Part shown: positions 1-64,000 of the stretch, one piece after another
Layout of the letters: each line of letters starts with the position of its first letter
Position numbering within the stretch: the first letter of the stretch is position 1
DNA from: Conexibacter woesei Iso977N
GTDB taxonomy: Bacteria > Actinomycetota > Thermoleophilia > Solirubrobacterales > Solirubrobacteraceae
DNA length: 64,000 nucleotides
Assembly: GCF_000424625.1 (NCBI RefSeq)
Contig: NZ_AUKG01000001.1
Coordinates: forward strand, 1,488,001 to 1,552,000
Reading direction: 5' to 3'
Program-made: the position numbers and the translations under genes
The notes under the pieces: model-generated
The model's database searches: none
What the model saw: the letters and a program-made list of their open reading frames with translations, nothing else
Told to the model about the DNA's origin: nothing

Positions 1-493
1 GAACGTCGTCGTCGTCCGCGGCCCTGCGCGTGATCGGCGTCCGGCCCAGGACCAGCAGTGCGCCGCCGCTGAGGAGCAGCAGCGCGCCGCCCAGCGTCTC
101 GAGGTAGTAGCCGGTGCCCGGGTCGGCGGTCGCCGAGGCATAGATGTCGCCGATCGAGCCGACCTCGTGGATGTGCGGGCGGTCCCACTTGGTCGGGATC
201 GCCAGCGCCACGACGCCCGCCACCAGCAGCCCCGCCATCGCGACGCGGGACCCGCGCAACGCCGCCCAGAGCAGGAACAACGCCAGCAGAGCAAGCAGGA
301 CCAGCGCCGGCCCGTGGCGGTCCCAGCCGGTCTGCGCGGTGTCGGCGTCGAGCACCCTGGAGGTCGTCCCGACCGTGATCACGATCACGTTCGTGAACGA
401 GGCCACCAACAACAGCAGCGCCCCCGCGAGCCCGGTCAGAGCAAGGACGAGGCGAAGCGTGAGAACGGTCGGAAGTCGGGAAGAGTCGGCCAC
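1..493 (-). CDS. partial multi-pass membrane protein, unknown function
   Basis: The reverse strand reads open from a GTG at 493 through the left edge, so only about 164 N-terminal residues are visible. The protein starts ADSSRLPTVLTLRLVLALTG and has hydrophobic stretches near residues 8-30, 65-85, 88-105 and 140-160, typical of a four-helix membrane protein. A short soluble loop (NVIVITVGTTSRVLDAD) lies after the first helix. It is divergent from fusA, and its start lies 4 bases from the conserved promoter motif of that operon. I do not recognise the family. The start is uncertain, because the Shine-Dalgarno-like AAAGGG is only three bases from the GTG. The 3' end is outside the window. Confidence 0.7.
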   Translation of the reverse strand, partial: MADSSRLPTVLTLRLVLALTGLAGALLLLVASFTNVIVITVGTTSRVLDADTAQTGWDRHGPALVLLALLALFLLWAALRGSRVAMAGLLVAGVVALAIPTKWDRPHIHEVGSIGDIYASATADPGTGYYLETLGGALLLLSGGALLVLGRTPITRRAADDDDV

Positions 494-496
494 GAA

Positions 497-526
497 CCCT
501 TTGCTATCATCGCTGACTGTCCCGCG
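497..526 (+). promoter_or_regulatory. putative promoter motif of the fusA-tuf operon
   Basis: A block CCCTTTGCTATCATCGCTGA followed by CTGTCC contains a -10-like TATCAT at 505-510 (five of six consensus bases). Nearly the same block, with the same CCCTTTGCTATC core and an ACTGTCC tail, occurs at 18272-18299 upstream of rpmJ. No good TTGACA -35 is visible at 17 bases. Placement and conservation suggest a promoter for translation-machinery operons. Transcription would give a leader of roughly 190 bases before fusA. Confidence 0.55.
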
Positions 527-632
527 TAGTGCGCCGCTCACGCGCGCACCGAAGATGCGGGTCGATCTCTGCGACAGCATGGAGACCTCGAGCACATAGC
601 GCCACGCCAGGGAACAACCCTTGACGTGCGCG

Positions 633-657
633 CGGGCCCGAGGGGCCCGTTTTCTTT
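633..657 (+). terminator. intrinsic terminator or attenuator in the fusA leader
   Basis: A 7-bp GC-only stem (CGGGCCC, 633-639; GGGCCCG, 643-649) with a GAG loop is followed at once by TTTTCTTT. This is the only hairpin in the ribosomal region with a genuine U-tract. It lies between the putative promoter at 505 and the fusA start at 705, with no recognisable gene in between, so it looks like an attenuator. It could instead be the end of a small leader RNA. A 14-codon reading frame (ATG at 555, TAG at 597) precedes it. Confidence 0.6.
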
Positions 658-704
658 GCCCGCAGCCACCGCTTCTTCCTCCGCCACCAGCACACACTGA
701 TCTG

Positions 705-2804
<2,100 letters not shown>

Positions 2805-2915
2805 GCACACCGAGCGGACGTCTTCGGGCGGATCGCGATAGCTTGTCCTGGTTCGCCAGGCGAAGCCCCCTCAAGAACACCACCCCCGACTTTCACCAAC
2901 TAGGAGCGAACAGAA

Positions 2916-4100
<1,185 letters not shown>

Positions 4101-4103
4101 CAA

Positions 4104-4149
4104 CTTGCGCGACGGCGGGGCGCTTCGAGCGCCCCGCCTCACGCGCAAG
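4104..4149 (+). terminator. nested hairpin terminator after tuf
   Basis: An inner perfect 10-bp stem GGCGGGGCGC/GCGCCCCGCC (4114-4123, 4129-4138) carries a TTCGA loop. It is enclosed by a second perfect 8-bp stem CTTGCGCG/CGCGCAAG (4104-4111, 4142-4149). There is no U-tract, as is common in actinobacteria. It sits 4 bases after the tuf stop and separates the tuf operon from the S10 operon. The remaining spacer up to 4303 holds a short palindrome GAGCGGTCCGCTC but no motif I can name. Confidence 0.75.
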
Positions 4150-4303
4150 CACGAGCAGCACCAACTTCAGATACGACCGCAGGATGTGGAGCGGAGACCC
4201 GTCGGAATCGGCGAGCGGTCCGCTCCTAAAGCCGCGAGGCAACCCAGCCGGTCACATCACCCGCAGTTTTCTCAACACCAGACGGAATCGTAAAGACAGG
4301 CAG

Positions 4304-4630
4304 ATGGCAGCCGCCACACAAAACAAGATCCGCATTCGCTTGAAGGCCTACGACCACCAGGCCCTCGAGACGGCGGCCAAGGAGATCGTCGAGACGGCGA
4401 CGCGCACTGGCGCGACCGTCTCGGGTCCCGTGCCGCTGCCGACCGACCGCAACATCTACGCGGTCATCAAGTCGCCGTTCAAGGACAAGGACTCGCAGGA
4501 GCACTTCGAGATCCGGACCCACAAGCGCCTGATCGACATCCACGGTCCGACGCCCAAGACGGTCGACTCGCTCCAGCGCCTGGACCACCTCCCGGCCGGC
4601 GTCAACATCGAGATCAAGCTCCTCGCGTAA
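4304..4630 (+). CDS. rpsJ: 30S ribosomal protein S10
   Basis: S10, 108 residues, of the small-subunit head, and also NusE in antitermination complexes. The body [20 protein letters not shown] and the later [19 protein letters not shown] are the family signatures. I start at the ATG at 4304 (MAAATQNK), which follows GACAGG. A longer in-frame upstream extension to 4184 is not S10-like. It is the first gene of the S10-spc-alpha super-operon and overlaps rplC by one base (TAATG), so the two are probably translationally coupled. Confidence 0.97.
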
Positions 4631-5247
4631 TGCCGGCCATCCTCGCCAAGAAGCTCGGGATGACCCAGGTGTTCCTGGAGGACGGCCGCGTCGAGCGCGT
4701 CACCGTGCTCGAAGCCGGCCCCTGTCCGGTCACCGGCATCCGCACGTTCGATCGCGACGGCTACGAGGCCGTCCAGCTCGCCTTCGGCGCTTCGAAGGAG
4801 AAGCACCTGAGCAAGCCCGAGCTCGGCCACCTCAAGAAGGCGTCCGCTCCGCCCATGCGCCACATCGTGGAGTTCCGCGACGAGGCCGCTGAGCTGCAGG
4901 TCGGCGACACCGTCACCGTGGAGACCTTCGAGGTCGGCCAGAAGGTGAAGATCGCCGGCACCAGCAAGGGCAAGGGCTTCCAGGGCACGATCAAGCGCCA
5001 TAACTTCAAGCGCGGCCCGAAGTCCCACGGCTCGCACAACGTGCGCGCCCCCGGATCCATCGGTGCGTCCGCCTGGCCTGCTCGCGTGATGAAGGGCATC
5101 CGCGGCCCCGGCCAGATGGGCAACAAGCGCGTCACCCAGAAGGGCCTGGAGATCGTCCGGATCGACGCGGGGGACAACCTCCTGCTCGTCCGCGGCTCCG
5201 TCCCCGGTCCCAAGAACGGCTTCGTGGAGGTCCGCACCGATGCCTAG
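4630..5247 (+). CDS. rplC: 50S ribosomal protein L3
   Basis: L3, 205 residues, an early assembly protein of the large subunit near the peptidyl-transferase centre. It starts [19 protein letters not shown], typical of the family. The central extension AGTSKGKGFQGTIKRHNFKR and the stretch GSIGASAWPARVMKGIRGPG are the conserved 23S-binding loops. The ATG shares its first base with the rpsJ stop codon. The last 8 bases overlap rplD. Confidence 0.97.
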   Translation: MPAILAKKLGMTQVFLEDGRVERVTVLEAGPCPVTGIRTFDRDGYEAVQLAFGASKEKHLSKPELGHLKKASAPPMRHIVEFRDEAAELQVGDTVTVETFEVGQKVKIAGTSKGKGFQGTIKRHNFKRGPKSHGSHNVRAPGSIGASAWPARVMKGIRGPGQMGNKRVTQKGLEIVRIDAGDNLLLVRGSVPGPKNGFVEVRTDA

Positions 5248-5881
5248 CGCCAAGAACCTCGGCGGCGGCAGCGACGTCAACCTGGACGAGACCGCCTTCG
5301 GCGCGAAGTTCAACGGCCCGCTGGTGCACGAGTCCGTGCGCGCGGAGCTCGCGGCTCAGCGTCAGGGCACGTCGTCGACCAAGACCCGCGGCGAGGTCCG
5401 CGGCGGTGGCGCCAAGCCGTGGCGCCAGAAGGGCACCGGCCGCGCTCGCGCCGGCTCGTCCCGCTCGCCGGTGTGGACGGGCGGCGGCACGGTCTTCGGA
5501 CCCAGGCCGCGCCACTACACGTTCAAGGTCAACCGCAAGGAGCGCCGCGCGGCGTTCCGCAGCGCGCTGTCGATCCACGCCGACCGTGGCTCGATCGCCG
5601 TCTTCGACCCGAAGGCGTTCGACGACGTCTCGACGAGGGCCGCGGCCAAGCTGATCAGCGACTGGGGCGCCAAGGGCTCCCTGATCGTGATCCTCGGCGA
5701 GGCCGAGGAGCGCGCGGCGCTGAGCTTCCGCAACCTCGGCAACCTGCGCGCCGTGATCCCGACGACGAACGTCGGCGTCGCCGACCTCATCGGCGCGGCC
5801 AACGTGCTCGTCAGCCCGACTGCCCTCGATGAGCTCACCGCTCGCGCCAAGGGTGAGAAGAAGGAGGAGGCGAGCGCCTGA
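5240..5881 (+). CDS. rplD: 50S ribosomal protein L4
   Basis: L4, 213 residues, lining the exit tunnel and in some bacteria repressing its own operon. The signature [20 protein letters not shown] followed by [11 protein letters not shown] is the tunnel loop. The C-terminal half keeps the L4 fold, ending in [17 protein letters not shown]. The ATG lies inside the rplC coding end and the stop overlaps rplW by one base. No leader resembling the E. coli L4 autoregulatory site was recognised upstream of rpsJ. Confidence 0.96.
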
Positions 5882-6183
5882 TGGACGCCAGCCAGGTCAT
5901 CATCCGTCCGGTCGTCAGCGAGAAGTCCTACGTGCTCGCCGCCGCCGACAAGTACACGTTCCGGGTTCACCCGAGCGCCCACAAGACGCAGATCCGCCAG
6001 GCGGTCGAGTCGCTCTTCGACGTCAACGTCGTCGAGGTCCGCACGATGTCGGTGAAGTCCAAGCCCAAGCGCCGCGGGACCACCGCCGGCCGCACGCGGT
6101 CTTGGAAGAAGGCGATCGTCCAGGTGGCGCCGGGTCAGTCCATCCCGATCTTCCAGGGCCTCGAGGGCCTCGAGGAGAACTAG
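5881..6183 (+). CDS. rplW: 50S ribosomal protein L23
   Basis: L23, 100 residues, at the tunnel exit where trigger factor and SRP dock. Recognised from [40 protein letters not shown] and [17 protein letters not shown]. The start codon overlaps the rplD stop (TGATG). rplB follows after 4 bases. Length and composition are ordinary. Confidence 0.96.
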
Positions 6184-6187
6184 CCGC

Positions 6188-7030
6188 ATGCCGATCCGCA
6201 AGCCCAAGCCCACGTCCCCGGGCCTCCGCTTCGTCTCGTATCCGGACTTCGCCGAGATCACGAAGACGACCCCGGAGCGCACGCTCGTCGAGGGCCTGAA
6301 GAAGTCCGGCGGCCGTAACGCCAACGGGCGCAAGACCGCCCGCCACCGTGGTGGCGGAGCCAAGCGCCTGTACCGCAAGGTCGACTTCAAGCGCCGCCGT
6401 GACGGGATCCCCGCCAAGGTCGCCGCGATCGAGTACGACCCCAACCGGACCTCGTACATCGCGCTGCTGCACTACGCCGACGGCGTCAAGTCCTACATCC
6501 TGGCCCCGGCGCGCCTGCAGGTCGGCGCGACGGTGATGTCCGGGCCGCAGGCCGAGATCTCCGTGGGCAACTGCCTCCCGCTGGCCAGCATGCCGACGGG
6601 TACCGTCATCCACAACGTGGAGCTGCAGCCCGGCCGCGGTGGCCAGATGGGCCGCAGCGCCGGCACGTCGATCCAGCTGATGGCGAAGGACGGCGACTAC
6701 GCGACGCTGCGCCTGCCGTCCGGCGAGATGCGCCAGGTGCGCACCGAGTGCCGCGGCACCATCGGCGCGATCGGCAACGCCGAGCACCAGAACGTCAAGA
6801 TCGGCAAGGCCGGCCGCAAGCGTCACATGGGCGTTCGCCCGCAGACGCGCGGCACGGCCATGAACCCGGTCGACCACCCGCACGGCGGCGGCGAGGGCTC
6901 CACCACGCCTGGCCGTCACCCGGTCACGCCGTGGGGCGTGCCGACGCTCGGGTACCGCACCCGTAAGAAGAACAAGTCGTCCGACCGCTACATCGTCCGC
7001 GCCCGCAAGCGCGGCAAGGGCAAGCGGTAG
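6188..7030 (+). CDS. rplB: 50S ribosomal protein L2
   Basis: L2, 280 residues, needed for subunit association and peptidyl transfer. The sequence keeps [20 protein letters not shown], the [20 protein letters not shown] strand and the C-terminal [13 protein letters not shown] with the conserved histidine of the HPHGGGEG loop. The basic tail reads [14 protein letters not shown]. The gene starts 4 bases after rplW and ends 14 bases before rpsS. Confidence 0.97.
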
Positions 7031-7044
7031 AGGGTTAGGAAGCG

Positions 7045-7317
7045 ATGAGCCGTTCGAGCAAGAAGGGCCCGTTCGTCGAGGAGCGCCTCATGGGGCGCAT
7101 CGACAAGATGAACGAGTCCAACACCAAGCAGATGGTGCGGACCTGGTCCCGCACGTCGACGATCTTCCCGGAGATGGTCGGCCACACGATCGCCGTGCAC
7201 GACGGGCGCAAGCACGTCCCCGTGTTCGTCAGCGAGTCGATGGTCGGTCACAAGCTGGGCGAGTTCGCGCCGACGCGCACCTACCGCGGCCATGTCGACA
7301 CGGGCAAGAAGCGATGA
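7045..7317 (+). CDS. rpsS: 30S ribosomal protein S19
   Basis: S19, 90 residues, in the head of the small subunit and in contact with S13. Signatures are [40 protein letters not shown] and [29 protein letters not shown] Shine-Dalgarno region precedes the ATG. The last 4 bases overlap the start of rplV (ATGA arrangement). Confidence 0.97.
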
Positions 7318-7922
7318 GCCCGGCCGACGAGAAGCCCGAGGTCGAGGAGACCGAGGAGACGCCGGTCGAGGAGACCGCCGCCGAGGAGACGCCCGCCGCC
7401 GAGGCCGAGGTCGAGGAGACCCCGGCCGCGGAGGAGGACGCCACCGAGGAGGAGGCTCCCGCCGAGGAGCCCGTCGCCGAGGAGAAGCCCAGGCGCTCGC
7501 GTGCCAGGAGGCCCGCGGCCGAGAGGGCCGAGGAGCCCAAGGCCGAGCCGAAGAAGGCCAGGCCGGTCGCCAACGGCACGCGCCCGGTCGTCAAGGCGCA
7601 CGCCAAGTACGTCCGGACGTCCGCGCGCAAGGCGCGCCTGGTCGCCGACCACGTCCGCGGCAAGTCCGTCGTCGAGGCGCGCGCGATCCTCGCGCACACC
7701 CCGCGCGCGGTCGCCGAGGACTGGGAGAAGCTCCTGAAGTCCGCCGTCGCCAACGCCGAGCACAACCACGAGCTGCTCGAGGACGACCTCCACATCTTGA
7801 GCATCACCGCTGACGAGGGCCCGACCCTCAAGCGCTTCCGCCCGCGCGCCATGGGCCGCGCTTCGGCCATCCGCAAGCGCACGTCGCACCTGTCGATCGC
7901 GCTCACCACGAAGGAGCAGTAA
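7314..7922 (+). CDS. rplV: 50S ribosomal protein L22 with long acidic N-terminal extension
   Basis: L22 is usually about 110 residues; this one has 202. The core from about residue 92 ([20 protein letters not shown]) through [20 protein letters not shown] is standard, including the tunnel beta-hairpin region. Residues 1-58 are almost only E, A, P, T and V. Residues 59-90 switch to basic ([17 protein letters not shown]). The extension is in frame, is preceded by the overlapping rpsS stop, and has no better internal start, so I take it as real. Comparable tails occur on S17 and S5 of the same operon. Its role is unknown. Confidence 0.94.
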
Positions 7923-7926
7923 GAGC

Positions 7927-8829
7927 ATGGGACAGAAGGTTCATCCCGAGTCCATGCGCGTGGGCTACATCCACGACTGGAAGTCGAACTGGTTCACCGA
8001 GCGTGACTTCAGCGACTACCTGGCCGAGGACGTCGCCATCCGCAGCCACATCAACAACAAGCTCGCGCACGCCGGCCTGAGCGACATCACGATCCGCAAG
8101 GACGCGAACGAGGTGGAGATCAACATCCACACCGCGCGCCCGGGCATCGTGATCGGCAAGTCCGGCTCCGAGGTCGACGCGCTGCGCCGCGATCTGCACA
8201 AGATCACCAAGAAGCAGATCAAGGTCAACATCCTTGAGATCAAGCGCCCCGAGCTCGACGCGAAGCTCGTCGCGCAGTCGATCGCCGAGCAGCTGCAGAA
8301 CCGCGTGGCCTTCCGCCGCGCGATGAAGCGCGCGCTGACCAGCGCGATGCGCTCCGGCGCCAAGGGCTGCAAGATCCAGGTCGGCGGCCGCCTCGGCGGC
8401 TCCGAGATGGCGCGCACCGAGATGTACTCCGACGGTCGCGTCCCGCTGCACACGCTGCGCGCGGACATCGACTACGGCTTCTACGAGGCGCGCACGACCT
8501 TCGGCCGCATCGGCTGCAAGGTCTGGATCAACAAGGGCGAGATCATGCCGGAGGGCTACGGCGGCTCCGACATCACCGAGATCGAGGCCCCGCAGGCGGC
8601 CGGCATGGACCGTGGCGAGGATCGCCGCGGTGGCCGTGGCCGCAACGACCGTGACGGTCGCGGCGGTGGCCGCGGCGGGCGCGGCGGCGGCGGGCGCGGT
8701 CCGGGTGGCCCCGGCGGTGCCGGCGGCGGCGGCGGTCGCGGTGGTCGCGGCGGCGGTGGCGGTGGCGGCGGGCGTGGCGGCCAGGGTGGCGGCCCGCGCG
8801 GTGGCGGCGGTTACGGCGGGGGGCGCTAG
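7927..8829 (+). CDS. rpsC: 30S ribosomal protein S3 with Gly/Arg-rich C-terminal tail
   Basis: S3 forms part of the mRNA entry channel. The first ~215 residues are ordinary: [20 protein letters not shown], the KH domain with [16 protein letters not shown], and the C-terminal domain with [20 protein letters not shown]. From about residue 226 to 300 the protein becomes an RGG-like tail made of GGRG, GGGG and RGG units. The coding DNA there (8605-8829) is a low-complexity GGN repeat prone to length change. Such a tail could bind RNA, which is inference. It sits 4 bases after rplV and 5 before rplP. Confidence 0.96.
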
Positions 8830-8834
8830 CTCCA

Positions 8835-9251
8835 ATGCTCTCCCCGAAGCGCGTCAAGCACCGCAAGCAGCACCGTGGGCGCAAGCCCGGGCTGTCGCGC
8901 GGCCAGACGAAGGTGCAGTTCGGCGAGTTCGGCCTCAAGACCCTTGATGCCTCGTGGCTCACGAACCGCCAGATCGAGGCCGCTCGTATCGCCATGACCC
9001 GCAAGATCAAGCGTGGCGGCAAGGTCTGGATCAACGTGTATCCGGACAAGCCCGTGACCAAGAAGCCCGCCGAGACCCGCATGGGCTCCGGCAAGGGCTC
9101 GCCCGAGGGCTGGGTCGCGGTCGTCAAGCCGGGCCGCGTGATGTTCGAGCTGGCCGGCGTGCCCGAGCCGCTCGCTCGTGAGGCCCTGCGCCTCGCCGGG
9201 ACCAAGCTCCCGGTCCGCACCAAGATCGTGACGGCGGAGGACGACGCCTGA
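8835..9251 (+). CDS. rplP: 50S ribosomal protein L16
   Basis: L16, 138 residues, near the A-site tRNA elbow. Recognised from [20 protein letters not shown], the [13 protein letters not shown]-like strand (here [20 protein letters not shown]) and [20 protein letters not shown]. The stop overlaps the rpmC start by one base. No strong Shine-Dalgarno is seen, so translation is probably coupled to rpsC 5 bases upstream. Confidence 0.97.
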
Positions 9252-9454
9252 TGAGCAACGCCAAGGAACTGCGGGACCTCGACGACAGCGAGCTCGTCGA
9301 CCACATCAAGACGGTCCGCCGCGACCTCTTCGGTCTTCGCTTCCAGCACGCCACCGGCGAGCTGGAGAACACCGCCGGTCTGAAGATCGGCAAGCGCGAC
9401 CTCGCTCGCGCCCTGACCATCGCGCACCAGCGCGGGATCGACACGAACAAGTAG
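9251..9454 (+). CDS. rpmC: 50S ribosomal protein L29
   Basis: L29, 67 residues, a two-helix protein near the tunnel exit. It shows [36 protein letters not shown] and the closing [16 protein letters not shown]. The start overlaps the rplP stop. rpsQ begins 2 bases after its stop. Confidence 0.96.
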
Positions 9455-9456
9455 CC

Positions 9457-10044
9457 ATGGCTGACGAGACCCCCGACACGACCGAAGAGCAGGTCACCCC
9501 CACGGAAGCGGCCCCGCCCGCCCCGGAGGAGACCACTGCCGCTCCCGAGGCCGAGGCCGCCCCCGAGGCTGCCGCGCCCGCCGAGCCGGTCACCCCCCTT
9601 ACTCCCAAGGAGCGCAAGGCCGCCGCCCGCGCCCGTCGCGGCAAGCGCCGCGGCGCGACGCCGGAGGAGCGCGCCGAGGCGCGCAAGGCCAAGGCCACCG
9701 CACGTTCGCGCTACCGCGCGAACAAGCGTGCGAAGGTCAACGCCGCGCGCGGCGAGGCCGGCCCCGCCAAGACGGCATCGCCGATCGAGCACGGCCCGGG
9801 CGCCCCGAAGGAGCGCCTCGGCACCGTCGTGTCCGCCAAGGCGGACAAGACGATCACCGTGCGGATCGACACCGCTCGCCGGCATCGCCGCTACCAGAAG
9901 ATCGTGCGCAGCTCGACGACGCTGCACGCCCACGACGAGGCCAACGAGGCCAACGCGGGCGACACGGTGCGCATCCTCGAGTCGCGTCCGCTGAGCGCCA
10001 CCAAGCGCTGGCGCCTGGTCGAGATCCTGGAGCGTGCCAAGTGA
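9457..10044 (+). CDS. rpsQ: 30S ribosomal protein S17 with bipartite N-terminal extension
   Basis: S17 is normally about 85 residues; this one has 195. The S17 core starts near residue 117 ([20 protein letters not shown]) and runs to [20 protein letters not shown]. Residues 1-48 are acidic and A/P/E-rich ([17 protein letters not shown]). Residues 51-100 are strongly basic ([31 protein letters not shown]). The only plausible start is the ATG two bases after rpmC. The acid-then-base layout differs from the tail on S5. The extension's function is unknown. Confidence 0.93.
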
Positions 10045-10409
10045 TCCAGAACGAGTCACGCCTCAAGGTCGCCGACAACACCGGCGCCCGCGAGATCCTC
10101 GTCATCCGCGTGCAGGGCGGCTCGCGCCGCAAGTACGCGCACGTGGGCGACGTGATCACCGCGACCGTCAAGACCGCCAGCCCGCAGGGCACGGTCAAGA
10201 AGGGCGAGGTCGTCAAGGCCGTCGTCGTGCGCACGAAGAAGGAGTTCGGGCGCGAGGACGGCACGTACATCGCCTTCGACGAGAACGCCGCCGTCATCAT
10301 CGACGCCGCGGGCAACCCGCGCGGCACGCGCATCTTCGGGCCGGTCGCCCGCGAGCTGCGCGACCGGAACTACATGAAGATCATCTCGCTCGCCCCGGAG
10401 GTGCTCTAA
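10041..10409 (+). CDS. rplN: 50S ribosomal protein L14
   Basis: L14, 122 residues, at the subunit interface. It starts [20 protein letters not shown] and contains [20 protein letters not shown] and the ending [20 protein letters not shown]. The start is a GTG overlapping the rpsQ stop (GTGA). rplX follows after 3 bases. Confidence 0.97.
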
Positions 10410-10412
10410 GCC

Positions 10413-10733
10413 ATGGCTCTGAAGATCCGCACCGACGACGAAGTCGTCGTCATCAGCGGCAAGGACCGCGGCAAGACGGGCAAGGTGCTCCGCGTGGAAC
10501 CCAAGAAGGAACGGGTCTACGTCGAAGGCATCAACATCGTCAAGCGCCACCAGCGTCCCCTCCCCAACGCCCCTCAGGTCGAGGCCGGCGTCATCGAGCG
10601 CGAGGGCCCCATCCACATCTCCAACGTCCAGCTGATCGACCCCCAGACCAGGAAGGGAACGCGCGTCGGCGTCGTCCGTGAGGACGGCAACCGCAACCGC
10701 GTCGCCCGTGGGTCGGGGACGAAGTTCGACTAA
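10413..10733 (+). CDS. rplX: 50S ribosomal protein L24
   Basis: L24, 106 residues, an assembly initiator at the back of the large subunit. The KOW motif is visible as [20 protein letters not shown], followed by [13 protein letters not shown] and [20 protein letters not shown]. The ATG at 10413 gives [11 protein letters not shown]. rplE starts 8 bases downstream. Confidence 0.96.
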
Positions 10734-10741
10734 GGCATCAC

Positions 10742-11344
10742 ATGGAAGCCGCAGCAACCCAGACCGCACGCTTCAAGACGCAGTACCTCGAGACGATCCG
10801 CCCGGCGCTGATCGAGCGTTTCGGCTACTCGAGCTACATGCAGGCGCCGAAGCTCGTGAAGATCACCCTGAACATGGGCGTCGGTGACGCCAAGCAGGAT
10901 TCGAAGCTTCTCGACGCCGCCAAGGAGCAGCTCGCGACGATCGCCGGCCAGCAGCCGTCGATCCGGCGCGCGCGCAAGTCCATCGCTCAGTTCAAGGTCC
11001 GTGAGGGCATGCCCGTCGGCGTCGCCGTGACGCTGCGCGGGGATCGCGCCTACGAGTTCCTGGACCGACTGATCACCGTGGCGCTGCCGCGCACCCGGGA
11101 CTTCCGTGGCCTCAAGCCGCGGGCGTTCGACGGTCGCGGCACCTACTCGATCGGCCTCCGCGAGCAGATCATCTTCCCCGAGATCGACTACGACGCGATC
11201 GACCAGACGCGTGGCATGGACATCTCCATCACCACGACGGCCAGGTCCGCGGAAGAGACCTACGCCCTGCTCGAGGCCTTCGGCATGCCCTTCAGCCGCG
11301 AGGGCAACCCGTACGTGAACGCGAACTCCACCCAGGAGAGCTAG
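10742..11344 (+). CDS. rplE: 50S ribosomal protein L5
   Basis: L5, 200 residues, binding 5S rRNA in the central protuberance. Signatures are [60 protein letters not shown] and [20 protein letters not shown]. It has a short alanine-rich N-terminal addition of about 10 residues ([12 protein letters not shown]), otherwise ordinary. rpsN follows after 4 bases. Confidence 0.97.
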
Positions 11345-11348
11345 ACCC

Positions 11349-11534
11349 GTGGCCAAGACGTCCCAGAAGGTCCGCCAGCAGCGCGGGTCCAAGTACAAGA
11401 CCCGGGAGTACACCCGGTGCCGCAAGTGCGGCCGTTCGCGTGCGGTCTACCGCAAGTTCGGCGTGTGCCGCATCTGCCTGCGCGAGCTCGCGCACAACGG
11501 CTTCATCCCCGGCATGACGAAGTCGAGTTGGTAG
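11349..11534 (+). CDS. rpsN: 30S ribosomal protein S14, zinc-binding type Z
   Basis: S14 of the short zinc-binding type, 61 residues. Two CxxC pairs (CRKC in [18 protein letters not shown], then CRIC in [12 protein letters not shown]) coordinate zinc, and the ending [11 protein letters not shown] is typical. The start is GTG, 4 bases after rplE. A second, zinc-free S14 may exist elsewhere in the genome, as in other actinobacteria, but cannot be judged here. Confidence 0.97.
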
Positions 11535-11538
11535 CCCC

Positions 11539-11946
11539 ATGTCGATGACCGATCCTGTCGCCGACTACCTGACGCGGATTCGCAATGCGATCCGTGCGCA
11601 GCACGACGTCGTCGAGATCCCCGCGTCCAAGCTCAAGCGCGAGATGACCCGCATCCTCAAGGAGCAGGGCTACATCGAGGCCTGGGAGACCGAGGAGCCC
11701 TCGACCGACCACCCGGGCTCGCTGATCCGCATCCAGCTCAAGTACACGGAGGACCGCAAGTCCGTCGTGTCCGGGCTGCAGCGCGCTTCGCGTCCGGGCC
11801 AGCGCTACTACGTCCCCGCCACCGGCATCCCCAAGGTGCTGGGCGGCATGGGCACCGCCATCGTCTCGACGTCCCAGGGCGTCATGACCGGCCACGAGGC
11901 TCGCCGCCGAGGCATCGGCGGCGAAGTCGTGGCGAAGGTTTGGTGA
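11539..11946 (+). CDS. rpsH: 30S ribosomal protein S8
   Basis: S8, 135 residues, binding 16S helix 21 and in E. coli the repressor of the spc operon. Signatures are [40 protein letters not shown] and the C-terminal [20 protein letters not shown]. Two ATG codons lie close together (11539 and 11545). I use the first, 4 bases after rpsN; either would give a normal protein. Confidence 0.97.
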
Positions 11947-11953
11947 TCGCTTC

Positions 11954-12487
11954 ATGAGCCGCATTGGTCGCAAGCCCATCGAGGTCCCCGCAGGGGTGAC
12001 CGTCGCCATCGAGCCCGAGTCGGTCCGTGTCAACGGGCCGAAGGGCGAGCTCGTCGAGCGCATCCACCGTGACATCACGGTGGAGCAGAACGAGAACATC
12101 ATCACCGTCACGCGGCCGACCGACCGCGGTGAGCACCGTGCCATGCACGGGCTCTACCGCTCGCTGGTCGCGAACATGGTCGTCGGCGTCACCGACGGCT
12201 ACCAGAAGACCCTGGAGATCCAGGGCGTCGGCTACCGCGCCGCGCTCAAGGGCCGGGACCTGGAGCTGGCCCTCGGCTACTCCCACCCGGTGTCGATCAA
12301 GGCGCCGGACGGGATCGACTTCGAGGTCCCGGTGCCGACGAGGGTCATCGTCAAGGGCATCGACAAGCAGCTGGTCGGCGAGATCGCCGCCAACATCCGC
12401 AAGCAGCGTCCGCCGGAGCCCTACAAGGGCAAGGGCATCCGCTACGAGGGCGAGTACGTCGCCCGCAAGGTCGGTAAGCGAGCATGA
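11954..12487 (+). CDS. rplF: 50S ribosomal protein L6
   Basis: L6, 177 residues, with two repeated alpha/beta domains near the factor-binding site. It starts [20 protein letters not shown] and keeps [40 protein letters not shown] and the ending [20 protein letters not shown]. The last four bases overlap rplR (ATGA). Confidence 0.97.
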
Positions 12488-12833
12488 GCATCACCACCCC
12501 TGAGAAGCGCCGCCTCAAGCGGCGCCGCCGCGTCCGGGCGAAGGTCGCGGGCACGGCCGAGCGTCCGCGCATCTCGGTGTTCCGTTCCAACCGCGGGATC
12601 GCCGCGCAGCTCGTCGATGACATCGACGGCCGCACGATCGCCGCGGTCCAGTGGACCGAGCCCGAGCTGCGCGAGCTCAAGAAGACCGAGCAGGCCGCGA
12701 AGGCCGGCGAGCTGCTTGCGCAGCGCGCCAAGGCCGCGGGCGTCGAGTCCGCCGTGTTCGATCGCGGCGGCTACCAGTACCACGGACGCGTCAAGGCTTT
12801 CGCCGAGGGCGTCCGCGAGGGAGGCCTCACCGT

Positions 12834-12837
<4 letters not shown>
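12484..12837 (+). CDS. rplR: 50S ribosomal protein L18
   Basis: L18, 117 residues, a 5S rRNA binder. It reads [20 protein letters not shown], then [20 protein letters not shown] and the closing [20 protein letters not shown]. Both ends overlap neighbours by 4 bases (rplF, rpsE), so translation is coupled throughout. Confidence 0.97.
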
Positions 12838-13534
<697 letters not shown>

Positions 13535-13535
<1 letters not shown>

Positions 13536-13717
13536 TGGCTGACAAGGTCAAGATCAAGCAGGTCAAGTCCAAGAACGGCTCGACGCACCGCCAGCTGGCG
13601 ACGCTCGAGTCCCTCGGGCTGCGCCGCATCGGCCACGAGGTCGAGGTCGTCGACAACGAGCAGACGCGCGGCATGCTGCACCGCGTCCGCCACCTCATCG
13701 AAGTCCAGGAGGGCTAG
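13535..13717 (+). CDS. rpmD: 50S ribosomal protein L30
   Basis: L30, 60 residues, the normal small bacterial form. It reads KVKIKQVKSKNGSTHRQLAT, LESLGLRRIGHEVEV and closes with RGMLHRVRHLIEVQEG. The start overlaps the rpsE stop by one base. rplO begins 5 bases later. Confidence 0.96.
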
Positions 13718-13722
13718 ACGTC

Positions 13723-14241
13723 ATGGCCGATGAGACCAAGACGGACGAGACCGGCGCCGAGGCGATCGGTCTCCACAACCTGAAGCCGGCCCCCGGCTCG
13801 CGGAAGGCGCGCAAGCGCATCGGCCGCGGCGAGGGCTCCGGCACCGGCAAGACCTCGGGGCGTGGCCAGAAGGGCTACGGCTCGCGCGCCGGCTCCAAGA
13901 GCCGTGCCCGCTTCGAGGGCGGCCAGATGCCGATCCACATGCGGATGCGCAAGCTGCGCGGCCCGCACATGAAGAAGTCGATGCCGTTCGAGATGTTCCG
14001 CACCGAGACGCAGGGCGTCAACGTGCAGGACCTCGAGGCCCGCTTCGACTCGGGCGCCGAGGTGACGCTGGAGGCCCTGAAGGCCGCCGGCCTCGCCAAG
14101 AGGTCCGACGTGCCGGTGAAGATCCTCGCCAAGGGCGAGATCACCAAGCCGCTGACCGTCCACGCGCACAAGTTCTCGGCCGGGGCGAAGGCCGCGATCG
14201 AGGGCGCCGGCGGCACGGTCGTCGAGGTGGAGAGCAAGTAG
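13723..14241 (+). CDS. rplO: 50S ribosomal protein L15
   Basis: L15, 172 residues, a late-assembly protein. The conserved part starts at about residue 17 (LHNLKPAPGSRKARKRIGRG), followed by the glycine-rich EGSGTGKTSGRGQKG and the C-terminal GEITKPLTVHAHKFSAGAKA. A short acidic lead (MADETKTDETGAEA) precedes it, again like the acidic additions elsewhere in the operon. A long hairpin 30 bases after the stop ends this transcription block. Confidence 0.96.
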   Translation: MADETKTDETGAEAIGLHNLKPAPGSRKARKRIGRGEGSGTGKTSGRGQKGYGSRAGSKSRARFEGGQMPIHMRMRKLRGPHMKKSMPFEMFRTETQGVNVQDLEARFDSGAEVTLEALKAAGLAKRSDVPVKILAKGEITKPLTVHAHKFSAGAKAAIEGAGGTVVEVESK

Positions 14242-14270
14242 CTCGCCGCTTCTTCTTGTAGGACTTGATG

Positions 14271-14300
14271 AAGGCCCCGGCGGGTTCCCGCCGGGGCCTT
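14271..14300 (+). terminator. hairpin terminator after rplO
   Basis: A near-continuous inverted repeat: AAGGCCCCGGCGGG, TT, CCCGCCGGGGCCTT, in practice a 13-bp stem with a four-base loop. It is followed by CGTCGTT rather than a run of T. It lies 29 bases after rplO and before a non-ribosomal membrane gene, so at least part of the transcription stops here, and secY must be served by read-through or its own promoter. Confidence 0.8.
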
Positions 14301-14365
14301 CGTCGTTCCGGGGTGGACGAACATCGGATGAGAAACCTCACCATGTTCTGACAGACTTTCTGATC

Positions 14366-15271
14366 ATGAGCGCAGATCAGGGTGGGCGGGAGAGCGGGGC
14401 GTCGCTGCGGCTGGGACCGCAGGGCGGGTGGGTCCAGGTGCCGGACGGGCGCTGGAAGCGCAGCTGGTTCTGGATGAAGCGCGTGTGGGACCTGTTCCGC
14501 GGTGACCGGTCGCTGATCGCGATCGCGGCGCTCGCGACGGTCCTGAACGTGCTCGCCGCAGCGCTGCTGTTCGGCCTCGCCGCCGCGCTGCTGGGCAGCG
14601 GGCACGACATGCGGCTCACCGTCGGCGTCGGCGCGGCGCTGTTCTCGTACCCGTCGACCGCCGTGTCGACCTACTGCAACGTCGCGCTGCTGCGCATGGC
14701 GCAGGCGCGGTTCGACGGGAGGCACTGCTCGCTGGGCGACGGCTTCCGCGCCGCCAACGAGCGCCTCGGCGCGATCCTCGGCTGGTCGCTGGTGGCGGTC
14801 GTCGTCGGCTTCCTGCTGCGCCAGGTCGCCGAGCGGATCCCGCTCGGCGGCGTGGTCCTCTCGTGGATCGGCGGCGTCGCGTGGTCGCTGGCGACGATGT
14901 TCGCGGTCCCGGTGCTGGCCGTCGAGGACGTGGGCCCGGTCGAAGCTGGCAGGCGCTCGCTGGAGATCTTCCGCGCGCGCTGGGGCGAGGGCCTGGTCGG
15001 CACGATCGGCGTCGGCGCGATCACCGCCCTGGCGTCGATCCCGGGCATCCTGGCGCTGTTCGCCGGCATCGCGGTCGGCGGCGCCGGCGGCATCGCGATC
15101 GCGGTCGCGGGCGCCGCGCTGCTGGCCGCCGCGTGGACGACGTCGCGCGCGATGGAGCAGCTCTACGCGCTGGCGATCTACCGCGACCAGGTCGCGGGGG
15201 AGCCCTCGTTCGGGCTCGGCGGCGAGCAGCTCAACGACTTCATGAAGCTCAAGCGGCGCAGGGGTCGCTAG
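14366..15271 (+). CDS. multi-pass membrane protein inserted in the ribosomal operon (DUF6159-like)
   Basis: 301 residues. A soluble N-terminus (about 50 residues with RWKRSWFWMKRVWDLFRGDR) leads into hydrophobic segments near residues 50-75, 88-108, 132-150, 160-185, 210-235 and 238-262. The C-terminal part FGLGGEQLNDFMKLKRRRGR is polar. The motif SLEIFRARWGEGLVGTIGVG and overall layout remind me of the DUF6159 membrane family of actinobacteria and archaea, from memory and not checked. It stands between the rplO terminator and secY, where no gene is normally found. A hairpin CTGATC-TGCCG-GATCAG (15281-15297) follows. Function unknown. Confidence 0.85.
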   Translation: MSADQGGRESGASLRLGPQGGWVQVPDGRWKRSWFWMKRVWDLFRGDRSLIAIAALATVLNVLAAALLFGLAAALLGSGHDMRLTVGVGAALFSYPSTAVSTYCNVALLRMAQARFDGRHCSLGDGFRAANERLGAILGWSLVAVVVGFLLRQVAERIPLGGVVLSWIGGVAWSLATMFAVPVLAVEDVGPVEAGRRSLEIFRARWGEGLVGTIGVGAITALASIPGILALFAGIAVGGAGGIAIAVAGAALLAAAWTTSRAMEQLYALAIYRDQVAGEPSFGLGGEQLNDFMKLKRRRGR

Positions 15272-15341
15272 TGGATCTGCCTGATCTGCCGGATCAGCAG
15301 GGACTCCTCGATGGGGCGGACGGAGTTCGGCCCCGGTCCGT

Positions 15342-15347
15342 TACCCT
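15342..15347 (+). promoter_or_regulatory. putative -10 box for secY
   Basis: TACCCT (TANNNT type) lies 12 bases before the secY ATG. The stretch between has no Shine-Dalgarno. The same hexamer occurs at a similar distance before the start at 22665 and the minus-strand start at 60099. This suggests a promoter giving a leaderless or near-leaderless secY-adk-map transcript independent of the rplO terminator. Confidence 0.45.
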
Positions 15348-15359
15348 TCCACGCCTCTC

Positions 15360-16637
15360 ATGCTGTCCACGATCCTGAGCGCCTTCACCGTCGCGGAAAT
15401 CCGCAAGAAGCTGGCCTTCACGGCCCTGCTCCTCGCGCTGTACCGCGTCGGCTCCCACATCCCGGTCCCGGGCGTCAACGTCCAGGCCGTCAAGGACGCC
15501 CAGGAGTCGTTCGGCGGCGGCGGCATCCTCAGCCTGCTGAACACGTTCTCGGGCGGTGGGCTCAGCCGCATCGCCCTGTTCGCGCTGGGGATCATGCCCT
15601 ACATCACGGCGTCGATCATCCTGCAGCTGCTGACCGTCGTCGTGCCGTCGCTGGAGAAGCTCTCCAAGGAGGGCGAGGTCGGCCAGGCGCGCATCACGCA
15701 GTACACGCGCTACCTCACGGTCGGCCTGGCGTTCGCGCAGTCGATCGGCTACGTGTTCCTGTTCAAGTCGCTGGCGCCGTCGACGGGCGAGAAGATCATC
15801 GCCAACTTCGACACGCCGCACGTCTTCCTGATCGTGATCTCGCTGACCGCGGGCACGATCCTGCTGATGTGGTTCGGCGAGCTGATCACCCAGCACGGCA
15901 TCGGCAACGGCATCTCGCTGATGATCTTCGCGTCGATCGTCTCGCGCCTGCCCGGCGGCATCCAGTCCTGGTGGAACAACCCGGACCAGGTCTTCGTCGT
16001 GATCATGCCGTTCCTGGCGCTCGCGGTCGTGGCGGCGGTGGTCTTCATCCAGGAGGGCCAGCGGCGGATCCCGGTGCAGTACGCCAAGCGCGTGATCGGC
16101 CGGCGCATGAGCGGCGGCGGCCAGACCTACCTGCCGCTGCGCGTCAACATGGCCGGCGTCATCCCGGTCATCTTCGCGGCGTCGATCATGGCGTTCCCGC
16201 CCACGGTCGGCCAGCTGATCAACACGCCCGCGACGCACTCGGTCGCGAACTTCCTCAACCCGGGGAAGGCGCCGTACGTCATCGGCGAGTCGATCTTCAT
16301 CATCTTGTTCACGTACTTCTACACGGCGGTGACGTTCAACCCCGTCGACCAGGCCGACAACCTGAAGAAGTACGGCGGCTTCATCCCGGGGGTGCGGCCC
16401 GGCCGCCCGACGGCCGAGTTCCTGGACCGGATCCTGGCGCGGCTGACGTTCCCGGGCGCGCTCTACCTGGCCGCGGTCGCGGCGTTGCCGACGGTCGTCA
16501 TCGCCGCGACGAGCGCGACGCAGAACTTCCAGTTCGGCGGCACGTCGCTGCTGATCGTCATCGGCGTGGCCCTCGACACGATGAAGCAGCTCGAGGCGCA
16601 GCTGATGATGCGCAACTACGAAGGCTTCCTCAAGTAG
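15360..16637 (+). CDS. secY: protein translocase subunit SecY
   Basis: SecY, the channel of the Sec translocon in the cytoplasmic membrane, 425 residues with the expected ten membrane spans. Recognised from KLAFTALLLALYRVGSHIPV, ALGIMPYITASIILQLLTVV, LIYFGELIT-type LMWFGELITQHGIGNGISLM and the C-terminal loop KKYGGFIPGVRPGRPTAEFL. The start at 15360 (MLSTILSAFTVAEIRKK) fits the family. adk starts one base after its stop, so secY-adk-map form one transcription unit. Confidence 0.98.
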   Translation: MLSTILSAFTVAEIRKKLAFTALLLALYRVGSHIPVPGVNVQAVKDAQESFGGGGILSLLNTFSGGGLSRIALFALGIMPYITASIILQLLTVVVPSLEKLSKEGEVGQARITQYTRYLTVGLAFAQSIGYVFLFKSLAPSTGEKIIANFDTPHVFLIVISLTAGTILLMWFGELITQHGIGNGISLMIFASIVSRLPGGIQSWWNNPDQVFVVIMPFLALAVVAAVVFIQEGQRRIPVQYAKRVIGRRMSGGGQTYLPLRVNMAGVIPVIFAASIMAFPPTVGQLINTPATHSVANFLNPGKAPYVIGESIFIILFTYFYTAVTFNPVDQADNLKKYGGFIPGVRPGRPTAEFLDRILARLTFPGALYLAAVAALPTVVIAATSATQNFQFGGTSLLIVIGVALDTMKQLEAQLMMRNYEGFLK

Positions 16638-16638
16638 G

Positions 16639-17382
16639 ATGGCCGACTTCCCTGAGGTCCGCGGCCAGCAGGCCGCGCACTCCAACGTTCCCGCGATCGC
16701 CGAGCAAGCCGTGTCTGAACTCAACCTCATCCTGGTCGGCCCGCCGGGCGCCGGCAAGGGCACCCAGGCCGAGAAGCTGACCGAGGACTTCGGCCTGCCC
16801 TACTACGCCACCGGCAACATCCTGCGCGACGCGGTCGCCCAGGGGACGGAGCTGGGCAAGAAGGCCAAGGAGTACATGGACGCCGGCGACCTCGTCCCCG
16901 ACGAGGTCATCATCGGCGTGATCCTGGAGGCGCTGGCCTCCGACGAGGCGGCCGAGGGCTTCCTGCTCGACGGCTTCCCGCGCACGGTCCCGCAGGCCGA
17001 CGCGCTCGGTGCCGCGCTGCAGGACGTCGGTCGCAAGATCTCCGCGGTCCTGCTGATCGACGTGCCCGACGAGGTCATCGTCAAGCGGTTGAGCGGTCGC
17101 CGCGTCTCGCGCGCCGGCCGCGTCTACCACGTCGACTTCGACCCGCCCAAGCAGGAGGGTCGCTGCGACCTGGACGGCTCCGAGCTGATCCAGCGCGACG
17201 ACGACAAGCCGGAGACGATCCGCAAGCGCCTCGCCGTCTACCACGACCAGACCGAGCCGCTCGTGGACTACTACGAGGGCCGCAACCTGCTGCGCAGGTT
17301 CGACGGAACGCGCACGCCGACCGAGGTGCACGACCACATCCGTGCGACGGTCGCGACGCTGCGCCTCGAAGACGAGCTCTAA
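16639..17382 (+). CDS. adk: adenylate kinase
   Basis: Adenylate kinase (ATP + AMP to 2 ADP). The P-loop GPPGAGKGTQAEKL, the AMP-site stretch LLDGFPRTVPQADAL and the LID domain are clear. From the ATG at 16639 the protein has 247 residues. A GTG at 16711 gives MSELNLILVGPPGAGKGT and 223 residues, closer to the family norm, so the true start may be there. In the LID the first zinc CxxC is missing (GRRVSRAGRVYH), while the second site survives as CDLD. The domain therefore looks like a zinc type that has lost half of its ligands. Confidence 0.95.
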   Translation: MADFPEVRGQQAAHSNVPAIAEQAVSELNLILVGPPGAGKGTQAEKLTEDFGLPYYATGNILRDAVAQGTELGKKAKEYMDAGDLVPDEVIIGVILEALASDEAAEGFLLDGFPRTVPQADALGAALQDVGRKISAVLLIDVPDEVIVKRLSGRRVSRAGRVYHVDFDPPKQEGRCDLDGSELIQRDDDKPETIRKRLAVYHDQTEPLVDYYEGRNLLRRFDGTRTPTEVHDHIRATVATLRLEDEL

Positions 17383-17407
17383 CCTCTCGCGGCAGGAGCC
17401 GCTTGCC

Positions 17408-18175
17408 GTGATCATCAAGAAGTCCCCAGCCGAGATCGAGAAGATGGCCGCCGCCGGCGCCATCCACGCCCGGACGATGAAGCTGATCGCGGGCAGGATC
17501 CGCGAAGGCGTCTCGACCGCCGAGCTCGACGCCGCCGCCGAGAAGTACATCCGCTCTCAGGGCGCCGTGCCCTCGTTCAAGGGCTACCGCGGGTTCACCG
17601 GGTCGATCTGCGCGTCACCGAACGCGATGGTCGTCCACGGCATCCCGGGGCCCTACCGGCTCGGCAAGGGCGACATCATCTCGGTCGACATCGGCGTCAC
17701 CTACGACGGCTGGGTCGCCGACGGCGCCGTGACGTTCCCGGTCGGCGAGGTCACGCCGGTCGCCGAGAAGCTGCTGGAGGTCACGCGCCGGTCGCTGTTC
17801 GACGCGGTCGAGCAGTGCCGCCCGGGCAACCGGCTGAGCGACGTCTCGCACGCGGTCCAGAGGACCGTCGAGAGCGAGGGCCTGTCGGTCGTCCGCTCGC
17901 TGGTCGGCCACGGCATCGGGCGCGAGATGCACGAGGAGCCGCAGATCCCCAACTACGGCGACCCGGGCAAGGGCCCGCTGCTGGAGCCGGGGATGGTCCT
18001 GGCCGTCGAGCCGATGACGACCGCCGGGCGCCACATGGTCCGGATGGGCGACGACGGCTGGTCGATCTACTCCCAGGACGGGTCGCTGGCCGCGCACTTC
18101 GAGTTCACCATCGCCGTCACCGCCGACGGGCCGCGGATCATGAACCCGTGGCACGAGGGCGAGGACGGGCTGTAA
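17408..18175 (+). CDS. map: methionine aminopeptidase, type I
   Basis: Removes the initiator methionine from new proteins; 255 residues. The five metal ligands are visible: Asp in VDIGVTYDG, Asp in VADGAVTF, His in GHGIGREMHEEP, Glu in AVEPMTT and Glu in HFEFTIAVT. I start at the GTG at 17408 (MIIKKSPAEIEKMAAAG), which has AGGAG 9 bases upstream. The longer frame to 17342 is the adk end. Its stop lies inside a small inverted repeat (TAACGC-TTCAG-GCGTTA). The gene normally next to it, infA, is absent. Confidence 0.96.
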   Translation: MIIKKSPAEIEKMAAAGAIHARTMKLIAGRIREGVSTAELDAAAEKYIRSQGAVPSFKGYRGFTGSICASPNAMVVHGIPGPYRLGKGDIISVDIGVTYDGWVADGAVTFPVGEVTPVAEKLLEVTRRSLFDAVEQCRPGNRLSDVSHAVQRTVESEGLSVVRSLVGHGIGREMHEEPQIPNYGDPGKGPLLEPGMVLAVEPMTTAGRHMVRMGDDGWSIYSQDGSLAAHFEFTIAVTADGPRIMNPWHEGEDGL

Positions 18176-18271
18176 CGCTTCAGGCGTTACGAAGACTCTG
18201 AAGAGGGGCAAGAGCGAGGATCGAACCCAGCCGTCACCCGGCAATCGTTCGGGTCAAGACGGCACGGATCG

Positions 18272-18299
18272 CCCTTTGCTATCTTCAACTGTCCGCGCG
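18272..18299 (+). promoter_or_regulatory. putative promoter motif of the rpmJ-rplQ operon
   Basis: CCCTTTGCTATCTTCAACTG followed by TCCGCGCG. The -10-like hexamer is TATCTT (18280-18285). The block matches the motif at 497-526 upstream of fusA almost base for base (CCCTTTGCTATC, then ACTGTCC). It lies in the 222-base gap after map, about 110 bases before rpmJ. Conservation at two translation operons makes a promoter role likely. No -35 of the TTGACA type is evident. Confidence 0.55.
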
Positions 18300-18397
18300 T
18301 GCGCAATGCCCCTGCGTGCGCGCCATCCGTGACGTAGCAGCGGCGGCCTTAGCGGCGGCCAGAGCGCGTCGTCGGGCCAAACTCTTGGAAAGGGACC

Positions 18398-18511
18398 ATG
18401 AAGGTACGACCGTCGGTCAAGCCGATGTGCGAGAAGTGCAAGATCATCCGTCGCCACGGCGCGGTCCTCGTCATCTGCCAGAACCCCCGCCACAAGCAGC
18501 GTCAGGGCTAG
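18398..18511 (+). CDS. rpmJ: 50S ribosomal protein L36
   Basis: L36, 37 residues, the smallest r-protein. It reads [20 protein letters not shown] then [17 protein letters not shown], with the zinc ligands CxxC, Cys and His all present (the C+ form). The ATG has a Shine-Dalgarno GGAAAGGGAC 5 bases upstream. It opens the distal (alpha) part of the super-operon. infA, usually upstream, is not here. Confidence 0.96.
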
Positions 18512-18515
18512 CTTT

Positions 18516-18896
18516 ATGGCACGCATCGCCGGGGTCAACGTCCCCCTGAACAAGCGCGTCGAGGTCGGTTTGACCTACATCTACGGCATTGGCCGTTCGA
18601 CGTCGAACAAGCTTCTGAGCAACGCCGGGATCGCCCCGGACACCTACGTCCGCGACCTGACGGAAGACGAGGTCACCAAGCTGCGTGACGGCGTCGACGC
18701 CCTCACCGTCGAGGGCGACCTCCGTCGTGAGCGCTCGCAGAACATCAAGCGCCTGATGGAGATCGGGTGCTACCGCGGCCTGCGCCACCGGCGCGGCCTG
18801 CCGGTCCGGGGGCAGAACACCAAGACCAACGCTCGCACGCGCAAGGGCCCGAAGCGCATGTCGATCGCGGGTAAGAAGAAGGCTGGTAAGAAGTAG
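18516..18896 (+). CDS. rpsM: 30S ribosomal protein S13
   Basis: S13, 126 residues, in the head, contacting the P-site tRNA and the large subunit. It reads [39 protein letters not shown] and [20 protein letters not shown], with a lysine-rich tail GKKKAGKK. The stop shares its last base with the GTG start of rpsK. Confidence 0.97.
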
Positions 18897-19291
18897 TGCC
18901 CGCACCCAAGCGCCCCCAGCGTGGTCGCCGCAAGCCGAAGAAGAACATCCCTGTCGGCCAGGCGCACATCAAGACCTCGTTCAACAACACGATCGTCTCC
19001 CTCACGGACCGCGAAGGCAACGTCATCGCGTGGGAGTCCGCCGGCGGTGCCGGCTTCAAGGGCTCCCGCAAGTCGACTCCGTTCGCCGCGCAGGTCACGG
19101 CCGATGCCGCTGCCCGCAAGGGCATCGAGCAGGGCCTCCAGAAGGTCGAGGTCTTCGTGAAGGGTCCCGGCTCCGGCCGCGAGACCGCGATCCGCTCGCT
19201 TCAGGCCGCCGGCCTCGAGGTGACGGGCGTGAAGGACGTGACCCCGCAGGCCCACAACGGCTGCCGCCCCCGCAAGCGGCGCCGCGTCTAG
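18896..19291 (+). CDS. rpsK: 30S ribosomal protein S11
   Basis: S11, 131 residues, on the platform near the Shine-Dalgarno helix. Signatures are [40 protein letters not shown] and the ending [20 protein letters not shown]. The GTG start overlaps the rpsM stop by one base, and rpsD follows after 9 bases. Confidence 0.97.
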
Positions 19292-19300
19292 GAATCCAGC

Positions 19301-19921
19301 ATGGCTCGTGACACCAGTCCTCAGTGCAAGCAGTGCCGCCGCGAAGGGCAGAAGCTCTTCCTGAAGGGCGAGCGCTGCCTGACCGACAAGTGCGGCGTCG
19401 AGCGCCGCGCGTACCCGCCGGGCGACCACGGTCGTGGCCGCCAGAAGCAGAGCGAGTACCGCGTGCAGCTGCGCGAGAAGCAGAAGGCCCGCCGGTACTA
19501 CGGCGTGCTCGAGGGGCAGTTCCGCCGCTACTACGACAAGGCGTCGCGCCAGGAGGGCATCACGGGTGAGAACCTCTTGATGCTCCTGGAGTCGCGTCTG
19601 GACAACGTCGTGGTGCGCCTCGGCTTCGCCGCTTCCCGCCGCCAGGCCCGTCAGATGATCCGCCACGGTCACTGGACGATCAACGGCCGCCGCGTCGACA
19701 TCCCCAGCTACCAGGTCCGCGAGGGCGACGTCCTGGCCGTCAAGGTCGGGACCGGCGCCGAGGCGATCATCCGCGACGCGACCGAGCTCACCGCTCAGGT
19801 CCCGGCGTGGTTGCAGGCCGACCATGACGGCCTGACGGCGAAGGTGCTCCGCAAGCCGGAGCGTCGTGAGATCACGACGCCCGTGCAGGAGCAGCTCATC
19901 GTCGAGCTGTACTCCAAGTAG
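19301..19921 (+). CDS. rpsD: 30S ribosomal protein S4, zinc-binding type
   Basis: S4, 206 residues, an assembly initiator and, in some bacteria, the alpha-operon repressor. The N-terminus carries four cysteines (CKQC at 9-12, then Cys 26 and Cys 31 in [12 protein letters not shown]), the zinc-finger form of S4. The S4 RNA-binding domain follows ([20 protein letters not shown], then [20 protein letters not shown]). The gene is followed by a 124-base spacer with a 10-bp hairpin before rpoA. Confidence 0.97.
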
Positions 19922-19944
19922 CAAGCAGGACCGACTGACCGCGC

Positions 19945-19974
19945 GCCCTCCCGCACCAAGCAACGCGGGAGGGC
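19945..19974 (+). other. hairpin in the rpsD-rpoA spacer
   Basis: A perfect 10-bp stem GCCCTCCCGC/GCGGGAGGGC with a 10-base loop lies 24 bases after rpsD and 72 bases before rpoA. It has no U-tract. It may be a weak terminator, an mRNA-processing site or a 3'-end stabiliser that sets rpoA apart from the r-protein genes. The role is inferred from position only. Confidence 0.6.
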
Positions 19975-20045
19975 CTGCGCGAGAGGCCCGGCGACTCCCC
20001 CTCAGCCATCAGCCGGGCACAACGACGAAGAACCAGGACCTCCCA

Positions 20046-21020
20046 GTGCTCGACTTCCAGATCCCTCGCATCACCAGCGAATCCGTCGAGGAGCATCGCG
20101 GCTCGTTCGTGATCGAGCCCCTCGACCGCGGCTTCGGCTACACGTTCGGCAACTCGCTCCGCCGCGTGCTGCTGTCCTCGCTGGCCGGCGCCGCCGTCAC
20201 CAGCGTCCGGATCGAGGGCGTCGCCCACGAGTTCTCGACGATCAAGGGTGTGACGGAAGACGTCACCGACATCGTCCTGAACCTCAAGGGCATCGTCTGC
20301 CGGATGCACTCGGACGCGACCGAGATCGAGGCCCCGCTGGTCGTCACCGGCCCGGGCGAGATCACCGCGAAGGACATCGACCTGCCCGCGGGCGTCGAGA
20401 TCCTCAACCCCGACGTGCACATCGCGACGCTCGAGAAGAAGACCAAGCTCGAGATGTACATGACGATCGGTCGCGGCCGCGGCTACCGCCCGGCCGAGGA
20501 GAACAAGTCTCCCGACCAGCCGATCGGCGTCATCCCGATCGACTCGATCTTCTCGCCCGTCCGCCGCGTCGCCTACGCCGTCGAGCAGGCGCGCGTCGGC
20601 CAGCGCACCGACTACGACAAGCTTACGCTCGACATCGAGACCGACTCGTCGATCGACCCGCAGGCCGCGCTGCGCGAGGCCGCCGAGATCCTGATCTCGC
20701 AGCTGGCGATCTTCACCGACGCCGACCGCATCGAGGAGCTCCGCGCCGGTCCGGGCGGCGCGCTGGATGCCGGCCAGGTGGCAGGCGTCAACGGTGCCGG
20801 CGCCACGTCGCAGGGCCCGATGCATGACATCCTGATCGAGGAGCTCGAGCTGGGTGTGCGTTCGTACAACTGCCTGAAGCGCGCCGGGATCCAGACGGTC
20901 GGCGACCTGATCTCGAAGTCCGAGGGCGAGCTCGCCGCGATCCCGAACTTCGGGAAGAAGTCCATCGACGAGGTCATCGAGACGCTGCACGCGCGCGGTC
21001 TTGCGTTGCGCGACGACTGA
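20046..21020 (+). CDS. rpoA: DNA-directed RNA polymerase subunit alpha
   Basis: RNA polymerase alpha subunit, 324 residues. The N-terminal dimerisation domain shows GYTFGNSLRRVLLSSLAGAA; the C-terminal domain (about residues 260-324) shows LGVRSYNCLKRAGIQTVGDL and NFGKKSIDEVIETL. I choose the GTG at 20046 (MLDFQIPRITSES), with AGGA 9 bases upstream. The frame extends to 19866 but that part is rpsD out of frame. The linker GGALDAGQVAGVNGAGATSQ is flexible and low in charge. Confidence 0.97.
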   Translation: MLDFQIPRITSESVEEHRGSFVIEPLDRGFGYTFGNSLRRVLLSSLAGAAVTSVRIEGVAHEFSTIKGVTEDVTDIVLNLKGIVCRMHSDATEIEAPLVVTGPGEITAKDIDLPAGVEILNPDVHIATLEKKTKLEMYMTIGRGRGYRPAEENKSPDQPIGVIPIDSIFSPVRRVAYAVEQARVGQRTDYDKLTLDIETDSSIDPQAALREAAEILISQLAIFTDADRIEELRAGPGGALDAGQVAGVNGAGATSQGPMHDILIEELELGVRSYNCLKRAGIQTVGDLISKSEGELAAIPNFGKKSIDEVIETLHARGLALRDD

Positions 21021-21038
21021 AAGTAACGAGAGAGAACC

Positions 21039-21392
21039 ATGCGCCACCAGAAGACCCGTCACAAGCTCAGCCGCGACTCCGCGCACCGCAAGTCGCTGCT
21101 CGCCAACCTCTGCAAGGAGGTCATCGAGCACGAGCGCATCAAGACCAGCGAGGCGAAGGCCAAGGCCGTCAAGCCCGAGGTCGAGCAGCTGATCACGCTC
21201 GCCAAGAAGGGCGACCTGCACGCCCGTCGCCAGGCGCTGAGCATCCTGGGCCAGGACAAGTTCGCGGTCCACAAGCTCTTCGAGGAAGTCGCCCCCCGCT
21301 ACGCGGACCGTCCCGGCGGCTACACCCGCATCCTCAAGCTCGGCCCGCGTCGCAGCGACTCGACCGAGATGGTGTTCATCGAGCTCGTCTGA
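21039..21392 (+). CDS. rplQ: 50S ribosomal protein L17
   Basis: L17, 117 residues, near the tunnel exit. It reads MRHQKTRHKLSRDSAHRKSL, LANLCKEVIEHERIKTSEAK and closes with YTRILKLGPRRSDSTEMVFI. AACGAGAGAGAACC precedes the ATG. It is the last gene of the super-operon and is followed by a strong hairpin. truA, often adjacent in other bacteria, lies four genes downstream. Confidence 0.97.
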   Translation: MRHQKTRHKLSRDSAHRKSLLANLCKEVIEHERIKTSEAKAKAVKPEVEQLITLAKKGDLHARRQALSILGQDKFAVHKLFEEVAPRYADRPGGYTRILKLGPRRSDSTEMVFIELV

Positions 21393-21413
21393 GCTTCGAG
21401 CACCACGTGCTTC

Positions 21414-21445
21414 ACGACGGGCGCCCCTTCGGGGGCGCCCGTCGT
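21414..21445 (+). terminator. terminator of the ribosomal super-operon
   Basis: A perfect 14-bp stem ACGACGGGCGCCCC/GGGGCGCCCGTCGT closed by the stable TTCG tetraloop lies 21 bases after rplQ. CGTTAAG follows, so there is no true U-tract, but the stem is the strongest in the window. Confidence 0.85.
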
Positions 21446-21550
21446 CGTTAAGCGACCTCGGTAGACGCGCCTCCACTCTCGCGGCGTGACCACCGCTTCT
21501 GGCCGCGCCGCTCGTCGCGCCGGGCGCGAGGCGTCATGGCCGAGAGTCTC

Positions 21551-21597
21551 GTCAACGGTGCATTTGGGTCCCATGCGAACCAAAATGCACCGTTGAC
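21551..21597. repeat. long inverted repeat, relatively AT-rich
   Basis: Two perfect 15-base arms, GTCAACGGTGCATTT (21551-21565) and AAATGCACCGTTGAC (21583-21597), are separated by 17 bases, and pairing can extend by GG/CC across one extra base. It lies between the rplQ terminator and the heme oxygenase gene, about 45 bases before that start. It could be an operator, a dispersed palindromic repeat or a second terminator. No other copy was seen in this window. Confidence 0.75.
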
Positions 21598-21641
21598 CAA
21601 GGCCGAGACCGAGGTGCGGCGTGGTGTGGCAGGATCAAGGT

Positions 21642-21959
21642 GTGAGCGTCGTCAAGATCAATGCCATCACGGTTCCCAAGGAGCGGTTCGAGGAGTTCGC
21701 GGAGCGGTTCGCGAGCCGGGCCGGGAAGGTCGAGGGGGCTGAGGGGTTCGAGGGCTTCCAGCTGCTGCGGCCGAACGACGAGCGTGAGGTGTGCCTCGTC
21801 GTCACGCAATGGCGCTCGGAGGACGACTTCACCGCGTGGGTGAAGTCCGCCGACTTCGCCGCGGGCCACGCCCAGCACCGCGAGGGCGGCCCGATCGGGA
21901 CCGCCAGCGAGATCTGGTCGTTCGACGTGCTCGAGACGAAGGCCGCCGCGGACGCCTAG
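21642..21959 (+). CDS. MhuD-like heme-degrading monooxygenase (ABM fold)
   Basis: 105 residues from the GTG at 21642; an upstream GTG at 21621 is possible. The sequence follows M. tuberculosis MhuD closely: VVKINAI at the start, FASRAGKVEGAEGFEGFQLL then RPND, VVTQW, and AAGHAQHR. The residues used for heme in MhuD are in place: Asn7, Trp66 and a His at 76. Such enzymes cleave heme to release iron in the cytosol. The gene is monocistronic between an inverted repeat and a hairpin terminator. General ABM-domain function is the alternative. Confidence 0.85.
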   Translation: MSVVKINAITVPKERFEEFAERFASRAGKVEGAEGFEGFQLLRPNDEREVCLVVTQWRSEDDFTAWVKSADFAAGHAQHREGGPIGTASEIWSFDVLETKAAADA

Positions 21960-21989
21960 CAGGCGACGCTCGACGAGGTGAACGGTCGA

Positions 21990-22012
21990 TAGGTGTTCTC
22001 CGCGAACACCTA
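21990..22012. terminator. bidirectional hairpin between convergent genes
   Basis: A perfect 9-bp stem TAGGTGTTC/GAACACCTA with a TCCGC loop sits 31 bases after the heme oxygenase stop. It includes the stop codon of the VOC gene on the other strand. Its position between converging genes supports a terminator for both. No U-tract is present. Confidence 0.65.
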
Positions 22013-22615
22013 GCTGCCGTTGACCCTGTTGTACGGGTCCTTCGGCGTCCGGTCCGCGCTGAGCGACTCCCGCGAGCGCAAGACCATCAACTCGATCGCG
22101 TCCGCCAGGTGGATCGGGGCGATGTTGTAGTCGTTGCGTTCGACGCGGAGCTTGTGCGCCTCCAGCAGGACCTCGGCGTGGGTGAAGCCCTCCGGCGGCA
22201 CGAAGCGGTAGGAGGCGAGCTCGATCAGCAGGCCCAGCGGGTCCTTGAAGTAGATCGAGTCCATGAAGCCGCGGTCCTTGACGCCGCTGTGCGCGATGCC
22301 GCGCTCGTCGAGGCGCTCGACGGCCTGCGCGAAGGTCGCGGCGCTCACCGCGAACGCCAGGTGGTGGACGCAGCCGACCTCCATCGGCGTGCGGTCGAAC
22401 ACCGGCGCGCGGGTCTCGTTCGAGAACACCGTGATCAGCCGACCGTCGCCCGGATCGAAGTAGAGGTGCCCCTCGTCGGGGTTGTCGAGGTTCGGCTGGT
22501 CGAAGACGAACGGCATCCCCAGCACCCCCTCCCAGAAGTCGATCGACGTCTGCCGGTCGGCGCCGACGATCGTGATGTGGTGGACGCCCTGGGCCTGGAG
22601 CTTGCGCACGTCCAC
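22010..22615 (-). CDS. VOC-family (glyoxalase/extradiol dioxygenase-like) protein
   Basis: 201 residues from the GTG at 22615 (MDVRKLQAQGVHHITIVGAD); the frame stays open to a GTG at 22687. It is a two-module vicinal-oxygen-chelate protein: GVHHITIVGADRQTSIDFWE in module one, GCVHHLAFAV and the Glu of LLIELASYRF in module two supply the usual His/His/Glu metal site. It resembles the ring-cleaving dioxygenase group (PcpA/MhqO type) more than glyoxalase I. A C-terminal addition (NIAPIHLADAIELMVLRSRE) goes beyond the fold. The substrate cannot be read from sequence. Divergent from the BI-1 gene. Confidence 0.85.
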   Translation of the reverse strand: MDVRKLQAQGVHHITIVGADRQTSIDFWEGVLGMPFVFDQPNLDNPDEGHLYFDPGDGRLITVFSNETRAPVFDRTPMEVGCVHHLAFAVSAATFAQAVERLDERGIAHSGVKDRGFMDSIYFKDPLGLLIELASYRFVPPEGFTHAEVLLEAHKLRVERNDYNIAPIHLADAIELMVLRSRESLSADRTPKDPYNRVNGS

Positions 22616-22664
22616 CGTTCTACTCGCTTGCGGGCCGCGCGCCAAGAGGTACCCTCCGCTGCAC

Positions 22665-23333
22665 ATGAGCGACGATCCCTTCGGCACCTACGCAGCGACC
22701 CGCGCCGGCGTCCGCGCGCGCGTCAGCACCACCACCCTGTTCGGCCAGGTCATGTTCCTCGTCGGGATCGCGCTGGCGTTCCTGGCGGTCGGCGCCGTGG
22801 TCGGCAAGGACATGGACTACTCCACGGCCCGGATCCTGGGCTTCGTGGCGTTCGGCATGGTCCTGGCGCAGTCGTTCGTCGCACCGCTGCGCGTCGGCTC
22901 ACTGGGCATCGCCTGGCTGTTCGGCTTCGCGCTGCTGCTGGGCCTGAGCCTCGGCCCGATCCTCAGCTACTACGCCAACACCGACCCCGAGACCGTCTAC
23001 CAGGCGGCCGGCGGCACGGCGCTCATCACGCTCGGCATGGGCGCCTACGGCACGGCGACGTCGAAGGACCTCGCCCGCTGGATCCGCCCGCTGTCGTGGG
23101 CGCTGCTCGGCGTCATCGCGATCTCGCTCGTCGCGTGGCTGTTCGGCACCGGCGGCTCGCCGATCATCTCGCTGGCGGTCCTGGGCCTCTCCGCCGCGAT
23201 CCTGATCGTGGACTTCAACTACCTGCGCCGCCACGCGACCGAGGACGACGTCATCTGGCTCGCGACCGGGATCTTCGTCTCGATCGTGAACATCTTCCTC
23301 TCGCTGCTGAACATCCTTGGCGGGCGGAACTAG
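22665..23333 (+). CDS. Bax inhibitor-1/YccA-family membrane protein
   Basis: 222 residues with seven predicted membrane spans, starting MSDDPFGTYAATRAGVRARV. The BI-1 pattern is visible in TTLFGQVMFLVGIALAFLAV, the third-helix region, and the C-terminal IVDFNYLRRHATEDDVIWLA followed by GIFVSIVNIFLSLLNILGG, close to the YccA/YbhL ending. Family members influence ion leak or membrane proteostasis; the role here is unknown. A TACCCT box 9 bases before the ATG and no Shine-Dalgarno suggest a leaderless transcript. The last 17 bases overlap truA. Confidence 0.88.
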   Translation: MSDDPFGTYAATRAGVRARVSTTTLFGQVMFLVGIALAFLAVGAVVGKDMDYSTARILGFVAFGMVLAQSFVAPLRVGSLGIAWLFGFALLLGLSLGPILSYYANTDPETVYQAAGGTALITLGMGAYGTATSKDLARWIRPLSWALLGVIAISLVAWLFGTGGSPIISLAVLGLSAAILIVDFNYLRRHATEDDVIWLATGIFVSIVNIFLSLLNILGGRN

Positions 23334-24048
23334 CCGCCTCACCGTCGAGTACGACGGGTCGGGGTTCGCGGGCTGGGCGCGGCAGCCTGGTCTGCGGACG
23401 GTGCAAGGGACGTTGGAGGAGGCGATCGCCGTGTTGCGCGGTGGTCGCCATGCCGACCTCACGGTCGCCGGGCGCACCGACCGCGGCGTCCACGCGTGGG
23501 GGCAGGTCGCGTCGTATGTCGGCGACCCGGTCACGCTGGACGGCCTCAACGCGCTGCTGCCCGACGACGTCGCGGTGCTGGCGTGCGACCCGGCGCCCGC
23601 CGGCTTCGACGCGCGCCGTGACGCGCATTCTCGGACCTACTGCTTCCGGATCCTGACGCGGCGGCTGCCGAGCGTCTTCGAGGTCCGGCGCGCGCTGCAC
23701 TGGCCGCACCGGATCGACCGCGCGGCGCTGCAGGCGTGCGCGGCAGCGCTCCTGGGCGAACACGACTTCACCGCGTTCACCCCGACGATCACCGACCACG
23801 TGCGCTTCGAGCGCGTCGTCATGAGCGCCGAGTGGGTCGAGCGCGAGGACGACGTCCTCGAGCTCTGGATCACCGCCGACGCGTTCATGCGCCACATGAA
23901 CCGCGTGCTGGTGGGGACGATGCTCGAGGTGGCAGGCGGGCGGCGGTCGCTGGACGACTTCACGCGCCTGCTGGAAGGACGCCCACGTGCGGAGGCGGGT
24001 CCCACCGCGCCCCCGCACGGGCTGTACTTCGCGTCCGTCGGCTACTGA
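23317..24048 (+). CDS. truA: tRNA pseudouridine(38-40) synthase
   Basis: TruA converts uridines 38-40 of tRNA anticodon arms; 243 residues. The catalytic Asp lies in AGRTDRGVHAWG (Asp 55), after LTVEYDGSGFAGWARQPGLR and before LPDDVAVLACDPAP. FMRHMNRVLVGTMLEVAGG is the second conserved block. The only upstream start that keeps the first strand is a TTG at 23317, overlapping the preceding gene by 17 bases, so the two are likely co-transcribed and coupled. Confidence 0.95.
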   Translation: MAGGTSRLTVEYDGSGFAGWARQPGLRTVQGTLEEAIAVLRGGRHADLTVAGRTDRGVHAWGQVASYVGDPVTLDGLNALLPDDVAVLACDPAPAGFDARRDAHSRTYCFRILTRRLPSVFEVRRALHWPHRIDRAALQACAAALLGEHDFTAFTPTITDHVRFERVVMSAEWVEREDDVLELWITADAFMRHMNRVLVGTMLEVAGGRRSLDDFTRLLEGRPRAEAGPTAPPHGLYFASVGY

Positions 24049-24055
24049 GCTTCAG

Positions 24056-24199
24056 CTACAACGCTGCGCCGCGCCCGCGGTAGCCGTTGAAGAAGAACAC
24101 CAGCGCCAGGATGGCGAGGACGAACAGGATGGGGTGCACGATGGCGCCGCCGGCGATCGCGATGACGAGCAGCACGACGCCCAGGATGAGCCACAACAT
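24056..24199 (-). CDS. 47-residue hydrophobic membrane protein
   Basis: On the reverse strand an ATG at 24199 with GAGGAG about 13 bases upstream opens a 47-codon frame starting MLWLILGVVLLVIAIAGGAI and ending FFFNGYRGRGAAL. Two membrane helices (residues 2-20 and 22-38) and a short positive tail are visible. It lies between convergent truA and divergent surE. The size, ribosome site and composition look like the small hydrophobic proteins common in actinobacteria. I cannot assign a function. Confidence 0.7.
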   Translation of the reverse strand: MLWLILGVVLLVIAIAGGAIVHPILFVLAILALVFFFNGYRGRGAAL

Positions 24200-24303
24200 G
24201 GTGGACTTGGTCTCCTCAAGGTAGGACGGTACGGGTGGGTCTCCTCAGCCCGTCTACGGCGTTCCCAAGGTCGGCCACCCGCCAAACAAACCGGCCCCGC
24301 GAG

Positions 24304-24309
24304 TAGGCT
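24304..24309 (+). promoter_or_regulatory. putative -10 box for surE
   Basis: TAGGCT lies 8 bases before the surE ATG, with no Shine-Dalgarno between. This is the placement expected for a leaderless transcript and matches boxes before several other genes in the window. Confidence 0.45.
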
Positions 24310-24317
24310 GCGAAGCG

Positions 24318-25124
24318 ATGCGCGTGCTGCTCACCAACGACGACGGGATCGACGCCGAAGGCCTGCAGACGCTGCGCGTGGAGCTGCTCGCGAGCGTCCC
24401 CGGGATCGACCTGGTGGTGATCGCGCCGGACGGCAACCGCTCCGCGATCGGCCGCGGGATCACCGTGCGCCGCGCGCTGGCCGTCGAGCGGATCGCGTTC
24501 CCCGACGGCACGCACGGCTACGCGACCGACGGCACGCCGGTCGACTGCGTGCGGCTCGCGTCGCTGGGGCTGATCGAGGACTGGACGCCGGACGTCGTGG
24601 TCTCCGGCATCAACCACGGGTCCAACCTCGGCGACGACGTCACCTACTCCGGGACCGTCGCCGCCGCGATGGAGGGCGTGCTGCTGGGTCTCCCAGCACT
24701 CGCGGTCTCCCAGCAGTCGGAGAAGCGCGAGATGGACTTCCGCCTCGGCGACGACTTCGTCTTCGACACCGCGGCGCGCTTCGTCGCGCGGATCGTCGCG
24801 TCGCTCGAGGACGTCCCGCTGCCGCCCTCGACGTTGTTGAACATCAACGTGCCCGCGGGCGTCCCGCACGGGGTCGAGGTCGCCAAGCTCGGCAAGCGCA
24901 TCTACCGCGACCGCCTGCGCGAGCAGGGCGACGGCACGTACTTCATCTACGGCGCGGACCCCGGCTACGAGGACGAGCCCGGGACCGACCTCGTCGCGGT
25001 CGCCGGCGGGCACGTCGCGGTGACGCCCGTGCACCTGGACCTCACCCACCACGACGGGATCGGCCCGCTGTCGACCTCCGACCTCGCGCGGCTGCTGGCG
25101 CCCGCCGCGCAGGAGGTCGAGTAG
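24318..25124 (+). CDS. surE: 5'/3'-nucleotidase SurE
   Basis: SurE survival protein, a metal-dependent phosphatase of nucleoside monophosphates; 268 residues. The metal-binding NDDG lies at residues 7-10 (MRVLLTNDDGIDAEGLQTL). The second active-site block SGINHGSNLGDDVTYSGTV and the GTPVDCVRLA strand are present. It starts with a TAGGCT box 8 bases upstream. A GNAT gene follows after 13 bases, probably in the same transcript. Confidence 0.95.
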   Translation: MRVLLTNDDGIDAEGLQTLRVELLASVPGIDLVVIAPDGNRSAIGRGITVRRALAVERIAFPDGTHGYATDGTPVDCVRLASLGLIEDWTPDVVVSGINHGSNLGDDVTYSGTVAAAMEGVLLGLPALAVSQQSEKREMDFRLGDDFVFDTAARFVARIVASLEDVPLPPSTLLNINVPAGVPHGVEVAKLGKRIYRDRLREQGDGTYFIYGADPGYEDEPGTDLVAVAGGHVAVTPVHLDLTHHDGIGPLSTSDLARLLAPAAQEVE

Positions 25125-25137
25125 CTCAGGCTCCCTG

Positions 25138-25626
25138 ATGAGCGCGACCGGGACGATCACGCTCTCGCCGCTCACGCCGGAGCTGCGCGACGCCGCGCTC
25201 CGGATCACCGTCGCGCCCGAGCAGGTGCGCTTCGGCGGGACGCCCGCGTCGTCGATCCCGGTCGCCGATCGCGAGAGCGCCCGCGAGTCGGTGGTCATCC
25301 TGCGCGACGGGACGCCCGTCGGCTACTTCCAGCTCGACACGCGCAGCGTCCCGGGCGCGCCCGCGGGGGCGCACATCCTCGGGCTGCGCGCGCTGGTGAT
25401 CGACCGCGCGCTGCAGGGACAAGGGGTCGGTCGCGCCGCGATGCTCGCGCTCCCGGACTACGTCCGCGCCCGCTTCCCGGGCCGCACGGCCGTGCTGCTG
25501 ACGGTCAACGCCGACAACCCGCCGGCGATCGCCCTCTACGCCGCGACCGGCTTCGTCGACGCGGGCGTCGGGATCTACGAGGGCGGCCACGCCGGGCCGC
25601 AGCACGTCCTGCGCCTGGACGTCTAG
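25138..25626 (+). CDS. GNAT-family N-acetyltransferase
   Basis: 162 residues of the GNAT fold. The acetyl-CoA loop is seen in RALVIDRALQGQGVGRAAML, followed by the typical NPPAIALYAATGFVDAG of motif B. Substrate unknown. It lies 13 bases downstream of surE. The leader MSATGTITLSPLTPELRDAA resembles amino-acid or small-molecule acetyltransferases, but that is weak evidence. Confidence 0.85.
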   Translation: MSATGTITLSPLTPELRDAALRITVAPEQVRFGGTPASSIPVADRESARESVVILRDGTPVGYFQLDTRSVPGAPAGAHILGLRALVIDRALQGQGVGRAAMLALPDYVRARFPGRTAVLLTVNADNPPAIALYAATGFVDAGVGIYEGGHAGPQHVLRLDV

Positions 25627-25734
25627 AAGCGGGGGACAGGACGGTGTCCGCGGCCGCCAACGGTCCGGACCAAGAAGGTCGGGGTGCAGATTGGCCGTCG
25701 ACCGCGGTGGCGCGGGTTGCTGTAGTGCTGTCGC

Positions 25735-26505
25735 ATGGAGGCAGGGCCGGAAATCGAAGGGACGGACCCGGCCGGCGATGCGTGGCATGTGGCCAGAACG
25801 ATGCGGGCGTTGGAGATGCTCGCGTTGTCGCCGCTGAGTGCCCCGCAGCTGGCGGCGACGATCGACACGCATCCGCGGACGATGCGGCGGGTGCTGGAGA
25901 GGCTTGTGGTCGAGGGCTACGTGCAGCGCAGCGGCGACACGCGGCGGATCTACGCGCCGACGATGCGCCTGGTCGCGCTGGCCGCGCAGGTGCTGGAGCA
26001 CTCGCCGGTCGCGCGGCGCGGGCGGCCGTACGTGGAGCTGCTGCACGAGCGGTCGCGGATGGCGGCGCACCTGGTGGCGCCGTCGTACGGGTCGGTCGTG
26101 TGCCTGTGTCACGCCGCGCTCGGCTCCCAGGACGAGCACCCGCACCTGCGCGAGCTGGTCCCGGCGCACGCGACCGCGGGCGGGAAGCTGCTGCTGGCCC
26201 ACCGCGACGGCTGGCGCAGGTCGCTGGTCGCAGCGGGGCTGGCGCCGCACACCGACCGGACGATCACGGAGGCCGCGCAGCTGGACGAGGAGCTCGTGCA
26301 GATCCGGGCCGACGGGCACGCGATCGAGGACGGTGAGTACCAGGCCGGCGTGCGCGCGGTCGCGGCGCCGGTGGTCTTCGACGGCGAGGTCGTCGCGGCG
26401 GTCAGCGCGTCGGGACGGCGGATGGACATCGATGCCGTGCTGCCGCACGTCCTGCGCGCGGCCCGCGACCTCACCCAGGACCTGGCCGATGGCGAGCGCC
26501 GCTGA
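25735..26505 (+). CDS. IclR-family transcriptional regulator
   Basis: 256 residues. The N-terminal winged helix (about residues 16-75) reads ARTMRALEMLALSPLSAPQL and MRRVLERLVVEGYVQR. The C-terminal effector domain keeps AHATAGGKLLLAHRDGWR, DRTITEAAQLDEELVQIRAD and EDGEYQAGVRAVAAPVVFDG, the IclR signature. The ligand is unknown. The last 17 bases overlap the MarR-like gene, so the two regulators are made together. A shorter relative lacking parts of the effector domain is at 50404-51015. Confidence 0.92.
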   Translation: MEAGPEIEGTDPAGDAWHVARTMRALEMLALSPLSAPQLAATIDTHPRTMRRVLERLVVEGYVQRSGDTRRIYAPTMRLVALAAQVLEHSPVARRGRPYVELLHERSRMAAHLVAPSYGSVVCLCHAALGSQDEHPHLRELVPAHATAGGKLLLAHRDGWRRSLVAAGLAPHTDRTITEAAQLDEELVQIRADGHAIEDGEYQAGVRAVAAPVVFDGEVVAAVSASGRRMDIDAVLPHVLRAARDLTQDLADGERR

Positions 26506-26992
26506 GATCGCCGACGCCCTGGACCGCCTCGTCGCCGCCGCCGCGCGTCAGCGCGCGGCGGCGGCCGCGACGCGCCGGGACGTCAACGCCACCGACCTGC
26601 TCGCGCTCGACATCGTCCGCCGCGCCGGCCGGATCGCGCCCGGGCAGCTGGCCCGCGAGATGCAGCTGACGGCGGGCGGGACCAACGGTGTGATCCGCCG
26701 GGTCGTCGCAGCGCAGCTGATCACTCGCAGGGTCAGCGCGGCCGACCGCCGCGACGTCGGCCTGGAGATCACCCGCCGCGGCGAGACCCTGATGACCACC
26801 GGCGTCGGCGGCTGGGACCCCGAGCTCCTGGAGCACCTGTCCCACCAGGACGCCCCGAGCCTCACCGACATGATGTCCTTGCTCACGACCGTGGCGGAGG
26901 CCGCCGAGCAGCGCGCCGACGCCTTCGCCACGACCGCCCGCGCCGTCAGCGACGCCGCGGCCGGCGTGCCGATGCCCGTGCGGTGGGGGTGA
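26489..26992 (+). CDS. MarR-type winged-helix regulator
   Basis: 167 residues from the ATG at 26489, inside the end of the IclR gene. The winged helix is visible in NATDLLALDIVRRAGRIAPG, QLAREMQLTAGGTNGVIRRV and the wing ITRRVSAADRRDVGLEITRR. A helical C-terminal part (MMSLLTTVAEAAEQRADAFA) would give the dimer. The last 45 bases are about 82% identical to the end of the giant LysM gene 20 kb away. It is the last plus-strand gene before the AidA cluster and a candidate regulator of it. Confidence 0.85.
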   Translation: MASAAEIADALDRLVAAAARQRAAAAATRRDVNATDLLALDIVRRAGRIAPGQLAREMQLTAGGTNGVIRRVVAAQLITRRVSAADRRDVGLEITRRGETLMTTGVGGWDPELLEHLSHQDAPSLTDMMSLLTTVAEAAEQRADAFATTARAVSDAAAGVPMPVRWG

Positions 26993-27013
26993 CCAACGGG
27001 GCGCCCCCACCGC
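26980..27013. terminator. bidirectional terminator between the MarR gene and the AidA cluster
   Basis: GCGGTGGGGG (26980-26989) pairs with CCCCCACCGC (27004-27013), a perfect 10-bp stem overlapping the MarR stop codon. An inner palindrome GGGGCGCCCC can form an alternative stem. It lies between two converging genes, 24 bases from the stop of the second AidA-like gene. Confidence 0.65.
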
Positions 27014-27037
27014 AGGGGCATCGCCGAGCGGCGACCC

Positions 27038-27526
27038 TCACGCCGCGGTGATGAACGGGTCCCAGTAGACGTTGTACTTCGTCGGGCGGATGCCGCCGAT
27101 CGTCACGAGCACGCGGATCTGGTACGTCTGCGAGCCGGCGGTGGTGGCCTGGCCGATCCAGTAGTTCGACGTCTGCTCCATGGGGTAGCCCTGCGAGCCG
27201 AAGACCGACCCCTGGGAGACGTTGAAGCCGGTGATCTCCACGGTGTCGCCCGCCGACGAGGCCGAGTTGATGGGGTAGACCTCGAAGCCGAGCAGGTCCT
27301 GCACGTTGCAGTGCGTGTGCAGCTCGAGCGAGCCTTCCCCCGTGCTGCCGTTGTTGATCCGGTTGTCGAACATGTAGATGCCCTCGGTGATCCCGCCGCC
27401 GCCGACCGAGGCGACGTAGGCGGTGTCGATCGCGATGGCGATGGCGGTCTGTGGCTGCAGGCCGGAGAGCGCGCTGACGGGCTCGATCTGGGCCGTGCCG
27501 GGGGTCTGTGCGGTGCCGAAGCTCAT
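27038..27526 (-). CDS. AidA/PixA-like inclusion body protein, second gene
   Basis: 162 residues from the ATG at 27526 (MSFGTAQTPGTAQIEPVSAL). The features I know from AidA/PixA inclusion-body proteins are the strand ITEGIYMFDNRINNGSTGEG near residue 46, a middle block GFEVYPINSASSAGDTVEIT, and the ending YNVYWDPFITA, close to the family's WWDPFI close. No signal peptide is visible. The start overlaps the stop of the first gene by 4 bases. PixA makes cytoplasmic inclusions in Xenorhabdus; the function of the family is otherwise open. G+C is lower than in neighbours. Confidence 0.75.
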   Translation of the reverse strand: MSFGTAQTPGTAQIEPVSALSGLQPQTAIAIAIDTAYVASVGGGGITEGIYMFDNRINNGSTGEGSLELHTHCNVQDLLGFEVYPINSASSAGDTVEITGFNVSQGSVFGSQGYPMEQTSNYWIGQATTAGSQTYQIRVLVTIGGIRPTKYNVYWDPFITAA

Positions 27527-27927
27527 GAGACGGTGACGCTCGGGTTGACGGTGACGGTGGTGAAGTTGACGTCCAGCGCCAACGAGTAGGGGGCGCTCCC
27601 GGTGTTCTCGACCTGCCCGGTGAAGATCGTGTTGTCCCTGCTCGCGCTCTGCGGCTGACCGGTGTTGCCCCACGCGTTGCTGTTGCCGATCGACTGGATC
27701 TGGAACTGCGTCAGATCGGCGTTCGGGTCGATCGGGATGATCTGCCAGCAGACGGTGGAGTTGTTGGTGCAGTTGGTGTCCAGCGCGGACGTGCCGCCGC
27801 CGGTGCTGCCCGAGCTGACGCGGTTGTCGACCAGGTAGACGCCCTCGGATCCCTGCCCCTGGATGATCGGGTTGATGTCGACCCAGACCTGGATGAACAC
27901 GTCACAGGTGCTTGGCGTGATGGCCAT
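27523..27927 (-). CDS. AidA/PixA-like inclusion body protein, first gene
   Basis: 134 residues from the ATG at 27927, with a strong GAGGAGGACCG Shine-Dalgarno. It starts MAITPSTCDVFIQVWVDINP like the beta-strand opening of AidA proteins, and GVYLVDNRVSSGSTGGG aligns with GIYMFDNRINNGSTGEG of the next gene, so the two are paralogues. It lacks the WDPFI ending and stops after SLALDVNFTTVTVNPSVTVS, a shortened variant. It contains three cysteines (8, 53, 60). A TTGACT-17-TACGGT promoter precedes it. Confidence 0.72.
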   Translation of the reverse strand: MAITPSTCDVFIQVWVDINPIIQGQGSEGVYLVDNRVSSGSTGGGTSALDTNCTNNSTVCWQIIPIDPNADLTQFQIQSIGNSNAWGNTGQPQSASRDNTIFTGQVENTGSAPYSLALDVNFTTVTVNPSVTVS

Positions 27928-27961
27928 CGGTCCTCCTCTGCCGCTCGTGGATTGAGCGAGC

Positions 27962-27990
27962 ACCGTAGATCCGCCGGACTGCTGAGTCAA
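27962..27990 (-). promoter_or_regulatory. putative promoter of the AidA-like gene pair
   Basis: On the reverse strand TTGACT (27985-27990) and TACGGT (27962-27967) are spaced by exactly 17 bases. The -35 matches five of six consensus bases, the -10 is weak. It lies about 35 bases before the Shine-Dalgarno and start of the first AidA-like gene. Confidence 0.55.
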
Positions 27991-27994
27991 GAAA

Positions 27995-28005
27995 AACTTA
28001 AAGTT
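27995..28005. promoter_or_regulatory. palindrome in the divergent control region
   Basis: AACTTAAAGTT is an 11-base perfect palindrome (AACTT, A, AAGTT) in the only AT-rich patch of the region, between the AidA promoter and the start of the opposite gene run. It is a candidate operator for coordinated control of both arms. Short AT palindromes can also arise by chance. Confidence 0.35.
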
Positions 28006-28054
28006 GGCTGTTCGCTATTGCTGTGGGATGCTGCGCGAGAGCGAGGAGGCTCGT

Positions 28055-29248
28055 GTGGAATCGTCCGTCGCTGTCGCCACGTCCATCAACTACTTCTTCG
28101 GCACGGCCGGCGGAGTGATCTACGTCTATCCCGGAACGTCTGCGGGGGTCGTCAACAACCCGGTGACCGTCGGTATCGACGACGTGTTCGCGAGCGCGCC
28201 CAGGCTGCCGCTGAGGGTGGGCGTCTTCACGGTCGCGCCGACCGGAGGCGGTGGCCGGCCGCCGTACACGATCACCGCCGCCGGCGGCAACGGCACCGGC
28301 GTGTGGGACTTCTCCGCGGCCCGGACCGTGCGCGCCGACTTCGACCAGCTGCTGCTCGCGCTCGAGGGGCTCGGGCTCAAGCCGGGCCGGCTCCCGCTGA
28401 TCCGCGGCTGGCTGGCCCAGGCGCTGCCGCAGACGTTCGCCGAGTGCCTGTACCTGCGCTACGGCTTCGACCAGGCCAACCGCTACGTCGACCTCGACGC
28501 CGGCATGCGCCTGCGCCTGGACTTCCAGAGCCACCAGGCCGTCGACCCGGAGGCCAGCCCGCTCAACGGGTTCGTCGGCGCCGGGAGCACGACCGTCGAC
28601 GTCGTCCAGGTGCCCAGCGCGCAGTACGGGACCGCCGTCGCGCTCGATCCGTTCCTGTCGTCCTTGCAGGGGTTCGCCGTCCCCTCCTCCGCGGGCGGCG
28701 CGGGCGGCGTCGTGGACCTGCGCAGCCTCGCGCCGATGCCCTACTGGCGGCTCCTGTACCCGCCGACCTTCACCGCCGCGGACGGCACCGGCGCGGTCGG
28801 CCCGCAGGAGAACGCGGTGCTGATCGGCGCCGCCTCCTGGAGCGACCTCACCGCCGCCACCGCGACCTACCTCGCGCAGCGCACCGCCCCGGCGACCTCG
28901 CTGTCCTTCCGCGGGCGGACGACCGTCGTCCCCGAGGTCCCGCTGTACCTCCAGAACCAGCGCGTGTACGTGACGCTCGGGACGACCATCCGCCACATCC
29001 TGTCCGGCTCGGGGCCCGTGCCGTGGCTGGTCGGTGGCGGCGTCGCCTCGCTGGGATCCAACCAGGAGTACGCCCGCGCGTGGACGCCGCTCTCGACGAC
29101 CTCGCCGACCAACTGGACGGTCGGCGCGTGGGCCCAGGTGTTGATCGGCGGGGTGGGCGGCGGGCGCTACGCCACCGCGGGCGACACGCTGGACAGCTTC
29201 GACCTGCCCGTCCTCGGCGGCGACGTCTTCTCCCTGGTGCTGAGCTAG
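28055..29248 (+). CDS. 397-residue beta-rich protein of unknown family
   Basis: I choose the GTG at 28055 because a GAGGAGG Shine-Dalgarno lies 6 bases upstream; earlier in-frame starts at 28004 and 28028 are less likely. The protein has no signal peptide or clear membrane span. It contains a helical segment (ADFDQLLLALEGLGLKPGRL then PLIRGWLAQALPQTFAECLY) between beta-rich parts, and ends in GRYATAGDTLDSFDLPVLGG. First gene of the plus-strand arm of the AidA/LysM cluster, with the next start 7 bases after its stop. I do not recognise the family. Confidence 0.85.
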   Translation: MESSVAVATSINYFFGTAGGVIYVYPGTSAGVVNNPVTVGIDDVFASAPRLPLRVGVFTVAPTGGGGRPPYTITAAGGNGTGVWDFSAARTVRADFDQLLLALEGLGLKPGRLPLIRGWLAQALPQTFAECLYLRYGFDQANRYVDLDAGMRLRLDFQSHQAVDPEASPLNGFVGAGSTTVDVVQVPSAQYGTAVALDPFLSSLQGFAVPSSAGGAGGVVDLRSLAPMPYWRLLYPPTFTAADGTGAVGPQENAVLIGAASWSDLTAATATYLAQRTAPATSLSFRGRTTVVPEVPLYLQNQRVYVTLGTTIRHILSGSGPVPWLVGGGVASLGSNQEYARAWTPLSTTSPTNWTVGAWAQVLIGGVGGGRYATAGDTLDSFDLPVLGGDVFSLVLS

Positions 29249-29255
29249 GACGCCC

Positions 29256-32200
29256 GTGTCGGCCGGCTTCACCAGGGCGAGCCCGGAGTCCCCGCTGTGG
29301 GCCCTGGACGGCGCGCCCCCGGCGGTCACCGCGTGCTTTCGCCCGTTCGACCCCACCGGTGTCCCGGCGACCCTGCCGCTCGTCGCCACGCTGGACCCCG
29401 CCAACGCCGGCACGTACGTCTTCCTGCCGCCCGGCACCGCGCTCGCCGACCCGCTCCCGGCCGCGCTGGCGGCGTTCGTCGCCGCCCAGCCGCGCCCGCC
29501 GGCCCTCGCCTGGATCCCCGCGCCCGCTGGCCCGCCCGCGACCTGGCGCGCATCGACGATCGCCGCGGCCGGCGGCGCGACCGCGGGCGCGGCCGGCGTC
29601 CTGCTGCGCAACCTCGCGCTGTGGGTCGGCGCGGGCTGCGCGATCACGGTCGACGGGGACGCGCTCGTGCTGACGCCGCCGGTCGCCGGGCGCGTCTACG
29701 TGACCGGTGCCGCGGGCGCGGCGTCCTGGTCGACCGGCACCGCGCCGGTGACCGTGCCGTTCGCCGGGCCGCGCGCGGGCTGCCTGACCACGGCGATCAC
29801 GCTCGCCACCGCCACGGACCTCGACCGGCTGGACGTTGGCCTGCGCCTGTTCGCGCCCGGCGCGCCGACCGCCCCGCTGCGCGACCGCCTCACGTCCTGG
29901 CGCCTGCCGGTCTTCACGCCCGCGCCGGGCGGCGAGGTCCCCGTGCAGCTGAGCCTCGACCCGCTGAACCCGACCGTCCCGGCGCGCACCGCGTTCGGCC
30001 TGGCGCCCGCCCCCAGGGTGACCGCGCCGGAGCTGGGCTCCTACTACGTGACGACCAGCGGCCTGGCGGTGACGCTGACGCCGCTGGCCGACCCGCCCGC
30101 CGCGCTGGTCCCCGCGGTGCGTGCGCTCGCCGCCACCGCCGGGCCGGCCGACCCGTTCTACCTGGTGCCCAGCGGGGCGTTCGAGTTGACCGTGCGCGAT
30201 CAGCATGGCAACGTGATGACGGGTGCTCAGCGGCTGGCCTGCGGGACGTCGGGGCTGGAGTACGTCACGCTCGAGCAGCCCGGCAGCACCGTCGTCTTCA
30301 CCCCCGGTGGCGACGCGCTCGCGATCGGCCGCGGGCTGGAGGGCGGCGCGACCACCGCGTACGCGTCGCTCTTCGGGCCCGACGGCGCGGCGCTGACCTA
30401 CCGCGCCCAGCCCGAGTCCGCGCCGGTCTTCGCGCCGCCCGACGCGTCCGGCTACCTGGACTTCTACGAGCTCGCCGGCCAGCCGCTGCCCGCCGCGGGG
30501 GCGTCGCCGGCCGCCGTCTTCCCGATGCTGCCGTTCGCCGGCGTGGCGCCCCGCGACGCGGCGGCGGCCGCGGCGGTCGAGCGCGCCGCGGTCGCGCCCC
30601 TGCGCCGCAGCATCGTCGGCGCCGCCGCCCCGGTGACCGCGACGCGGCCGGACGCCGCCGTCACCAGGACCGTCGGCGCGACGCCGCAGGGCCTGCTCGG
30701 CGAGTTCGGCGACGGCGTCCTGAGCGCGCTCAACCTCCTGCAGTCCAACGGCCAGGCGATCCAGCTCGGCGCGGTGAGCGACCCGCTGCGCGAGGCGCTG
30801 CAGTCCAGCCAGCTGTTCCTGGTGGCGTCGGACCCGGCCGCGCTGCAGGGCCCGTCGCCGCCGGCCGTCGACTGGACGATCCAGATCCCCGCGACCGACG
30901 ACCGCTCGGAGTGGTGGACGCTGCAGGCCGGCCTGACCGGCGCGTGGAGGGACACCGGCACGCTGCTGATCGTCAAGCACGCCGGCACGTCGCTGGAGGC
31001 GCTGGCCGCCGACACGACCACGTGGACGCAGCCGACCGACTTCAACATCAACTCGGATGGCGTGCTCGACGCCCAGCGAACGCTGCAGGGCGCGATCGCC
31101 AAGGCGCGCGACCAGGTCACGGCCCACCCGGCGTTCCAGCCGTTCCTCGACCTCGTCGCCGACGCGTCGTGGCAGGGCCTGCTGATCCTCAACTGCGCGA
31201 TGCCGGTCGGCGACCTGCCGTCGCAGCTGGCCGGCCTCGGCGCGGGCATCCAGCAGAGCGGGTTCAAGGCCCATCACATCGGCCTGACGATCACGCCGGT
31301 CGCCCACGACGGCAAGGGCGCGCTGGTCCAGACCGACTCGTCGCTGTTCGGGCTGCTCTTCTACGAGAGCCCCCAGAGCGCCGCGGGCGCGCCCGGCCCG
31401 TACGCGTTCTCGGTCCAGTCGCTGCTCGTGCGCTGGGCCAACTCGGCGGTCGCGGACTTCTCCAGCGTCATCGACCTGCTCGTCGACGAGCTGTTCGGCG
31501 ACCCCGTGGCGCTCACGCGCTCCAGGGACAACGTCATCGAGCTCTACGGCGTCTACCAGCAGCAGGGCGGCGACTCCACCTACACCTTCACGACCCGCGA
31601 GGACAGCACGTTCGGCGCGACCAGCGGGGTGCTGTCCGCGGTCGACGTGGCCAGCGCGCAGTTCGTCACGGTCACGCCGCCGGGCCCGCAGGCCGCCGCC
31701 GAGTCCACGTTCCTGCTCAGCGGGTCGCTGCGCTACGTGGCGCCCAAGCTCCCGTTCGACCTGTTCTCCTACGGCCCGCCGCCGGACCCGCAGCCCGACG
31801 ACGCCGGCTGGCGGTTGGCCTACGCCAACCTGCGGATCGAGATCCGCTACACGCCGGGCGACCCGAGCAAGAACCAGTACATCTTCGACGCGACGAAGCT
31901 CGCGCTGGACCCGGCGCAGAGCGCGCCGCGCGCGGGCAGCCTCTTCGCGAGCTTCCCGCTCACGCCCAGCGGGTTCGTCCACGTGCCCAAGCCCGTGCCC
32001 GCGGCGGGCGGTGGCGGCGACGCCAGGCCGCCCGCGCCGGCGACGCCTGCGAGCCTCGGCTTCCTCGGCGTCGACGCGCCTCAGGCCGGCGGCGCGCTCG
32101 ACGCGCCGTGGTTCGGCGTCGTCGCCGACCTCGGGCTCGGCACGGCCGGCGCGCTGGCGTCGCAGCTCGGCTTCCGCGCGAGCCTCCTGGCGTCGTGGGC

Positions 32201-32501
32201 GCCGGGCGGCCCGTCGAGCCCGAACGTCGCGGTCGGCCTGAGGCTCCCGGGCTCCGGCGGCGGCGGAAGCCTGCTCAGCCTGGAGAGCGTCCTGCGGCTG
32301 AAGATCGGCGCGCTGGCCATGCAGCGCGCCGACGGCACCTACGTGCTCGCGCTCGACCGGATCACGCTGAGCGTGCTGATGCTGACGTTCCCGTCGCACG
32401 GCCAGGTCGGCGCGAGCCTCTTCGCCGACCCGACGGGCAAGGACCACACCACGCTGGGCTGGTACGCCGGCTACGCCAAGGACAAGGATCCCCAGAAATG
32501 A
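29256..32501 (+). CDS. 1081-residue beta-rich protein of unknown family
   Basis: GTG start 7 bases after the preceding gene; AGGACG lies upstream. The sequence is mostly short beta strands with Ala/Pro-rich linkers, no signal peptide and no membrane helix. An Ig-like piece FELTVRDQHGNVMTGAQRLA (about residue 309) resembles RLRDRFGNDLG in the giant protein. The C-terminal 120 residues (LRLKIGALAMQRADGTYVLA, then TLSVLMLTFPSHGQVGASLF) look like the long beta-sheet N-terminal part of the giant protein. It may be a structural partner of that protein. It overlaps the HNH gene by 4 bases. Family unknown. Confidence 0.85.
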   Translation: MSAGFTRASPESPLWALDGAPPAVTACFRPFDPTGVPATLPLVATLDPANAGTYVFLPPGTALADPLPAALAAFVAAQPRPPALAWIPAPAGPPATWRASTIAAAGGATAGAAGVLLRNLALWVGAGCAITVDGDALVLTPPVAGRVYVTGAAGAASWSTGTAPVTVPFAGPRAGCLTTAITLATATDLDRLDVGLRLFAPGAPTAPLRDRLTSWRLPVFTPAPGGEVPVQLSLDPLNPTVPARTAFGLAPAPRVTAPELGSYYVTTSGLAVTLTPLADPPAALVPAVRALAATAGPADPFYLVPSGAFELTVRDQHGNVMTGAQRLACGTSGLEYVTLEQPGSTVVFTPGGDALAIGRGLEGGATTAYASLFGPDGAALTYRAQPESAPVFAPPDASGYLDFYELAGQPLPAAGASPAAVFPMLPFAGVAPRDAAAAAAVERAAVAPLRRSIVGAAAPVTATRPDAAVTRTVGATPQGLLGEFGDGVLSALNLLQSNGQAIQLGAVSDPLREALQSSQLFLVASDPAALQGPSPPAVDWTIQIPATDDRSEWWTLQAGLTGAWRDTGTLLIVKHAGTSLEALAADTTTWTQPTDFNINSDGVLDAQRTLQGAIAKARDQVTAHPAFQPFLDLVADASWQGLLILNCAMPVGDLPSQLAGLGAGIQQSGFKAHHIGLTITPVAHDGKGALVQTDSSLFGLLFYESPQSAAGAPGPYAFSVQSLLVRWANSAVADFSSVIDLLVDELFGDPVALTRSRDNVIELYGVYQQQGGDSTYTFTTREDSTFGATSGVLSAVDVASAQFVTVTPPGPQAAAESTFLLSGSLRYVAPKLPFDLFSYGPPPDPQPDDAGWRLAYANLRIEIRYTPGDPSKNQYIFDATKLALDPAQSAPRAGSLFASFPLTPSGFVHVPKPVPAAGGGGDARPPAPATPASLGFLGVDAPQAGGALDAPWFGVVADLGLGTAGALASQLGFRASLLASWAPGGPSSPNVAVGLRLPGSGGGGSLLSLESVLRLKIGALAMQRADGTYVLALDRITLSVLMLTFPSHGQVGASLFADPTGKDHTTLGWYAGYAKDKDPQK

Positions 32502-33646
32502 GACCCCTTCGGCGGCCGGCCCGGCCCGGCACGTACCCCGACTTCAGCGTCAGGTCCACCTATGCGCAGCTGCGACTCGACCTCGCCGCCGTCAGGCTCA
32601 GGAGGCCCAGCGCGCGGATGCGCACGGCCCTCGGCATCGCCAGCCCCACGCCGATCACGCTGCTCGACGTGACCTTGGGCCTTCAGGACATCGCGATCAA
32701 CCCGCCGCCCGGGAGGAGGAGGGGCGCGCCGAGGCCCACGCCGCTGCAGGCAGGCAGAAGCCTCCTCATGCGACGGGTCGTCGCCCAGTACTCGGAGGCC
32801 AACGATCCCCTGCGGGCGGGGATGGGGCGCTTCTGCAGCTACTGCGAGCAGATGCTCTCGGAGTTCATCGCCACTGAGCACATCGTCGCCAAGGCGCCTT
32901 GGCCGCTGACCTCGGTGTCCTGGGACAACTTCCTGCTGTCCTGCCGCGCGTGCAACAGCTACAAGGGCGACCACCCCGACCGCGGCGAGGTGACCGCCTG
33001 GAGGCTGATGCCGCCGCCGGCCGACGACCTTGAGGCATATCTGGAGATCCGCAGGCGCTACCTGTGGCCGGACACCGATGCCAACGCCTACCGCGGCCTG
33101 CTCCCGGCGCTGTACTTCAGGCGGAGGAGCGGCGGTTGGCGGAGGGCGAACGCGGACCGGAGCGTGCGCAACGGGTTGCGGTGCGTGGACCACGGCAGGG
33201 AGCCGAACAAGATCGTGATCGCCGACATGCCCGTGAAGGGCAGGGTCCTGCGCCGCGAGGTCCGGGTCCTGTTGGTGCCCGACGGGGACGATGCGTCGTT
33301 CGCCAGGGAGACGCTCGACCTGAACAGGATGGACCTCGACGGCGTCGACAGCGGCGACGACAACCGGATGTGGGACCGGACCCAGCGCTGGCTCGAGGCG
33401 GTCGAGACGTTCACGGACCTGTCGCAGGCCTGGTCGCCGCAGCTCTGGACGGCGGCGTGTCGCAGCGCGAGGACCGGGTTCCTGTCCACTTGGGTCCGGG
33501 TCCTCGAGCTGCGGCAAGGCAAGACGACCAGGTTCCCCGGCGACCCGACCAGGACGATGATGCAGGCGTTCATGGAGGCGATGACCCAGCAGAGGGTCCA
33601 GCCCTACGGGCCCTATCCCGGCACCGACGTGAGGTACATCCCGTGA
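32498..33646 (+). CDS. HNH endonuclease-like protein
   Basis: 382 residues. A basic N-terminal region (residues 1-90) leads into a zinc-type HNH core: Cys113-x2-Cys116 in GRFCSYCEQML, the catalytic EHI at 127-129, WDN at 142-144, and Cys149-x2-Cys152 with Asn153 and Lys156 in SCRACNSYKGD. This layout is that of the HNH nucleases seen with retrons and in Septu PtuB. The remaining 220 residues show no known domain. The ATG overlaps the preceding stop (ATGA). Its target and its role in the cluster are unknown; a nuclease in a defence or DNA-processing module is an inference. Confidence 0.8.
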   Translation: MRPLRRPARPGTYPDFSVRSTYAQLRLDLAAVRLRRPSARMRTALGIASPTPITLLDVTLGLQDIAINPPPGRRRGAPRPTPLQAGRSLLMRRVVAQYSEANDPLRAGMGRFCSYCEQMLSEFIATEHIVAKAPWPLTSVSWDNFLLSCRACNSYKGDHPDRGEVTAWRLMPPPADDLEAYLEIRRRYLWPDTDANAYRGLLPALYFRRRSGGWRRANADRSVRNGLRCVDHGREPNKIVIADMPVKGRVLRREVRVLLVPDGDDASFARETLDLNRMDLDGVDSGDDNRMWDRTQRWLEAVETFTDLSQAWSPQLWTAACRSARTGFLSTWVRVLELRQGKTTRFPGDPTRTMMQAFMEAMTQQRVQPYGPYPGTDVRYIP

Positions 33647-34419
33647 TGCGCCCGCTCGCCCGCCCACCCTGGGAGCCGTGGTTCGAAGGCGCCGACGCGG
33701 GCCTCGTCGCCCAGTCCGCGTTCGGCCGCTTCTGCGCGGCGTGCGAGCGGCACCTCAACGAGGGCGTCGAGGCCTGGGACGCGCGGACCGGCCGCCGCGC
33801 CGCCGCGCGGGCGACGGCGAGCGGGTGGGACGACCTGCTGCCGCTGTGCGTCAACTGCCTGGCGGCGTCCGAGGCCGCGGCCGGCGCTGACCTCGGCGAC
33901 GACGCGGGCCTGCGCCCCGACCGGGCCGCCCCGTTCGCGGACGCCGCCGCGCCGCCGTTCACCTACGTGTCGGTCCCCGTGGCCGTGCGCGGCGCGGACG
34001 AGGCCGGCGACGCGAGCGCCCCGGCCACCGTCGAGCGCGTCCTGGTCCGCGGGCACACCCCCGCGGCCGTGGCCATGATCGGGCGCTTCGCGCTCAACAC
34101 CCCTCACCATGTGGTCACTTCGGACGGCGGCGACGCGCTGCTGCTCCCCGCCGGCACCCCGTTGAGGCTGCTGGACGCCTACGACCCGCGGCTGGAGCGC
34201 CGCACCGAGGCCTGGGTGGACGCCGAGATCGCCGCCGACGCGCTGGCGGCCGCGCCGCCCGGGGGCCGCGGGGCCGCGCTGCGGTCGCTCGGCTGGGGCA
34301 TGCGCTTCACGGGCTTCTGGTCGGTCTGGGCGCAGGTGCTGTGGGACCGCCTCCAGGACGACGAGGTGCTCGCGCGCGTCCGCGACCACCCGGCCTACCT
34401 CGGCACGCGGGCGGCCTGA
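33646..34419 (+). CDS. degenerate HNH-like paralogue
   Basis: 257 residues from the ATG at 33646 (a GTG at 33643 is also possible). The scaffold of the upstream HNH protein is repeated: GRFCAACERHL matches GRFCSYCEQML, and WDDLLPLCVNC matches WDNFLLSCRAC with the identical 7-residue spacing from Trp to Cys. The catalytic EHI is absent, Asn144 became Asp, and the terminal Asn/Lys pair is lost (CLAASEAAAG). It therefore looks like a zinc-binding but nuclease-dead partner. The stop overlaps the start of the giant gene by one base. Confidence 0.75.
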   Translation: MRPLARPPWEPWFEGADAGLVAQSAFGRFCAACERHLNEGVEAWDARTGRRAAARATASGWDDLLPLCVNCLAASEAAAGADLGDDAGLRPDRAAPFADAAAPPFTYVSVPVAVRGADEAGDASAPATVERVLVRGHTPAAVAMIGRFALNTPHHVVTSDGGDALLLPAGTPLRLLDAYDPRLERRTEAWVDAEIAADALAAAPPGGRGAALRSLGWGMRFTGFWSVWAQVLWDRLQDDEVLARVRDHPAYLGTRAA

Positions 34420-37400
34420 TGGGCCTGCTCGAGACGATCCAGGGCAACCTCGACGCCGCCAGGCCGTCGGGGACCGTGCCGCTGGACGCGACGACGCTGA
34501 CTGCCGCCGGCCAGCCGGTCCTCGACCTCTTCCAGGAGCACCTCGGCGCGCCCGCCGTCGCGCTCAGGGGCGACGCGACGGTCGCGCTGGCCGGCGGCGT
34601 GCTGACCGTCACCGGGACGGGCACGGGCGCGAGCGCCGTCGTGCTCGGCCTCTCCGCGCCGAGCCTGAGGGCGGAGCTGACGCTGGCCGGCGGCACGGGC
34701 GCGCTGCAGATCGCGCTGAGGATCGGCGGCACCGGCTGGACGCTGAGGGCCACGTTCCCGCAGCTGGCGGCGAACACGCCGCTCGGCGCGCTGACCTTCG
34801 GGACGACGCCGGCGTTCACGCTGCGCTCGACCGACGGCGCCGCCGACAAGTACGGGCTGCTCGCGCCGGCCGGGCTCAGCCTGGCCACCACGATCGCCGT
34901 CGCCGACGCGGCGCCGTTCAGCGCGCTGACGCCGATCTACGCGCTGCCCGCCGCGGGCACCACGCTGGACTTCGCCGGGCCGGTCACCGCGGCGCCCGGG
35001 CCCGAGGCGCTGTCGCTGCGCACCGGGCCCGGCAGGACGGCGACCAGGCCGCTCGCCGTCTCCGGGATCGGGACGTTCACGCTCGCCCAGGCGGCGATCG
35101 CGCTCGACGCCGTGGCGACCGAGGGCGCCGACAGGCTCTGGGCCGGGGTGGCCGCCGCCGAGGTCTGGGGCACCGCGTCGGCGGGCGGGCGCGAGACGGT
35201 CTTCGCGATCTCGCCGCCGTCCGGCGTCGCCTCCTGGCTGCTCGGCGTCGTCCCCGGCCTGAACGTCCCGCTGACCCAGCTGCTCGGCGTCGTCCCCGGC
35301 CTGAGCGTCGTCCCCGTCCTGCCCGACGGCGTCCAGCAGGTGATCGACGGCGAGGTCACCGCGTTCTCCTTCGTGTTGAGCGTGGCCGGGACGACGGCGA
35401 CGCCGACCGGGCTCGACATCGCCGTCCAGACGACGACGCCGTGGACGATCCTGCAGGGCGTCCTCGAGCTCAAGCGCCTCCAGCTCGCGCTCGAGCTGAG
35501 CTGGGAGAACGGCCCCAGGTTGCTGGGCGGCGCGGTCGGCGGCGCGCTGATGCTCGGCGACGTCGAGGTCGACGTGTCGGTCCCGCTGCCCGCGACGCGC
35601 GGGGAGATCCTGGTCTGGTCGCAGCCCGACGCGGCGCTGCCCGGGCTCGGCGCGCTCGCCGGCCTGCTTGGCGGCGCGGACCTCGCCGCCGCGCTGCCGC
35701 CCGGCGTCGCGAGCCTCGGCGGCCTGCGCCTGCTGTCGCTGTCGGCGACCGTCGGCCTGTCGCCGCCGGCGCTGCCCGAGGTCGGCCTCGGCCTGGCGAC
35801 CGCCCCGTGGAGGATCCTCCCGGGCCTCGTCCTCGACGGCGTGGTGCTGGACGTCACGGTCGCCAACCCGCTGACCGCGCCGGCCGTCACCGGGTCGATC
35901 GCCGGCAGGGCGAGCTTCGGCACGGGCCCGCACCCGGCGACGCTCACGGTCGCCGTCCAGCGCTGGACGGCCGACGGCGACTGGCTGTTGGTCGCCGACG
36001 TCCGCGACCTCGAGCTGCCGAGCCTCGCGGACTTCGCGACGCTGGCCGGCGCCGATCCCACGTCGCTGCTGCCCGCCTCGCTCGCGGGTCAGGACGACAT
36101 GAGGTTCACGCTCGTGGACCTCGGGATCGAGGCCGACCTGACGGCCGGCACGCTCGACCTGTTCCACGTCCAGGTGGCGATGAAGCCGTGGGACATCGCG
36201 CCCGGCTACTTCAGGGTCGACCAGCTCGGCGGCAGCCTGGTGATCGACTGGCGCTCGGGCGCCGCGGTCTACTCGGGCCAGCTCATCGCCACCCTCGCCT
36301 TCGGCGACGGTGCCGCGCAGCTGGTGCTCGAGGGCGACCGCGCAACCGACGGCAGCTGGACGCTCTCCGGCCGGCTGACCGACGAGGTCGACCTGATCGA
36401 GCTGGTCCAGAAGGCGCTCGGCCTGACGCCGTCGAGGAGCGACTTCGGGTCCTTGGTCGTCAGCCCCGTCGCGTTGACCTACAACTCGGGCACGGGCGCG
36501 GTCGGGGCGTCCTACACCTTCGACGCCGCCGCGCGCTGGACGCCGAGGCTCGAGGCGGTGTCCTTCGAGCTCGACGCCGGCGTGCACCTGGAGCGCTCCT
36601 CCGAGGCCAAGTACAGCGGCGCGATCATGGGCTCGCTCGGCGCCCACTTCGGCACGCACGCGCTGGAGCTGTCGGTCGGCTACCTCTTCCAGCAGCAGAA
36701 CGGCAGCACCAGCTACGTCTTCGGGCTGCGCTTCGACCAGCTGACGCTCACCGGCACCTACAGCAAGCGCGCCAACGCCGACGAGATCGTCACCGTCCGC
36801 CTCGGCGGCGTGACGTTCGGCGGCATCGTCACCTACCTGGTCAACCTCGCCGACCCCGACCTGCACTTCGCGCTCAGCCCGCCGTGGGACGTGCTGAACA
36901 AGATCCGCTTCGACGACCTCAGCCTGGTCGTCAACCTCACGCAGCGCTCGGTCGGCATCACCTACAAGGTGGGCCAGGACCTCGGCCTGATCGACATCGA
37001 CACGATCGGCCTGACCTACGTGCGCTCGGGTGGGTCGCCGGGCGTCAAGCTGGAGATCACCGGCTCGTTCCTCGGCCAGAGGTACACGCCCGACCAGCCG
37101 CTGGGCTGGGACCTGCTCAAGGACTCGCCGCCGACGCCGTCCGGCCAGGGCACGCAGCTCTTCGACCTGCGCCTGCTGGGCATCGGCCAGCACCTGGTGC
37201 TCGTCGACCCGCACGCCGACACGATGGCCAAGATCATCGACGAGCTGTCGGCGGTCGTGCAGAAGACCAAGGACAGGAAGCAGCCGTGGGAGCTGCTGGA
37301 GTTCGACGCCGGGGCGGGCTGGCTGCTGGCCGCCGACTTCACGCTGATGGAGACGCTGCGGCTGCGGCTGGTCTTCGACGACCCGGTCCTCTACGGCGTG

Positions 37401-40400
37401 CAGATCACGCTCGCGGGCGAGAAGGCGGGGATCTTCGCGGGTCTCGACTTCGAGATCCTGTACCGCAAGCTCAGCGACTCGCTCGGCGTCTACCACATCG
37501 CCTTGAAGCTGCCGGACGTGATGCGCCACCTGGAGTTCGGCGAGGTGTCGATCACGCTGCCCAACGTCGTCGTCGACATCTACACCGACGGCAGCTTCTA
37601 CCTCGACCTCGGGTTCCCCTACAACAACGACTGGACCGTCTCCTTCGGCCTGCAGGTGTTCCCGTTCGTGGGCGCGGGCGGCTTCTACTTCGGCAAGCTC
37701 TCGACCGCCGCGGCGGCCGGGACCGACCTCGTGCCCATCATCACCAATGGGACGTTCGGTCCGGTCATCGAGTTCGGCGTCGCGCTGCAGGTCGGCGTCG
37801 GCAAGACGATCTCGGAGGGGCCGCTGCGCGCCGGCCTCTCGCTGACCGTCCAGGGCATCGTGACCGGCGTCGTCTCGTGGTTCAATCCGACCGACGCCTC
37901 GCTCGGCTCGGCGCAGTACTACCGGATCCAGGGCTCGGTCACGGTCGTCGGCCAGCTCTACGGCAGCGTCGACTTCAAGATCATCAGCATCGACATCTCG
38001 ATCGTCGCGACCGCGAGCGTGACGCTGACCGTCGAGTCCTACCAGCCGATCCTCGTCGGCCTCTCGCTCGACGTCAGGGTGCACGCGTCGATCAAGATCA
38101 TCTTCTTCACGATCCACTTCTCGTTCGGGCTGCACCTCGACGCGTCGTTCACGATCGGCTCGGCGCAGGCGACGCCGTGGACGCTCGCCGCGCCGGGCGC
38201 GGGCGGCGGGCCGAGGGCGTCGCTGGTCGCGCGCCGCCGCGCCGAGACCAGCCACCACGCGCACGCGGCGGCGCGAGCGCTGCTGGTCGCGGCGGTCCCG
38301 GAGCGCGCGCCGCTGACGTGGAGCCCGGTCGGCGTGCTCGGCGCCCCGGTCGCGATCGCCGTCGAGCTGATGCCGTTCCTGACGCCGGCCGTCGTCGACG
38401 GCGCGCCGGCCGCGGTGCAGGTCGTGCTGGTGCCCTTCGTGCAGACCAGCGTCCCGTCCGGCGCCGGGCACGACGAGTGGCGGACCGCGGTCGCCGGCGA
38501 CCCGGCGGCGACGGCCGACGACATGGCCTTCAACCAGATCGCCCGCGCGCTGCTGAAGTGGGGCATGCAGACGCTGATCGGCGCCCACGACGGCGACGTG
38601 ACCGCGGTCGACCTGCACCTGATCTACGACGACCTCAGCGCGACCGACGTCGCCGAGCGCGCCGTGGGCTTCGGCTACGACAACGTGGCCGCGTTCCTCG
38701 GCGCGAACCTCACGCTGACGCTGGCCGGGCCGCCCGCGAGGGCCGACGCGGTCGCGCGCGCGGTCCTGCCGATGCCGCCGCCGCTGCGGATGGCGCCGCC
38801 CGCGCCGCTGCCGGCCGTCTCGTTCTGGGAGGCGCCGGGCGTCGACGCGAGCTGGCGCGAGGACCTGCAGAGGATCTTCGACGAGCTGAAGGTCAACGCC
38901 GACTACAGCCGCGCGCCCGACCCGCTCGGCGACGACCCCGACGACGACGCCGCGGACGCCGCCGCGGGCACCGAGGAGCCGATCACCGAGGCGCTCTTCG
39001 CCGATTGGTTCCTGATGGTCGCGCGCTCGGTCTTCCAGAGCGCGCGCAACCTGCTGGCCCGTCACGAGCACGCGCCGACCGCCGCGGACAGCCTGCTCGG
39101 CCTGGCCCGCAGCTTCGCGCCCGAGGTCGGATACACGGTCCAGCAGGACGACACCGCCGCGTCGATCGCCGACCTGTTCGCGATCACCAGCGCGCAGCTG
39201 CTGGCGCGCAACCCCGGCGTCCCGATCGCGCCCGGCCAGAGGCTCGTCGTGCCTGCGCCGGTCGCCGAGGTCGAGCACGTCACGACGCCCGGCGAGACGC
39301 TCCAGACGCTCGCCACCGACTGGCACGTCGCCGCGCAGGCGATCGAGGACGCCAACCCCGACGTCGACTTCGCGCCGCTGGCCGCCGGGACCACGCTGCG
39401 GATCCCGGTCCCCGAGGCGATCGTGGCGATCGCCGACGCCAACCTCGACGCGCCGCTGGCCGACGGGCCGCTGACGATCGGCGGGCTGACCCACCAGGTG
39501 CGCACGGGGGAGACGCTCGGCTCGATCGCGACCGCCGCGCACGCCGCCGACGCCGGCGCGGTCGGCGAGGCCAACGCCGCCGCGCCCGGGATCCTGCTGA
39601 CCGGCGCGACGCTGCAGATCGCCGCGGCCGGGACGTCGCCTGCGTCGATCCCCTACATGTCGCAGGCCGGCGACACGCTGACGACGCTGGCGGCGATGCT
39701 GCTCGTCCGCGACCTCGGTGCGGTCGAGCACGCGTTCGGCGCCGACGCGAGCTACGCGTGGCTGGCCGGCGCGATCCCGGCGCTGGACGCCAACGCCGGC
39801 GTCGTCTTCTCCCCGCTGGCCGCCGGCGTGGCGCTGGAGATCCCCAACGTCGCGCTGGGCGACAAGGGCCTGCAGCCCAACGGCCCGCCGCTGGCCTACA
39901 CGACCAAGCCCGGCGACACGCTCGCGCTCGTCGCCGCGACGTTCGTGATGGCCGAGCTGCGCGCCGCCGAGACCGACATGGTGGCATTGGAGGCCGCGAT
40001 CCGCGCCGCGAACCCGTCGGTCGACTGGTCGGCGCCGCTGCCCCCGGCGACCAGGCTGCAGCTGCCGGCCTGCGCGCACACGATCGTCGCCGGCGACAGC
40101 CTCGCCACGCTGGCCGCGCGCTTCTGGGTGACGCCGCGCGACCTCGCGACGGTCAACGCGACCGCGCCGATCCTCGCGCCGACCGCGACGCTGCGGCTGC
40201 CCGCGGTCAGCGTCCCGGCCGCCGGGCTGACGCTCGCCACGCTGGCCGCCCAGCTCGGCGTGGGCGCCGAGGCGCTGGTCGGCGCGCTCGGGACCCACGC
40301 GGGCCTCTTCGCGATCGGTCCGAAGGTCAAACCGCTGAGCATCCCCGAGGTGCGCCAGATCGACGTCGACGTCCTCTCCCGCCTGCTCGTCTCCTCGGGC

Positions 40401-43400
40401 GAGGCCAACAGCGCGGCGGGCCAGGCGTCGTCGTTCCTGCTGCAGGGCCTCCAGGTTCCGGTGCCGAGGAAGGCCGGCCACAACGCGCCGCTGTTCGCGC
40501 TGACCGGCCAGCAGTTCCCGGGCCCCGGCGCACCGCAGGACACCACGATCACCTTCACGGCGCCCAACGGCGAGCGGTGGCTGTCGCTGGCCGGCGGCAC
40601 GGTCGCGGTCACGCTCACCCAGGCCCAGATGCAGACCGACTGGCCGAGTACGACGCTCGACCCGCAGATCGCCCCGGGCTACCCGAAGGCCGTCCCGCTC
40701 GGGCGCTCCGAGGCCGTCCGCCACCGTGTCGCGCCGCCGATCCCGTGGGCCGTCCCGGCGCTGCCCGTGCTCTCGGGCCCGACGCCGCCCGCGGGCGGCG
40801 GCCCGCAGCTCTTCGCGCTGCCGGCGAGCCTGCTCGCGCGCGTCGCGGCCGACCCCAACGCGCACCCCTACGACCTGATGACCGCCGCGAAGGGCGCGCA
40901 GGACGCGCCGGTCGCGGTGCCGACCTACGCGTGGGCGACGTGGGTGCCGTTCACCGTCCGGCGCGTGCCCGGCCCCGGCGGCACGACGGTCGCCAACGCC
41001 AACGCCTACGTCGCGCTCGGCGCCGACGCGGCGGGCGCCGACGTCCTGCTCGCGCTGTGGACGTGGCTGCAGAGGCAGGACGCGGGCGTGACGCTGTACC
41101 TCGGGCACGCCGACGCGTCGGGCATCGGCGTCGTCTCGGAGGCGGTCGACCCCGCGCGCGTCGCGCTCGTCAAGGCGAACCTCTCGACCGAGACCCACAG
41201 CCCGCGGGCGATGGCCGACGCGCTGACCGGCGGCACGCCGCCGCCGCCCGCCGCGGCGACGCTGGCCGACGGCTGGCCGTTCGCGCAGCTGCTGTGGGAG
41301 GCGACGATCACCGGCTCCGGCGGCTTCTACCTCAACTACGAGACGACCGCCGGCGGGCCGCTGCCCGACGCGGTGTTCGCGGGCGGCGAGGACGCGACGC
41401 TGATGCTGATCGCGGTCCTCGACGAGCAGGCCACCGCGGGCGGCCCCGGCTACCGGACGCTGCACCCGTTCACGACGGGCGCGCTGGTCGAGGGCAACCT
41501 CGACCCCGGCCGCTACGACGTCTTCGCCGCGGCCGCCGACGGCAGCGACACGACGACGGTGGCGACCGCGCCGCCCGGCAACGTCGCGTTCGCCCTCCAG
41601 CGGACCAACCCGAGCCCGGCCAACGGCGGCGACCCCAGCGCGGAGGACCGAACCCGCGCGCTGTACAGCATGCTCTCGCTGACGCTCGCCGGCACCGGCT
41701 TCGGCACGCCGGAGCTCGTCCTGCCCACCGGCCCCAAGACCGACGACGACCCCGCCGCGTGGCGCTATGACCGGACCGTCCCGGTCTACAAGCAGGCCAC
41801 GACGCGCCCCGCGCCGCTGCCCGATGCGCTGCCCGACGCGGCCAGGGACGACCCGTACGCGGGCGTCGCCGCGGGCGCGGCGGTGACGATCGACCTGCGG
41901 CTGCGCGACCGCTTCGGCAACGACCTCGGCGCCGACGCGGGCAGCGCCGGGCCGATCGCGGTGGGCTACTACGACCCGGTCATCGGCGTGTCGGGCTGGC
42001 CGAGCGCCACGGCGGCCTACGTCATCGACGGGCCCGACGGCGCCGCCGCGCTGCGGCTGGTCGTCGACCTCGGCCTGGACCGCTACGTCCCCGGCCCGTC
42101 GAACCTGTTCGCCGCCGCGGTCCGGGGCGCCGCCGCCGACCGGACGACCTACGGCCAGGCGTTCTTCCAGCTGCGCCAGCCGGACGTGACCTGCGCGGTC
42201 ACCACGTCGCTGGACTCCGGCGGGCACGCGTTCCTGGACGGCGCCGCGGTCAAGGCGCCGCTGCTGGCCTTCGTCACCGGCGCCTACGTGTACCTCGGGA
42301 TGGCCCAGGCGCTCGAGCCGGCCGAGCTGACGGTCCCGGCGGCGGGCGGGGCGACGACGCTCCTGGACCTCGCCACCGACCTGTTCGTCACGCCCGGCCA
42401 GCTCGCCGCGGCCAACGCCGCCGCCGACGGGTCGCAGCTGTTCGCGGGCCCGATCGTCCTGCCGACGCTGCACGTCGTCCGCGCCGGCGACACGCTCACC
42501 GCGATCGCGAGCGCTGCCGCGCTGTCGGTCGACGCGTTGTTGATGGCCAACACGACCGTCGCGCTGAACGCGGGCGCGGTCCTGCAGACGGCGGTCCGGA
42601 CCTACACGCCGGCCTCCGGCGACACGCTCACCGCGATCGCGGCGCTGGAGGACACGACGATCGCCGACCTGGCGATCGCCAACTCCGCGACGCCCGGGCT
42701 GCTCACGCCGTGGAGCGGGACGATCGGCGCCTACACGCTGAGGATCACCGCGACCGACACCTTCGCCACGCTCGTCGCCCAGCTCGCCGCGCAGGACGCG
42801 ACGATCACGACGCCCGCCGACGTCGGGCGCGCGCTGGCCAACCTGCCGTCGATCTTCGTCGCGGGAACGCCGATCGCGATCGCGAGCGCGCCGGTCGACC
42901 CGCACGACGCCACCGGCGCGCGGACGGTGACGACCGGCGCCGGGCAGTCGCTGGCCGAGGTCGCGACCGCCGCCGGCTGCAGCGTCGCCGGGCTCGCGCT
43001 GGCCAACGGCCAGACGGCGGGCGTGCTGATCCCGGGGACGACGGTCGACGTCGAGGGCGTGATCGTCGCCGTGCCGGCCGCGGGCAGCTTCGTGGCGCTG
43101 GTCGAGGCGCTGCGCGCGCAGGGGCTCGTGGTCGGGATCGCCGAGGTCGCACGGGCGCTGGCGGGCGACACGCCGCTGCTGGCCGACAGGGTCGTCCTGG
43201 CCGTCGCCGACCACGTCGTCGCCGCGGGCGAGACGCTCGCCACCAGCGCGGTGCTCACGCCGGCGATCCTGGCGCTCTTCGACGCGTCCGCCACCGACGT
43301 GTACGCCATCGGCACGCCGCTGGTCGTCGCCACCGAGCACTACGGCCCGCAGCCCGGCGACACGCTCGCCGCGCTGGCGGGCGAGAACGCGCTGACCGTC

Positions 43401-46400
43401 GACCAGCTCGCCGCCGCCAACGCGCTGACCGCGCTCGCGCCCGGCGCGCAGCTCGCGCACCCCGGTGGCGTGGGGGTGGGCGCGACGAGCCAGGCGCCGT
43501 GCCAGATCGCCTTCGACGCGACCAGGCCGCCGACCGTCGCGGCGATCGCGACGACGTTCGGCACGGACGCGGGCGCGCTCGGGACGCTGAACGCCGACAT
43601 GCCCGGGCTCTTCGTCCCGAACGTGACGATCGCCTATCCCGGCCATCCGGTCACGACGTCGAGCACCTCGACGCCGGCGTCGCTGGCCGCCGAGGCCGGC
43701 GCGCCCGACGTCGGCACCTTCATGGCGAACGCCGCGGTCGCCGACGCCGCCGGGCTCGTCGCGCCGGGCGCGCTCTTCGTCGCGCCGCTGCCGCCGCTGG
43801 CCGGTGCGCTGGACGTGTTCGCGTCCGCTGTCGGCGTCGCCACGCTCGACCTCGCCTCGGCCAACGCGGCGCTCGTCGGCCTCGTCACGCCGCAGCACGC
43901 GCTCACGGTGACGATCGCCCAGGCCACGGTCACCGTCACCTCCGGCGCGCACGACACGCTCGCCACGCTCCTGCGCCGCGTGCAGGCGACGGCGCCCGGC
44001 GCGCAGCTGGCCGACGTCGTCGCCGCGTGCGTGACCGACCCGGCCGCGCTCGTCGCGGGCACGCCGCTGATCGTGCCGCCGGCGCCGGTGACGCTCACCG
44101 GCCCGCTCGCCGAGCCCGTGGCGCTGAGCGCGACGATGACGCCGCTGGAGGTCACGATCACCGTCGCGCGCGACCCCGCGCTGCGCGACCCGGCCTTCGC
44201 CGACGCGCCCGACGTCGCCGCCAACGCGACCGCGGTCTCGCCCGAGCTGGGCCATCCGCCGACGCTCGCCGGGTTCGCCACGGCCTTCGAGGCGGCGTTC
44301 GCCACGCGCCGCCTCAAGCTCGCCACCGGCCCGCAGCCCGCCGGGGCCGCGCCGCGGCTGTGGGTCGCCGACTTCGGCCCGGCCGGGATCGCCCGCGTGA
44401 CGGTCGACGGCGACGGCGCGCGCTTCCATGCGGTCGCGCCGATGCGCCGCACGCTGGCCGGCGGCGCGGTCGGCATCAAGTCCTACAACCCGTCCAGCGG
44501 CAGGCTCGGCGCGCCGGTCACGCAGACGTTCGCCTCCGCCGACCTCGACGGCTGGATGCGCGCCGCGCTGACCGCGATCGACCTCGTCCTCTCGCCTGCG
44601 GTCGCTGCGGCGGCCTGGCGCCTGGATCCCGCCGGCGTCGACGCGCTCGTCGCCGCCAAGGGGACGATCGCCAAGCTGCTCAGCGAGCGCGTTCACTCGA
44701 TCCTCCAGACCGGCGACGACCCCGGCGCCGACGCGGCCGCCCGGGACGCGCTCTACCAGGGCATGTTGGTGTCCTTGGCCAGCGCGTACGCCACCGACGC
44801 GGTGATCAGCTACCCGGTGACCGTGTCCTCGCCGTTCTCGGGCCCGCTCGCGCCGCGGCTGTCGGGCAAGGCCGTGGCCCGGCAGTACCAGGTCGCGCCG
44901 GGCGCCGGCGTCGCCGAGGCCGCCGCCTGGTACGGCGTCAGCCTGGAGGCGATGGCCGCCGCGCTCGCCGACGCGCAGGTGCTGAACGCGGGCGCGCCGG
45001 GCCATCCGGTCACCGCCACGTTCGGCGGCCGCTCGGTCGAGGTCGGCGGCGCCGACACGCTGACGACGCTCGCCGCCGCGCTCGGCGCGCCCGGCGTCCT
45101 GGCGCTGCTGGCCGGCGTCACGCTCGCGCCCGCCGGCGCGGGGCTGCTGCGCCCCGGCGCCCAGCTCGGCCTCGGCCGCGCGACGACCACGCCCGGCAGG
45201 GCCGACAGCTTCACCACCGTCGCCGCGTACTTCGAGCAGCAGCCCGCGGCGCTGGCGATCGCCAACCAGGACCGGCCCGGCGTGCTGGCGACGCAGACGC
45301 TCAGCTACGGCGGCCGGACGCATCCGGTCGTCGCGACCGACACGATCGCGATCGTCGCCCAGGCGCTCGCGCTGACGCCCGCGACGCTGGCCGTCGCCCC
45401 GGGCCTCGGCGACGCGCCCGGGATCTTCGCCGCGACGCCGCTGCACGCGCTGCAGGTCCTGCCGGACCTCTCGCTGTCCACGGCCAAGGCGCCGCTGGCC
45501 GACGGCGCCAACCACGTGGCGTTCCTGTTCGGCACCGGCAGCGACGCGTCGTTCAAGAGCCTGTTCCTGGACGTCGACTACGACGTCTCGGAGATCGAGT
45601 TCGCCATCGAGGACGTCCCGCAGGCCGGCGACTACCAGTCCTCGGACTGGCTGCGGCTCGTGATCCCGCTGGGGACCTCGGCGTTCGGCGGCGCGGTCGA
45701 CCTCGCGCCCGGTCAGACGCAGGTGCCGATCCCGCTGCGCGCGTTCCCGCTGCTGCCGTCGGTCGTCGAGCTCACCGAGCAGGCCGCGGTGCCGCGCCCG
45801 GCCACGATCGCCGAGGCCAAGGAGTGGGAGCTGGCCGCGACGATCCAGCACCAGAGCGCGGCCCAGGACACGCTCCAGCTCGAGGTCGCCTTCGGCGCGG
45901 TCCCGGCCGAGCTCGACGCCGACGGCCCCGACCCGCTGCTCGCGCCGCTGGCGCAGTTCGTCGCCGCGTGGCGCGACATGCAGAACGACGTCGCCGCGCT
46001 CGCCGCGCTGCCCGCGACGGCCGTCTCACCGCCCGCCAAGCTCGTCGAGCTGGTCGGCTCGCTGGCCACGCTGGCCGGCGACCTGGCGACCGGGCTGGCC
46101 GCGGCGCCGCGGGCGTTCGGCCGCGTCGCGGCCGACGGGCAGCTCTACTACTTCGCGCTGGAGCCGACGATCGACCACACCGGTCCGGTGCCGGTGATCG
46201 ACTTCTTCGACCTCGGCGTCCTGCCCGGCAGCGACGCCGAGGACGTGCCGTGGCCGACCGTCCACCTCGGCGACCCGGCCCGGCCGCTGCAGCGCGCGGT
46301 GCTGCCCGACGGCCGCCGGCGCTACACCTACAACTCGCCCCGGCCGCCCGCGTTCGCGTCGCTCACGCAGACCTACATCTTCCCCGGCGACGCGCCCGGC

Positions 46401-46997
46401 CGCGACGCGGTCGTCTACGAGACCGGGCAGACGGCGGTCGCCGCGCAGCGCAACGCCGACCTGGTGACCACCGCCGCGACCGCCGACGGGTTCCTCTACC
46501 AGACGCCGTGGGTGACGTTCTCCAGCCCCGCCGTCCCGTACCTCGTCGCGCCGGACCCGATCCCGGCACCCACCGGCGCCGACCTGCAGACCGCGGTCAC
46601 CGCCGCGCTGACCGAGCTGCTGAGCAGCGACGGCCTGCCGATCGACGGCCAGCACCGCATCCGGCTGCTGTGCACCTACGAGCGCCTGCTCGCCGGCACC
46701 GACGACGGCGACGCCGCCGTCTGGATGGGCCAGCCCGTCGTCTACCTCCCGCAGCGCCTCATGGCGCTCGCCGACGCCCCGACCGTCGCATCGGAGATCG
46801 CGACCCGCGCCGCGACCTGGGCCGCCACCATCCAGCCCCACCCACTCGACGCCTACATCCTGGACCTGTCGATCTTCGCCACCACCGACGCCGCGATGAC
46901 ACGCCCCCTGGTCGCGATCCCCCGGATCGTCGTGCCGGTGACGGCGGTCAGGAACGACTCGGCGGCCGGCGTCCCACCGCCCGTGCGGCGGGGGTGA
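34419..46997 (+). CDS. giant 4192-residue protein with beta-rich N-terminal region and multiple LysM-like repeats
   Basis: The frame is uninterrupted for 12.6 kb. Residues 1-1260 are repeating beta strands (LVVSPVALTYNSGTGAVGAS, LPNVVVDIYTDGSFYLDLGF, SFGLQVFPFVGAGGFYFGKL), possibly a DUF6603-like or long-groove fold, from memory and unverified. A linker with an acidic patch (GDDPDDDAADAAAGTEEP) follows. About 20 LysM-like units lie at residues 1571-1964, 2641-3224 and 3488-3684, with an Ig-like and mixed region in between. The C-terminal 500 residues are unassigned. No signal peptide or membrane anchor is seen, so wall binding is doubtful unless it is released or exported otherwise. The last 50 bases overlap an opposite-strand gene. 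Confidence 0.88.
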   Translation: MGLLETIQGNLDAARPSGTVPLDATTLTAAGQPVLDLFQEHLGAPAVALRGDATVALAGGVLTVTGTGTGASAVVLGLSAPSLRAELTLAGGTGALQIALRIGGTGWTLRATFPQLAANTPLGALTFGTTPAFTLRSTDGAADKYGLLAPAGLSLATTIAVADAAPFSALTPIYALPAAGTTLDFAGPVTAAPGPEALSLRTGPGRTATRPLAVSGIGTFTLAQAAIALDAVATEGADRLWAGVAAAEVWGTASAGGRETVFAISPPSGVASWLLGVVPGLNVPLTQLLGVVPGLSVVPVLPDGVQQVIDGEVTAFSFVLSVAGTTATPTGLDIAVQTTTPWTILQGVLELKRLQLALELSWENGPRLLGGAVGGALMLGDVEVDVSVPLPATRGEILVWSQPDAALPGLGALAGLLGGADLAAALPPGVASLGGLRLLSLSATVGLSPPALPEVGLGLATAPWRILPGLVLDGVVLDVTVANPLTAPAVTGSIAGRASFGTGPHPATLTVAVQRWTADGDWLLVADVRDLELPSLADFATLAGADPTSLLPASLAGQDDMRFTLVDLGIEADLTAGTLDLFHVQVAMKPWDIAPGYFRVDQLGGSLVIDWRSGAAVYSGQLIATLAFGDGAAQLVLEGDRATDGSWTLSGRLTDEVDLIELVQKALGLTPSRSDFGSLVVSPVALTYNSGTGAVGASYTFDAAARWTPRLEAVSFELDAGVHLERSSEAKYSGAIMGSLGAHFGTHALELSVGYLFQQQNGSTSYVFGLRFDQLTLTGTYSKRANADEIVTVRLGGVTFGGIVTYLVNLADPDLHFALSPPWDVLNKIRFDDLSLVVNLTQRSVGITYKVGQDLGLIDIDTIGLTYVRSGGSPGVKLEITGSFLGQRYTPDQPLGWDLLKDSPPTPSGQGTQLFDLRLLGIGQHLVLVDPHADTMAKIIDELSAVVQKTKDRKQPWELLEFDAGAGWLLAADFTLMETLRLRLVFDDPVLYGVQITLAGEKAGIFAGLDFEILYRKLSDSLGVYHIALKLPDVMRHLEFGEVSITLPNVVVDIYTDGSFYLDLGFPYNNDWTVSFGLQVFPFVGAGGFYFGKLSTAAAAGTDLVPIITNGTFGPVIEFGVALQVGVGKTISEGPLRAGLSLTVQGIVTGVVSWFNPTDASLGSAQYYRIQGSVTVVGQLYGSVDFKIISIDISIVATASVTLTVESYQPILVGLSLDVRVHASIKIIFFTIHFSFGLHLDASFTIGSAQATPWTLAAPGAGGGPRASLVARRRAETSHHAHAAARALLVAAVPERAPLTWSPVGVLGAPVAIAVELMPFLTPAVVDGAPAAVQVVLVPFVQTSVPSGAGHDEWRTAVAGDPAATADDMAFNQIARALLKWGMQTLIGAHDGDVTAVDLHLIYDDLSATDVAERAVGFGYDNVAAFLGANLTLTLAGPPARADAVARAVLPMPPPLRMAPPAPLPAVSFWEAPGVDASWREDLQRIFDELKVNADYSRAPDPLGDDPDDDAADAAAGTEEPITEALFADWFLMVARSVFQSARNLLARHEHAPTAADSLLGLARSFAPEVGYTVQQDDTAASIADLFAITSAQLLARNPGVPIAPGQRLVVPAPVAEVEHVTTPGETLQTLATDWHVAAQAIEDANPDVDFAPLAAGTTLRIPVPEAIVAIADANLDAPLADGPLTIGGLTHQVRTGETLGSIATAAHAADAGAVGEANAAAPGILLTGATLQIAAAGTSPASIPYMSQAGDTLTTLAAMLLVRDLGAVEHAFGADASYAWLAGAIPALDANAGVVFSPLAAGVALEIPNVALGDKGLQPNGPPLAYTTKPGDTLALVAATFVMAELRAAETDMVALEAAIRAANPSVDWSAPLPPATRLQLPACAHTIVAGDSLATLAARFWVTPRDLATVNATAPILAPTATLRLPAVSVPAAGLTLATLAAQLGVGAEALVGALGTHAGLFAIGPKVKPLSIPEVRQIDVDVLSRLLVSSGEANSAAGQASSFLLQGLQVPVPRKAGHNAPLFALTGQQFPGPGAPQDTTITFTAPNGERWLSLAGGTVAVTLTQAQMQTDWPSTTLDPQIAPGYPKAVPLGRSEAVRHRVAPPIPWAVPALPVLSGPTPPAGGGPQLFALPASLLARVAADPNAHPYDLMTAAKGAQDAPVAVPTYAWATWVPFTVRRVPGPGGTTVANANAYVALGADAAGADVLLALWTWLQRQDAGVTLYLGHADASGIGVVSEAVDPARVALVKANLSTETHSPRAMADALTGGTPPPPAAATLADGWPFAQLLWEATITGSGGFYLNYETTAGGPLPDAVFAGGEDATLMLIAVLDEQATAGGPGYRTLHPFTTGALVEGNLDPGRYDVFAAAADGSDTTTVATAPPGNVAFALQRTNPSPANGGDPSAEDRTRALYSMLSLTLAGTGFGTPELVLPTGPKTDDDPAAWRYDRTVPVYKQATTRPAPLPDALPDAARDDPYAGVAAGAAVTIDLRLRDRFGNDLGADAGSAGPIAVGYYDPVIGVSGWPSATAAYVIDGPDGAAALRLVVDLGLDRYVPGPSNLFAAAVRGAAADRTTYGQAFFQLRQPDVTCAVTTSLDSGGHAFLDGAAVKAPLLAFVTGAYVYLGMAQALEPAELTVPAAGGATTLLDLATDLFVTPGQLAAANAAADGSQLFAGPIVLPTLHVVRAGDTLTAIASAAALSVDALLMANTTVALNAGAVLQTAVRTYTPASGDTLTAIAALEDTTIADLAIANSATPGLLTPWSGTIGAYTLRITATDTFATLVAQLAAQDATITTPADVGRALANLPSIFVAGTPIAIASAPVDPHDATGARTVTTGAGQSLAEVATAAGCSVAGLALANGQTAGVLIPGTTVDVEGVIVAVPAAGSFVALVEALRAQGLVVGIAEVARALAGDTPLLADRVVLAVADHVVAAGETLATSAVLTPAILALFDASATDVYAIGTPLVVATEHYGPQPGDTLAALAGENALTVDQLAAANALTALAPGAQLAHPGGVGVGATSQAPCQIAFDATRPPTVAAIATTFGTDAGALGTLNADMPGLFVPNVTIAYPGHPVTTSSTSTPASLAAEAGAPDVGTFMANAAVADAAGLVAPGALFVAPLPPLAGALDVFASAVGVATLDLASANAALVGLVTPQHALTVTIAQATVTVTSGAHDTLATLLRRVQATAPGAQLADVVAACVTDPAALVAGTPLIVPPAPVTLTGPLAEPVALSATMTPLEVTITVARDPALRDPAFADAPDVAANATAVSPELGHPPTLAGFATAFEAAFATRRLKLATGPQPAGAAPRLWVADFGPAGIARVTVDGDGARFHAVAPMRRTLAGGAVGIKSYNPSSGRLGAPVTQTFASADLDGWMRAALTAIDLVLSPAVAAAAWRLDPAGVDALVAAKGTIAKLLSERVHSILQTGDDPGADAAARDALYQGMLVSLASAYATDAVISYPVTVSSPFSGPLAPRLSGKAVARQYQVAPGAGVAEAAAWYGVSLEAMAAALADAQVLNAGAPGHPVTATFGGRSVEVGGADTLTTLAAALGAPGVLALLAGVTLAPAGAGLLRPGAQLGLGRATTTPGRADSFTTVAAYFEQQPAALAIANQDRPGVLATQTLSYGGRTHPVVATDTIAIVAQALALTPATLAVAPGLGDAPGIFAATPLHALQVLPDLSLSTAKAPLADGANHVAFLFGTGSDASFKSLFLDVDYDVSEIEFAIEDVPQAGDYQSSDWLRLVIPLGTSAFGGAVDLAPGQTQVPIPLRAFPLLPSVVELTEQAAVPRPATIAEAKEWELAATIQHQSAAQDTLQLEVAFGAVPAELDADGPDPLLAPLAQFVAAWRDMQNDVAALAALPATAVSPPAKLVELVGSLATLAGDLATGLAAAPRAFGRVAADGQLYYFALEPTIDHTGPVPVIDFFDLGVLPGSDAEDVPWPTVHLGDPARPLQRAVLPDGRRRYTYNSPRPPAFASLTQTYIFPGDAPGRDAVVYETGQTAVAAQRNADLVTTAATADGFLYQTPWVTFSSPAVPYLVAPDPIPAPTGADLQTAVTAALTELLSSDGLPIDGQHRIRLLCTYERLLAGTDDGDAAVWMGQPVVYLPQRLMALADAPTVASEIATRAATWAATIQPHPLDAYILDLSIFATTDAAMTRPLVAIPRIVVPVTAVRNDSAAGVPPPVRRG
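39130..40310 (+). repeat. LysM-like repeat block 1 in the giant protein
   Basis: Six to seven units in a row, each with a [YH]xVxxGDTLxxIA-type opening: YTVQQDDTAASIADLF, HVTTPGETLQTLATDWHV, HQVRTGETLGSIATAA, YMSQAGDTLTTLAAML, YTTKPGDTLALVAATF and HTIVAGDSLATLAARFWV, then a partial AGLTLATLAAQLGVG. Most close with a PG-x-L-x-[IL]P strand such as PGQRLVVPAP. These are the clearest LysM units in the protein. Confidence 0.8.
42340..44090 (+). repeat. LysM-like repeat block 2 in the giant protein
   Basis: About ten units, some degenerate. Good ones are HVVRAGDTLTAIASAAAL, YTPASGDTLTAIAALEDT, TVTTGAGQSLAEVATAAG, HVVAAGETLATSAV and YGPQPGDTLAALAGENAL. Weaker ones include ITATDTFATLVAQL, VAVPAAGSFVALVEAL, VTSGAHDTLATLLRRV. 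Each is followed by an AN- or GT-containing helix and a closing strand. Repeat decay increases towards the C-terminal side. Confidence 0.7.
44880..45470 (+). repeat. LysM-like repeat block 3 in the giant protein
   Basis: Four degenerate units: YQVAPGAGVAEAAAWYGV, VEVGGADTLTTLAAALGA, TTPGRADSFTTVAAYFEQ and VVATDTIAIVAQALAL, each followed by a short closing strand. They are separated from block 2 by about 260 non-repeat residues. Confidence 0.55.
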
Positions 46998-47634
46998 GCC
47001 TGCGTCGCTCGCGCTCGATGTCGGCCCGCAGGCGCAGGAGGCGCGGCGACTTGCGGGTCCGACCGGTCCGCAGCGTCGCCGCCGCGCAGGCCAGGAAGCA
47101 GGCGGCGCCCAGGACGGTCGTCACGTTCGCGGCCGCGAGGTCGAGGTCGGACCCGGAGGCGGGCACGACGTAGCCGGCGATGGCGGCGATGCCGAACAGG
47201 ACGCAGCCGAGCAGGTTCACCGCCGGCTCCCAGGCGCCGGGCCCGCTTCGTGGCGAGGACCGGTAGGCGATCACGCCGGAGATCAGGAAGCAGGTGGATC
47301 CGAACGCGTCCGGGCGCCACACGACCCGGTCGTAGCTGGTGTTCGTCAGCGCCGTGTGGACGGCCCGGTAGGTCGTGATGTTGAAGAACAACGTCCCGGC
47401 GAGCTGGACGGCCGCCGCGTGCCAGGCGCCGGGCCCGGCGGGCGCCGTGCGGCGCTCCGGGTGCGCGATCAGCGCCTGGGCGAGACCGCCACCGGTGAAG
47501 AACAGCGACCCCACGAAGAACGTCCAGGCGTCGGCCTGCGCGCCCACCAGCCGGGCGTAGCCCGGGAAGGGCCCCACGACGAAGCACAGCGAGCCGAGCA
47601 CGAACAGCGCGGCCATCCGGCGTTCCCGGTTCAT
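46948..47634 (-). CDS. multi-pass membrane protein (YrhK-domain-like)
   Basis: 228 residues from the ATG at 47634 (MNRERRMAALFVLGSLCFVV). Six or so membrane segments are predicted, with the conserved-looking FFNITTYRAVHT and WRPDAFGSTCFLISGVIAYR, which remind me of YrhK-type membrane proteins. The C-terminus is strongly basic (LRADIERERRRLTPAARAVG). It lies 60 bases downstream of the glutamate decarboxylase remnant on the same strand, so it may have been its operon partner. Its 3' end overlaps the end of the giant gene by 50 bases, antisense. Confidence 0.75.
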   Translation of the reverse strand: MNRERRMAALFVLGSLCFVVGPFPGYARLVGAQADAWTFFVGSLFFTGGGLAQALIAHPERRTAPAGPGAWHAAAVQLAGTLFFNITTYRAVHTALTNTSYDRVVWRPDAFGSTCFLISGVIAYRSSPRSGPGAWEPAVNLLGCVLFGIAAIAGYVVPASGSDLDLAAANVTTVLGAACFLACAAATLRTGRTRKSPRLLRLRADIERERRRLTPAARAVGRRPPSRS

Positions 47635-47694
47635 CGTCGGTCCTGATGGTCGCCGCGGCGCGGGGCGCATCGCGGTTGCAGCGCCGGGTCGAGC

Positions 47695-49067
47695 TCAGTG
47701 GCTGAAGGCCGAGAGCTGCGGCACGCCGGCGCCGCCCGTGGCCTCCAGCACCCTGGTCTGCTGGCGCAGGTCGTCGAGGAACAGGTCTGCCATGTCGCGC
47801 GTCATCCCGGCGCGCACGACGACGCGCAGCACCGAGAGGTCCTCGCGCTCGGCCGGGAACGTGTAGGCCGGCACCAGCCACCCGCGCTCGCGCATCCGGT
47901 CGGACACGTCGAAGACCGTGAACCTGGCCTCGGGCGCGGTCGTGAACGCGAAGACGGGCAGCTCGCTGCCGTCGGTGATCGTGCGGTACGGGCCGATCGC
48001 CGCGACCTCGGCGGCGATGTGCATCGCCACCGCGCTGGAGTTGCGCTGCACCATGGCGTAGCCCTCCTGGCCGAGGCTCAGGAACATGAAGTACTGGGCG
48101 ATGACCTCGCTGCCGGGGCGCGAGAAGTTCAGGGCGAACGTCGGCATCTCGCCACCGAGGTAGTTGACCTTGAACACCAGGTCGTCGGGCAGCGCCTCGG
48201 CGTCGCGCCACAGCGCCCAGCCGACGCCGGGGTAGACGAGCCCGTACTTGTGGCCCGAGGCGTTGATCGACTGCACGCGCGGCAGCTGGAAGTCCCACAC
48301 CAGGTCGGGCTGCACGAACGGCGCGACGAACCCGCCCGACGCGGCATCGACGTGCAGCGGTACGTCGGGGCCACCGCCGGCCGCGAGCGCGTCGAGCGCG
48401 GCGGCGATCTCGGCGACCGGCTCGTAGGAGCCGTCGAACGTCGACCCGAGGATCGCCACGACGCCGATCGTGTTCTCGTCGCAGGTGGCGGCGGCCTGCT
48501 CGGCCTCGAGGTGGAAGCGGTCGCCCTGCATCGGGACCAGGCGCGGCTCGACGTCCCAGTAGCGGCAGAACTTGTCCCAGCAGACCTGGACGTTGACGCC
48601 CATCACGAGGTTCGGCCTGTCGGTGCTCTGCCCGGCCGCGCGACGGCGCGCGCGCCAGCGCCACTTCAGCGCCATGCCGCCGAGCATCGCGGCTTCGCTC
48701 GAACCGGTGGTCGACGTGCCGGTGGCGTTCTCGGCATCCGGCGCATGCCAGAGGTCGGCGAGCATGTTCACGCAGCGCTTCTCGATCTCAGCGGTCTGCG
48801 GGTACTCGTCCTTGTCGATCATGTTCTTGTCGGCGGTCTCGGCCATCAGCGCCGCGGCGTGCGGCGGCATCCAGGTCGTGACGAACGTCGCCAGGTTCAG
48901 GCCGCGCTGCCGTCGAGGAACAGCTCGTTGGTGATGAGGTCGTGCGCGATCTCGCTGCCCGTCCCGACCTGCGGGATCTGGTGGCGCGGCAGCGCGGCGG
49001 CGGTGGCGTCCCGGACGAGCGGGGAGGCGATGCTCGACGAGACCGGACCGGTGGGTGTCGTGGTCAC
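47695..49067 (-). pseudogene. gad: glutamate decarboxylase, frameshifted near the N-terminus
   Basis: A PLP-dependent glutamate decarboxylase (glutamate to GABA plus CO2), split by one missing base. The first frame (49067-48897, GTG start) reads MTTTPTGPVSSSIASPLVRD ... LPRHQIPQVGTGSE ... LFLDGSAA and then hits TGA. The next frame carries on directly with LNLATFVTTWMPPHAAALMA and the whole catalytic part, including INASGHKYGLVYPGVGW with the PLP lysine. Adding one base near 48900 restores a protein of about 457 residues. The rest is intact, so the frameshift is recent or a sequencing error. GABA synthesis usually serves acid resistance. Confidence 0.9.
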
Positions 49068-49254
49068 GTCCCCATCGAACCGCGCGCTGCCGGCGACGGC
49101 ATCGTCTGAACCGGGTGATGCCGCAGCGACCGCCGGGTGCGACGGTGACCGGGGTGCGTGCCTCCCTGCCTGCCACGGGCACGCCCCATTGCCCTCGCGC
49201 GCGCGGCGGTCGACACTCGTCGTGGAGCAACACCTACATCAAGGGAGCAGGGCC

Positions 49255-49710
49255 ATGTCGTTGCTGGACTCGGGGATGCAACAGCCGGGAGCGGGTGGGA
49301 TGCGCGCTGCTTCGGCCCAGGGCATGCACTCGACCGCGGCCGGAGCGGGTTGGGTGCTGTTCGCCGGGATCATGATCGCGATCGTCAGCGTGTTGAACAT
49401 CATCTACGGCATCGCGGCGATCGGGAACTCCAACTTCTTCGTCAACGACCAGAAGTACATCATCAGCCAGTTGAACACCTGGGGCTGGGTATCGCTGGTC
49501 CTCGGGGGCTTCCAGATGGTCGCCGCGTTCTCGATCTGGAACGGCCGCTCGTTCGGCCGCTGGCTGGGCATCGCGACGGCGGGCGCGAGCACGATCGCCG
49601 CGCTGCTCTCGCTCCCCGCCTATCCGTTCTGGTCGCTGGCCATCTTCGCCATCGACATCATGGTCATCTACGGCCTCGCGGCCTATGGCGGACGCCACCA
49701 GGCCGTCTGA
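49255..49710 (+). CDS. DUF7144-like membrane protein
   Basis: 151 residues with four membrane helices after a glycine/methionine-rich head (MSLLDSGMQQPGAGGMRAAS). The pattern GWVLFAGIMIAIVSVLNIIY, GNSNFFVNDQKYIISQLNTW and LPAYPFWSLAIFAIDIMVIY is that of a common actinobacterial membrane family (DUF7144, from memory). AAGGGAGCAGGG precedes the ATG. Function unknown. The next gene starts 26 bases inside its end. Confidence 0.85.
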   Translation: MSLLDSGMQQPGAGGMRAASAQGMHSTAAGAGWVLFAGIMIAIVSVLNIIYGIAAIGNSNFFVNDQKYIISQLNTWGWVSLVLGGFQMVAAFSIWNGRSFGRWLGIATAGASTIAALLSLPAYPFWSLAIFAIDIMVIYGLAAYGGRHQAV

Positions 49711-50392
49711 GCACGCCGGCCGCGGCGCGGGCGGCGCGATGCGCGAGGCGCGGCGCGAGGCCACGGTCGTCCTGACCGTGGACCTCGCGCTGCTGGTCGG
49801 CCTGGCGGTCGTGGACAAGGCCAGGGGCTGGGACATCATCGACCTGCCGTGGTGGGCGTGGCTGGTGCTCGCCGCCCCGGCGCTGATCCTCATCATCGTC
49901 CTGCTCGCGGTGCCGCTCGCCGGGCTCAGCCCGGGGCGCATGCGCAACGCGGGCGTCGTGCTGCTCGGCCTGCTGGTCGCCTCCGACGCGGTCGCGATCG
50001 CCGTGCTGCTCGGCGCGCTGGCCGGCAGCAGCGCCGCGAAGCTCACCGCCGGCGATCTGCTCGCCCACGGCAGCGTCGTCTGGTTGAGCAACATCATCAC
50101 CTTCGGGCTGCTGTTCTGGCAGCTCGACGACGCCGGGCCGGCCACACGGGCCACGCAGGGCCGCGTGGCCCCGGACTTCGGCTTCCCGCAGGACACGATG
50201 GGCCCGGCCTTCTGGGAGCCGCGCCTCAGCGACTACCTCTACGTCGCGTTCACCAACGCGATGGCCTTCAGCCCCACCGACACGATGCCGCTCACGCGCC
50301 GGGCCAAGGGGCTGATGGCGCTGGAGTCGATCATCTCCTACGCCGTCGTCATCCTCGTGGTCGCCCGCGCGGTCAACGTGCTCGGCACCTGA
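49685..50392 (+). CDS. membrane protein of unknown function
   Basis: 235 residues from the ATG at 49685; an internal ATG at 49739 (MREARREATVVLTVDLALL) would remove the overlap with the previous gene and is a fair alternative. Five membrane segments are visible. The C-terminal block LSDYLYVAFTNAMAFSPTDT followed by MPLTRRAKGLMALESIISYA is a strongly conserved motif that I have seen in uncharacterised bacterial membrane proteins. Probably co-transcribed with the DUF7144-like gene. Confidence 0.82.
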   Translation: MADATRPSEHAGRGAGGAMREARREATVVLTVDLALLVGLAVVDKARGWDIIDLPWWAWLVLAAPALILIIVLLAVPLAGLSPGRMRNAGVVLLGLLVASDAVAIAVLLGALAGSSAAKLTAGDLLAHGSVVWLSNIITFGLLFWQLDDAGPATRATQGRVAPDFGFPQDTMGPAFWEPRLSDYLYVAFTNAMAFSPTDTMPLTRRAKGLMALESIISYAVVILVVARAVNVLGT

Positions 50393-50403
50393 CGAGCGGA
50401 ACG

Positions 50404-51015
50404 TCACAGCACACCGTCTCGGATCAGCGCCGTGATCGTGTGGCCGGCGCGCGTCACCGCGGGCGCGTCGGCGGCGGCCGCCGGGTGCAGCGCGATCGCC
50501 GCGATCAGGGTGCCGTGTTCGTCGTGGATCGGTGCGGCGGCGGGGGCTCCGGCGGTGGCGTCGCCGGACAGGACGCGGCCGGGTGCGCAGCGGTGCAGTG
50601 GGACGGGTGTGCCGAGGACGACCTCGGCGGGCCAGCCGCCGCCGGGGGAGCAACGCATCACGCAGAGCGCGCGGTCGCGGTCGGCGTCGCGGATCCACAA
50701 CGAGGACGTGCGGCCGCCGAGGGCCGCGAGGTCTTGCAGCTGCGGTGCGGCGTGGTGCAGCAGCGGTGACTCGTCGAGCGCGCGGCGGGCCACGGCGGCG
50801 AGCCGCAACGTCGGGAGGTAGCGGCGGTGGTGCCAGTCGCCTTGGGCGGCCCAGCCCTCCAGCGCGCAGCGCTGCAGCAGCTTGCGGGCGGCGCGCTCGC
50901 CGATCGCGAGCCTCGCGGCCAGCTCCGGCGCCGAGCACGGCCCGGCGGCCAGCTCCTCCAGCGCGCGGAGGGTGTTGCGCGTCGCGTACGCGCGGACGGT
51001 GGACGGATCGGGCAT
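50404..51015 (-). CDS. IclR-like winged-helix regulator, short form
   Basis: 203 residues from the ATG at 51015 (MPDPSTVRAYATRNTLRALE), with AGGAG about 12 bases upstream. The winged helix is followed by an abbreviated IclR-like effector domain (SSLWIRDADRDRALCVMRCS, HRCAPGRVLSGDATAGAPAA). It lacks the standard middle helices, so ligand binding may differ from the full-length IclR at 25735. It is convergent with the membrane gene at 49685-50392 and has its own promoter region in the 143-base gap behind it, where nothing else was recognised. Confidence 0.75.
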   Translation of the reverse strand: MPDPSTVRAYATRNTLRALEELAAGPCSAPELAARLAIGERAARKLLQRCALEGWAAQGDWHHRRYLPTLRLAAVARRALDESPLLHHAAPQLQDLAALGGRTSSLWIRDADRDRALCVMRCSPGGGWPAEVVLGTPVPLHRCAPGRVLSGDATAGAPAAAPIHDEHGTLIAAIALHPAAAADAPAVTRAGHTITALIRDGVL

Positions 51016-51158
51016 GGAGGAACGCGGCTCCTTTGCGGTGATCGAAGCCGCCGGGCGCACGAAAGACCTCCCGGCGTTTGCCGCGCCGGGGCCCGCGCGT
51101 CAGGCGGCGAGGGGGATGAGGGTTGGTGGGTGGACTGTGGCGGGTGGGGCGGACGGTC

Positions 51159-52388
51159 TCAGCCGTCGAGCCGCGCGATCGCCGCGACCATCTTGTCCTC
51201 GACCGACTTGGCGCAGTAGTTGCAGACCTGGTTCTCGATGAACGAGAACGCGACCCGCCGCCCGCCGGTCGTCGTGCAGTACCCCGACAGCGCGCTCACG
51301 CCGATCAGCGTCCCGGTCTTCGCGCTGCAGCGCCCCGCGGCCGCGGTCCCGCGCATGCGCGCCCTCAGCGTCCCGGTGCGTCCCGCCAGCGGCAGCGACG
51401 CGACCCACGTCCGCGCGGTCTCCTGCGCGTCCATCCGCTGCAGAAGGCGTACAACCTGCTGCGCCGTCGTCCTGTCCACGCGCGACAGCCCGGACCCATC
51501 GACCATCTTGGGGTGCACGCCGAACGACGCGAGCTGCGTCCGGACCACGTCCAGCCCCGCCGCCGTGCTGCCGTTCGCGCCGAAGCGCGCGCCGAGCGCC
51601 TTGATCAGCATCTCGGCGTAGAAGTTCTCCGACGGCACGTTGGTCAGCGCGATCAGACTGGCGATCGGCGGCGACCTCAGCGTCGCCAGCGGCTCGGCGT
51701 CGGCCGCCACGCCGCCGCCCGCGACCGTGCTCAGCCGCCCCGCCCGGGCCTTGCGCGAGTACCTCACGCCCCTCGCCTTCAGCAGCCGCGCCAGCTCGCC
51801 CGCCGCCGCGCGCGCCGGACCGGTCGCGCCCGCGCGGCCGTGGCGCCAGGACAGCGCGGTCAGCCAGCCGCCGAGGTCGCCGTCGGGCTTGTAGCCGCTG
51901 TCGGGCTCGCCGCGCAGCGTGTCGAACGCTGACTCGTCGCCGATCACGCCGCCGTCGATCCGCCTGACCCCGGCCCTCACGACGTCGTCGGCGAGCACCT
52001 TCATGCCCGCGTCGCCGAGCGTCGGGTCGCCGCCGCCGACGAGGTAGAGGTCGCCGTCCAGGACGCCGCTCGCGCCGACCTCGACGCCCGGCGCCGTGGC
52101 GACCGTCGTCTGCAGCGTGTCGGTCGGGCCGAAGCGCAGCAGCGCCGCCGCGGTCGTGAACAGCTTCTCGTTGGACGCGGGCGCCAGCGCCAGCGTCGGG
52201 CGGTGCGAGAACAGGACGGTCCCGCTCGCCTCGTCGACGACGTAGCCGCCGGCCGCCGATCCGAGCCGGTTGTGGAGCTTGTTGAGCAGCGCGTGCAGGG
52301 TCCCGGTCGTCATCGCGCCGGCCGACGGGGCCCAGGCGGCGAGGACGAGCAGGGACGCGAGCGCGAGAACGGCGGAACGGCGGCGCAT
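51159..52388 (-). CDS. dacB: D-alanyl-D-alanine carboxypeptidase/endopeptidase (PBP4, peptidase S13)
   Basis: 409 residues with a Sec signal peptide (MRRRSAVLALASLLVLAAWA, cut near APSAGA), acting on peptidoglycan outside the membrane. The serine-peptidase motifs are SNEK (Ser72-x2-Lys75 in APASNEKLFTTAAA), SEN in VPSENFYAEML and KTG in SAKTGTLIGVSALSGYC. The domain inserted between the first two motifs is typical of class C PBPs. A TAGCCT box 9 bases before the ATG suggests leaderless transcription, divergent from the patatin gene. Two cysteine pairs near the C-terminus are unusual but do not affect the active site. Confidence 0.92.
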   Translation of the reverse strand: MRRRSAVLALASLLVLAAWAPSAGAMTTGTLHALLNKLHNRLGSAAGGYVVDEASGTVLFSHRPTLALAPASNEKLFTTAAALLRFGPTDTLQTTVATAPGVEVGASGVLDGDLYLVGGGDPTLGDAGMKVLADDVVRAGVRRIDGGVIGDESAFDTLRGEPDSGYKPDGDLGGWLTALSWRHGRAGATGPARAAAGELARLLKARGVRYSRKARAGRLSTVAGGGVAADAEPLATLRSPPIASLIALTNVPSENFYAEMLIKALGARFGANGSTAAGLDVVRTQLASFGVHPKMVDGSGLSRVDRTTAQQVVRLLQRMDAQETARTWVASLPLAGRTGTLRARMRGTAAAGRCSAKTGTLIGVSALSGYCTTTGGRRVAFSFIENQVCNYCAKSVEDKMVAAIARLDG

Positions 52389-52397
52389 CGGGCGGTC

Positions 52398-52403
52398 AGG
52401 CTA
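52398..52403 (-). promoter_or_regulatory. putative -10 box for dacB
   Basis: On the reverse strand TAGCCT ends 9 bases before the dacB ATG, with no Shine-Dalgarno between. It forms, with the TACGCT box of the divergent patatin gene, a compact 71-base divergent control region. Confidence 0.45.
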
Positions 52404-52443
52404 GCTGGCCGTTCGGGCGGCTCGCGCCGACAGGGCCTCCCGG

Positions 52444-52449
52444 TACGCT
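52444..52449 (+). promoter_or_regulatory. putative -10 box for the patatin-like gene
   Basis: TACGCT lies 10 bases before the ATG at 52460, without a Shine-Dalgarno, matching the leaderless pattern of other genes in the window. Confidence 0.45.
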
Positions 52450-52459
52450 TGGGTACCTC

Positions 52460-53743
52460 ATGGGCAAGGTCGTCAAGCTCGAGTCCGCGGCAGGTGCGCC
52501 GAAAACCGGCGCGACGAGCAGCGGCGCGCGCCGGAGGCGTCCGCGGAGGCGCTCGAAGACCGCGCTCGTGCTCGGCGGCGGCGGCTTCACGGGCGGCGTC
52601 TACGAGATCGGCGCGCTGCGCGCGCTGGACCTCCTCAGCGTCAACCGGACCGTCAACCAGTTCGATGTCTACGTCGGGACGAGCGCCGGGTCGTTCGTCG
52701 CCGCGCTCACCGCCAACGGCGTGACGCCCGAGGAGATGATGCGGGTCGTCAACCAGCAGGTCCCGACGCCGTTCCGCGACATCGACCTCGGCCAGCTGCT
52801 GCGCCCCAACATCGCCGAGTACGTCAGGAAGGGCGTCGCGCTGCCGTGGAAGGCGATCAGCGTGCTGCGCGAGCTCGCGCCCCAGCTCGGGCAGGTGTCG
52901 ATCATGGACTTCGCGCTCGGCCTCGCCGAGGGCCTGCCGTCCGGCGTGTACTCCGGCTCCGGCCTGGAGTCCTACATGCGGACCGTGCTGAGCGACCCCG
53001 ACCGGACCGACGACTTCCGGCTCCTGGCGCCCGAGCTGTACCTCGCGGCGACCGACCTCGACACGTGCGAGCGGATCGTCTTCGGCGCCAACGACTGGGA
53101 CGACGTCCCGATCTCGACCGCCGTGCGCGCGTCGACCGCGCTGCCGATGGTCTACAAGCCGGTCCGGGTCCGCGACCGCGAGCTGATCGACGGCGGGATC
53201 GTCTCGACGACGAACGTCGACATCGCGGTCGAGGCGGGCGCGAAGTTCATCGTGGTGGTCAACCCGCTGGTCCCCTACGTCAACGAGTTCACCGAGCAGA
53301 CGAGCGGCCTGTTCGGCTCGCGGCCGCGCCACGTGAGCGACATGGGGCTGCCGCAGATCGGCTTCCAGGCGTTCAAGATGATGGCCTACCAGCGGCTGCA
53401 CGAGATGGCCAGGCAGTGGGAGGAGCGCTACCCAGGCGTCGACATCGTCCTGATCGAGCCCGAGCCCAACGACCAGCTGATGTTCCAGACGTCGATCATG
53501 AACTTCACCAAGCGCGTGGACATCGCGCGCCACGGGTTCCAGTCGGTGACGCTGAAGCTGGCGAGCGACTACGAGAACTTCCGGACGGTCTGCGAGCGCC
53601 ACGGCATCGAGATCTCCGCCACGCGGGTGCGCAAGGTCGTCAGGCACTTCGCGGCCGAGCAGGAGAAGACGCGGGCGTGGAGGAAGATCCTCGAGCAGAC
53701 GACCGGAACGCTGCTGCGACAAAGCGATTCGCCGGGCGCGTAG
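52460..53743 (+). CDS. patatin-like phospholipase
   Basis: 427 residues. A basic head (residues 25-33, RRRRPRRRS) leads to the patatin core: the oxyanion-hole glycine stretch VLGGGGFTGGVYEIGAL, the nucleophile elbow GTSAG with Ser75, and the catalytic Asp of IDGG at 244. It should hydrolyse acyl esters of lipids as a Ser-Asp dyad enzyme, probably at the inner face of the membrane. The C-terminal 150 residues (RVDIARHGFQSVTLKLASDY and on) are helical and unassigned. A partial copy of its last 12 codons lies 17 bases downstream. Confidence 0.9.
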   Translation: MGKVVKLESAAGAPKTGATSSGARRRRPRRRSKTALVLGGGGFTGGVYEIGALRALDLLSVNRTVNQFDVYVGTSAGSFVAALTANGVTPEEMMRVVNQQVPTPFRDIDLGQLLRPNIAEYVRKGVALPWKAISVLRELAPQLGQVSIMDFALGLAEGLPSGVYSGSGLESYMRTVLSDPDRTDDFRLLAPELYLAATDLDTCERIVFGANDWDDVPISTAVRASTALPMVYKPVRVRDRELIDGGIVSTTNVDIAVEAGAKFIVVVNPLVPYVNEFTEQTSGLFGSRPRHVSDMGLPQIGFQAFKMMAYQRLHEMARQWEERYPGVDIVLIEPEPNDQLMFQTSIMNFTKRVDIARHGFQSVTLKLASDYENFRTVCERHGIEISATRVRKVVRHFAAEQEKTRAWRKILEQTTGTLLRQSDSPGA

Positions 53744-53759
53744 GTCGTCTCGACCACGC

Positions 53760-53798
53760 GGGACGCTGCTGCGCCAGAGCGGCGACGGCAGCGCGTAG
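53760..53798 (+). pseudogene. vestige of a second patatin-like gene 3' end
   Basis: GGGACGCTGCTGCGCCAGAG and the following bases to TAG at 53796-53798 read GTLLRQSGDGSA-stop, nearly the same as the last codons of the patatin gene (GTLLRQSDSPGA-stop, ending at 53743). Only this 39-base piece is left. It may record a tandem duplication followed by deletion between copies. Confidence 0.6.
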
Positions 53799-53847
53799 TC
53801 GCGCGTTTCCGCAACTCGGTCCGGCCCGAGCTGTTTCCTACCGGCGG

Positions 53848-55125
53848 ATGACCATTCGCCCGCACCTGAGCCTGATCGCGACCTTCGTCTTCGGACTGCT
53901 GGTCTGCGCGCTCGTCGTCACGTCGATCGCCTCCGCGGCCGACGCGCCGAGCGCGACCACCGGCAGCGCCAAGGACGTCGCCCAGAACGGCGCGACGCTC
54001 GTCGCGACCGTCAACCCGAGGGGCACCGCGACGAGCGTCCGGTTCGACCTCGGGACGAGCAGCGCCTATGGGCTGGCGTCGGCGAGCAGGGACGTCGGCA
54101 ACGGGACCGACGCCGTCAGCGTCGAGATCCCGGTCGCGTCGCTGAGCGCGGGGACGACCTACCACTTCCGGGTCGTCGCGACGAGCGACGGCGGGACGGT
54201 GCAGGGCTCGGACGCGACGTTCAGGACCGCGAGCACGCCGGCCACGCCGGCGCGGCCGGGCGTGGCGACCGGCGGGGTCAGGGACGTGACGCTGAACGCC
54301 GCGACGCTGACCGCGTCGGTCGACCCCAACAGCGCGAGCACGTCCTACAGGTTCCAGTACGGGCTGACGACGTCCTACGGCGCGACGAGCGGGACGGGCT
54401 CCGCGGGGTCCGGCACGCGCGGCGTGTCGGTGAGCCAGCGGATCGGCGGGCTGACCGCGGGCAAGCGCTATCACTACCGCGTCGTGGCCACCAACTCGGT
54501 CGGGACCGTCAACGGCGGCGACCGCTCGTTCGTGGTGGCCTCGACGGCGACGAGCGCGACGCTGGCCGCCGACCACGACCCGGTCCGCTACGGCGACAGC
54601 GTGAGGCTGACCGGCAGGCTCGGCGGCTCGAGGGTCAGCGGCGTCCGCGTGCGGCTCCAGACCACGACGTTCCCCTACAACAACCCGTTCGCGGACTTCG
54701 GCAACCCGCTGGTCAGCGACTCCAGGGGCCAGTACTCGTTCACGCTGCCGTCGGTCGCGACGACGACGCGGGCGCTGGTCGTCGTCGACGGGCTGCCGCC
54801 GTTCTTCTCCACGCCGGTGACGATCCGCAGCGCGGCGCGCGCGGGGATCACGTCGGTGACGCGGCGCGCGAGCGGCGGCGTCGTGGTCGTCGGCAGCGTG
54901 ATCCCGACGACCAGGAACGCCGTCGCGGCGCTCCAGCGGCTGTCGTCGAAGGGGACGTGGCTGCCGCTCAAGCGCGCGCACGTCGCCAGGAACGGGCGCT
55001 GGTCGATCGCGCTGGGCGCGCGCAGGACCGCCATCACGGTCCGGGCCGTCGGCCTGACGCACGACGGCGGCGCGCACGTGTCCGGCACGTCGCGCACGGT
55101 CAAGATCGCCGCGCGCAGGCGCTAG
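53848..55125 (+). CDS. secreted protein with fibronectin type III-like repeats
   Basis: 425 residues with a signal peptide (MTIRPHLSLIATFVFGLLVC, cut after ASA near residue 31). Two FN3-like domains follow: GSAKDVAQNGATLVATVNPR ... TTYHFRVVATSDGGTVQGSD and GVRDVTLNAATLTASVDPNS ... KRYHYRVVATNSVGTVNGGD. A third beta domain (residues ~235-425) has the SVRLTGRLGGSRVSGVRVRL layout of bacterial Ig-like adhesion or carbohydrate-associated domains. A basic tail (VKIAARRR) closes the protein. Role in surface or exopolysaccharide interaction is inferred. The stop abuts the opposite-strand gene. Confidence 0.85.
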   Translation: MTIRPHLSLIATFVFGLLVCALVVTSIASAADAPSATTGSAKDVAQNGATLVATVNPRGTATSVRFDLGTSSAYGLASASRDVGNGTDAVSVEIPVASLSAGTTYHFRVVATSDGGTVQGSDATFRTASTPATPARPGVATGGVRDVTLNAATLTASVDPNSASTSYRFQYGLTTSYGATSGTGSAGSGTRGVSVSQRIGGLTAGKRYHYRVVATNSVGTVNGGDRSFVVASTATSATLAADHDPVRYGDSVRLTGRLGGSRVSGVRVRLQTTTFPYNNPFADFGNPLVSDSRGQYSFTLPSVATTTRALVVVDGLPPFFSTPVTIRSAARAGITSVTRRASGGVVVVGSVIPTTRNAVAALQRLSSKGTWLPLKRAHVARNGRWSIALGARRTAITVRAVGLTHDGGAHVSGTSRTVKIAARRR

Positions 55126-55368
55126 CTACAGCGGCATCTTCGAGCGGCCGCGGCGGCCGCCCTCGGCGGACTTGTTGACGGCCTTCTGGCTCGTCGAGAA
55201 CGGCTTGGCGAACCACTTGCCGAGCCTGCCCGGCGCCTTGGAGCCGCCGCGCGCGCCGAGGCCGAACGCCTTGGAGGCGCCGTGCTGCGGGTGGCGCGAC
55301 AGGCGGGGCGCCAGGAACGCCAGGATGGCGAGGACGATGCAGAGGGCGATGACGCCGGCGAGGATCAT
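55126..55368 (-). CDS. 80-residue single-pass membrane protein (DUF6411-like)
   Basis: One N-terminal membrane helix (MILAGVIALCIVLAILAFLA), then a conserved-looking basic cytoplasmic part PRLSRHPQHGASKAFGLGAR and LGKWFAKPFSTSQKAVNKSA. This resembles the small actinobacterial DUF6411 family as I remember it. Function unknown. The ATG start at 55368 gives a sensible membrane helix. Convergent with the fibronectin-like gene with no spacer. Confidence 0.75.
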   Translation of the reverse strand: MILAGVIALCIVLAILAFLAPRLSRHPQHGASKAFGLGARGGSKAPGRLGKWFAKPFSTSQKAVNKSAEGGRRGRSKMPL

Positions 55369-55434
55369 GGTCCTGTCGGCGTACCCGGAACCGCGCCGTC
55401 ACAAGAACGGCTGTGCAGGACACTGCCGGTGCGG

Positions 55435-56013
55435 ATGGGACGGACAGGACCCCTGACGGCGCTGGCGCGCGCCGGCGACGAGCCCGAGGCGTTCGCCGTG
55501 TTCTACGACGAGCACGGCCGCGACCTCGTGCGCTTCTTCGCGCGGCGGCTGATCGACGCCGAGGCCGCGCTGGACCTGACCGCCGAGACGTTCGCGCAGG
55601 CGTTCGCCGGGCGCCGGTCGTTCCGCGGCCGCAGCGACGAGGAGGCGCGGGCGTGGCTGTACACGATCGCCCACCGCCAGCTCGCGGGCTACCTGCGGCG
55701 CGGCTACGTGGACCGCGAGGGGCGCGAGAAGCTCGGCGTCCAGCTGCAGCCCGCGGGCGCCGAGGAGCTGGCGCGCGTCGAGGAGCTCGCCGACCTGCGC
55801 GGCCTGCGCGCGTCGATCGCCGCGGGGCTCGAGACGCTGAGCGCCGAGCAGCGCGAGGCCGTCACCCTGCGCGTCGTCGCCGAGCTGCCCTACCCGGAGC
55901 TGGCCGCGCGCCTCCAGATCACCGAGCCGACCGCCCGCGCCCGCGTGTCCCGCGCGCTGCGGGCGCTGCGCGCCGTCATGACCGACCCGACGACCTCCGG
56001 AGGCGAGGCATGA
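55435..56013 (+). CDS. ECF-type RNA polymerase sigma factor
   Basis: 192 residues from the ATG at 55435; a GTG at 55429 with AGGAC 7 bases upstream is an equally good start. Region 2 (about residues 20-90) shows AVFYDEHGRDLVRFFARRLI, LTAETFAQAF and ARAWLYTIAHRQLAGYLRRG. Region 4 (residues 130-182) shows LSAEQREAVTLRVVAELPYP followed by the helix-turn-helix ITEPTARARVSRALRALR. It redirects RNA polymerase to stress or envelope genes. The next gene starts in its stop codon (ATGA) and encodes a membrane protein that could be its antagonist. Confidence 0.92.
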   Translation: MGRTGPLTALARAGDEPEAFAVFYDEHGRDLVRFFARRLIDAEAALDLTAETFAQAFAGRRSFRGRSDEEARAWLYTIAHRQLAGYLRRGYVDREGREKLGVQLQPAGAEELARVEELADLRGLRASIAAGLETLSAEQREAVTLRVVAELPYPELAARLQITEPTARARVSRALRALRAVMTDPTTSGGEA

Positions 56014-57191
56014 GCATCCAGGACCTTCCGACGCTGGTCGACTTCCGCGACCAGCTCACCGCGCTCGCGGCCGCCGAGGCGCGGGGTGGGGCGGAGGCTC
56101 CGGCGCGCGCGCGGCGCGGGCGGCGGCGGCGTGGCTTCGCGCCGCGGCTCGTCTTCGTGGCGCTCGGCGCGGTGTTGCTGGCGGCGGGGGTCGCGGCGGC
56201 GGCGATCGTCGGGCTGCGGGCGACGGTGGTGCCGGGGCCGAGCCCGGAGGACGTCGCGCCGCAGGAGATCGTCGTGGCGGCGTCGGCGCGGGTGCTGGGC
56301 GTCCGGGCGCAGGATCCGGGCGATGGCTCGGTGTGGGCGCTGCGCTCGGCGCGGACGCGCGATGGCGAGGTCTGCCTGACCGTGGGGCAGGCGCGCGGTG
56401 GCGACTTCGGGCTCGTCGGGCTGGACGGGAAGTTCCGGCTGCTCGCGCCGGAGCTGGCCGACGGCTGCGGGATCCGAGTCGGGGGCGACGCGCTGACGCT
56501 CAGCGGCGCCCGCACCTTCGCGGCGGCGAAGCGCAGCGACGTGCGGACCGTCGTCTACGGGCTCGGCGCGAAGCTGCGCGGGGTGACCCTCCGGGTCGGC
56601 GCGACCACACGGAAGGTCCCCGTCACCCGCGACGGCGCCTACGCCGTGGCGCTCGCCGGCTACCCCGAGGACCGCCCGGTCCACGTCGCGCTGCGCTACG
56701 CCGACGGCCACACCGGCACGCTCGACTACGGCAGCAACCGCCGGCTCGTGACCAGCCCCGGCGGCCTGCCCGCGCTGCGGCTCGACGGCGGGATCGTCGA
56801 CTCCGCCCGCCACACGCCGTGCCTGGAGGTCACCGCCGCCCGCCACGTCCCGGGCGCGGGCAGCGGCCCGACCGCGTGCGGTCCGGACTCCCGGCCGTGG
56901 GGCACCGTCCGCGCCGTCAGGCCCGGCCACGGGCGCTGGGGCAGGTTCCCCGCGCGCACGCTCGCGTGGGGCAGCTGGCCGCGCGGCCATACGAAGCTGG
57001 GCGCGGTCACCGTCCGCTCGCCCGCGGGGACCGTCAGGGCCCGGATCCTCGGCGAGCGCCACACGTTCCTCGCCGTCCTGCCCGCGCGCGTCAACCCGCG
57101 CGACGTGACCGTGACGCTGACCCCGGAGCGCGGCGCGCCCGTCACGTTCCACACCACCTTGAACCTGCGACCCGACCCGATGACCCACTGA
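56010..57191 (+). CDS. membrane-anchored protein, putative anti-sigma partner
   Basis: 393 residues. A 45-residue cytoplasmic part (MSIQDLPTLVDFRDQLTALA, then a basic RARRGRRRR) precedes one membrane helix (residues 47-68). The large outer part is beta-rich, with paired cysteines (EVCLTVGQ, DGCGIRVGG, HTPCLEVTA, GPTACGPDS). Position directly after the ECF gene with a 4-base overlap suggests an anti-sigma or sensor role. No ZAS zinc motif is seen, so this is inference from context. The cysteine-pair architecture resembles the next gene. Confidence 0.8.
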   Translation: MSIQDLPTLVDFRDQLTALAAAEARGGAEAPARARRGRRRRGFAPRLVFVALGAVLLAAGVAAAAIVGLRATVVPGPSPEDVAPQEIVVAASARVLGVRAQDPGDGSVWALRSARTRDGEVCLTVGQARGGDFGLVGLDGKFRLLAPELADGCGIRVGGDALTLSGARTFAAAKRSDVRTVVYGLGAKLRGVTLRVGATTRKVPVTRDGAYAVALAGYPEDRPVHVALRYADGHTGTLDYGSNRRLVTSPGGLPALRLDGGIVDSARHTPCLEVTAARHVPGAGSGPTACGPDSRPWGTVRAVRPGHGRWGRFPARTLAWGSWPRGHTKLGAVTVRSPAGTVRARILGERHTFLAVLPARVNPRDVTVTLTPERGAPVTFHTTLNLRPDPMTH

Positions 57192-58474
57192 TGCCCCGCC
57201 GCTCGCTCCGCCTGCTCGCCGTCCTCAGCGTCCTCGTCGGGATCGCCGCCGGGGCGGTCGTCGCGGTCGCCGTGCCGCGCCACGCCAAGACCACCAACAT
57301 CCCGAAGCTCGCGGTGCTGCGCACCGCCGCGCCGTACCCCGAGGTGTCGTGGCAGCACGGCATGCACGCCACCACCAGGCCGCGCATCCTCCTCACAGCG
57401 CCCGACCCCGCCGGCGGCCCGGACTGGGCGCTGCGCGCCTTCAGCGGGACCAACATCCTGCCCAAGGGCGTGCCGCTGAGCCACATCGGCAGGGAGTTGC
57501 TGGGCGTCAAGGACTGCGTCGAGCTCGGCCGGATCCACCACGGCACGTTCGGCTGGCTCGACGGCGGCGGGACGTTCCGCCCCGTCCCGGCCGGCCATCA
57601 GGCCGGGTCGCGCAACTGCCGACCGCACGGCAAGCCGCTGCCGGAGGACCACGACAGCGCCGTCTGGACCACCTGGGCCTCGCACCCGGAGTACGGCGAG
57701 CCGCAGCCGCTCGCCACGGTCGTCTGGGGCACTGCGCCCGTCGCGGTCAAGGCCATCAACATCTCCCCGCGCAGCGTCGGGACCGCGGACCTCCACCGCA
57801 GCGCCGACCGCCGCGCGTTCATCGCGTTCCTGGCGCCGCAGGGCGCGCTGCCGCGCGCCACCACCGCCTACGCCGTCGACGACCAAGGCCATCAACATCG
57901 CGTGCTGCGCACGATGCAGTTCCGCCCGACGCTCGCGCAGGGCCGGCTCGCCGCCCGCGCGCCCGACCCCGACGGCGGCGCGCCGTGGGGCATGGCGGTC
58001 GTCCGCGGCCCGCAGGGCACATGGTGCACGGGCAACGCGGGGCGCGTCGTCGGCGACGGGGTCGGCCAGCTCGACCCGCGCACCGACGTCTTCTTCGACC
58101 AGTCGAGCTTCGCCTACAACTGCCCGGCGCTGACGGGCAGGTTCAAGATGTCGCACAACCACCCGTTGGTGTACGGGTTCTCCGCGGGCGTGACGGTCGA
58201 CGACACCGGCCCCGGCTCCGCGCGCGACCACGGCCGGATCGCGCTGCGCCACGACCCCGGCGCCACGGTCTTCTCCGGCGTCGCCCTGCCCGGCGTCGTC
58301 TCGATCACCGTGATCGCGCCGACCCAGACGCGCACGATCCGCCCGTCCGGCCCGTCGCACGCGTTCGTGATCGCGTTCCCGGGCTCGTTCCCGAGCGGCA
58401 GGATCCAGCTCGTCAGCCACTTCGCCGACGGCACGACCGCCACGCAGGGCGACCACACCGACGACTTGTCATAG
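57191..58474 (+). CDS. membrane-anchored or secreted protein of unknown family
   Basis: 427 residues. An N-terminal hydrophobic helix (residues 5-29, LRLLAVLSVLVGIAAGAVVA) could be a signal anchor. The rest is outside the membrane, beta-rich, with cysteines in VKDCVELGRI, SRNCRPHG, GTWCTGNAG and AYNCPALTG. The ATG shares a base with the stop of the preceding gene, so it forms a three-gene transcript with the sigma factor. It ends 12 bases from a convergent gene. I do not recognise the family. Confidence 0.82.
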   Translation: MPRRSLRLLAVLSVLVGIAAGAVVAVAVPRHAKTTNIPKLAVLRTAAPYPEVSWQHGMHATTRPRILLTAPDPAGGPDWALRAFSGTNILPKGVPLSHIGRELLGVKDCVELGRIHHGTFGWLDGGGTFRPVPAGHQAGSRNCRPHGKPLPEDHDSAVWTTWASHPEYGEPQPLATVVWGTAPVAVKAINISPRSVGTADLHRSADRRAFIAFLAPQGALPRATTAYAVDDQGHQHRVLRTMQFRPTLAQGRLAARAPDPDGGAPWGMAVVRGPQGTWCTGNAGRVVGDGVGQLDPRTDVFFDQSSFAYNCPALTGRFKMSHNHPLVYGFSAGVTVDDTGPGSARDHGRIALRHDPGATVFSGVALPGVVSITVIAPTQTRTIRPSGPSHAFVIAFPGSFPSGRIQLVSHFADGTTATQGDHTDDLS

Positions 58475-58486
58475 ACCTTGGGCGGC

Positions 58487-59620
58487 CTACAGCGCCTGCT
58501 CGGCCGCGAGGTCCAGCGCGCGCAGCAGGCGCGCGGCGTCCTCCGGCCGGTGCGGGATCGTCAGCCGGACCCGGTCCGGCGCGCCGACGCCGTTGCCGGT
58601 CTGCACGGCGATCCCCGCGCGGTCCAGCTTCGTGGCGAGGTCGGAAGCGCCGTGCGGCCCCGGCGCGGGCAACCACAGGATGTTGGCCTGCGACTCCGGC
58701 ACGTCGACCCCGCGCTCCCTCAGCGCCGCGGTCAGCGCGGTGCGCTGCTCGGCGATCGCCGCGCGGCGGCGCTCCAGCATGCGCTCCTGGGTCCGGATCG
58801 CCTCCAGCGCGCCGGCCTGCGCCAGCTCGTTGACGCCCAGCTCGGGCGCCAGCTGCTCCAGCAGAGGCTCGGCGCCCGGGCCGCCGAGCGCGTAGCCGCA
58901 GCGCAGCCCCGCCAGCCCCCAGGCCTTCGAGAACGTCCGGAAGATCAGCAGGCGCGGGAAGTCCTCCAACAACGCCAGCGTCGCGTCGACCGGCTCGGCG
59001 TCGACGAAGTCGCGCAGCGCCTCGTCGAGCAGGACGACCACACGCTCGGGCAACCCCTCCAACAACCGCCGCAGCTCACCCAAGGACAACAACTCGCCCG
59101 TCGGGTCGTTCGGGTTGCACAGCGCGACCAGGCGCGTGCGGTCGTTGACCGCGGCCAGCACGTCGTCGACCCCGAACCCCGCGACCGGCACCGCGACGCC
59201 GCGCGCGTGGCGGGCGACGACCGGATACAGCGGGTACGACGGCCACGGCGTGATCAGCTCGTCGTCGGCCTCCAGCAGCGCGGCCGCGGCCTCCGAGATC
59301 AGCTGCGCGACACCATCTCCTACAACAAGGCGACCCTCGGCCACGCCGTGGCGGTGGGCCAGCTCGGAGCGCAGCTCGCTGCTGGAGCGGTCCAGGTAGC
59401 GGTGCAGCCCGCGCCGCGCCGCGAAGGTGATGGCGTTGACGATCGCCGGCGGCGGGTACTCGGGCCACGTCGTGCGGGAGAGGTCGAGCGGATCGACGCG
59501 CGCCAGCTCCTTCGCGCGGCGCTCGGCGGCGGCCTCGCGGAGGCTGGTGTTGACCTCCTCCTCGCTCAGGCCCTCGAACTGCCTGTAGTAGCCGAAGAGC
59601 CCGCGCTTCCTCTCCGCCAT
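58487..59620 (-). CDS. PLP-dependent class I/II aminotransferase (HisC-like)
   Basis: 377 residues from the ATG at 59620 (MAERKRGLFGYYRQFEGLSE). The fold-type I signatures are NPNDPTG at 169-175, LDEALRDF at 199-206 where most relatives have DEAYxxF, and the PLP lysine 232 in FRTFSKAWGLAGLRCGYALG. It resembles histidinol-phosphate aminotransferase but the missing Tyr in the DEAY motif and the context leave the substrate open. The start overlaps the stop of the upstream membrane gene (ATGA), so the two are co-translated. Confidence 0.88.
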   Translation of the reverse strand: MAERKRGLFGYYRQFEGLSEEEVNTSLREAAAERRAKELARVDPLDLSRTTWPEYPPPAIVNAITFAARRGLHRYLDRSSSELRSELAHRHGVAEGRLVVGDGVAQLISEAAAALLEADDELITPWPSYPLYPVVARHARGVAVPVAGFGVDDVLAAVNDRTRLVALCNPNDPTGELLSLGELRRLLEGLPERVVVLLDEALRDFVDAEPVDATLALLEDFPRLLIFRTFSKAWGLAGLRCGYALGGPGAEPLLEQLAPELGVNELAQAGALEAIRTQERMLERRRAAIAEQRTALTAALRERGVDVPESQANILWLPAPGPHGASDLATKLDRAGIAVQTGNGVGAPDRVRLTIPHRPEDAARLLRALDLAAEQAL

Positions 59621-60099
59621 CAGCCGCCCTGGCCGCTGAACGACGACGAGCCGGGCCCGTTGATGACGATGAACCAGAACGCGAAGACGATCGCGCAGAC
59701 CGCGGCGGTGACTGCGAAGACGCGGCCCATCGCGCCGTTGCGCTGGTCGATCCCGGCGGCGCGGCGCACGAGGATCCAGGCGTGGTCGACGCGCTTGAGG
59801 ATCATCAGCCCGCCCATCAGCGCGACGATCATCGCGATGAACGCGACGAGGATCGCGACGCCGACGTTCGCGCCCCAGTACTGCACGCGCGAGGCGAGCC
59901 ACAGCGCGCCGGCCGGGATCGGGCCCCAGAACAGCAGCGAGATGACGATCTCGATCGCCAGCAGCCCGTGGGCGCCGAGCCTGTCCAGGCGCCGGCGCGC
60001 CGCCGTCCCGCGCTCCGGAAGGGCGCGGTACTTGGTCGGCGCCGTCCCCGGGCGGCGTCCGACGAACAGCCCGCCGTTGTCGGTCGGATCCGTACGCAC
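59620..60099 (-). CDS. membrane protein upstream of the aminotransferase
   Basis: 159 residues from the GTG at 60099 (MRTDPTDNGGLFVGRRPGTA). After a 45-residue polar head, three or four membrane helices follow (AIEIVISLLFWGPIPAGALW, VAILVAFIAMIVALMGGLMI, VFAVTAAVCAIVFAFWFIVI). A TACCCT box lies 6 bases before the start, suggesting a leaderless transcript with the aminotransferase gene. A longer frame upstream lacks membrane-protein character. Family unknown. Confidence 0.78.
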   Translation of the reverse strand: MRTDPTDNGGLFVGRRPGTAPTKYRALPERGTAARRRLDRLGAHGLLAIEIVISLLFWGPIPAGALWLASRVQYWGANVGVAILVAFIAMIVALMGGLMILKRVDHAWILVRRAAGIDQRNGAMGRVFAVTAAVCAIVFAFWFIVINGPGSSSFSGQGG

Positions 60100-60105
60100 G
60101 ACTAC

Positions 60106-60111
60106 AGGGTA
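60106..60111 (-). promoter_or_regulatory. putative -10 box for the membrane protein-aminotransferase pair
   Basis: Reverse-strand TACCCT ends 6 bases before the GTG at 60099, with no room for a Shine-Dalgarno. It is the same hexamer as before secY and the BI-1 gene. Confidence 0.45.
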
Positions 60112-60143
60112 CGGGTTCGTTTGCAACGCGTGGACCCTGAAGC

Positions 60144-60608
60144 TCACCCTAATCCCGCGGCAACCTCCTGCCAGGTGCGCCCGGACCGGACCGACAGCGG
60201 TTCTTCGGCGACCACGTCGTAGCCCGGCAGCGCCGCCTCGTCGCGCATCTTGACCAGCACCCAGCGCCTCGGCCCGGTCGCGGTGAGGGCGAACGCGCCG
60301 TGCAGCTTCGTGCCGTGCAGGACGAACGAGAGGTGCCCGTCGCGCTCGCTGCGCAGCGCGTAGGTCCCCTCGTCCCAGACGATCACCGCGCCGGTCCCGC
60401 GCCCGCCGCCGTGGACGCCCTCGAAGTCCAGCGCGTCCAGCCCGTGGTCCTCGACCGGGACCGCGAGCCGCTTGACCGCGGGGTCCAGCGACGGCCCCTT
60501 CGGCACCGCCCACGAGCGCGCGACGTCGCCGAACTGCAGCCGCAGGTCGTAGTGCAACGTGGTCGCGTCGTGCAGCCCGACGACGAAGCGCGGTTCTTCC
60601 GGGACCAT
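60144..60608 (-). CDS. stand-alone LigD-type 3'-phosphoesterase domain protein
   Basis: 154 residues from the ATG at 60608 (a GTG codon directly precedes it). The sequence is the PE domain of DNA ligase D: RFVVGLHDATTLHYDLRLQF with the catalytic His and Asp, SWAVPKGPSLDPAVKRLAVP, EDHGLDALDFEGVHGGGRGT and WDEGTYALRSERDGHLSFVL. Such domains trim 3'-phosphates and ribonucleotides during end joining. No ligase or primase domain is attached and none is nearby, so it acts alone or with partners elsewhere. It diverges from the ABM gene with 15 bases between starts. Confidence 0.9.
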   Translation of the reverse strand: MVPEEPRFVVGLHDATTLHYDLRLQFGDVARSWAVPKGPSLDPAVKRLAVPVEDHGLDALDFEGVHGGGRGTGAVIVWDEGTYALRSERDGHLSFVLHGTKLHGAFALTATGPRRWVLVKMRDEAALPGYDVVAEEPLSVRSGRTWQEVAAGLG

Positions 60609-60623
60609 CACCTACATGACACC

Positions 60624-60977
60624 ATGCCGTTCAGCATGAGCCTCATCATCCACGCGGAGATCCACGGCCTCGGCGGCCGCGCCGAGGAGCTGCGCACGCT
60701 CCTGGCCGAGCACGCCGAGCGCTCGTCCGAAGCTGACGGCTGCCTCGGCGCCGTCGCCTCGCAGCCGCTGGGCGCGGACGTCGGCGAGTACACGCTGACG
60801 ATGCGCTGGGACGGCGAGCAGTCGCTGCGGGCCCACTACGCGAGCAACGACTACACGCACTACGTCACGAACATCGGCGAGCTGCTCGCGCGCCCGTCGG
60901 ACGTGACGGTCAGCTACGTGGACCGAGAGGTCCGCGCGACCGCGGACCTCTCGCAGGACCCCACGCTCCAGGGCTGA
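60624..60977 (+). CDS. ABM-domain (antibiotic biosynthesis monooxygenase-like) protein
   Basis: 117 residues from the ATG at 60624; a second ATG at 60636 (MSLIIHAEIHGLGGRAEELR) may be the real start. The ferredoxin-like half-fold is visible in LAEHAERSSEADGCLGAVAS, YTLTMRWDGEQSLRAHYAS and DYTHYVTNIGELLARPSDVT. It lacks the Asn/Trp/His set of the MhuD-like protein at 21642, so heme degradation is not expected. Substrate unknown. Convergent with the acyl-CoA synthetase gene, with only 2 bases between stops. Confidence 0.75.
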   Translation: MPFSMSLIIHAEIHGLGGRAEELRTLLAEHAERSSEADGCLGAVASQPLGADVGEYTLTMRWDGEQSLRAHYASNDYTHYVTNIGELLARPSDVTVSYVDREVRATADLSQDPTLQG

Positions 60978-60979
60978 CC

Positions 60980-62764
60980 TCAGTACAGGCCGTCGAACAA
61001 CGAGGCGTACTTCTCGTTGACGACGTTGCGCTTGACCTTCAGGGTCGGCGTCAGCTCGCCGGTCTCCTGGCTCAGGTCGTGGTCGAGGATCGCGAACTTC
61101 TTGACCTGCTCGACCTGCGCGTACTTGCTGTTGGCGGCGTCCAGGATCTCCTGGATCATCGCGCGCACCCTCTCGTTCTCGGCCAGCGACGCGATCGAGG
61201 TGTCCTCGATGCCCTCGGCCTGCGCCCACGGGACGATCTCCTCCTCGTCCAGGGTGACCAGCATCACCGGGTACGGGCGGCGGTCGCCGTGCATCACGGC
61301 CTGCGAGACCCAGCGGGTCTGCTTGAGGTCGTTCTCCAGGTTGGCGGGCGTGAGGTTCTTGCCGCCCGCGGTGATGATGATGTCCTTCTTGCGGCCCGTG
61401 ATGTACACGTAGCCGTCGGCGTCGATCGAGCCGAGGTCGCCGGTGTGCAGCCAGCCGTCCTCGACCGCGCCGAACGACGCGTCGTCGTTCTTGTAGTAGC
61501 CGCCGAAGATGTTGGTGCCCTTGATCAGCAGCTCGCCGTCGTCGGCGATCTTGACCTGGACGCCGGCCAGCGGCTTGCCGACCGAGCCGAAGCGGTGGGC
61601 CTCCGGTCGCGACGACGTCGCGACCGTCGAGGTCTCGGTCATCCCGTAGCCCTCCATCACCGGGATGCCGCAGCCCCAGAAGAACTCCAGGATCTCGTGC
61701 GCGATCGGCGCGGCGCCGGTCACGGCCTCGCGGACGCGGCCGCCGAACAGGCCCTTGACGAACGCGGTCTTCGGCGCCAGCTCGGCGAACGACGCGCGCA
61801 GCTCCTCCGGGACCGGCTCGCCGCGGACCTCGAGGTCCTGGATCTGGCCGCCGACGGTCCGGATCGTGTCGAGCTCCTCGGGCGCCAGCTGCTGCTGGGC
61901 CAAGGTGTAGATCTTCTCGAAGATGCGCGGGACCGACGGCAGGTAGGTCGGCCTGACCTCCATCAGCTCGCCGACGATCGCCTTGGTGTCGCCGCCGTAG
62001 TAGGCGATCGGCACGCCGAGGTCGACGGCCGACAGCTGGATCAGCAGCGCGAACGCGTGGGCCAGCGGGAGGAAGAGGTAGATCAGGTCGTCGCCGGTGC
62101 CGATCGACCCGCGCTCCTCGACCATGTCGAGCACCGAGCGGTAGTTGCCGTGCGACAGGACGCAGCCCTTCGGCGGCCCGGTCGTGCCCGAGGTGTAGAT
62201 GAAGGTGAACGGGTCCTCGGGCCTCACCGCCGCGGTGCGGTCGGTGAGCAGGTGCGCGTCGCGGCGGTTGCCGCGGGCGCGGACGTCGTCCAGCGAGATC
62301 GCGTCGCCGACGTCGCCGCTCGGGTCGATCGCGATGACCTTGCGCAGCGCCGGGAGCCGATCCCGGACCGCGGTGATCTTCGCGACCTGCTCGGCGTCCT
62401 CGCAGACGATGACGACCGCCTCCGAGTTGCCGGCCACCCACTCGCACTCCTCGGGCGAGTTGGTGGGGTAGATCGGGACGGCGACTGCGCCGGCGGCGCT
62501 GATCGCGAACTCCGCGTACGCCCACTCGGGACGCGTGTTGCAGAGGATCGCGACGCGCTCGCCGGCCTGCAGGCCAAGAGCGATCAGGCCCAGGCCGATC
62601 TCGGTGACGATCTCGCCGACCTGGGCGAAGGTGACGTCACGCCAGGCGCCGTCGACCTTGTGCTGGATCGCGACCTGGTCGCCGTACTTGGCGGCGGCCG
62701 CCAGGCACATGTCGGCGATGGTCGCCGACCCGGTCCCCTCGGCGGGCGTGGTGCCAGCCTCCAT
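60980..62764 (-). CDS. long-chain fatty acid-CoA ligase (AMP-binding)
   Basis: 594 residues. The adenylate-forming motifs are YTSGTTGPPKG at 190-200, the A5 region VMEGYGMTETSTVATSS, WLHTGDLGSIDADGYVYITG (A7-A8) and GGKNLTPANLEN near the C-terminus. The layout, with ALGLQAGERVAILCNTRPEW at the start, is that of FadD15-type long-chain acyl-CoA synthetases. It activates fatty acids for degradation or lipid synthesis at the membrane. The ATG has GGAGGAGCACC upstream. A TGACAC-C-GTGTCA palindrome in the leader suggests TetR-type control. The small HTH gene lies upstream on the same strand. Confidence 0.93.
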   Translation of the reverse strand: MEAGTTPAEGTGSATIADMCLAAAAKYGDQVAIQHKVDGAWRDVTFAQVGEIVTEIGLGLIALGLQAGERVAILCNTRPEWAYAEFAISAAGAVAVPIYPTNSPEECEWVAGNSEAVVIVCEDAEQVAKITAVRDRLPALRKVIAIDPSGDVGDAISLDDVRARGNRRDAHLLTDRTAAVRPEDPFTFIYTSGTTGPPKGCVLSHGNYRSVLDMVEERGSIGTGDDLIYLFLPLAHAFALLIQLSAVDLGVPIAYYGGDTKAIVGELMEVRPTYLPSVPRIFEKIYTLAQQQLAPEELDTIRTVGGQIQDLEVRGEPVPEELRASFAELAPKTAFVKGLFGGRVREAVTGAAPIAHEILEFFWGCGIPVMEGYGMTETSTVATSSRPEAHRFGSVGKPLAGVQVKIADDGELLIKGTNIFGGYYKNDDASFGAVEDGWLHTGDLGSIDADGYVYITGRKKDIIITAGGKNLTPANLENDLKQTRWVSQAVMHGDRRPYPVMLVTLDEEEIVPWAQAEGIEDTSIASLAENERVRAMIQEILDAANSKYAQVEQVKKFAILDHDLSQETGELTPTLKVKRNVVNEKYASLFDGLY

Positions 62765-62783
62765 GGTGCTCCTCCTCCTGCGT

Positions 62784-62796
62784 TGACACCGTGTCA
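62784..62796. promoter_or_regulatory. palindromic operator upstream of the acyl-CoA ligase
   Basis: TGACACCGTGTCA is a perfect 6+1+6 palindrome 20 bases before the acyl-CoA ligase ATG. On the reverse strand a TAGACT box (around 62803-62808) lies directly upstream, so a protein bound here would cover the transcription start. The form is typical of TetR-family fatty-acid regulators; no such regulator gene is in the window. Confidence 0.55.
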
Positions 62797-62851
62797 GCGG
62801 AGGAGTCTAAGGTCCGCGCGGCCTGCGCGCGAGTCGCATACGACGACCGCC

Positions 62852-63037
62852 CTAAGCGGTGGCCTGCGCCTCCCGTGCCGCGGGGCTGCCCAGATCCTCG
62901 AGCGACGCGAGGAAGAGGGTCTTGTCGATGCGGCCCTGGAAGATCGGGACGCCCATCTCCATGCACTTCTCGATGACGTCGCGCCGTTCGAGACCGCACT
63001 CGCGGGCCATCTCGGTCGGCGTGAGGTGAATAGCCAT
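62852..63037 (-). CDS. 61-residue putative DNA-binding protein
   Basis: From the ATG at 63037 the protein reads MAIHLTPTEMARECGLERRD then VIEKCMEMGVPIFQGRIDKT and LFLASLEDLGSPAAREAQAT. The helix-turn-helix-like first half followed by a short wing (VPIFQGRIDKTLFLASLEDL) resembles excisionase/MerR-type small DNA-binding folds. I start at the second of two close ATGs because AGGAGG is 7 bases before it and overlaps the first. Possibly a regulator of the acyl-CoA ligase downstream or the MocR gene opposite. Function inferred only. Confidence 0.7.
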   Translation of the reverse strand: MAIHLTPTEMARECGLERRDVIEKCMEMGVPIFQGRIDKTLFLASLEDLGSPAAREAQATA

Positions 63038-63127
63038 CGGCATGCCTCCTATGTGGGGGGAGTTGGTGACGGATGCAACGTAGCGCCGTCGCCGGACGGG
63101 GGCAAGCCGATTCGGCAAACGCACGGA

Positions 63128-63151
63128 TTCCGGTCCGATACGCGACCGGAA
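63128..63151. promoter_or_regulatory. inverted repeat upstream of the MocR-type regulator
   Basis: TTCCGGTC (63128-63135) and GACCGGAA (63144-63151) form perfect 8-base arms separated by 8 bases (CGATACGC). It lies 20 bases before the MocR start, in the divergent gap with the small HTH gene. It is a likely operator for autoregulation, as MocR/PdxR proteins often control their own divergent region. Confidence 0.55.
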
Positions 63152-63171
63152 AGCGACCTGCAAGAGTCCTG

Positions 63172-64000
63172 GTGGTGACCTCGTCGGGCGAGCAGCAGCG
63201 GCTCGGGCTGGACCTGTTGGTGAACGTCGACCGCGACGGCGACGTGCCGCTGCGCGCACAGCTGGAAGACCAGCTGCGAGACGGGATCCGGCGCGGCGCG
63301 CTGCACGGCGGGACCGCGCTGCCGTCGACCCGCGCGCTCGCCGCGGAGCTCGGCGTGTCGCGCGGCGTGGTCGTCGAGGCGTACGCGCAGCTGGCGGCCG
63401 AGGGCTTCCTCGTGGCGCGACCAGGGGCTGCCACTCGTGTGGCTTCCGTAGCGGTCCACGATCCTGAGCCGGCGAAGGAGGAGGTGCTGGCGCCGCCGGT
63501 CCGGTTCGACCTGCGCACGCTGGCCGCCGACCTGTCGGCGTTCCCGCGGCGTGCGTGGGGCGCGGCGCTGCGCGACGCGCTGCGCGAGCTGCCCGACGCG
63601 TCGCTGAACTACGGCGACCGCGTCGGCGCGGGGGAGCTGCGGACGGTCCTGGCGTCCTACCTCGGCCGCGCGCGCGGCGTGGCGGCCGAGCCGCGCGACG
63701 TGATCGTCGTCACCGGGATCATGCAGGCGGTCTCGCTGCTGGCCCGGACGCTGCGGCGCGCGGGAGTCGAGCGGGTCGGCGTCGAGGACCCGGGCTTCCC
63801 GCCGCACCGGATGGTCTTCGCGCGCGAGGGGCTCCGGGTGGTCCCGATCCCGGTCGACGAGGGCGGGCTCGTCGTCGACGGCCTCGACGCGGCGGGCATC
63901 GGCGCGGTGCTGTGCACGCCGACGCACCAGTACCCGCGCGGGATGGCGCTGGCGCCGGAGCGGCGCGCGGCGCTGGTCGAGTGGGCCGCGGCGCGCGACG
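63172..64000 (+). CDS. MocR/GntR-family regulator with aminotransferase-like domain, partial
   Basis: The reading frame opens at two consecutive GTG codons (63172 and 63175) and runs off the right edge; 276 residues are visible. The GntR winged helix comes first (PLRAQLEDQLRDGIRRGALH, LPSTRALAAELGVSRGVVVE). After a linker (VHDPEPAKEEVLAPPVRFDL) a fold-type I aminotransferase-like domain starts (ASLNYGDRVGAGELRTVLAS, VEDPGFPPHRMVFAREGLRV). This is the MocR architecture, of which PdxR controls vitamin B6 synthesis. The PLP lysine would lie beyond the window. The effector is unknown. Confidence 0.9.
   Translation, partial: MVTSSGEQQRLGLDLLVNVDRDGDVPLRAQLEDQLRDGIRRGALHGGTALPSTRALAAELGVSRGVVVEAYAQLAAEGFLVARPGAATRVASVAVHDPEPAKEEVLAPPVRFDLRTLAADLSAFPRRAWGAALRDALRELPDASLNYGDRVGAGELRTVLASYLGRARGVAAEPRDVIVVTGIMQAVSLLARTLRRAGVERVGVEDPGFPPHRMVFAREGLRVVPIPVDEGGLVVDGLDAAGIGAVLCTPTHQYPRGMALAPERRAALVEWAAARD

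What the first reader, a model, noticed from the sequence alone, without database searches (positions are those of the whole stretch)
27038..46997. Uncharacterised cluster: AidA/PixA pair, two beta-rich proteins, HNH pair and a 4192-residue LysM protein
Five plus-strand genes are packed with overlaps or gaps of at most 7 bases (28055-46997) and face two AidA/PixA-like genes across a short control region. The tight packing argues for one functional unit. I know of no described system combining inclusion-body proteins, a nuclease, a nuclease-dead paralogue and a giant LysM protein. None has a signal peptide, so an intracellular assembly (inclusion, particle or defence/effector module) is more likely than a wall structure. 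This is inference.
Basis: partly seen in the sequence, partly recalled or inferred. Interest (0 to 1): 0.85.

Follow-up and report, generated by a model that had tools for sequence, protein, structure and literature searches.

The report
Giant LysM system with swappable hydrolases
A rare gene cluster found in bacteria of at least ten phyla always pairs a giant sugar-binding-type protein with the same large partner protein and usually one interchangeable cutting enzyme; it matches no named system and looks like an undescribed machine for deploying such enzymes, perhaps against other cells or viruses.

Summary
The genes are real and packed as described. The tight unit is the five plus-strand genes A-B-C-D-E (28055-46997). 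It belongs to a widespread, apparently undescribed system. B and the E core occur together or not at all (the same 3 of 345 Bacteroidota genomes; the same 8 plasmid records). B lies just upstream of E in 75 of 75 loci with enough sequence, over ten phyla. The enzyme beside them changes: DNase-I-like EEP (34 loci), metallo-beta-lactamase fold (28) or HNH (window and Cellulomonas phragmiteti, which has A-B-C-D-E in full); at least five changes of enzyme on the E tree. Some loci add a Hint-domain protein. B has no Pfam family or PDB match. E matches only LysM; its conserved core is predicted as a long amphipathic beta-meander with barrel-like curvature. A, B and E lack signal peptides but have the composition of extracytoplasmic proteins. 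A same-genus genome lacks the insert. Flanks are not defence islands. The AidA/PixA-like pair (really MakCD-like) is next to the operon only here, so its membership is unproven. Best guess: a released or exported effector-deploying complex used in conflict, mechanism inferred. Rivals: intracellular phage defence, extracellular scavenging. Novel system: very likely. Mechanism: uncertain.

The parts
27038..27526 (-). P1, MakCD/inclusion-body-protein-like beta protein, 162 aa; membership in the system unproven
   Evidence: NCBIfam MakCD E 7.7e-16 (58 bits, cut-off 110); PDB 8rqy 'inclusion body protein' E 1.2e-4 and MakD 6tct E 0.025; overlaps P2 by 4 bases
27523..27927 (-). P2, paralogue of P1 (28% over 97 aa), 134 aa; membership unproven
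   Evidence: NCBIfam MakCD E 9.7e-15; blastp P1/P2 E 1.7e-7; GC 64-67% for the pair against 72% in the window
27928..28054 (.). intergenic control region between the divergent P2 and A
   Evidence: sequence; no sigma-70-like site found
28055..29248 (+). A, 397 aa; corresponds to the C-terminal part of longer proteins (often with fn3 or LamG domains) at the same place in other loci
   Evidence: blastp to Nostoc 1325 aa E 3e-34, Tistrella 1053 aa E 3e-31; 44% to Cellulomonas; Pfam fn3/LamG in relatives
29256..32501 (+). B, 1081 aa, core protein of the system; no known family
   Evidence: 75 of 75 loci with enough sequence; no Pfam family in 41 members; AF2 pLDDT 86; no PDB match
32498..33646 (+). 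C, HNH nuclease, 382 aa, net charge +16: the exchangeable enzyme of this locus
   Evidence: PADLOC PtuB E 4e-26; intact motif; replaced by EEP or MBL in relatives
33646..34419 (+). D, 257 aa, degenerate HNH paralogue with the zinc knuckles kept
   Evidence: PADLOC PtuB PDLC00315 E 2e-9; conserved in Cellulomonas (31%)
34419..46997 (+). E, 4192 aa (about 460 kDa) giant protein, core protein of the system
   Evidence: LysM E 7e-35; relatives in ten phyla
36816..38213 (+). most conserved part of E (aa 800-1265): long amphipathic antiparallel beta-meander
   Evidence: alignment; AF2; barrel-like Z 11-13; beta-amphipathicity z 6.6 for aa 1090-1265
39096..40388 (+). first LysM block of E (aa about 1560-1990)
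   Evidence: Pfam and genome HMM matches; motif scan
42336..43448 (+). second LysM block of E (aa about 2640-3010); a further LysM-like motif near aa 3544

Best explanation
Genes A-E are one copy of a rare, horizontally spread accessory system. Its constant chassis is B plus the giant LysM protein E, usually with A or small beta proteins upstream. It carries one exchangeable metal-dependent hydrolase (HNH, EEP or MBL fold) as the active part. Proposed mechanism (inferred): A, B and E form a very large extracytoplasmic complex that leaves the producer without Sec, by lysis or an unknown route. The LysM arrays of E bind cell-wall glycan. The amphipathic beta-meander of E forms a barrel- or trough-like body that touches or crosses the envelope. 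B and A connect E to the enzyme, and the enzyme (here the HNH nuclease C, helped or held inactive by its dead paralogue D) damages a competitor or predator. In loci with a Hint protein, that protein may do an autoproteolytic processing step. Shown: composition, order, co-occurrence, enzyme exchange, accessory status, absence of known families. Predicted: the folds. Inferred: location, targets, delivery and every functional step.
For: Five genes in frame and packed. Same order A-B-C-D-E in Cellulomonas. B just upstream of E in 75/75 complete loci of ten phyla. B and E found in identical genomes: 3 of 345, none with only one, and in the identical 8 of 72,556 plasmids. Enzyme classes EEP 34 loci, MBL 28, HNH 1 plus the window, with catalytic motifs mostly intact; at least 5 changes of class on the E tree, and rows of different phyla joined at starred forks, e.g. 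Peptococcaceae with Rhizobium. Locus absent from a same-genus genome, where about 4.4 kb replaces about 26 kb between surE and the gene at 51159. A/B/E composition: Cys 0.3-0.7% vs 1.1%, Lys+Arg 6.2% vs 10.7%, Asn/Thr/Ser/Gly 28-30% vs 23% in flanking genes. Sec leader or lipobox on 12 enzymes. LysM in 12/12 E scanned. E core barrel-like, Z 11-13.7, and strongly beta-amphipathic. Hint proteins upstream in 6 of 20 loci with wide flanks and in Tistrella. No defence-gene enrichment in flanks.
Against: No secretion signal on A, B or E and no co-encoded secretion system; export is unproven. The HNH enzyme C itself has a cytosol-like composition. Most EEP and MBL enzymes lack a leader. Some loci have no recognised enzyme (the cyanobacterial clade with two small ORFs; Clostridium magnum, Azospirillum B510). 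No immunity gene was identified. The barrel-like matches have 6.5-19 A rmsd and may mean only a shared beta-meander. The enzyme class mostly follows the E tree, so exchange is occasional, not the rapid swapping typical of polymorphic toxins.
Confidence: 0.4

Rival explanations
1. Intracellular anti-phage defence: B and E form a large cytosolic sensor or scaffold that unleashes a nuclease (HNH like PtuB, EEP, MBL) when a phage is detected.
For: Gene C is closest to PtuB of Septu. Swappable effectors on a constant core, patchy horizontal spread and no Sec signal on A, B or E are all usual for defence. One plasmid copy lies near type III-B CRISPR and SIR2 genes.
Against: No PtuA or other NTPase or sensor domain in the operon. 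Flanks of 20 loci show no defence enrichment (5 weak or unspecific hits in 115 genes). Enzymes with Sec or lipoprotein leaders, LysM arrays and extracytoplasmic composition.
Confidence: 0.22
2. Extracellular or surface processing machine: E holds a hydrolase at the cell surface by LysM, and the complex degrades or takes up DNA, RNA or phospholipid from the environment.
For: EEP and ComEC-like MBL folds act on nucleic acids or other phosphodiesters in known families (established knowledge). Some enzymes are exported or lipoproteins. A relatives carry fn3 and LamG domains. E core resembles lipid-carrying or barrel beta-meanders such as ApoB, LptD and porins.
Against: B and E have no export signal. 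No transporter or nutrient gene stands out in the flanks of 20 loci. The presence of a dead HNH paralogue is not explained.
Confidence: 0.2
3. Intracellular inclusion or particle built of the inclusion-body pair and the beta-rich proteins.
For: P1/P2 resemble inclusion-body and MakCD proteins. A, B and E are without signal peptides.
Against: P1/P2-like genes are absent from the other loci. Composition of A, B and E is extracytoplasmic-like.
Confidence: 0.06
4. Side question on the pair: P1/P2 act like MakC/MakD, as cytosolic helpers for the expression or release of the neighbouring large proteins, as reported for the Mak toxin operon (PMC11484084).
For: Family match. Both the pair and the operon are very rare in the class, yet adjacent (1 of 199 and 2 of 199 genomes). 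[quoted passage not shown]
Against: Divergent, and not conserved with the operon elsewhere. B and E are not alpha-pore-forming toxins.
Confidence: 0.25

Closest known systems
Septu / retron-Ec78 PtuB (HNH nuclease)
   Same: Gene C and, weakly, gene D match PADLOC PtuB models (E 4e-26 and 2e-9); NCBIfam PtuB E 3e-6.
   Different: No PtuA ATPase or reverse transcriptase found with it; the HNH gene sits inside an A-B-E chassis and is replaced by unrelated enzymes in most relatives.
Vibrio cholerae Mak tripartite toxin accessory proteins MakC/MakD
   Same: P1 and P2 match MakCD and PDB MakD; a pair next to large proteins.
   Different: Below the curated cut-off, divergent, no MakA/B/E-like alpha-pore-forming proteins, and not conserved with the operon.
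Polymorphic toxin / Rhs-type systems
   Same: Constant large beta-rich part plus exchangeable nuclease; Hint proteins in some loci; horizontal spread.
   Different: The enzyme is a separate gene, not a C-terminal domain; no RHS/YD repeats or trafficking domain; no immunity gene recognised; exchange is slow.
LysM cell-wall proteins
   Same: LysM arrays in every E examined.
   Different: No signal peptide; LysM is a minor part of a 3000-4700 aa protein dominated by unknown beta-rich domains.

Membership tests
Septu defence system | PtuB-type HNH nuclease | tested here: met
   gene C E 4e-26 to PDLC00315; motif intact
Septu defence system | PtuA ATPase next to PtuB | tested here: not met
   no ATPase family in the seven genes; no Walker-A match in window genes except EF-Tu (motif scan)
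Mak-type tripartite toxin operon | MakCD-like accessory pair | tested here: inconclusive
   58 and 55 bits against a curated cut-off of 110
Mak-type tripartite toxin operon | three alpha-helical pore-forming proteins MakA/B/E | tested here: not met
   B and the E core are predicted mostly beta; no such family match
AidA/PixA inclusion-body family (Pfam PixA) | match to the Pfam family | tested here: not met
   no PixA match for P1 or P2 at E <= 1; only MakCD and PDB 'inclusion body protein'
Polymorphic toxin (Rhs/CDI type) | variable toxin domain at the C-terminus of the large protein | tested here: not met
   E C-terminus (aa 3680-4192) conserved across loci; enzyme encoded separately
Polymorphic toxin (Rhs/CDI type) | RHS/YD repeats or a known trafficking domain | tested here: not met
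   no such Pfam family in 12 E, 41 B or 39 A-type and small upstream proteins
Polymorphic toxin (Rhs/CDI type) | Hint pre-toxin processing module | tested here: inconclusive
   Hint proteins upstream of A in seven other loci, mostly MBL-type; none in the window
Contractile injection system | sheath, tube and baseplate genes | tested here: inconclusive
   none among the operon genes or among the 25 most frequent families of 115 flanking genes; the rest of the family list was not shown
Defence island resident | enrichment of known defence genes nearby | tested here: not met
   5 hits in 115 flanking genes of 20 loci, mostly unspecific
Secreted cell-wall LysM protein | Sec/Tat signal peptide | tested here: not met
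   0 of 88 E proteins, 0 of 71 B, heuristic Sec scan; Tat not separately tested

The most novel reading that the evidence does not exclude
A new class of giant protein machine, unrelated to contractile injection, Tc or Rhs systems: a signal-less A-B-E complex with LysM targeting and a barrel-like amphipathic beta core that carries or deploys interchangeable nucleases or phosphodiesterases between cells, spread across at least ten bacterial phyla.
Probability: 0.3. Interest if true: 0.92.

Novelty: categorically new. Interest (0 to 1): 0.77.

Why it matters
Two very large protein families (B and E, E up to about 4700 aa) that always travel together across ten phyla, with an enzyme slot filled by three unrelated hydrolases, have no family entry, no structure and, in the papers searched here, no description. 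If they deploy nucleases against other cells or phages, a whole kind of bacterial weapon or defence has been overlooked. Even if not, the strict co-occurrence makes function directly testable in cultured, harmless carriers.

Tried and rejected
Pfam, NCBIfam, PHROGs and PADLOC on all seven proteins: only LysM, HNH/PtuB and MakCD. DUF6603 was suspected from memory but did not appear in the Pfam scans, and no paper held the term. PDB sequence search with B and E-core profiles: nothing. Foldseek on B: no real match; VIA best Z 4.9 to porins and autotransporter barrels, not above background. Foldseek on E 360-1330: nothing significant; VIA Z 11-13.7 to ApoB, Tom40, ushers and porins, read only as a long curved beta-meander. 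Defence-island context: not seen. Phage or virus origin: not supported; no match in 50,697 phages and one in 2.9 million viral contigs. P1/P2 homologues near other loci: none. Literature searches for the combination of parts returned no description of the system; only open-access PMC was searched, so a description elsewhere cannot be excluded. A phylum-wide search with B first failed, and the right-hand flank protein search failed, so the empty site was shown by aligning all window proteins to the same-genus region instead. Signal peptides were judged by a simple heuristic with uncertain start codons.

Full report
OBSERVATION. The seven genes are present at the stated coordinates with near-perfect third-position GC (0.94-0.99), so they are real. 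On the plus strand A (28055-29248), B (29256-32501), C (32498-33646), D (33646-34419) and E (34419-46997) are separated by +7, -4, -1 and -1 bases. P2 (27523-27927) and P1 (27038-27526) face them across 127 bases. C has a complete HNH motif; D keeps the two CxxC knuckles but lacks the catalytic EH and N, so 'nuclease and dead paralogue' is right. E carries a true LysM array.

A CONSERVED SYSTEM. tblastn of E and of B against 72,556 plasmids returned exactly the same 8 records, from Alphaproteobacteria, Betaproteobacteria, Cyanobacteria, Bacilli and Actinomycetes. A genome scan with the E core gave 218 relatives, of which 80 loci were kept, from Actinomycetota, Acidobacteriota, Cyanobacteriota, Bacteroidota, Pseudomonadota, Bacillota, Chloroflexota, Eremiobacterota, Verrucomicrobiota and Chlorobiota. 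In all 75 loci whose contig reaches far enough, B lies just upstream of E on the same strand; the five without B end within E or within about 3 kb upstream of it. An independent test on 345 Bacteroidota genomes found E in three and B in the same three, adjacent, and neither in the rest. In Actinomycetota the system is very rare, and the window's genome has one copy.

THE ENZYME SLOT. Between B and E (or between A and B in Pseudomonas, Nitrosospira and kin) sits an enzyme that is not the same in all loci: an EEP-family (DNase-I-like) protein in 34 loci, one to three MBL-fold proteins in 28, HNH in Cellulomonas phragmiteti and the window, two small non-enzymatic ORFs in a cyanobacterial clade (10 loci), and nothing recognised in 7, some of them truncated (counts from the cluster lists). 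The same-class genome G198 has MBL instead of HNH, and two of the plasmids have EEP. Most enzymes keep their catalytic motifs. Cellulomonas has A, B, C, D and E in the window's order at 31-44% identity. On a tree of the E core the enzyme class changes at least five times, and starred forks join different phyla, so the system moves horizontally and the enzyme is replaced now and then, while class mostly follows the chassis. In 6 of 20 loci with wide flanks, and in Tistrella, a Hint-domain (intein-like) protein lies upstream of A; these loci are of the MBL type except one EEP-type locus (L033). A Paenibacillus copy has a NAL1/trypsin-like protein upstream and a Nostoc copy a LamG protein downstream.

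ACCESSORY STATUS. In a genome of the same genus, the genes left of the locus (ribosomal proteins, truA, surE) and right of it (51159 onward) are collinear, but about 4.4 kb of unrelated genes replaces the window's roughly 26 kb between surE and 51159. Two distant IclR-like regulators lie near the two edges in the window.

WHAT THE PROTEINS LOOK LIKE. B: no Pfam family in 41 members beyond single chance-level hits, no PDB relative by sequence; AlphaFold2 model with mean pLDDT 86, no Foldseek match and only background VIA scores. E: LysM in all 12 scanned and no other broadly shared family; the conserved core (aa 800-1265) has strands of about 20 residues with strong polar/non-polar alternation (aa 1090-1265, z 6.6), and its model (aa 360-1330, pLDDT 81, pTM 0.47) aligns to barrel and trough proteins at Z 11-13.7, above the stated background, but with 6.5-19 A rmsd. 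I read this as a barrel- or groove-like amphipathic sheet, not as membership of any porin family. A, B and E have no signal peptide in 16, 71 and 88 proteins, yet they have roughly half the Cys and Lys+Arg and more Asn/Thr/Ser/Gly than neighbouring genes. Twelve enzymes and 18 of 38 small upstream proteins do carry Sec or lipoprotein leaders.

THE AIDA/PIXA PAIR. P1 and P2 match NCBIfam MakCD below the cut-off, and P1 matches PDB entries for an inclusion-body protein and MakD. MakC and MakD are cytosolic accessory proteins needed as a pair for normal expression of MakB/MakE and secretion of MakA (PMC11484084). No homologue of P1/P2 was found in the other loci, and only this genome of 199 in the class has the family. 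Adjacency of two rare things is suggestive, no more.

MECHANISM AND RIVALS. The slot for a phosphodiesterase-type hydrolase, the giant LysM partner, the Hint helper and the horizontal spread fit a conflict system. I favour a released or exported effector-deploying complex (0.4) over intracellular defence (0.22) and an extracellular scavenging machine (0.2). Against defence: no ATPase or sensor, no defence-rich flanks, exported enzymes and LysM. Against a toxin particle: no immunity gene, no export route, loci without enzyme, and a cytosol-like HNH protein. These are inferences; nothing here measures function.

NOVELTY. No named system in Pfam, NCBIfam, PHROGs, PADLOC or the papers found combines these parts. 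HNH relatedness to PtuB does not make it Septu, because PtuA is absent. It is not a Mak operon and not a polymorphic toxin of known build. I rate the system as categorically new, with the caution that only open-access papers were searched.

Noticed in passing
window 25735-26505 (+) and 50404-51060 (-): Two related IclR/HTH-like regulators (39% over 88 aa) lie near both edges of the stretch that is missing from a same-genus genome; they may mark the edges of the inserted region.
   Followed up: partly
window 46948-47670 (-): A predicted membrane protein gene runs convergently and overlaps the last 50 bases of E.
   Followed up: no
L125:17378-19081, L124:15536-17398, L122:15808-17478, L129:16121-17845, L123:742-2430, L121:14818-16563: Conserved Hint-domain (intein-like) proteins of about 570 aa directly upstream of A in six loci, mostly of the MBL type: an uncharacterised helper of the system.
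   Followed up: partly
L032, L036, L039, L054, L056, L061, L062, L064, L065, L070 (between B and E): Marine and other cyanobacteria have two small conserved non-enzymatic ORFs in the enzyme slot; what they do is unknown.
   Followed up: no
L060, L073, L074, L075, L084, L089, L090 and L022, L026, L030: In some Bacteroidota the MBL enzyme, and in Pseudomonas/Nitrosospira the EEP enzyme, has a Sec or lipoprotein leader although B and E in the same operon do not.
   Followed up: partly
L021, L038, L041, L044, L048, L075, L084: Tandem duplication of the MBL enzyme (two or three copies) in the slot.
   Followed up: no
G513:C11:242366-245818: One Bacteroidota B gene is reported with two in-frame TAA stops inside the match while E beside it is open: a decaying or misassembled copy.
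   Followed up: no
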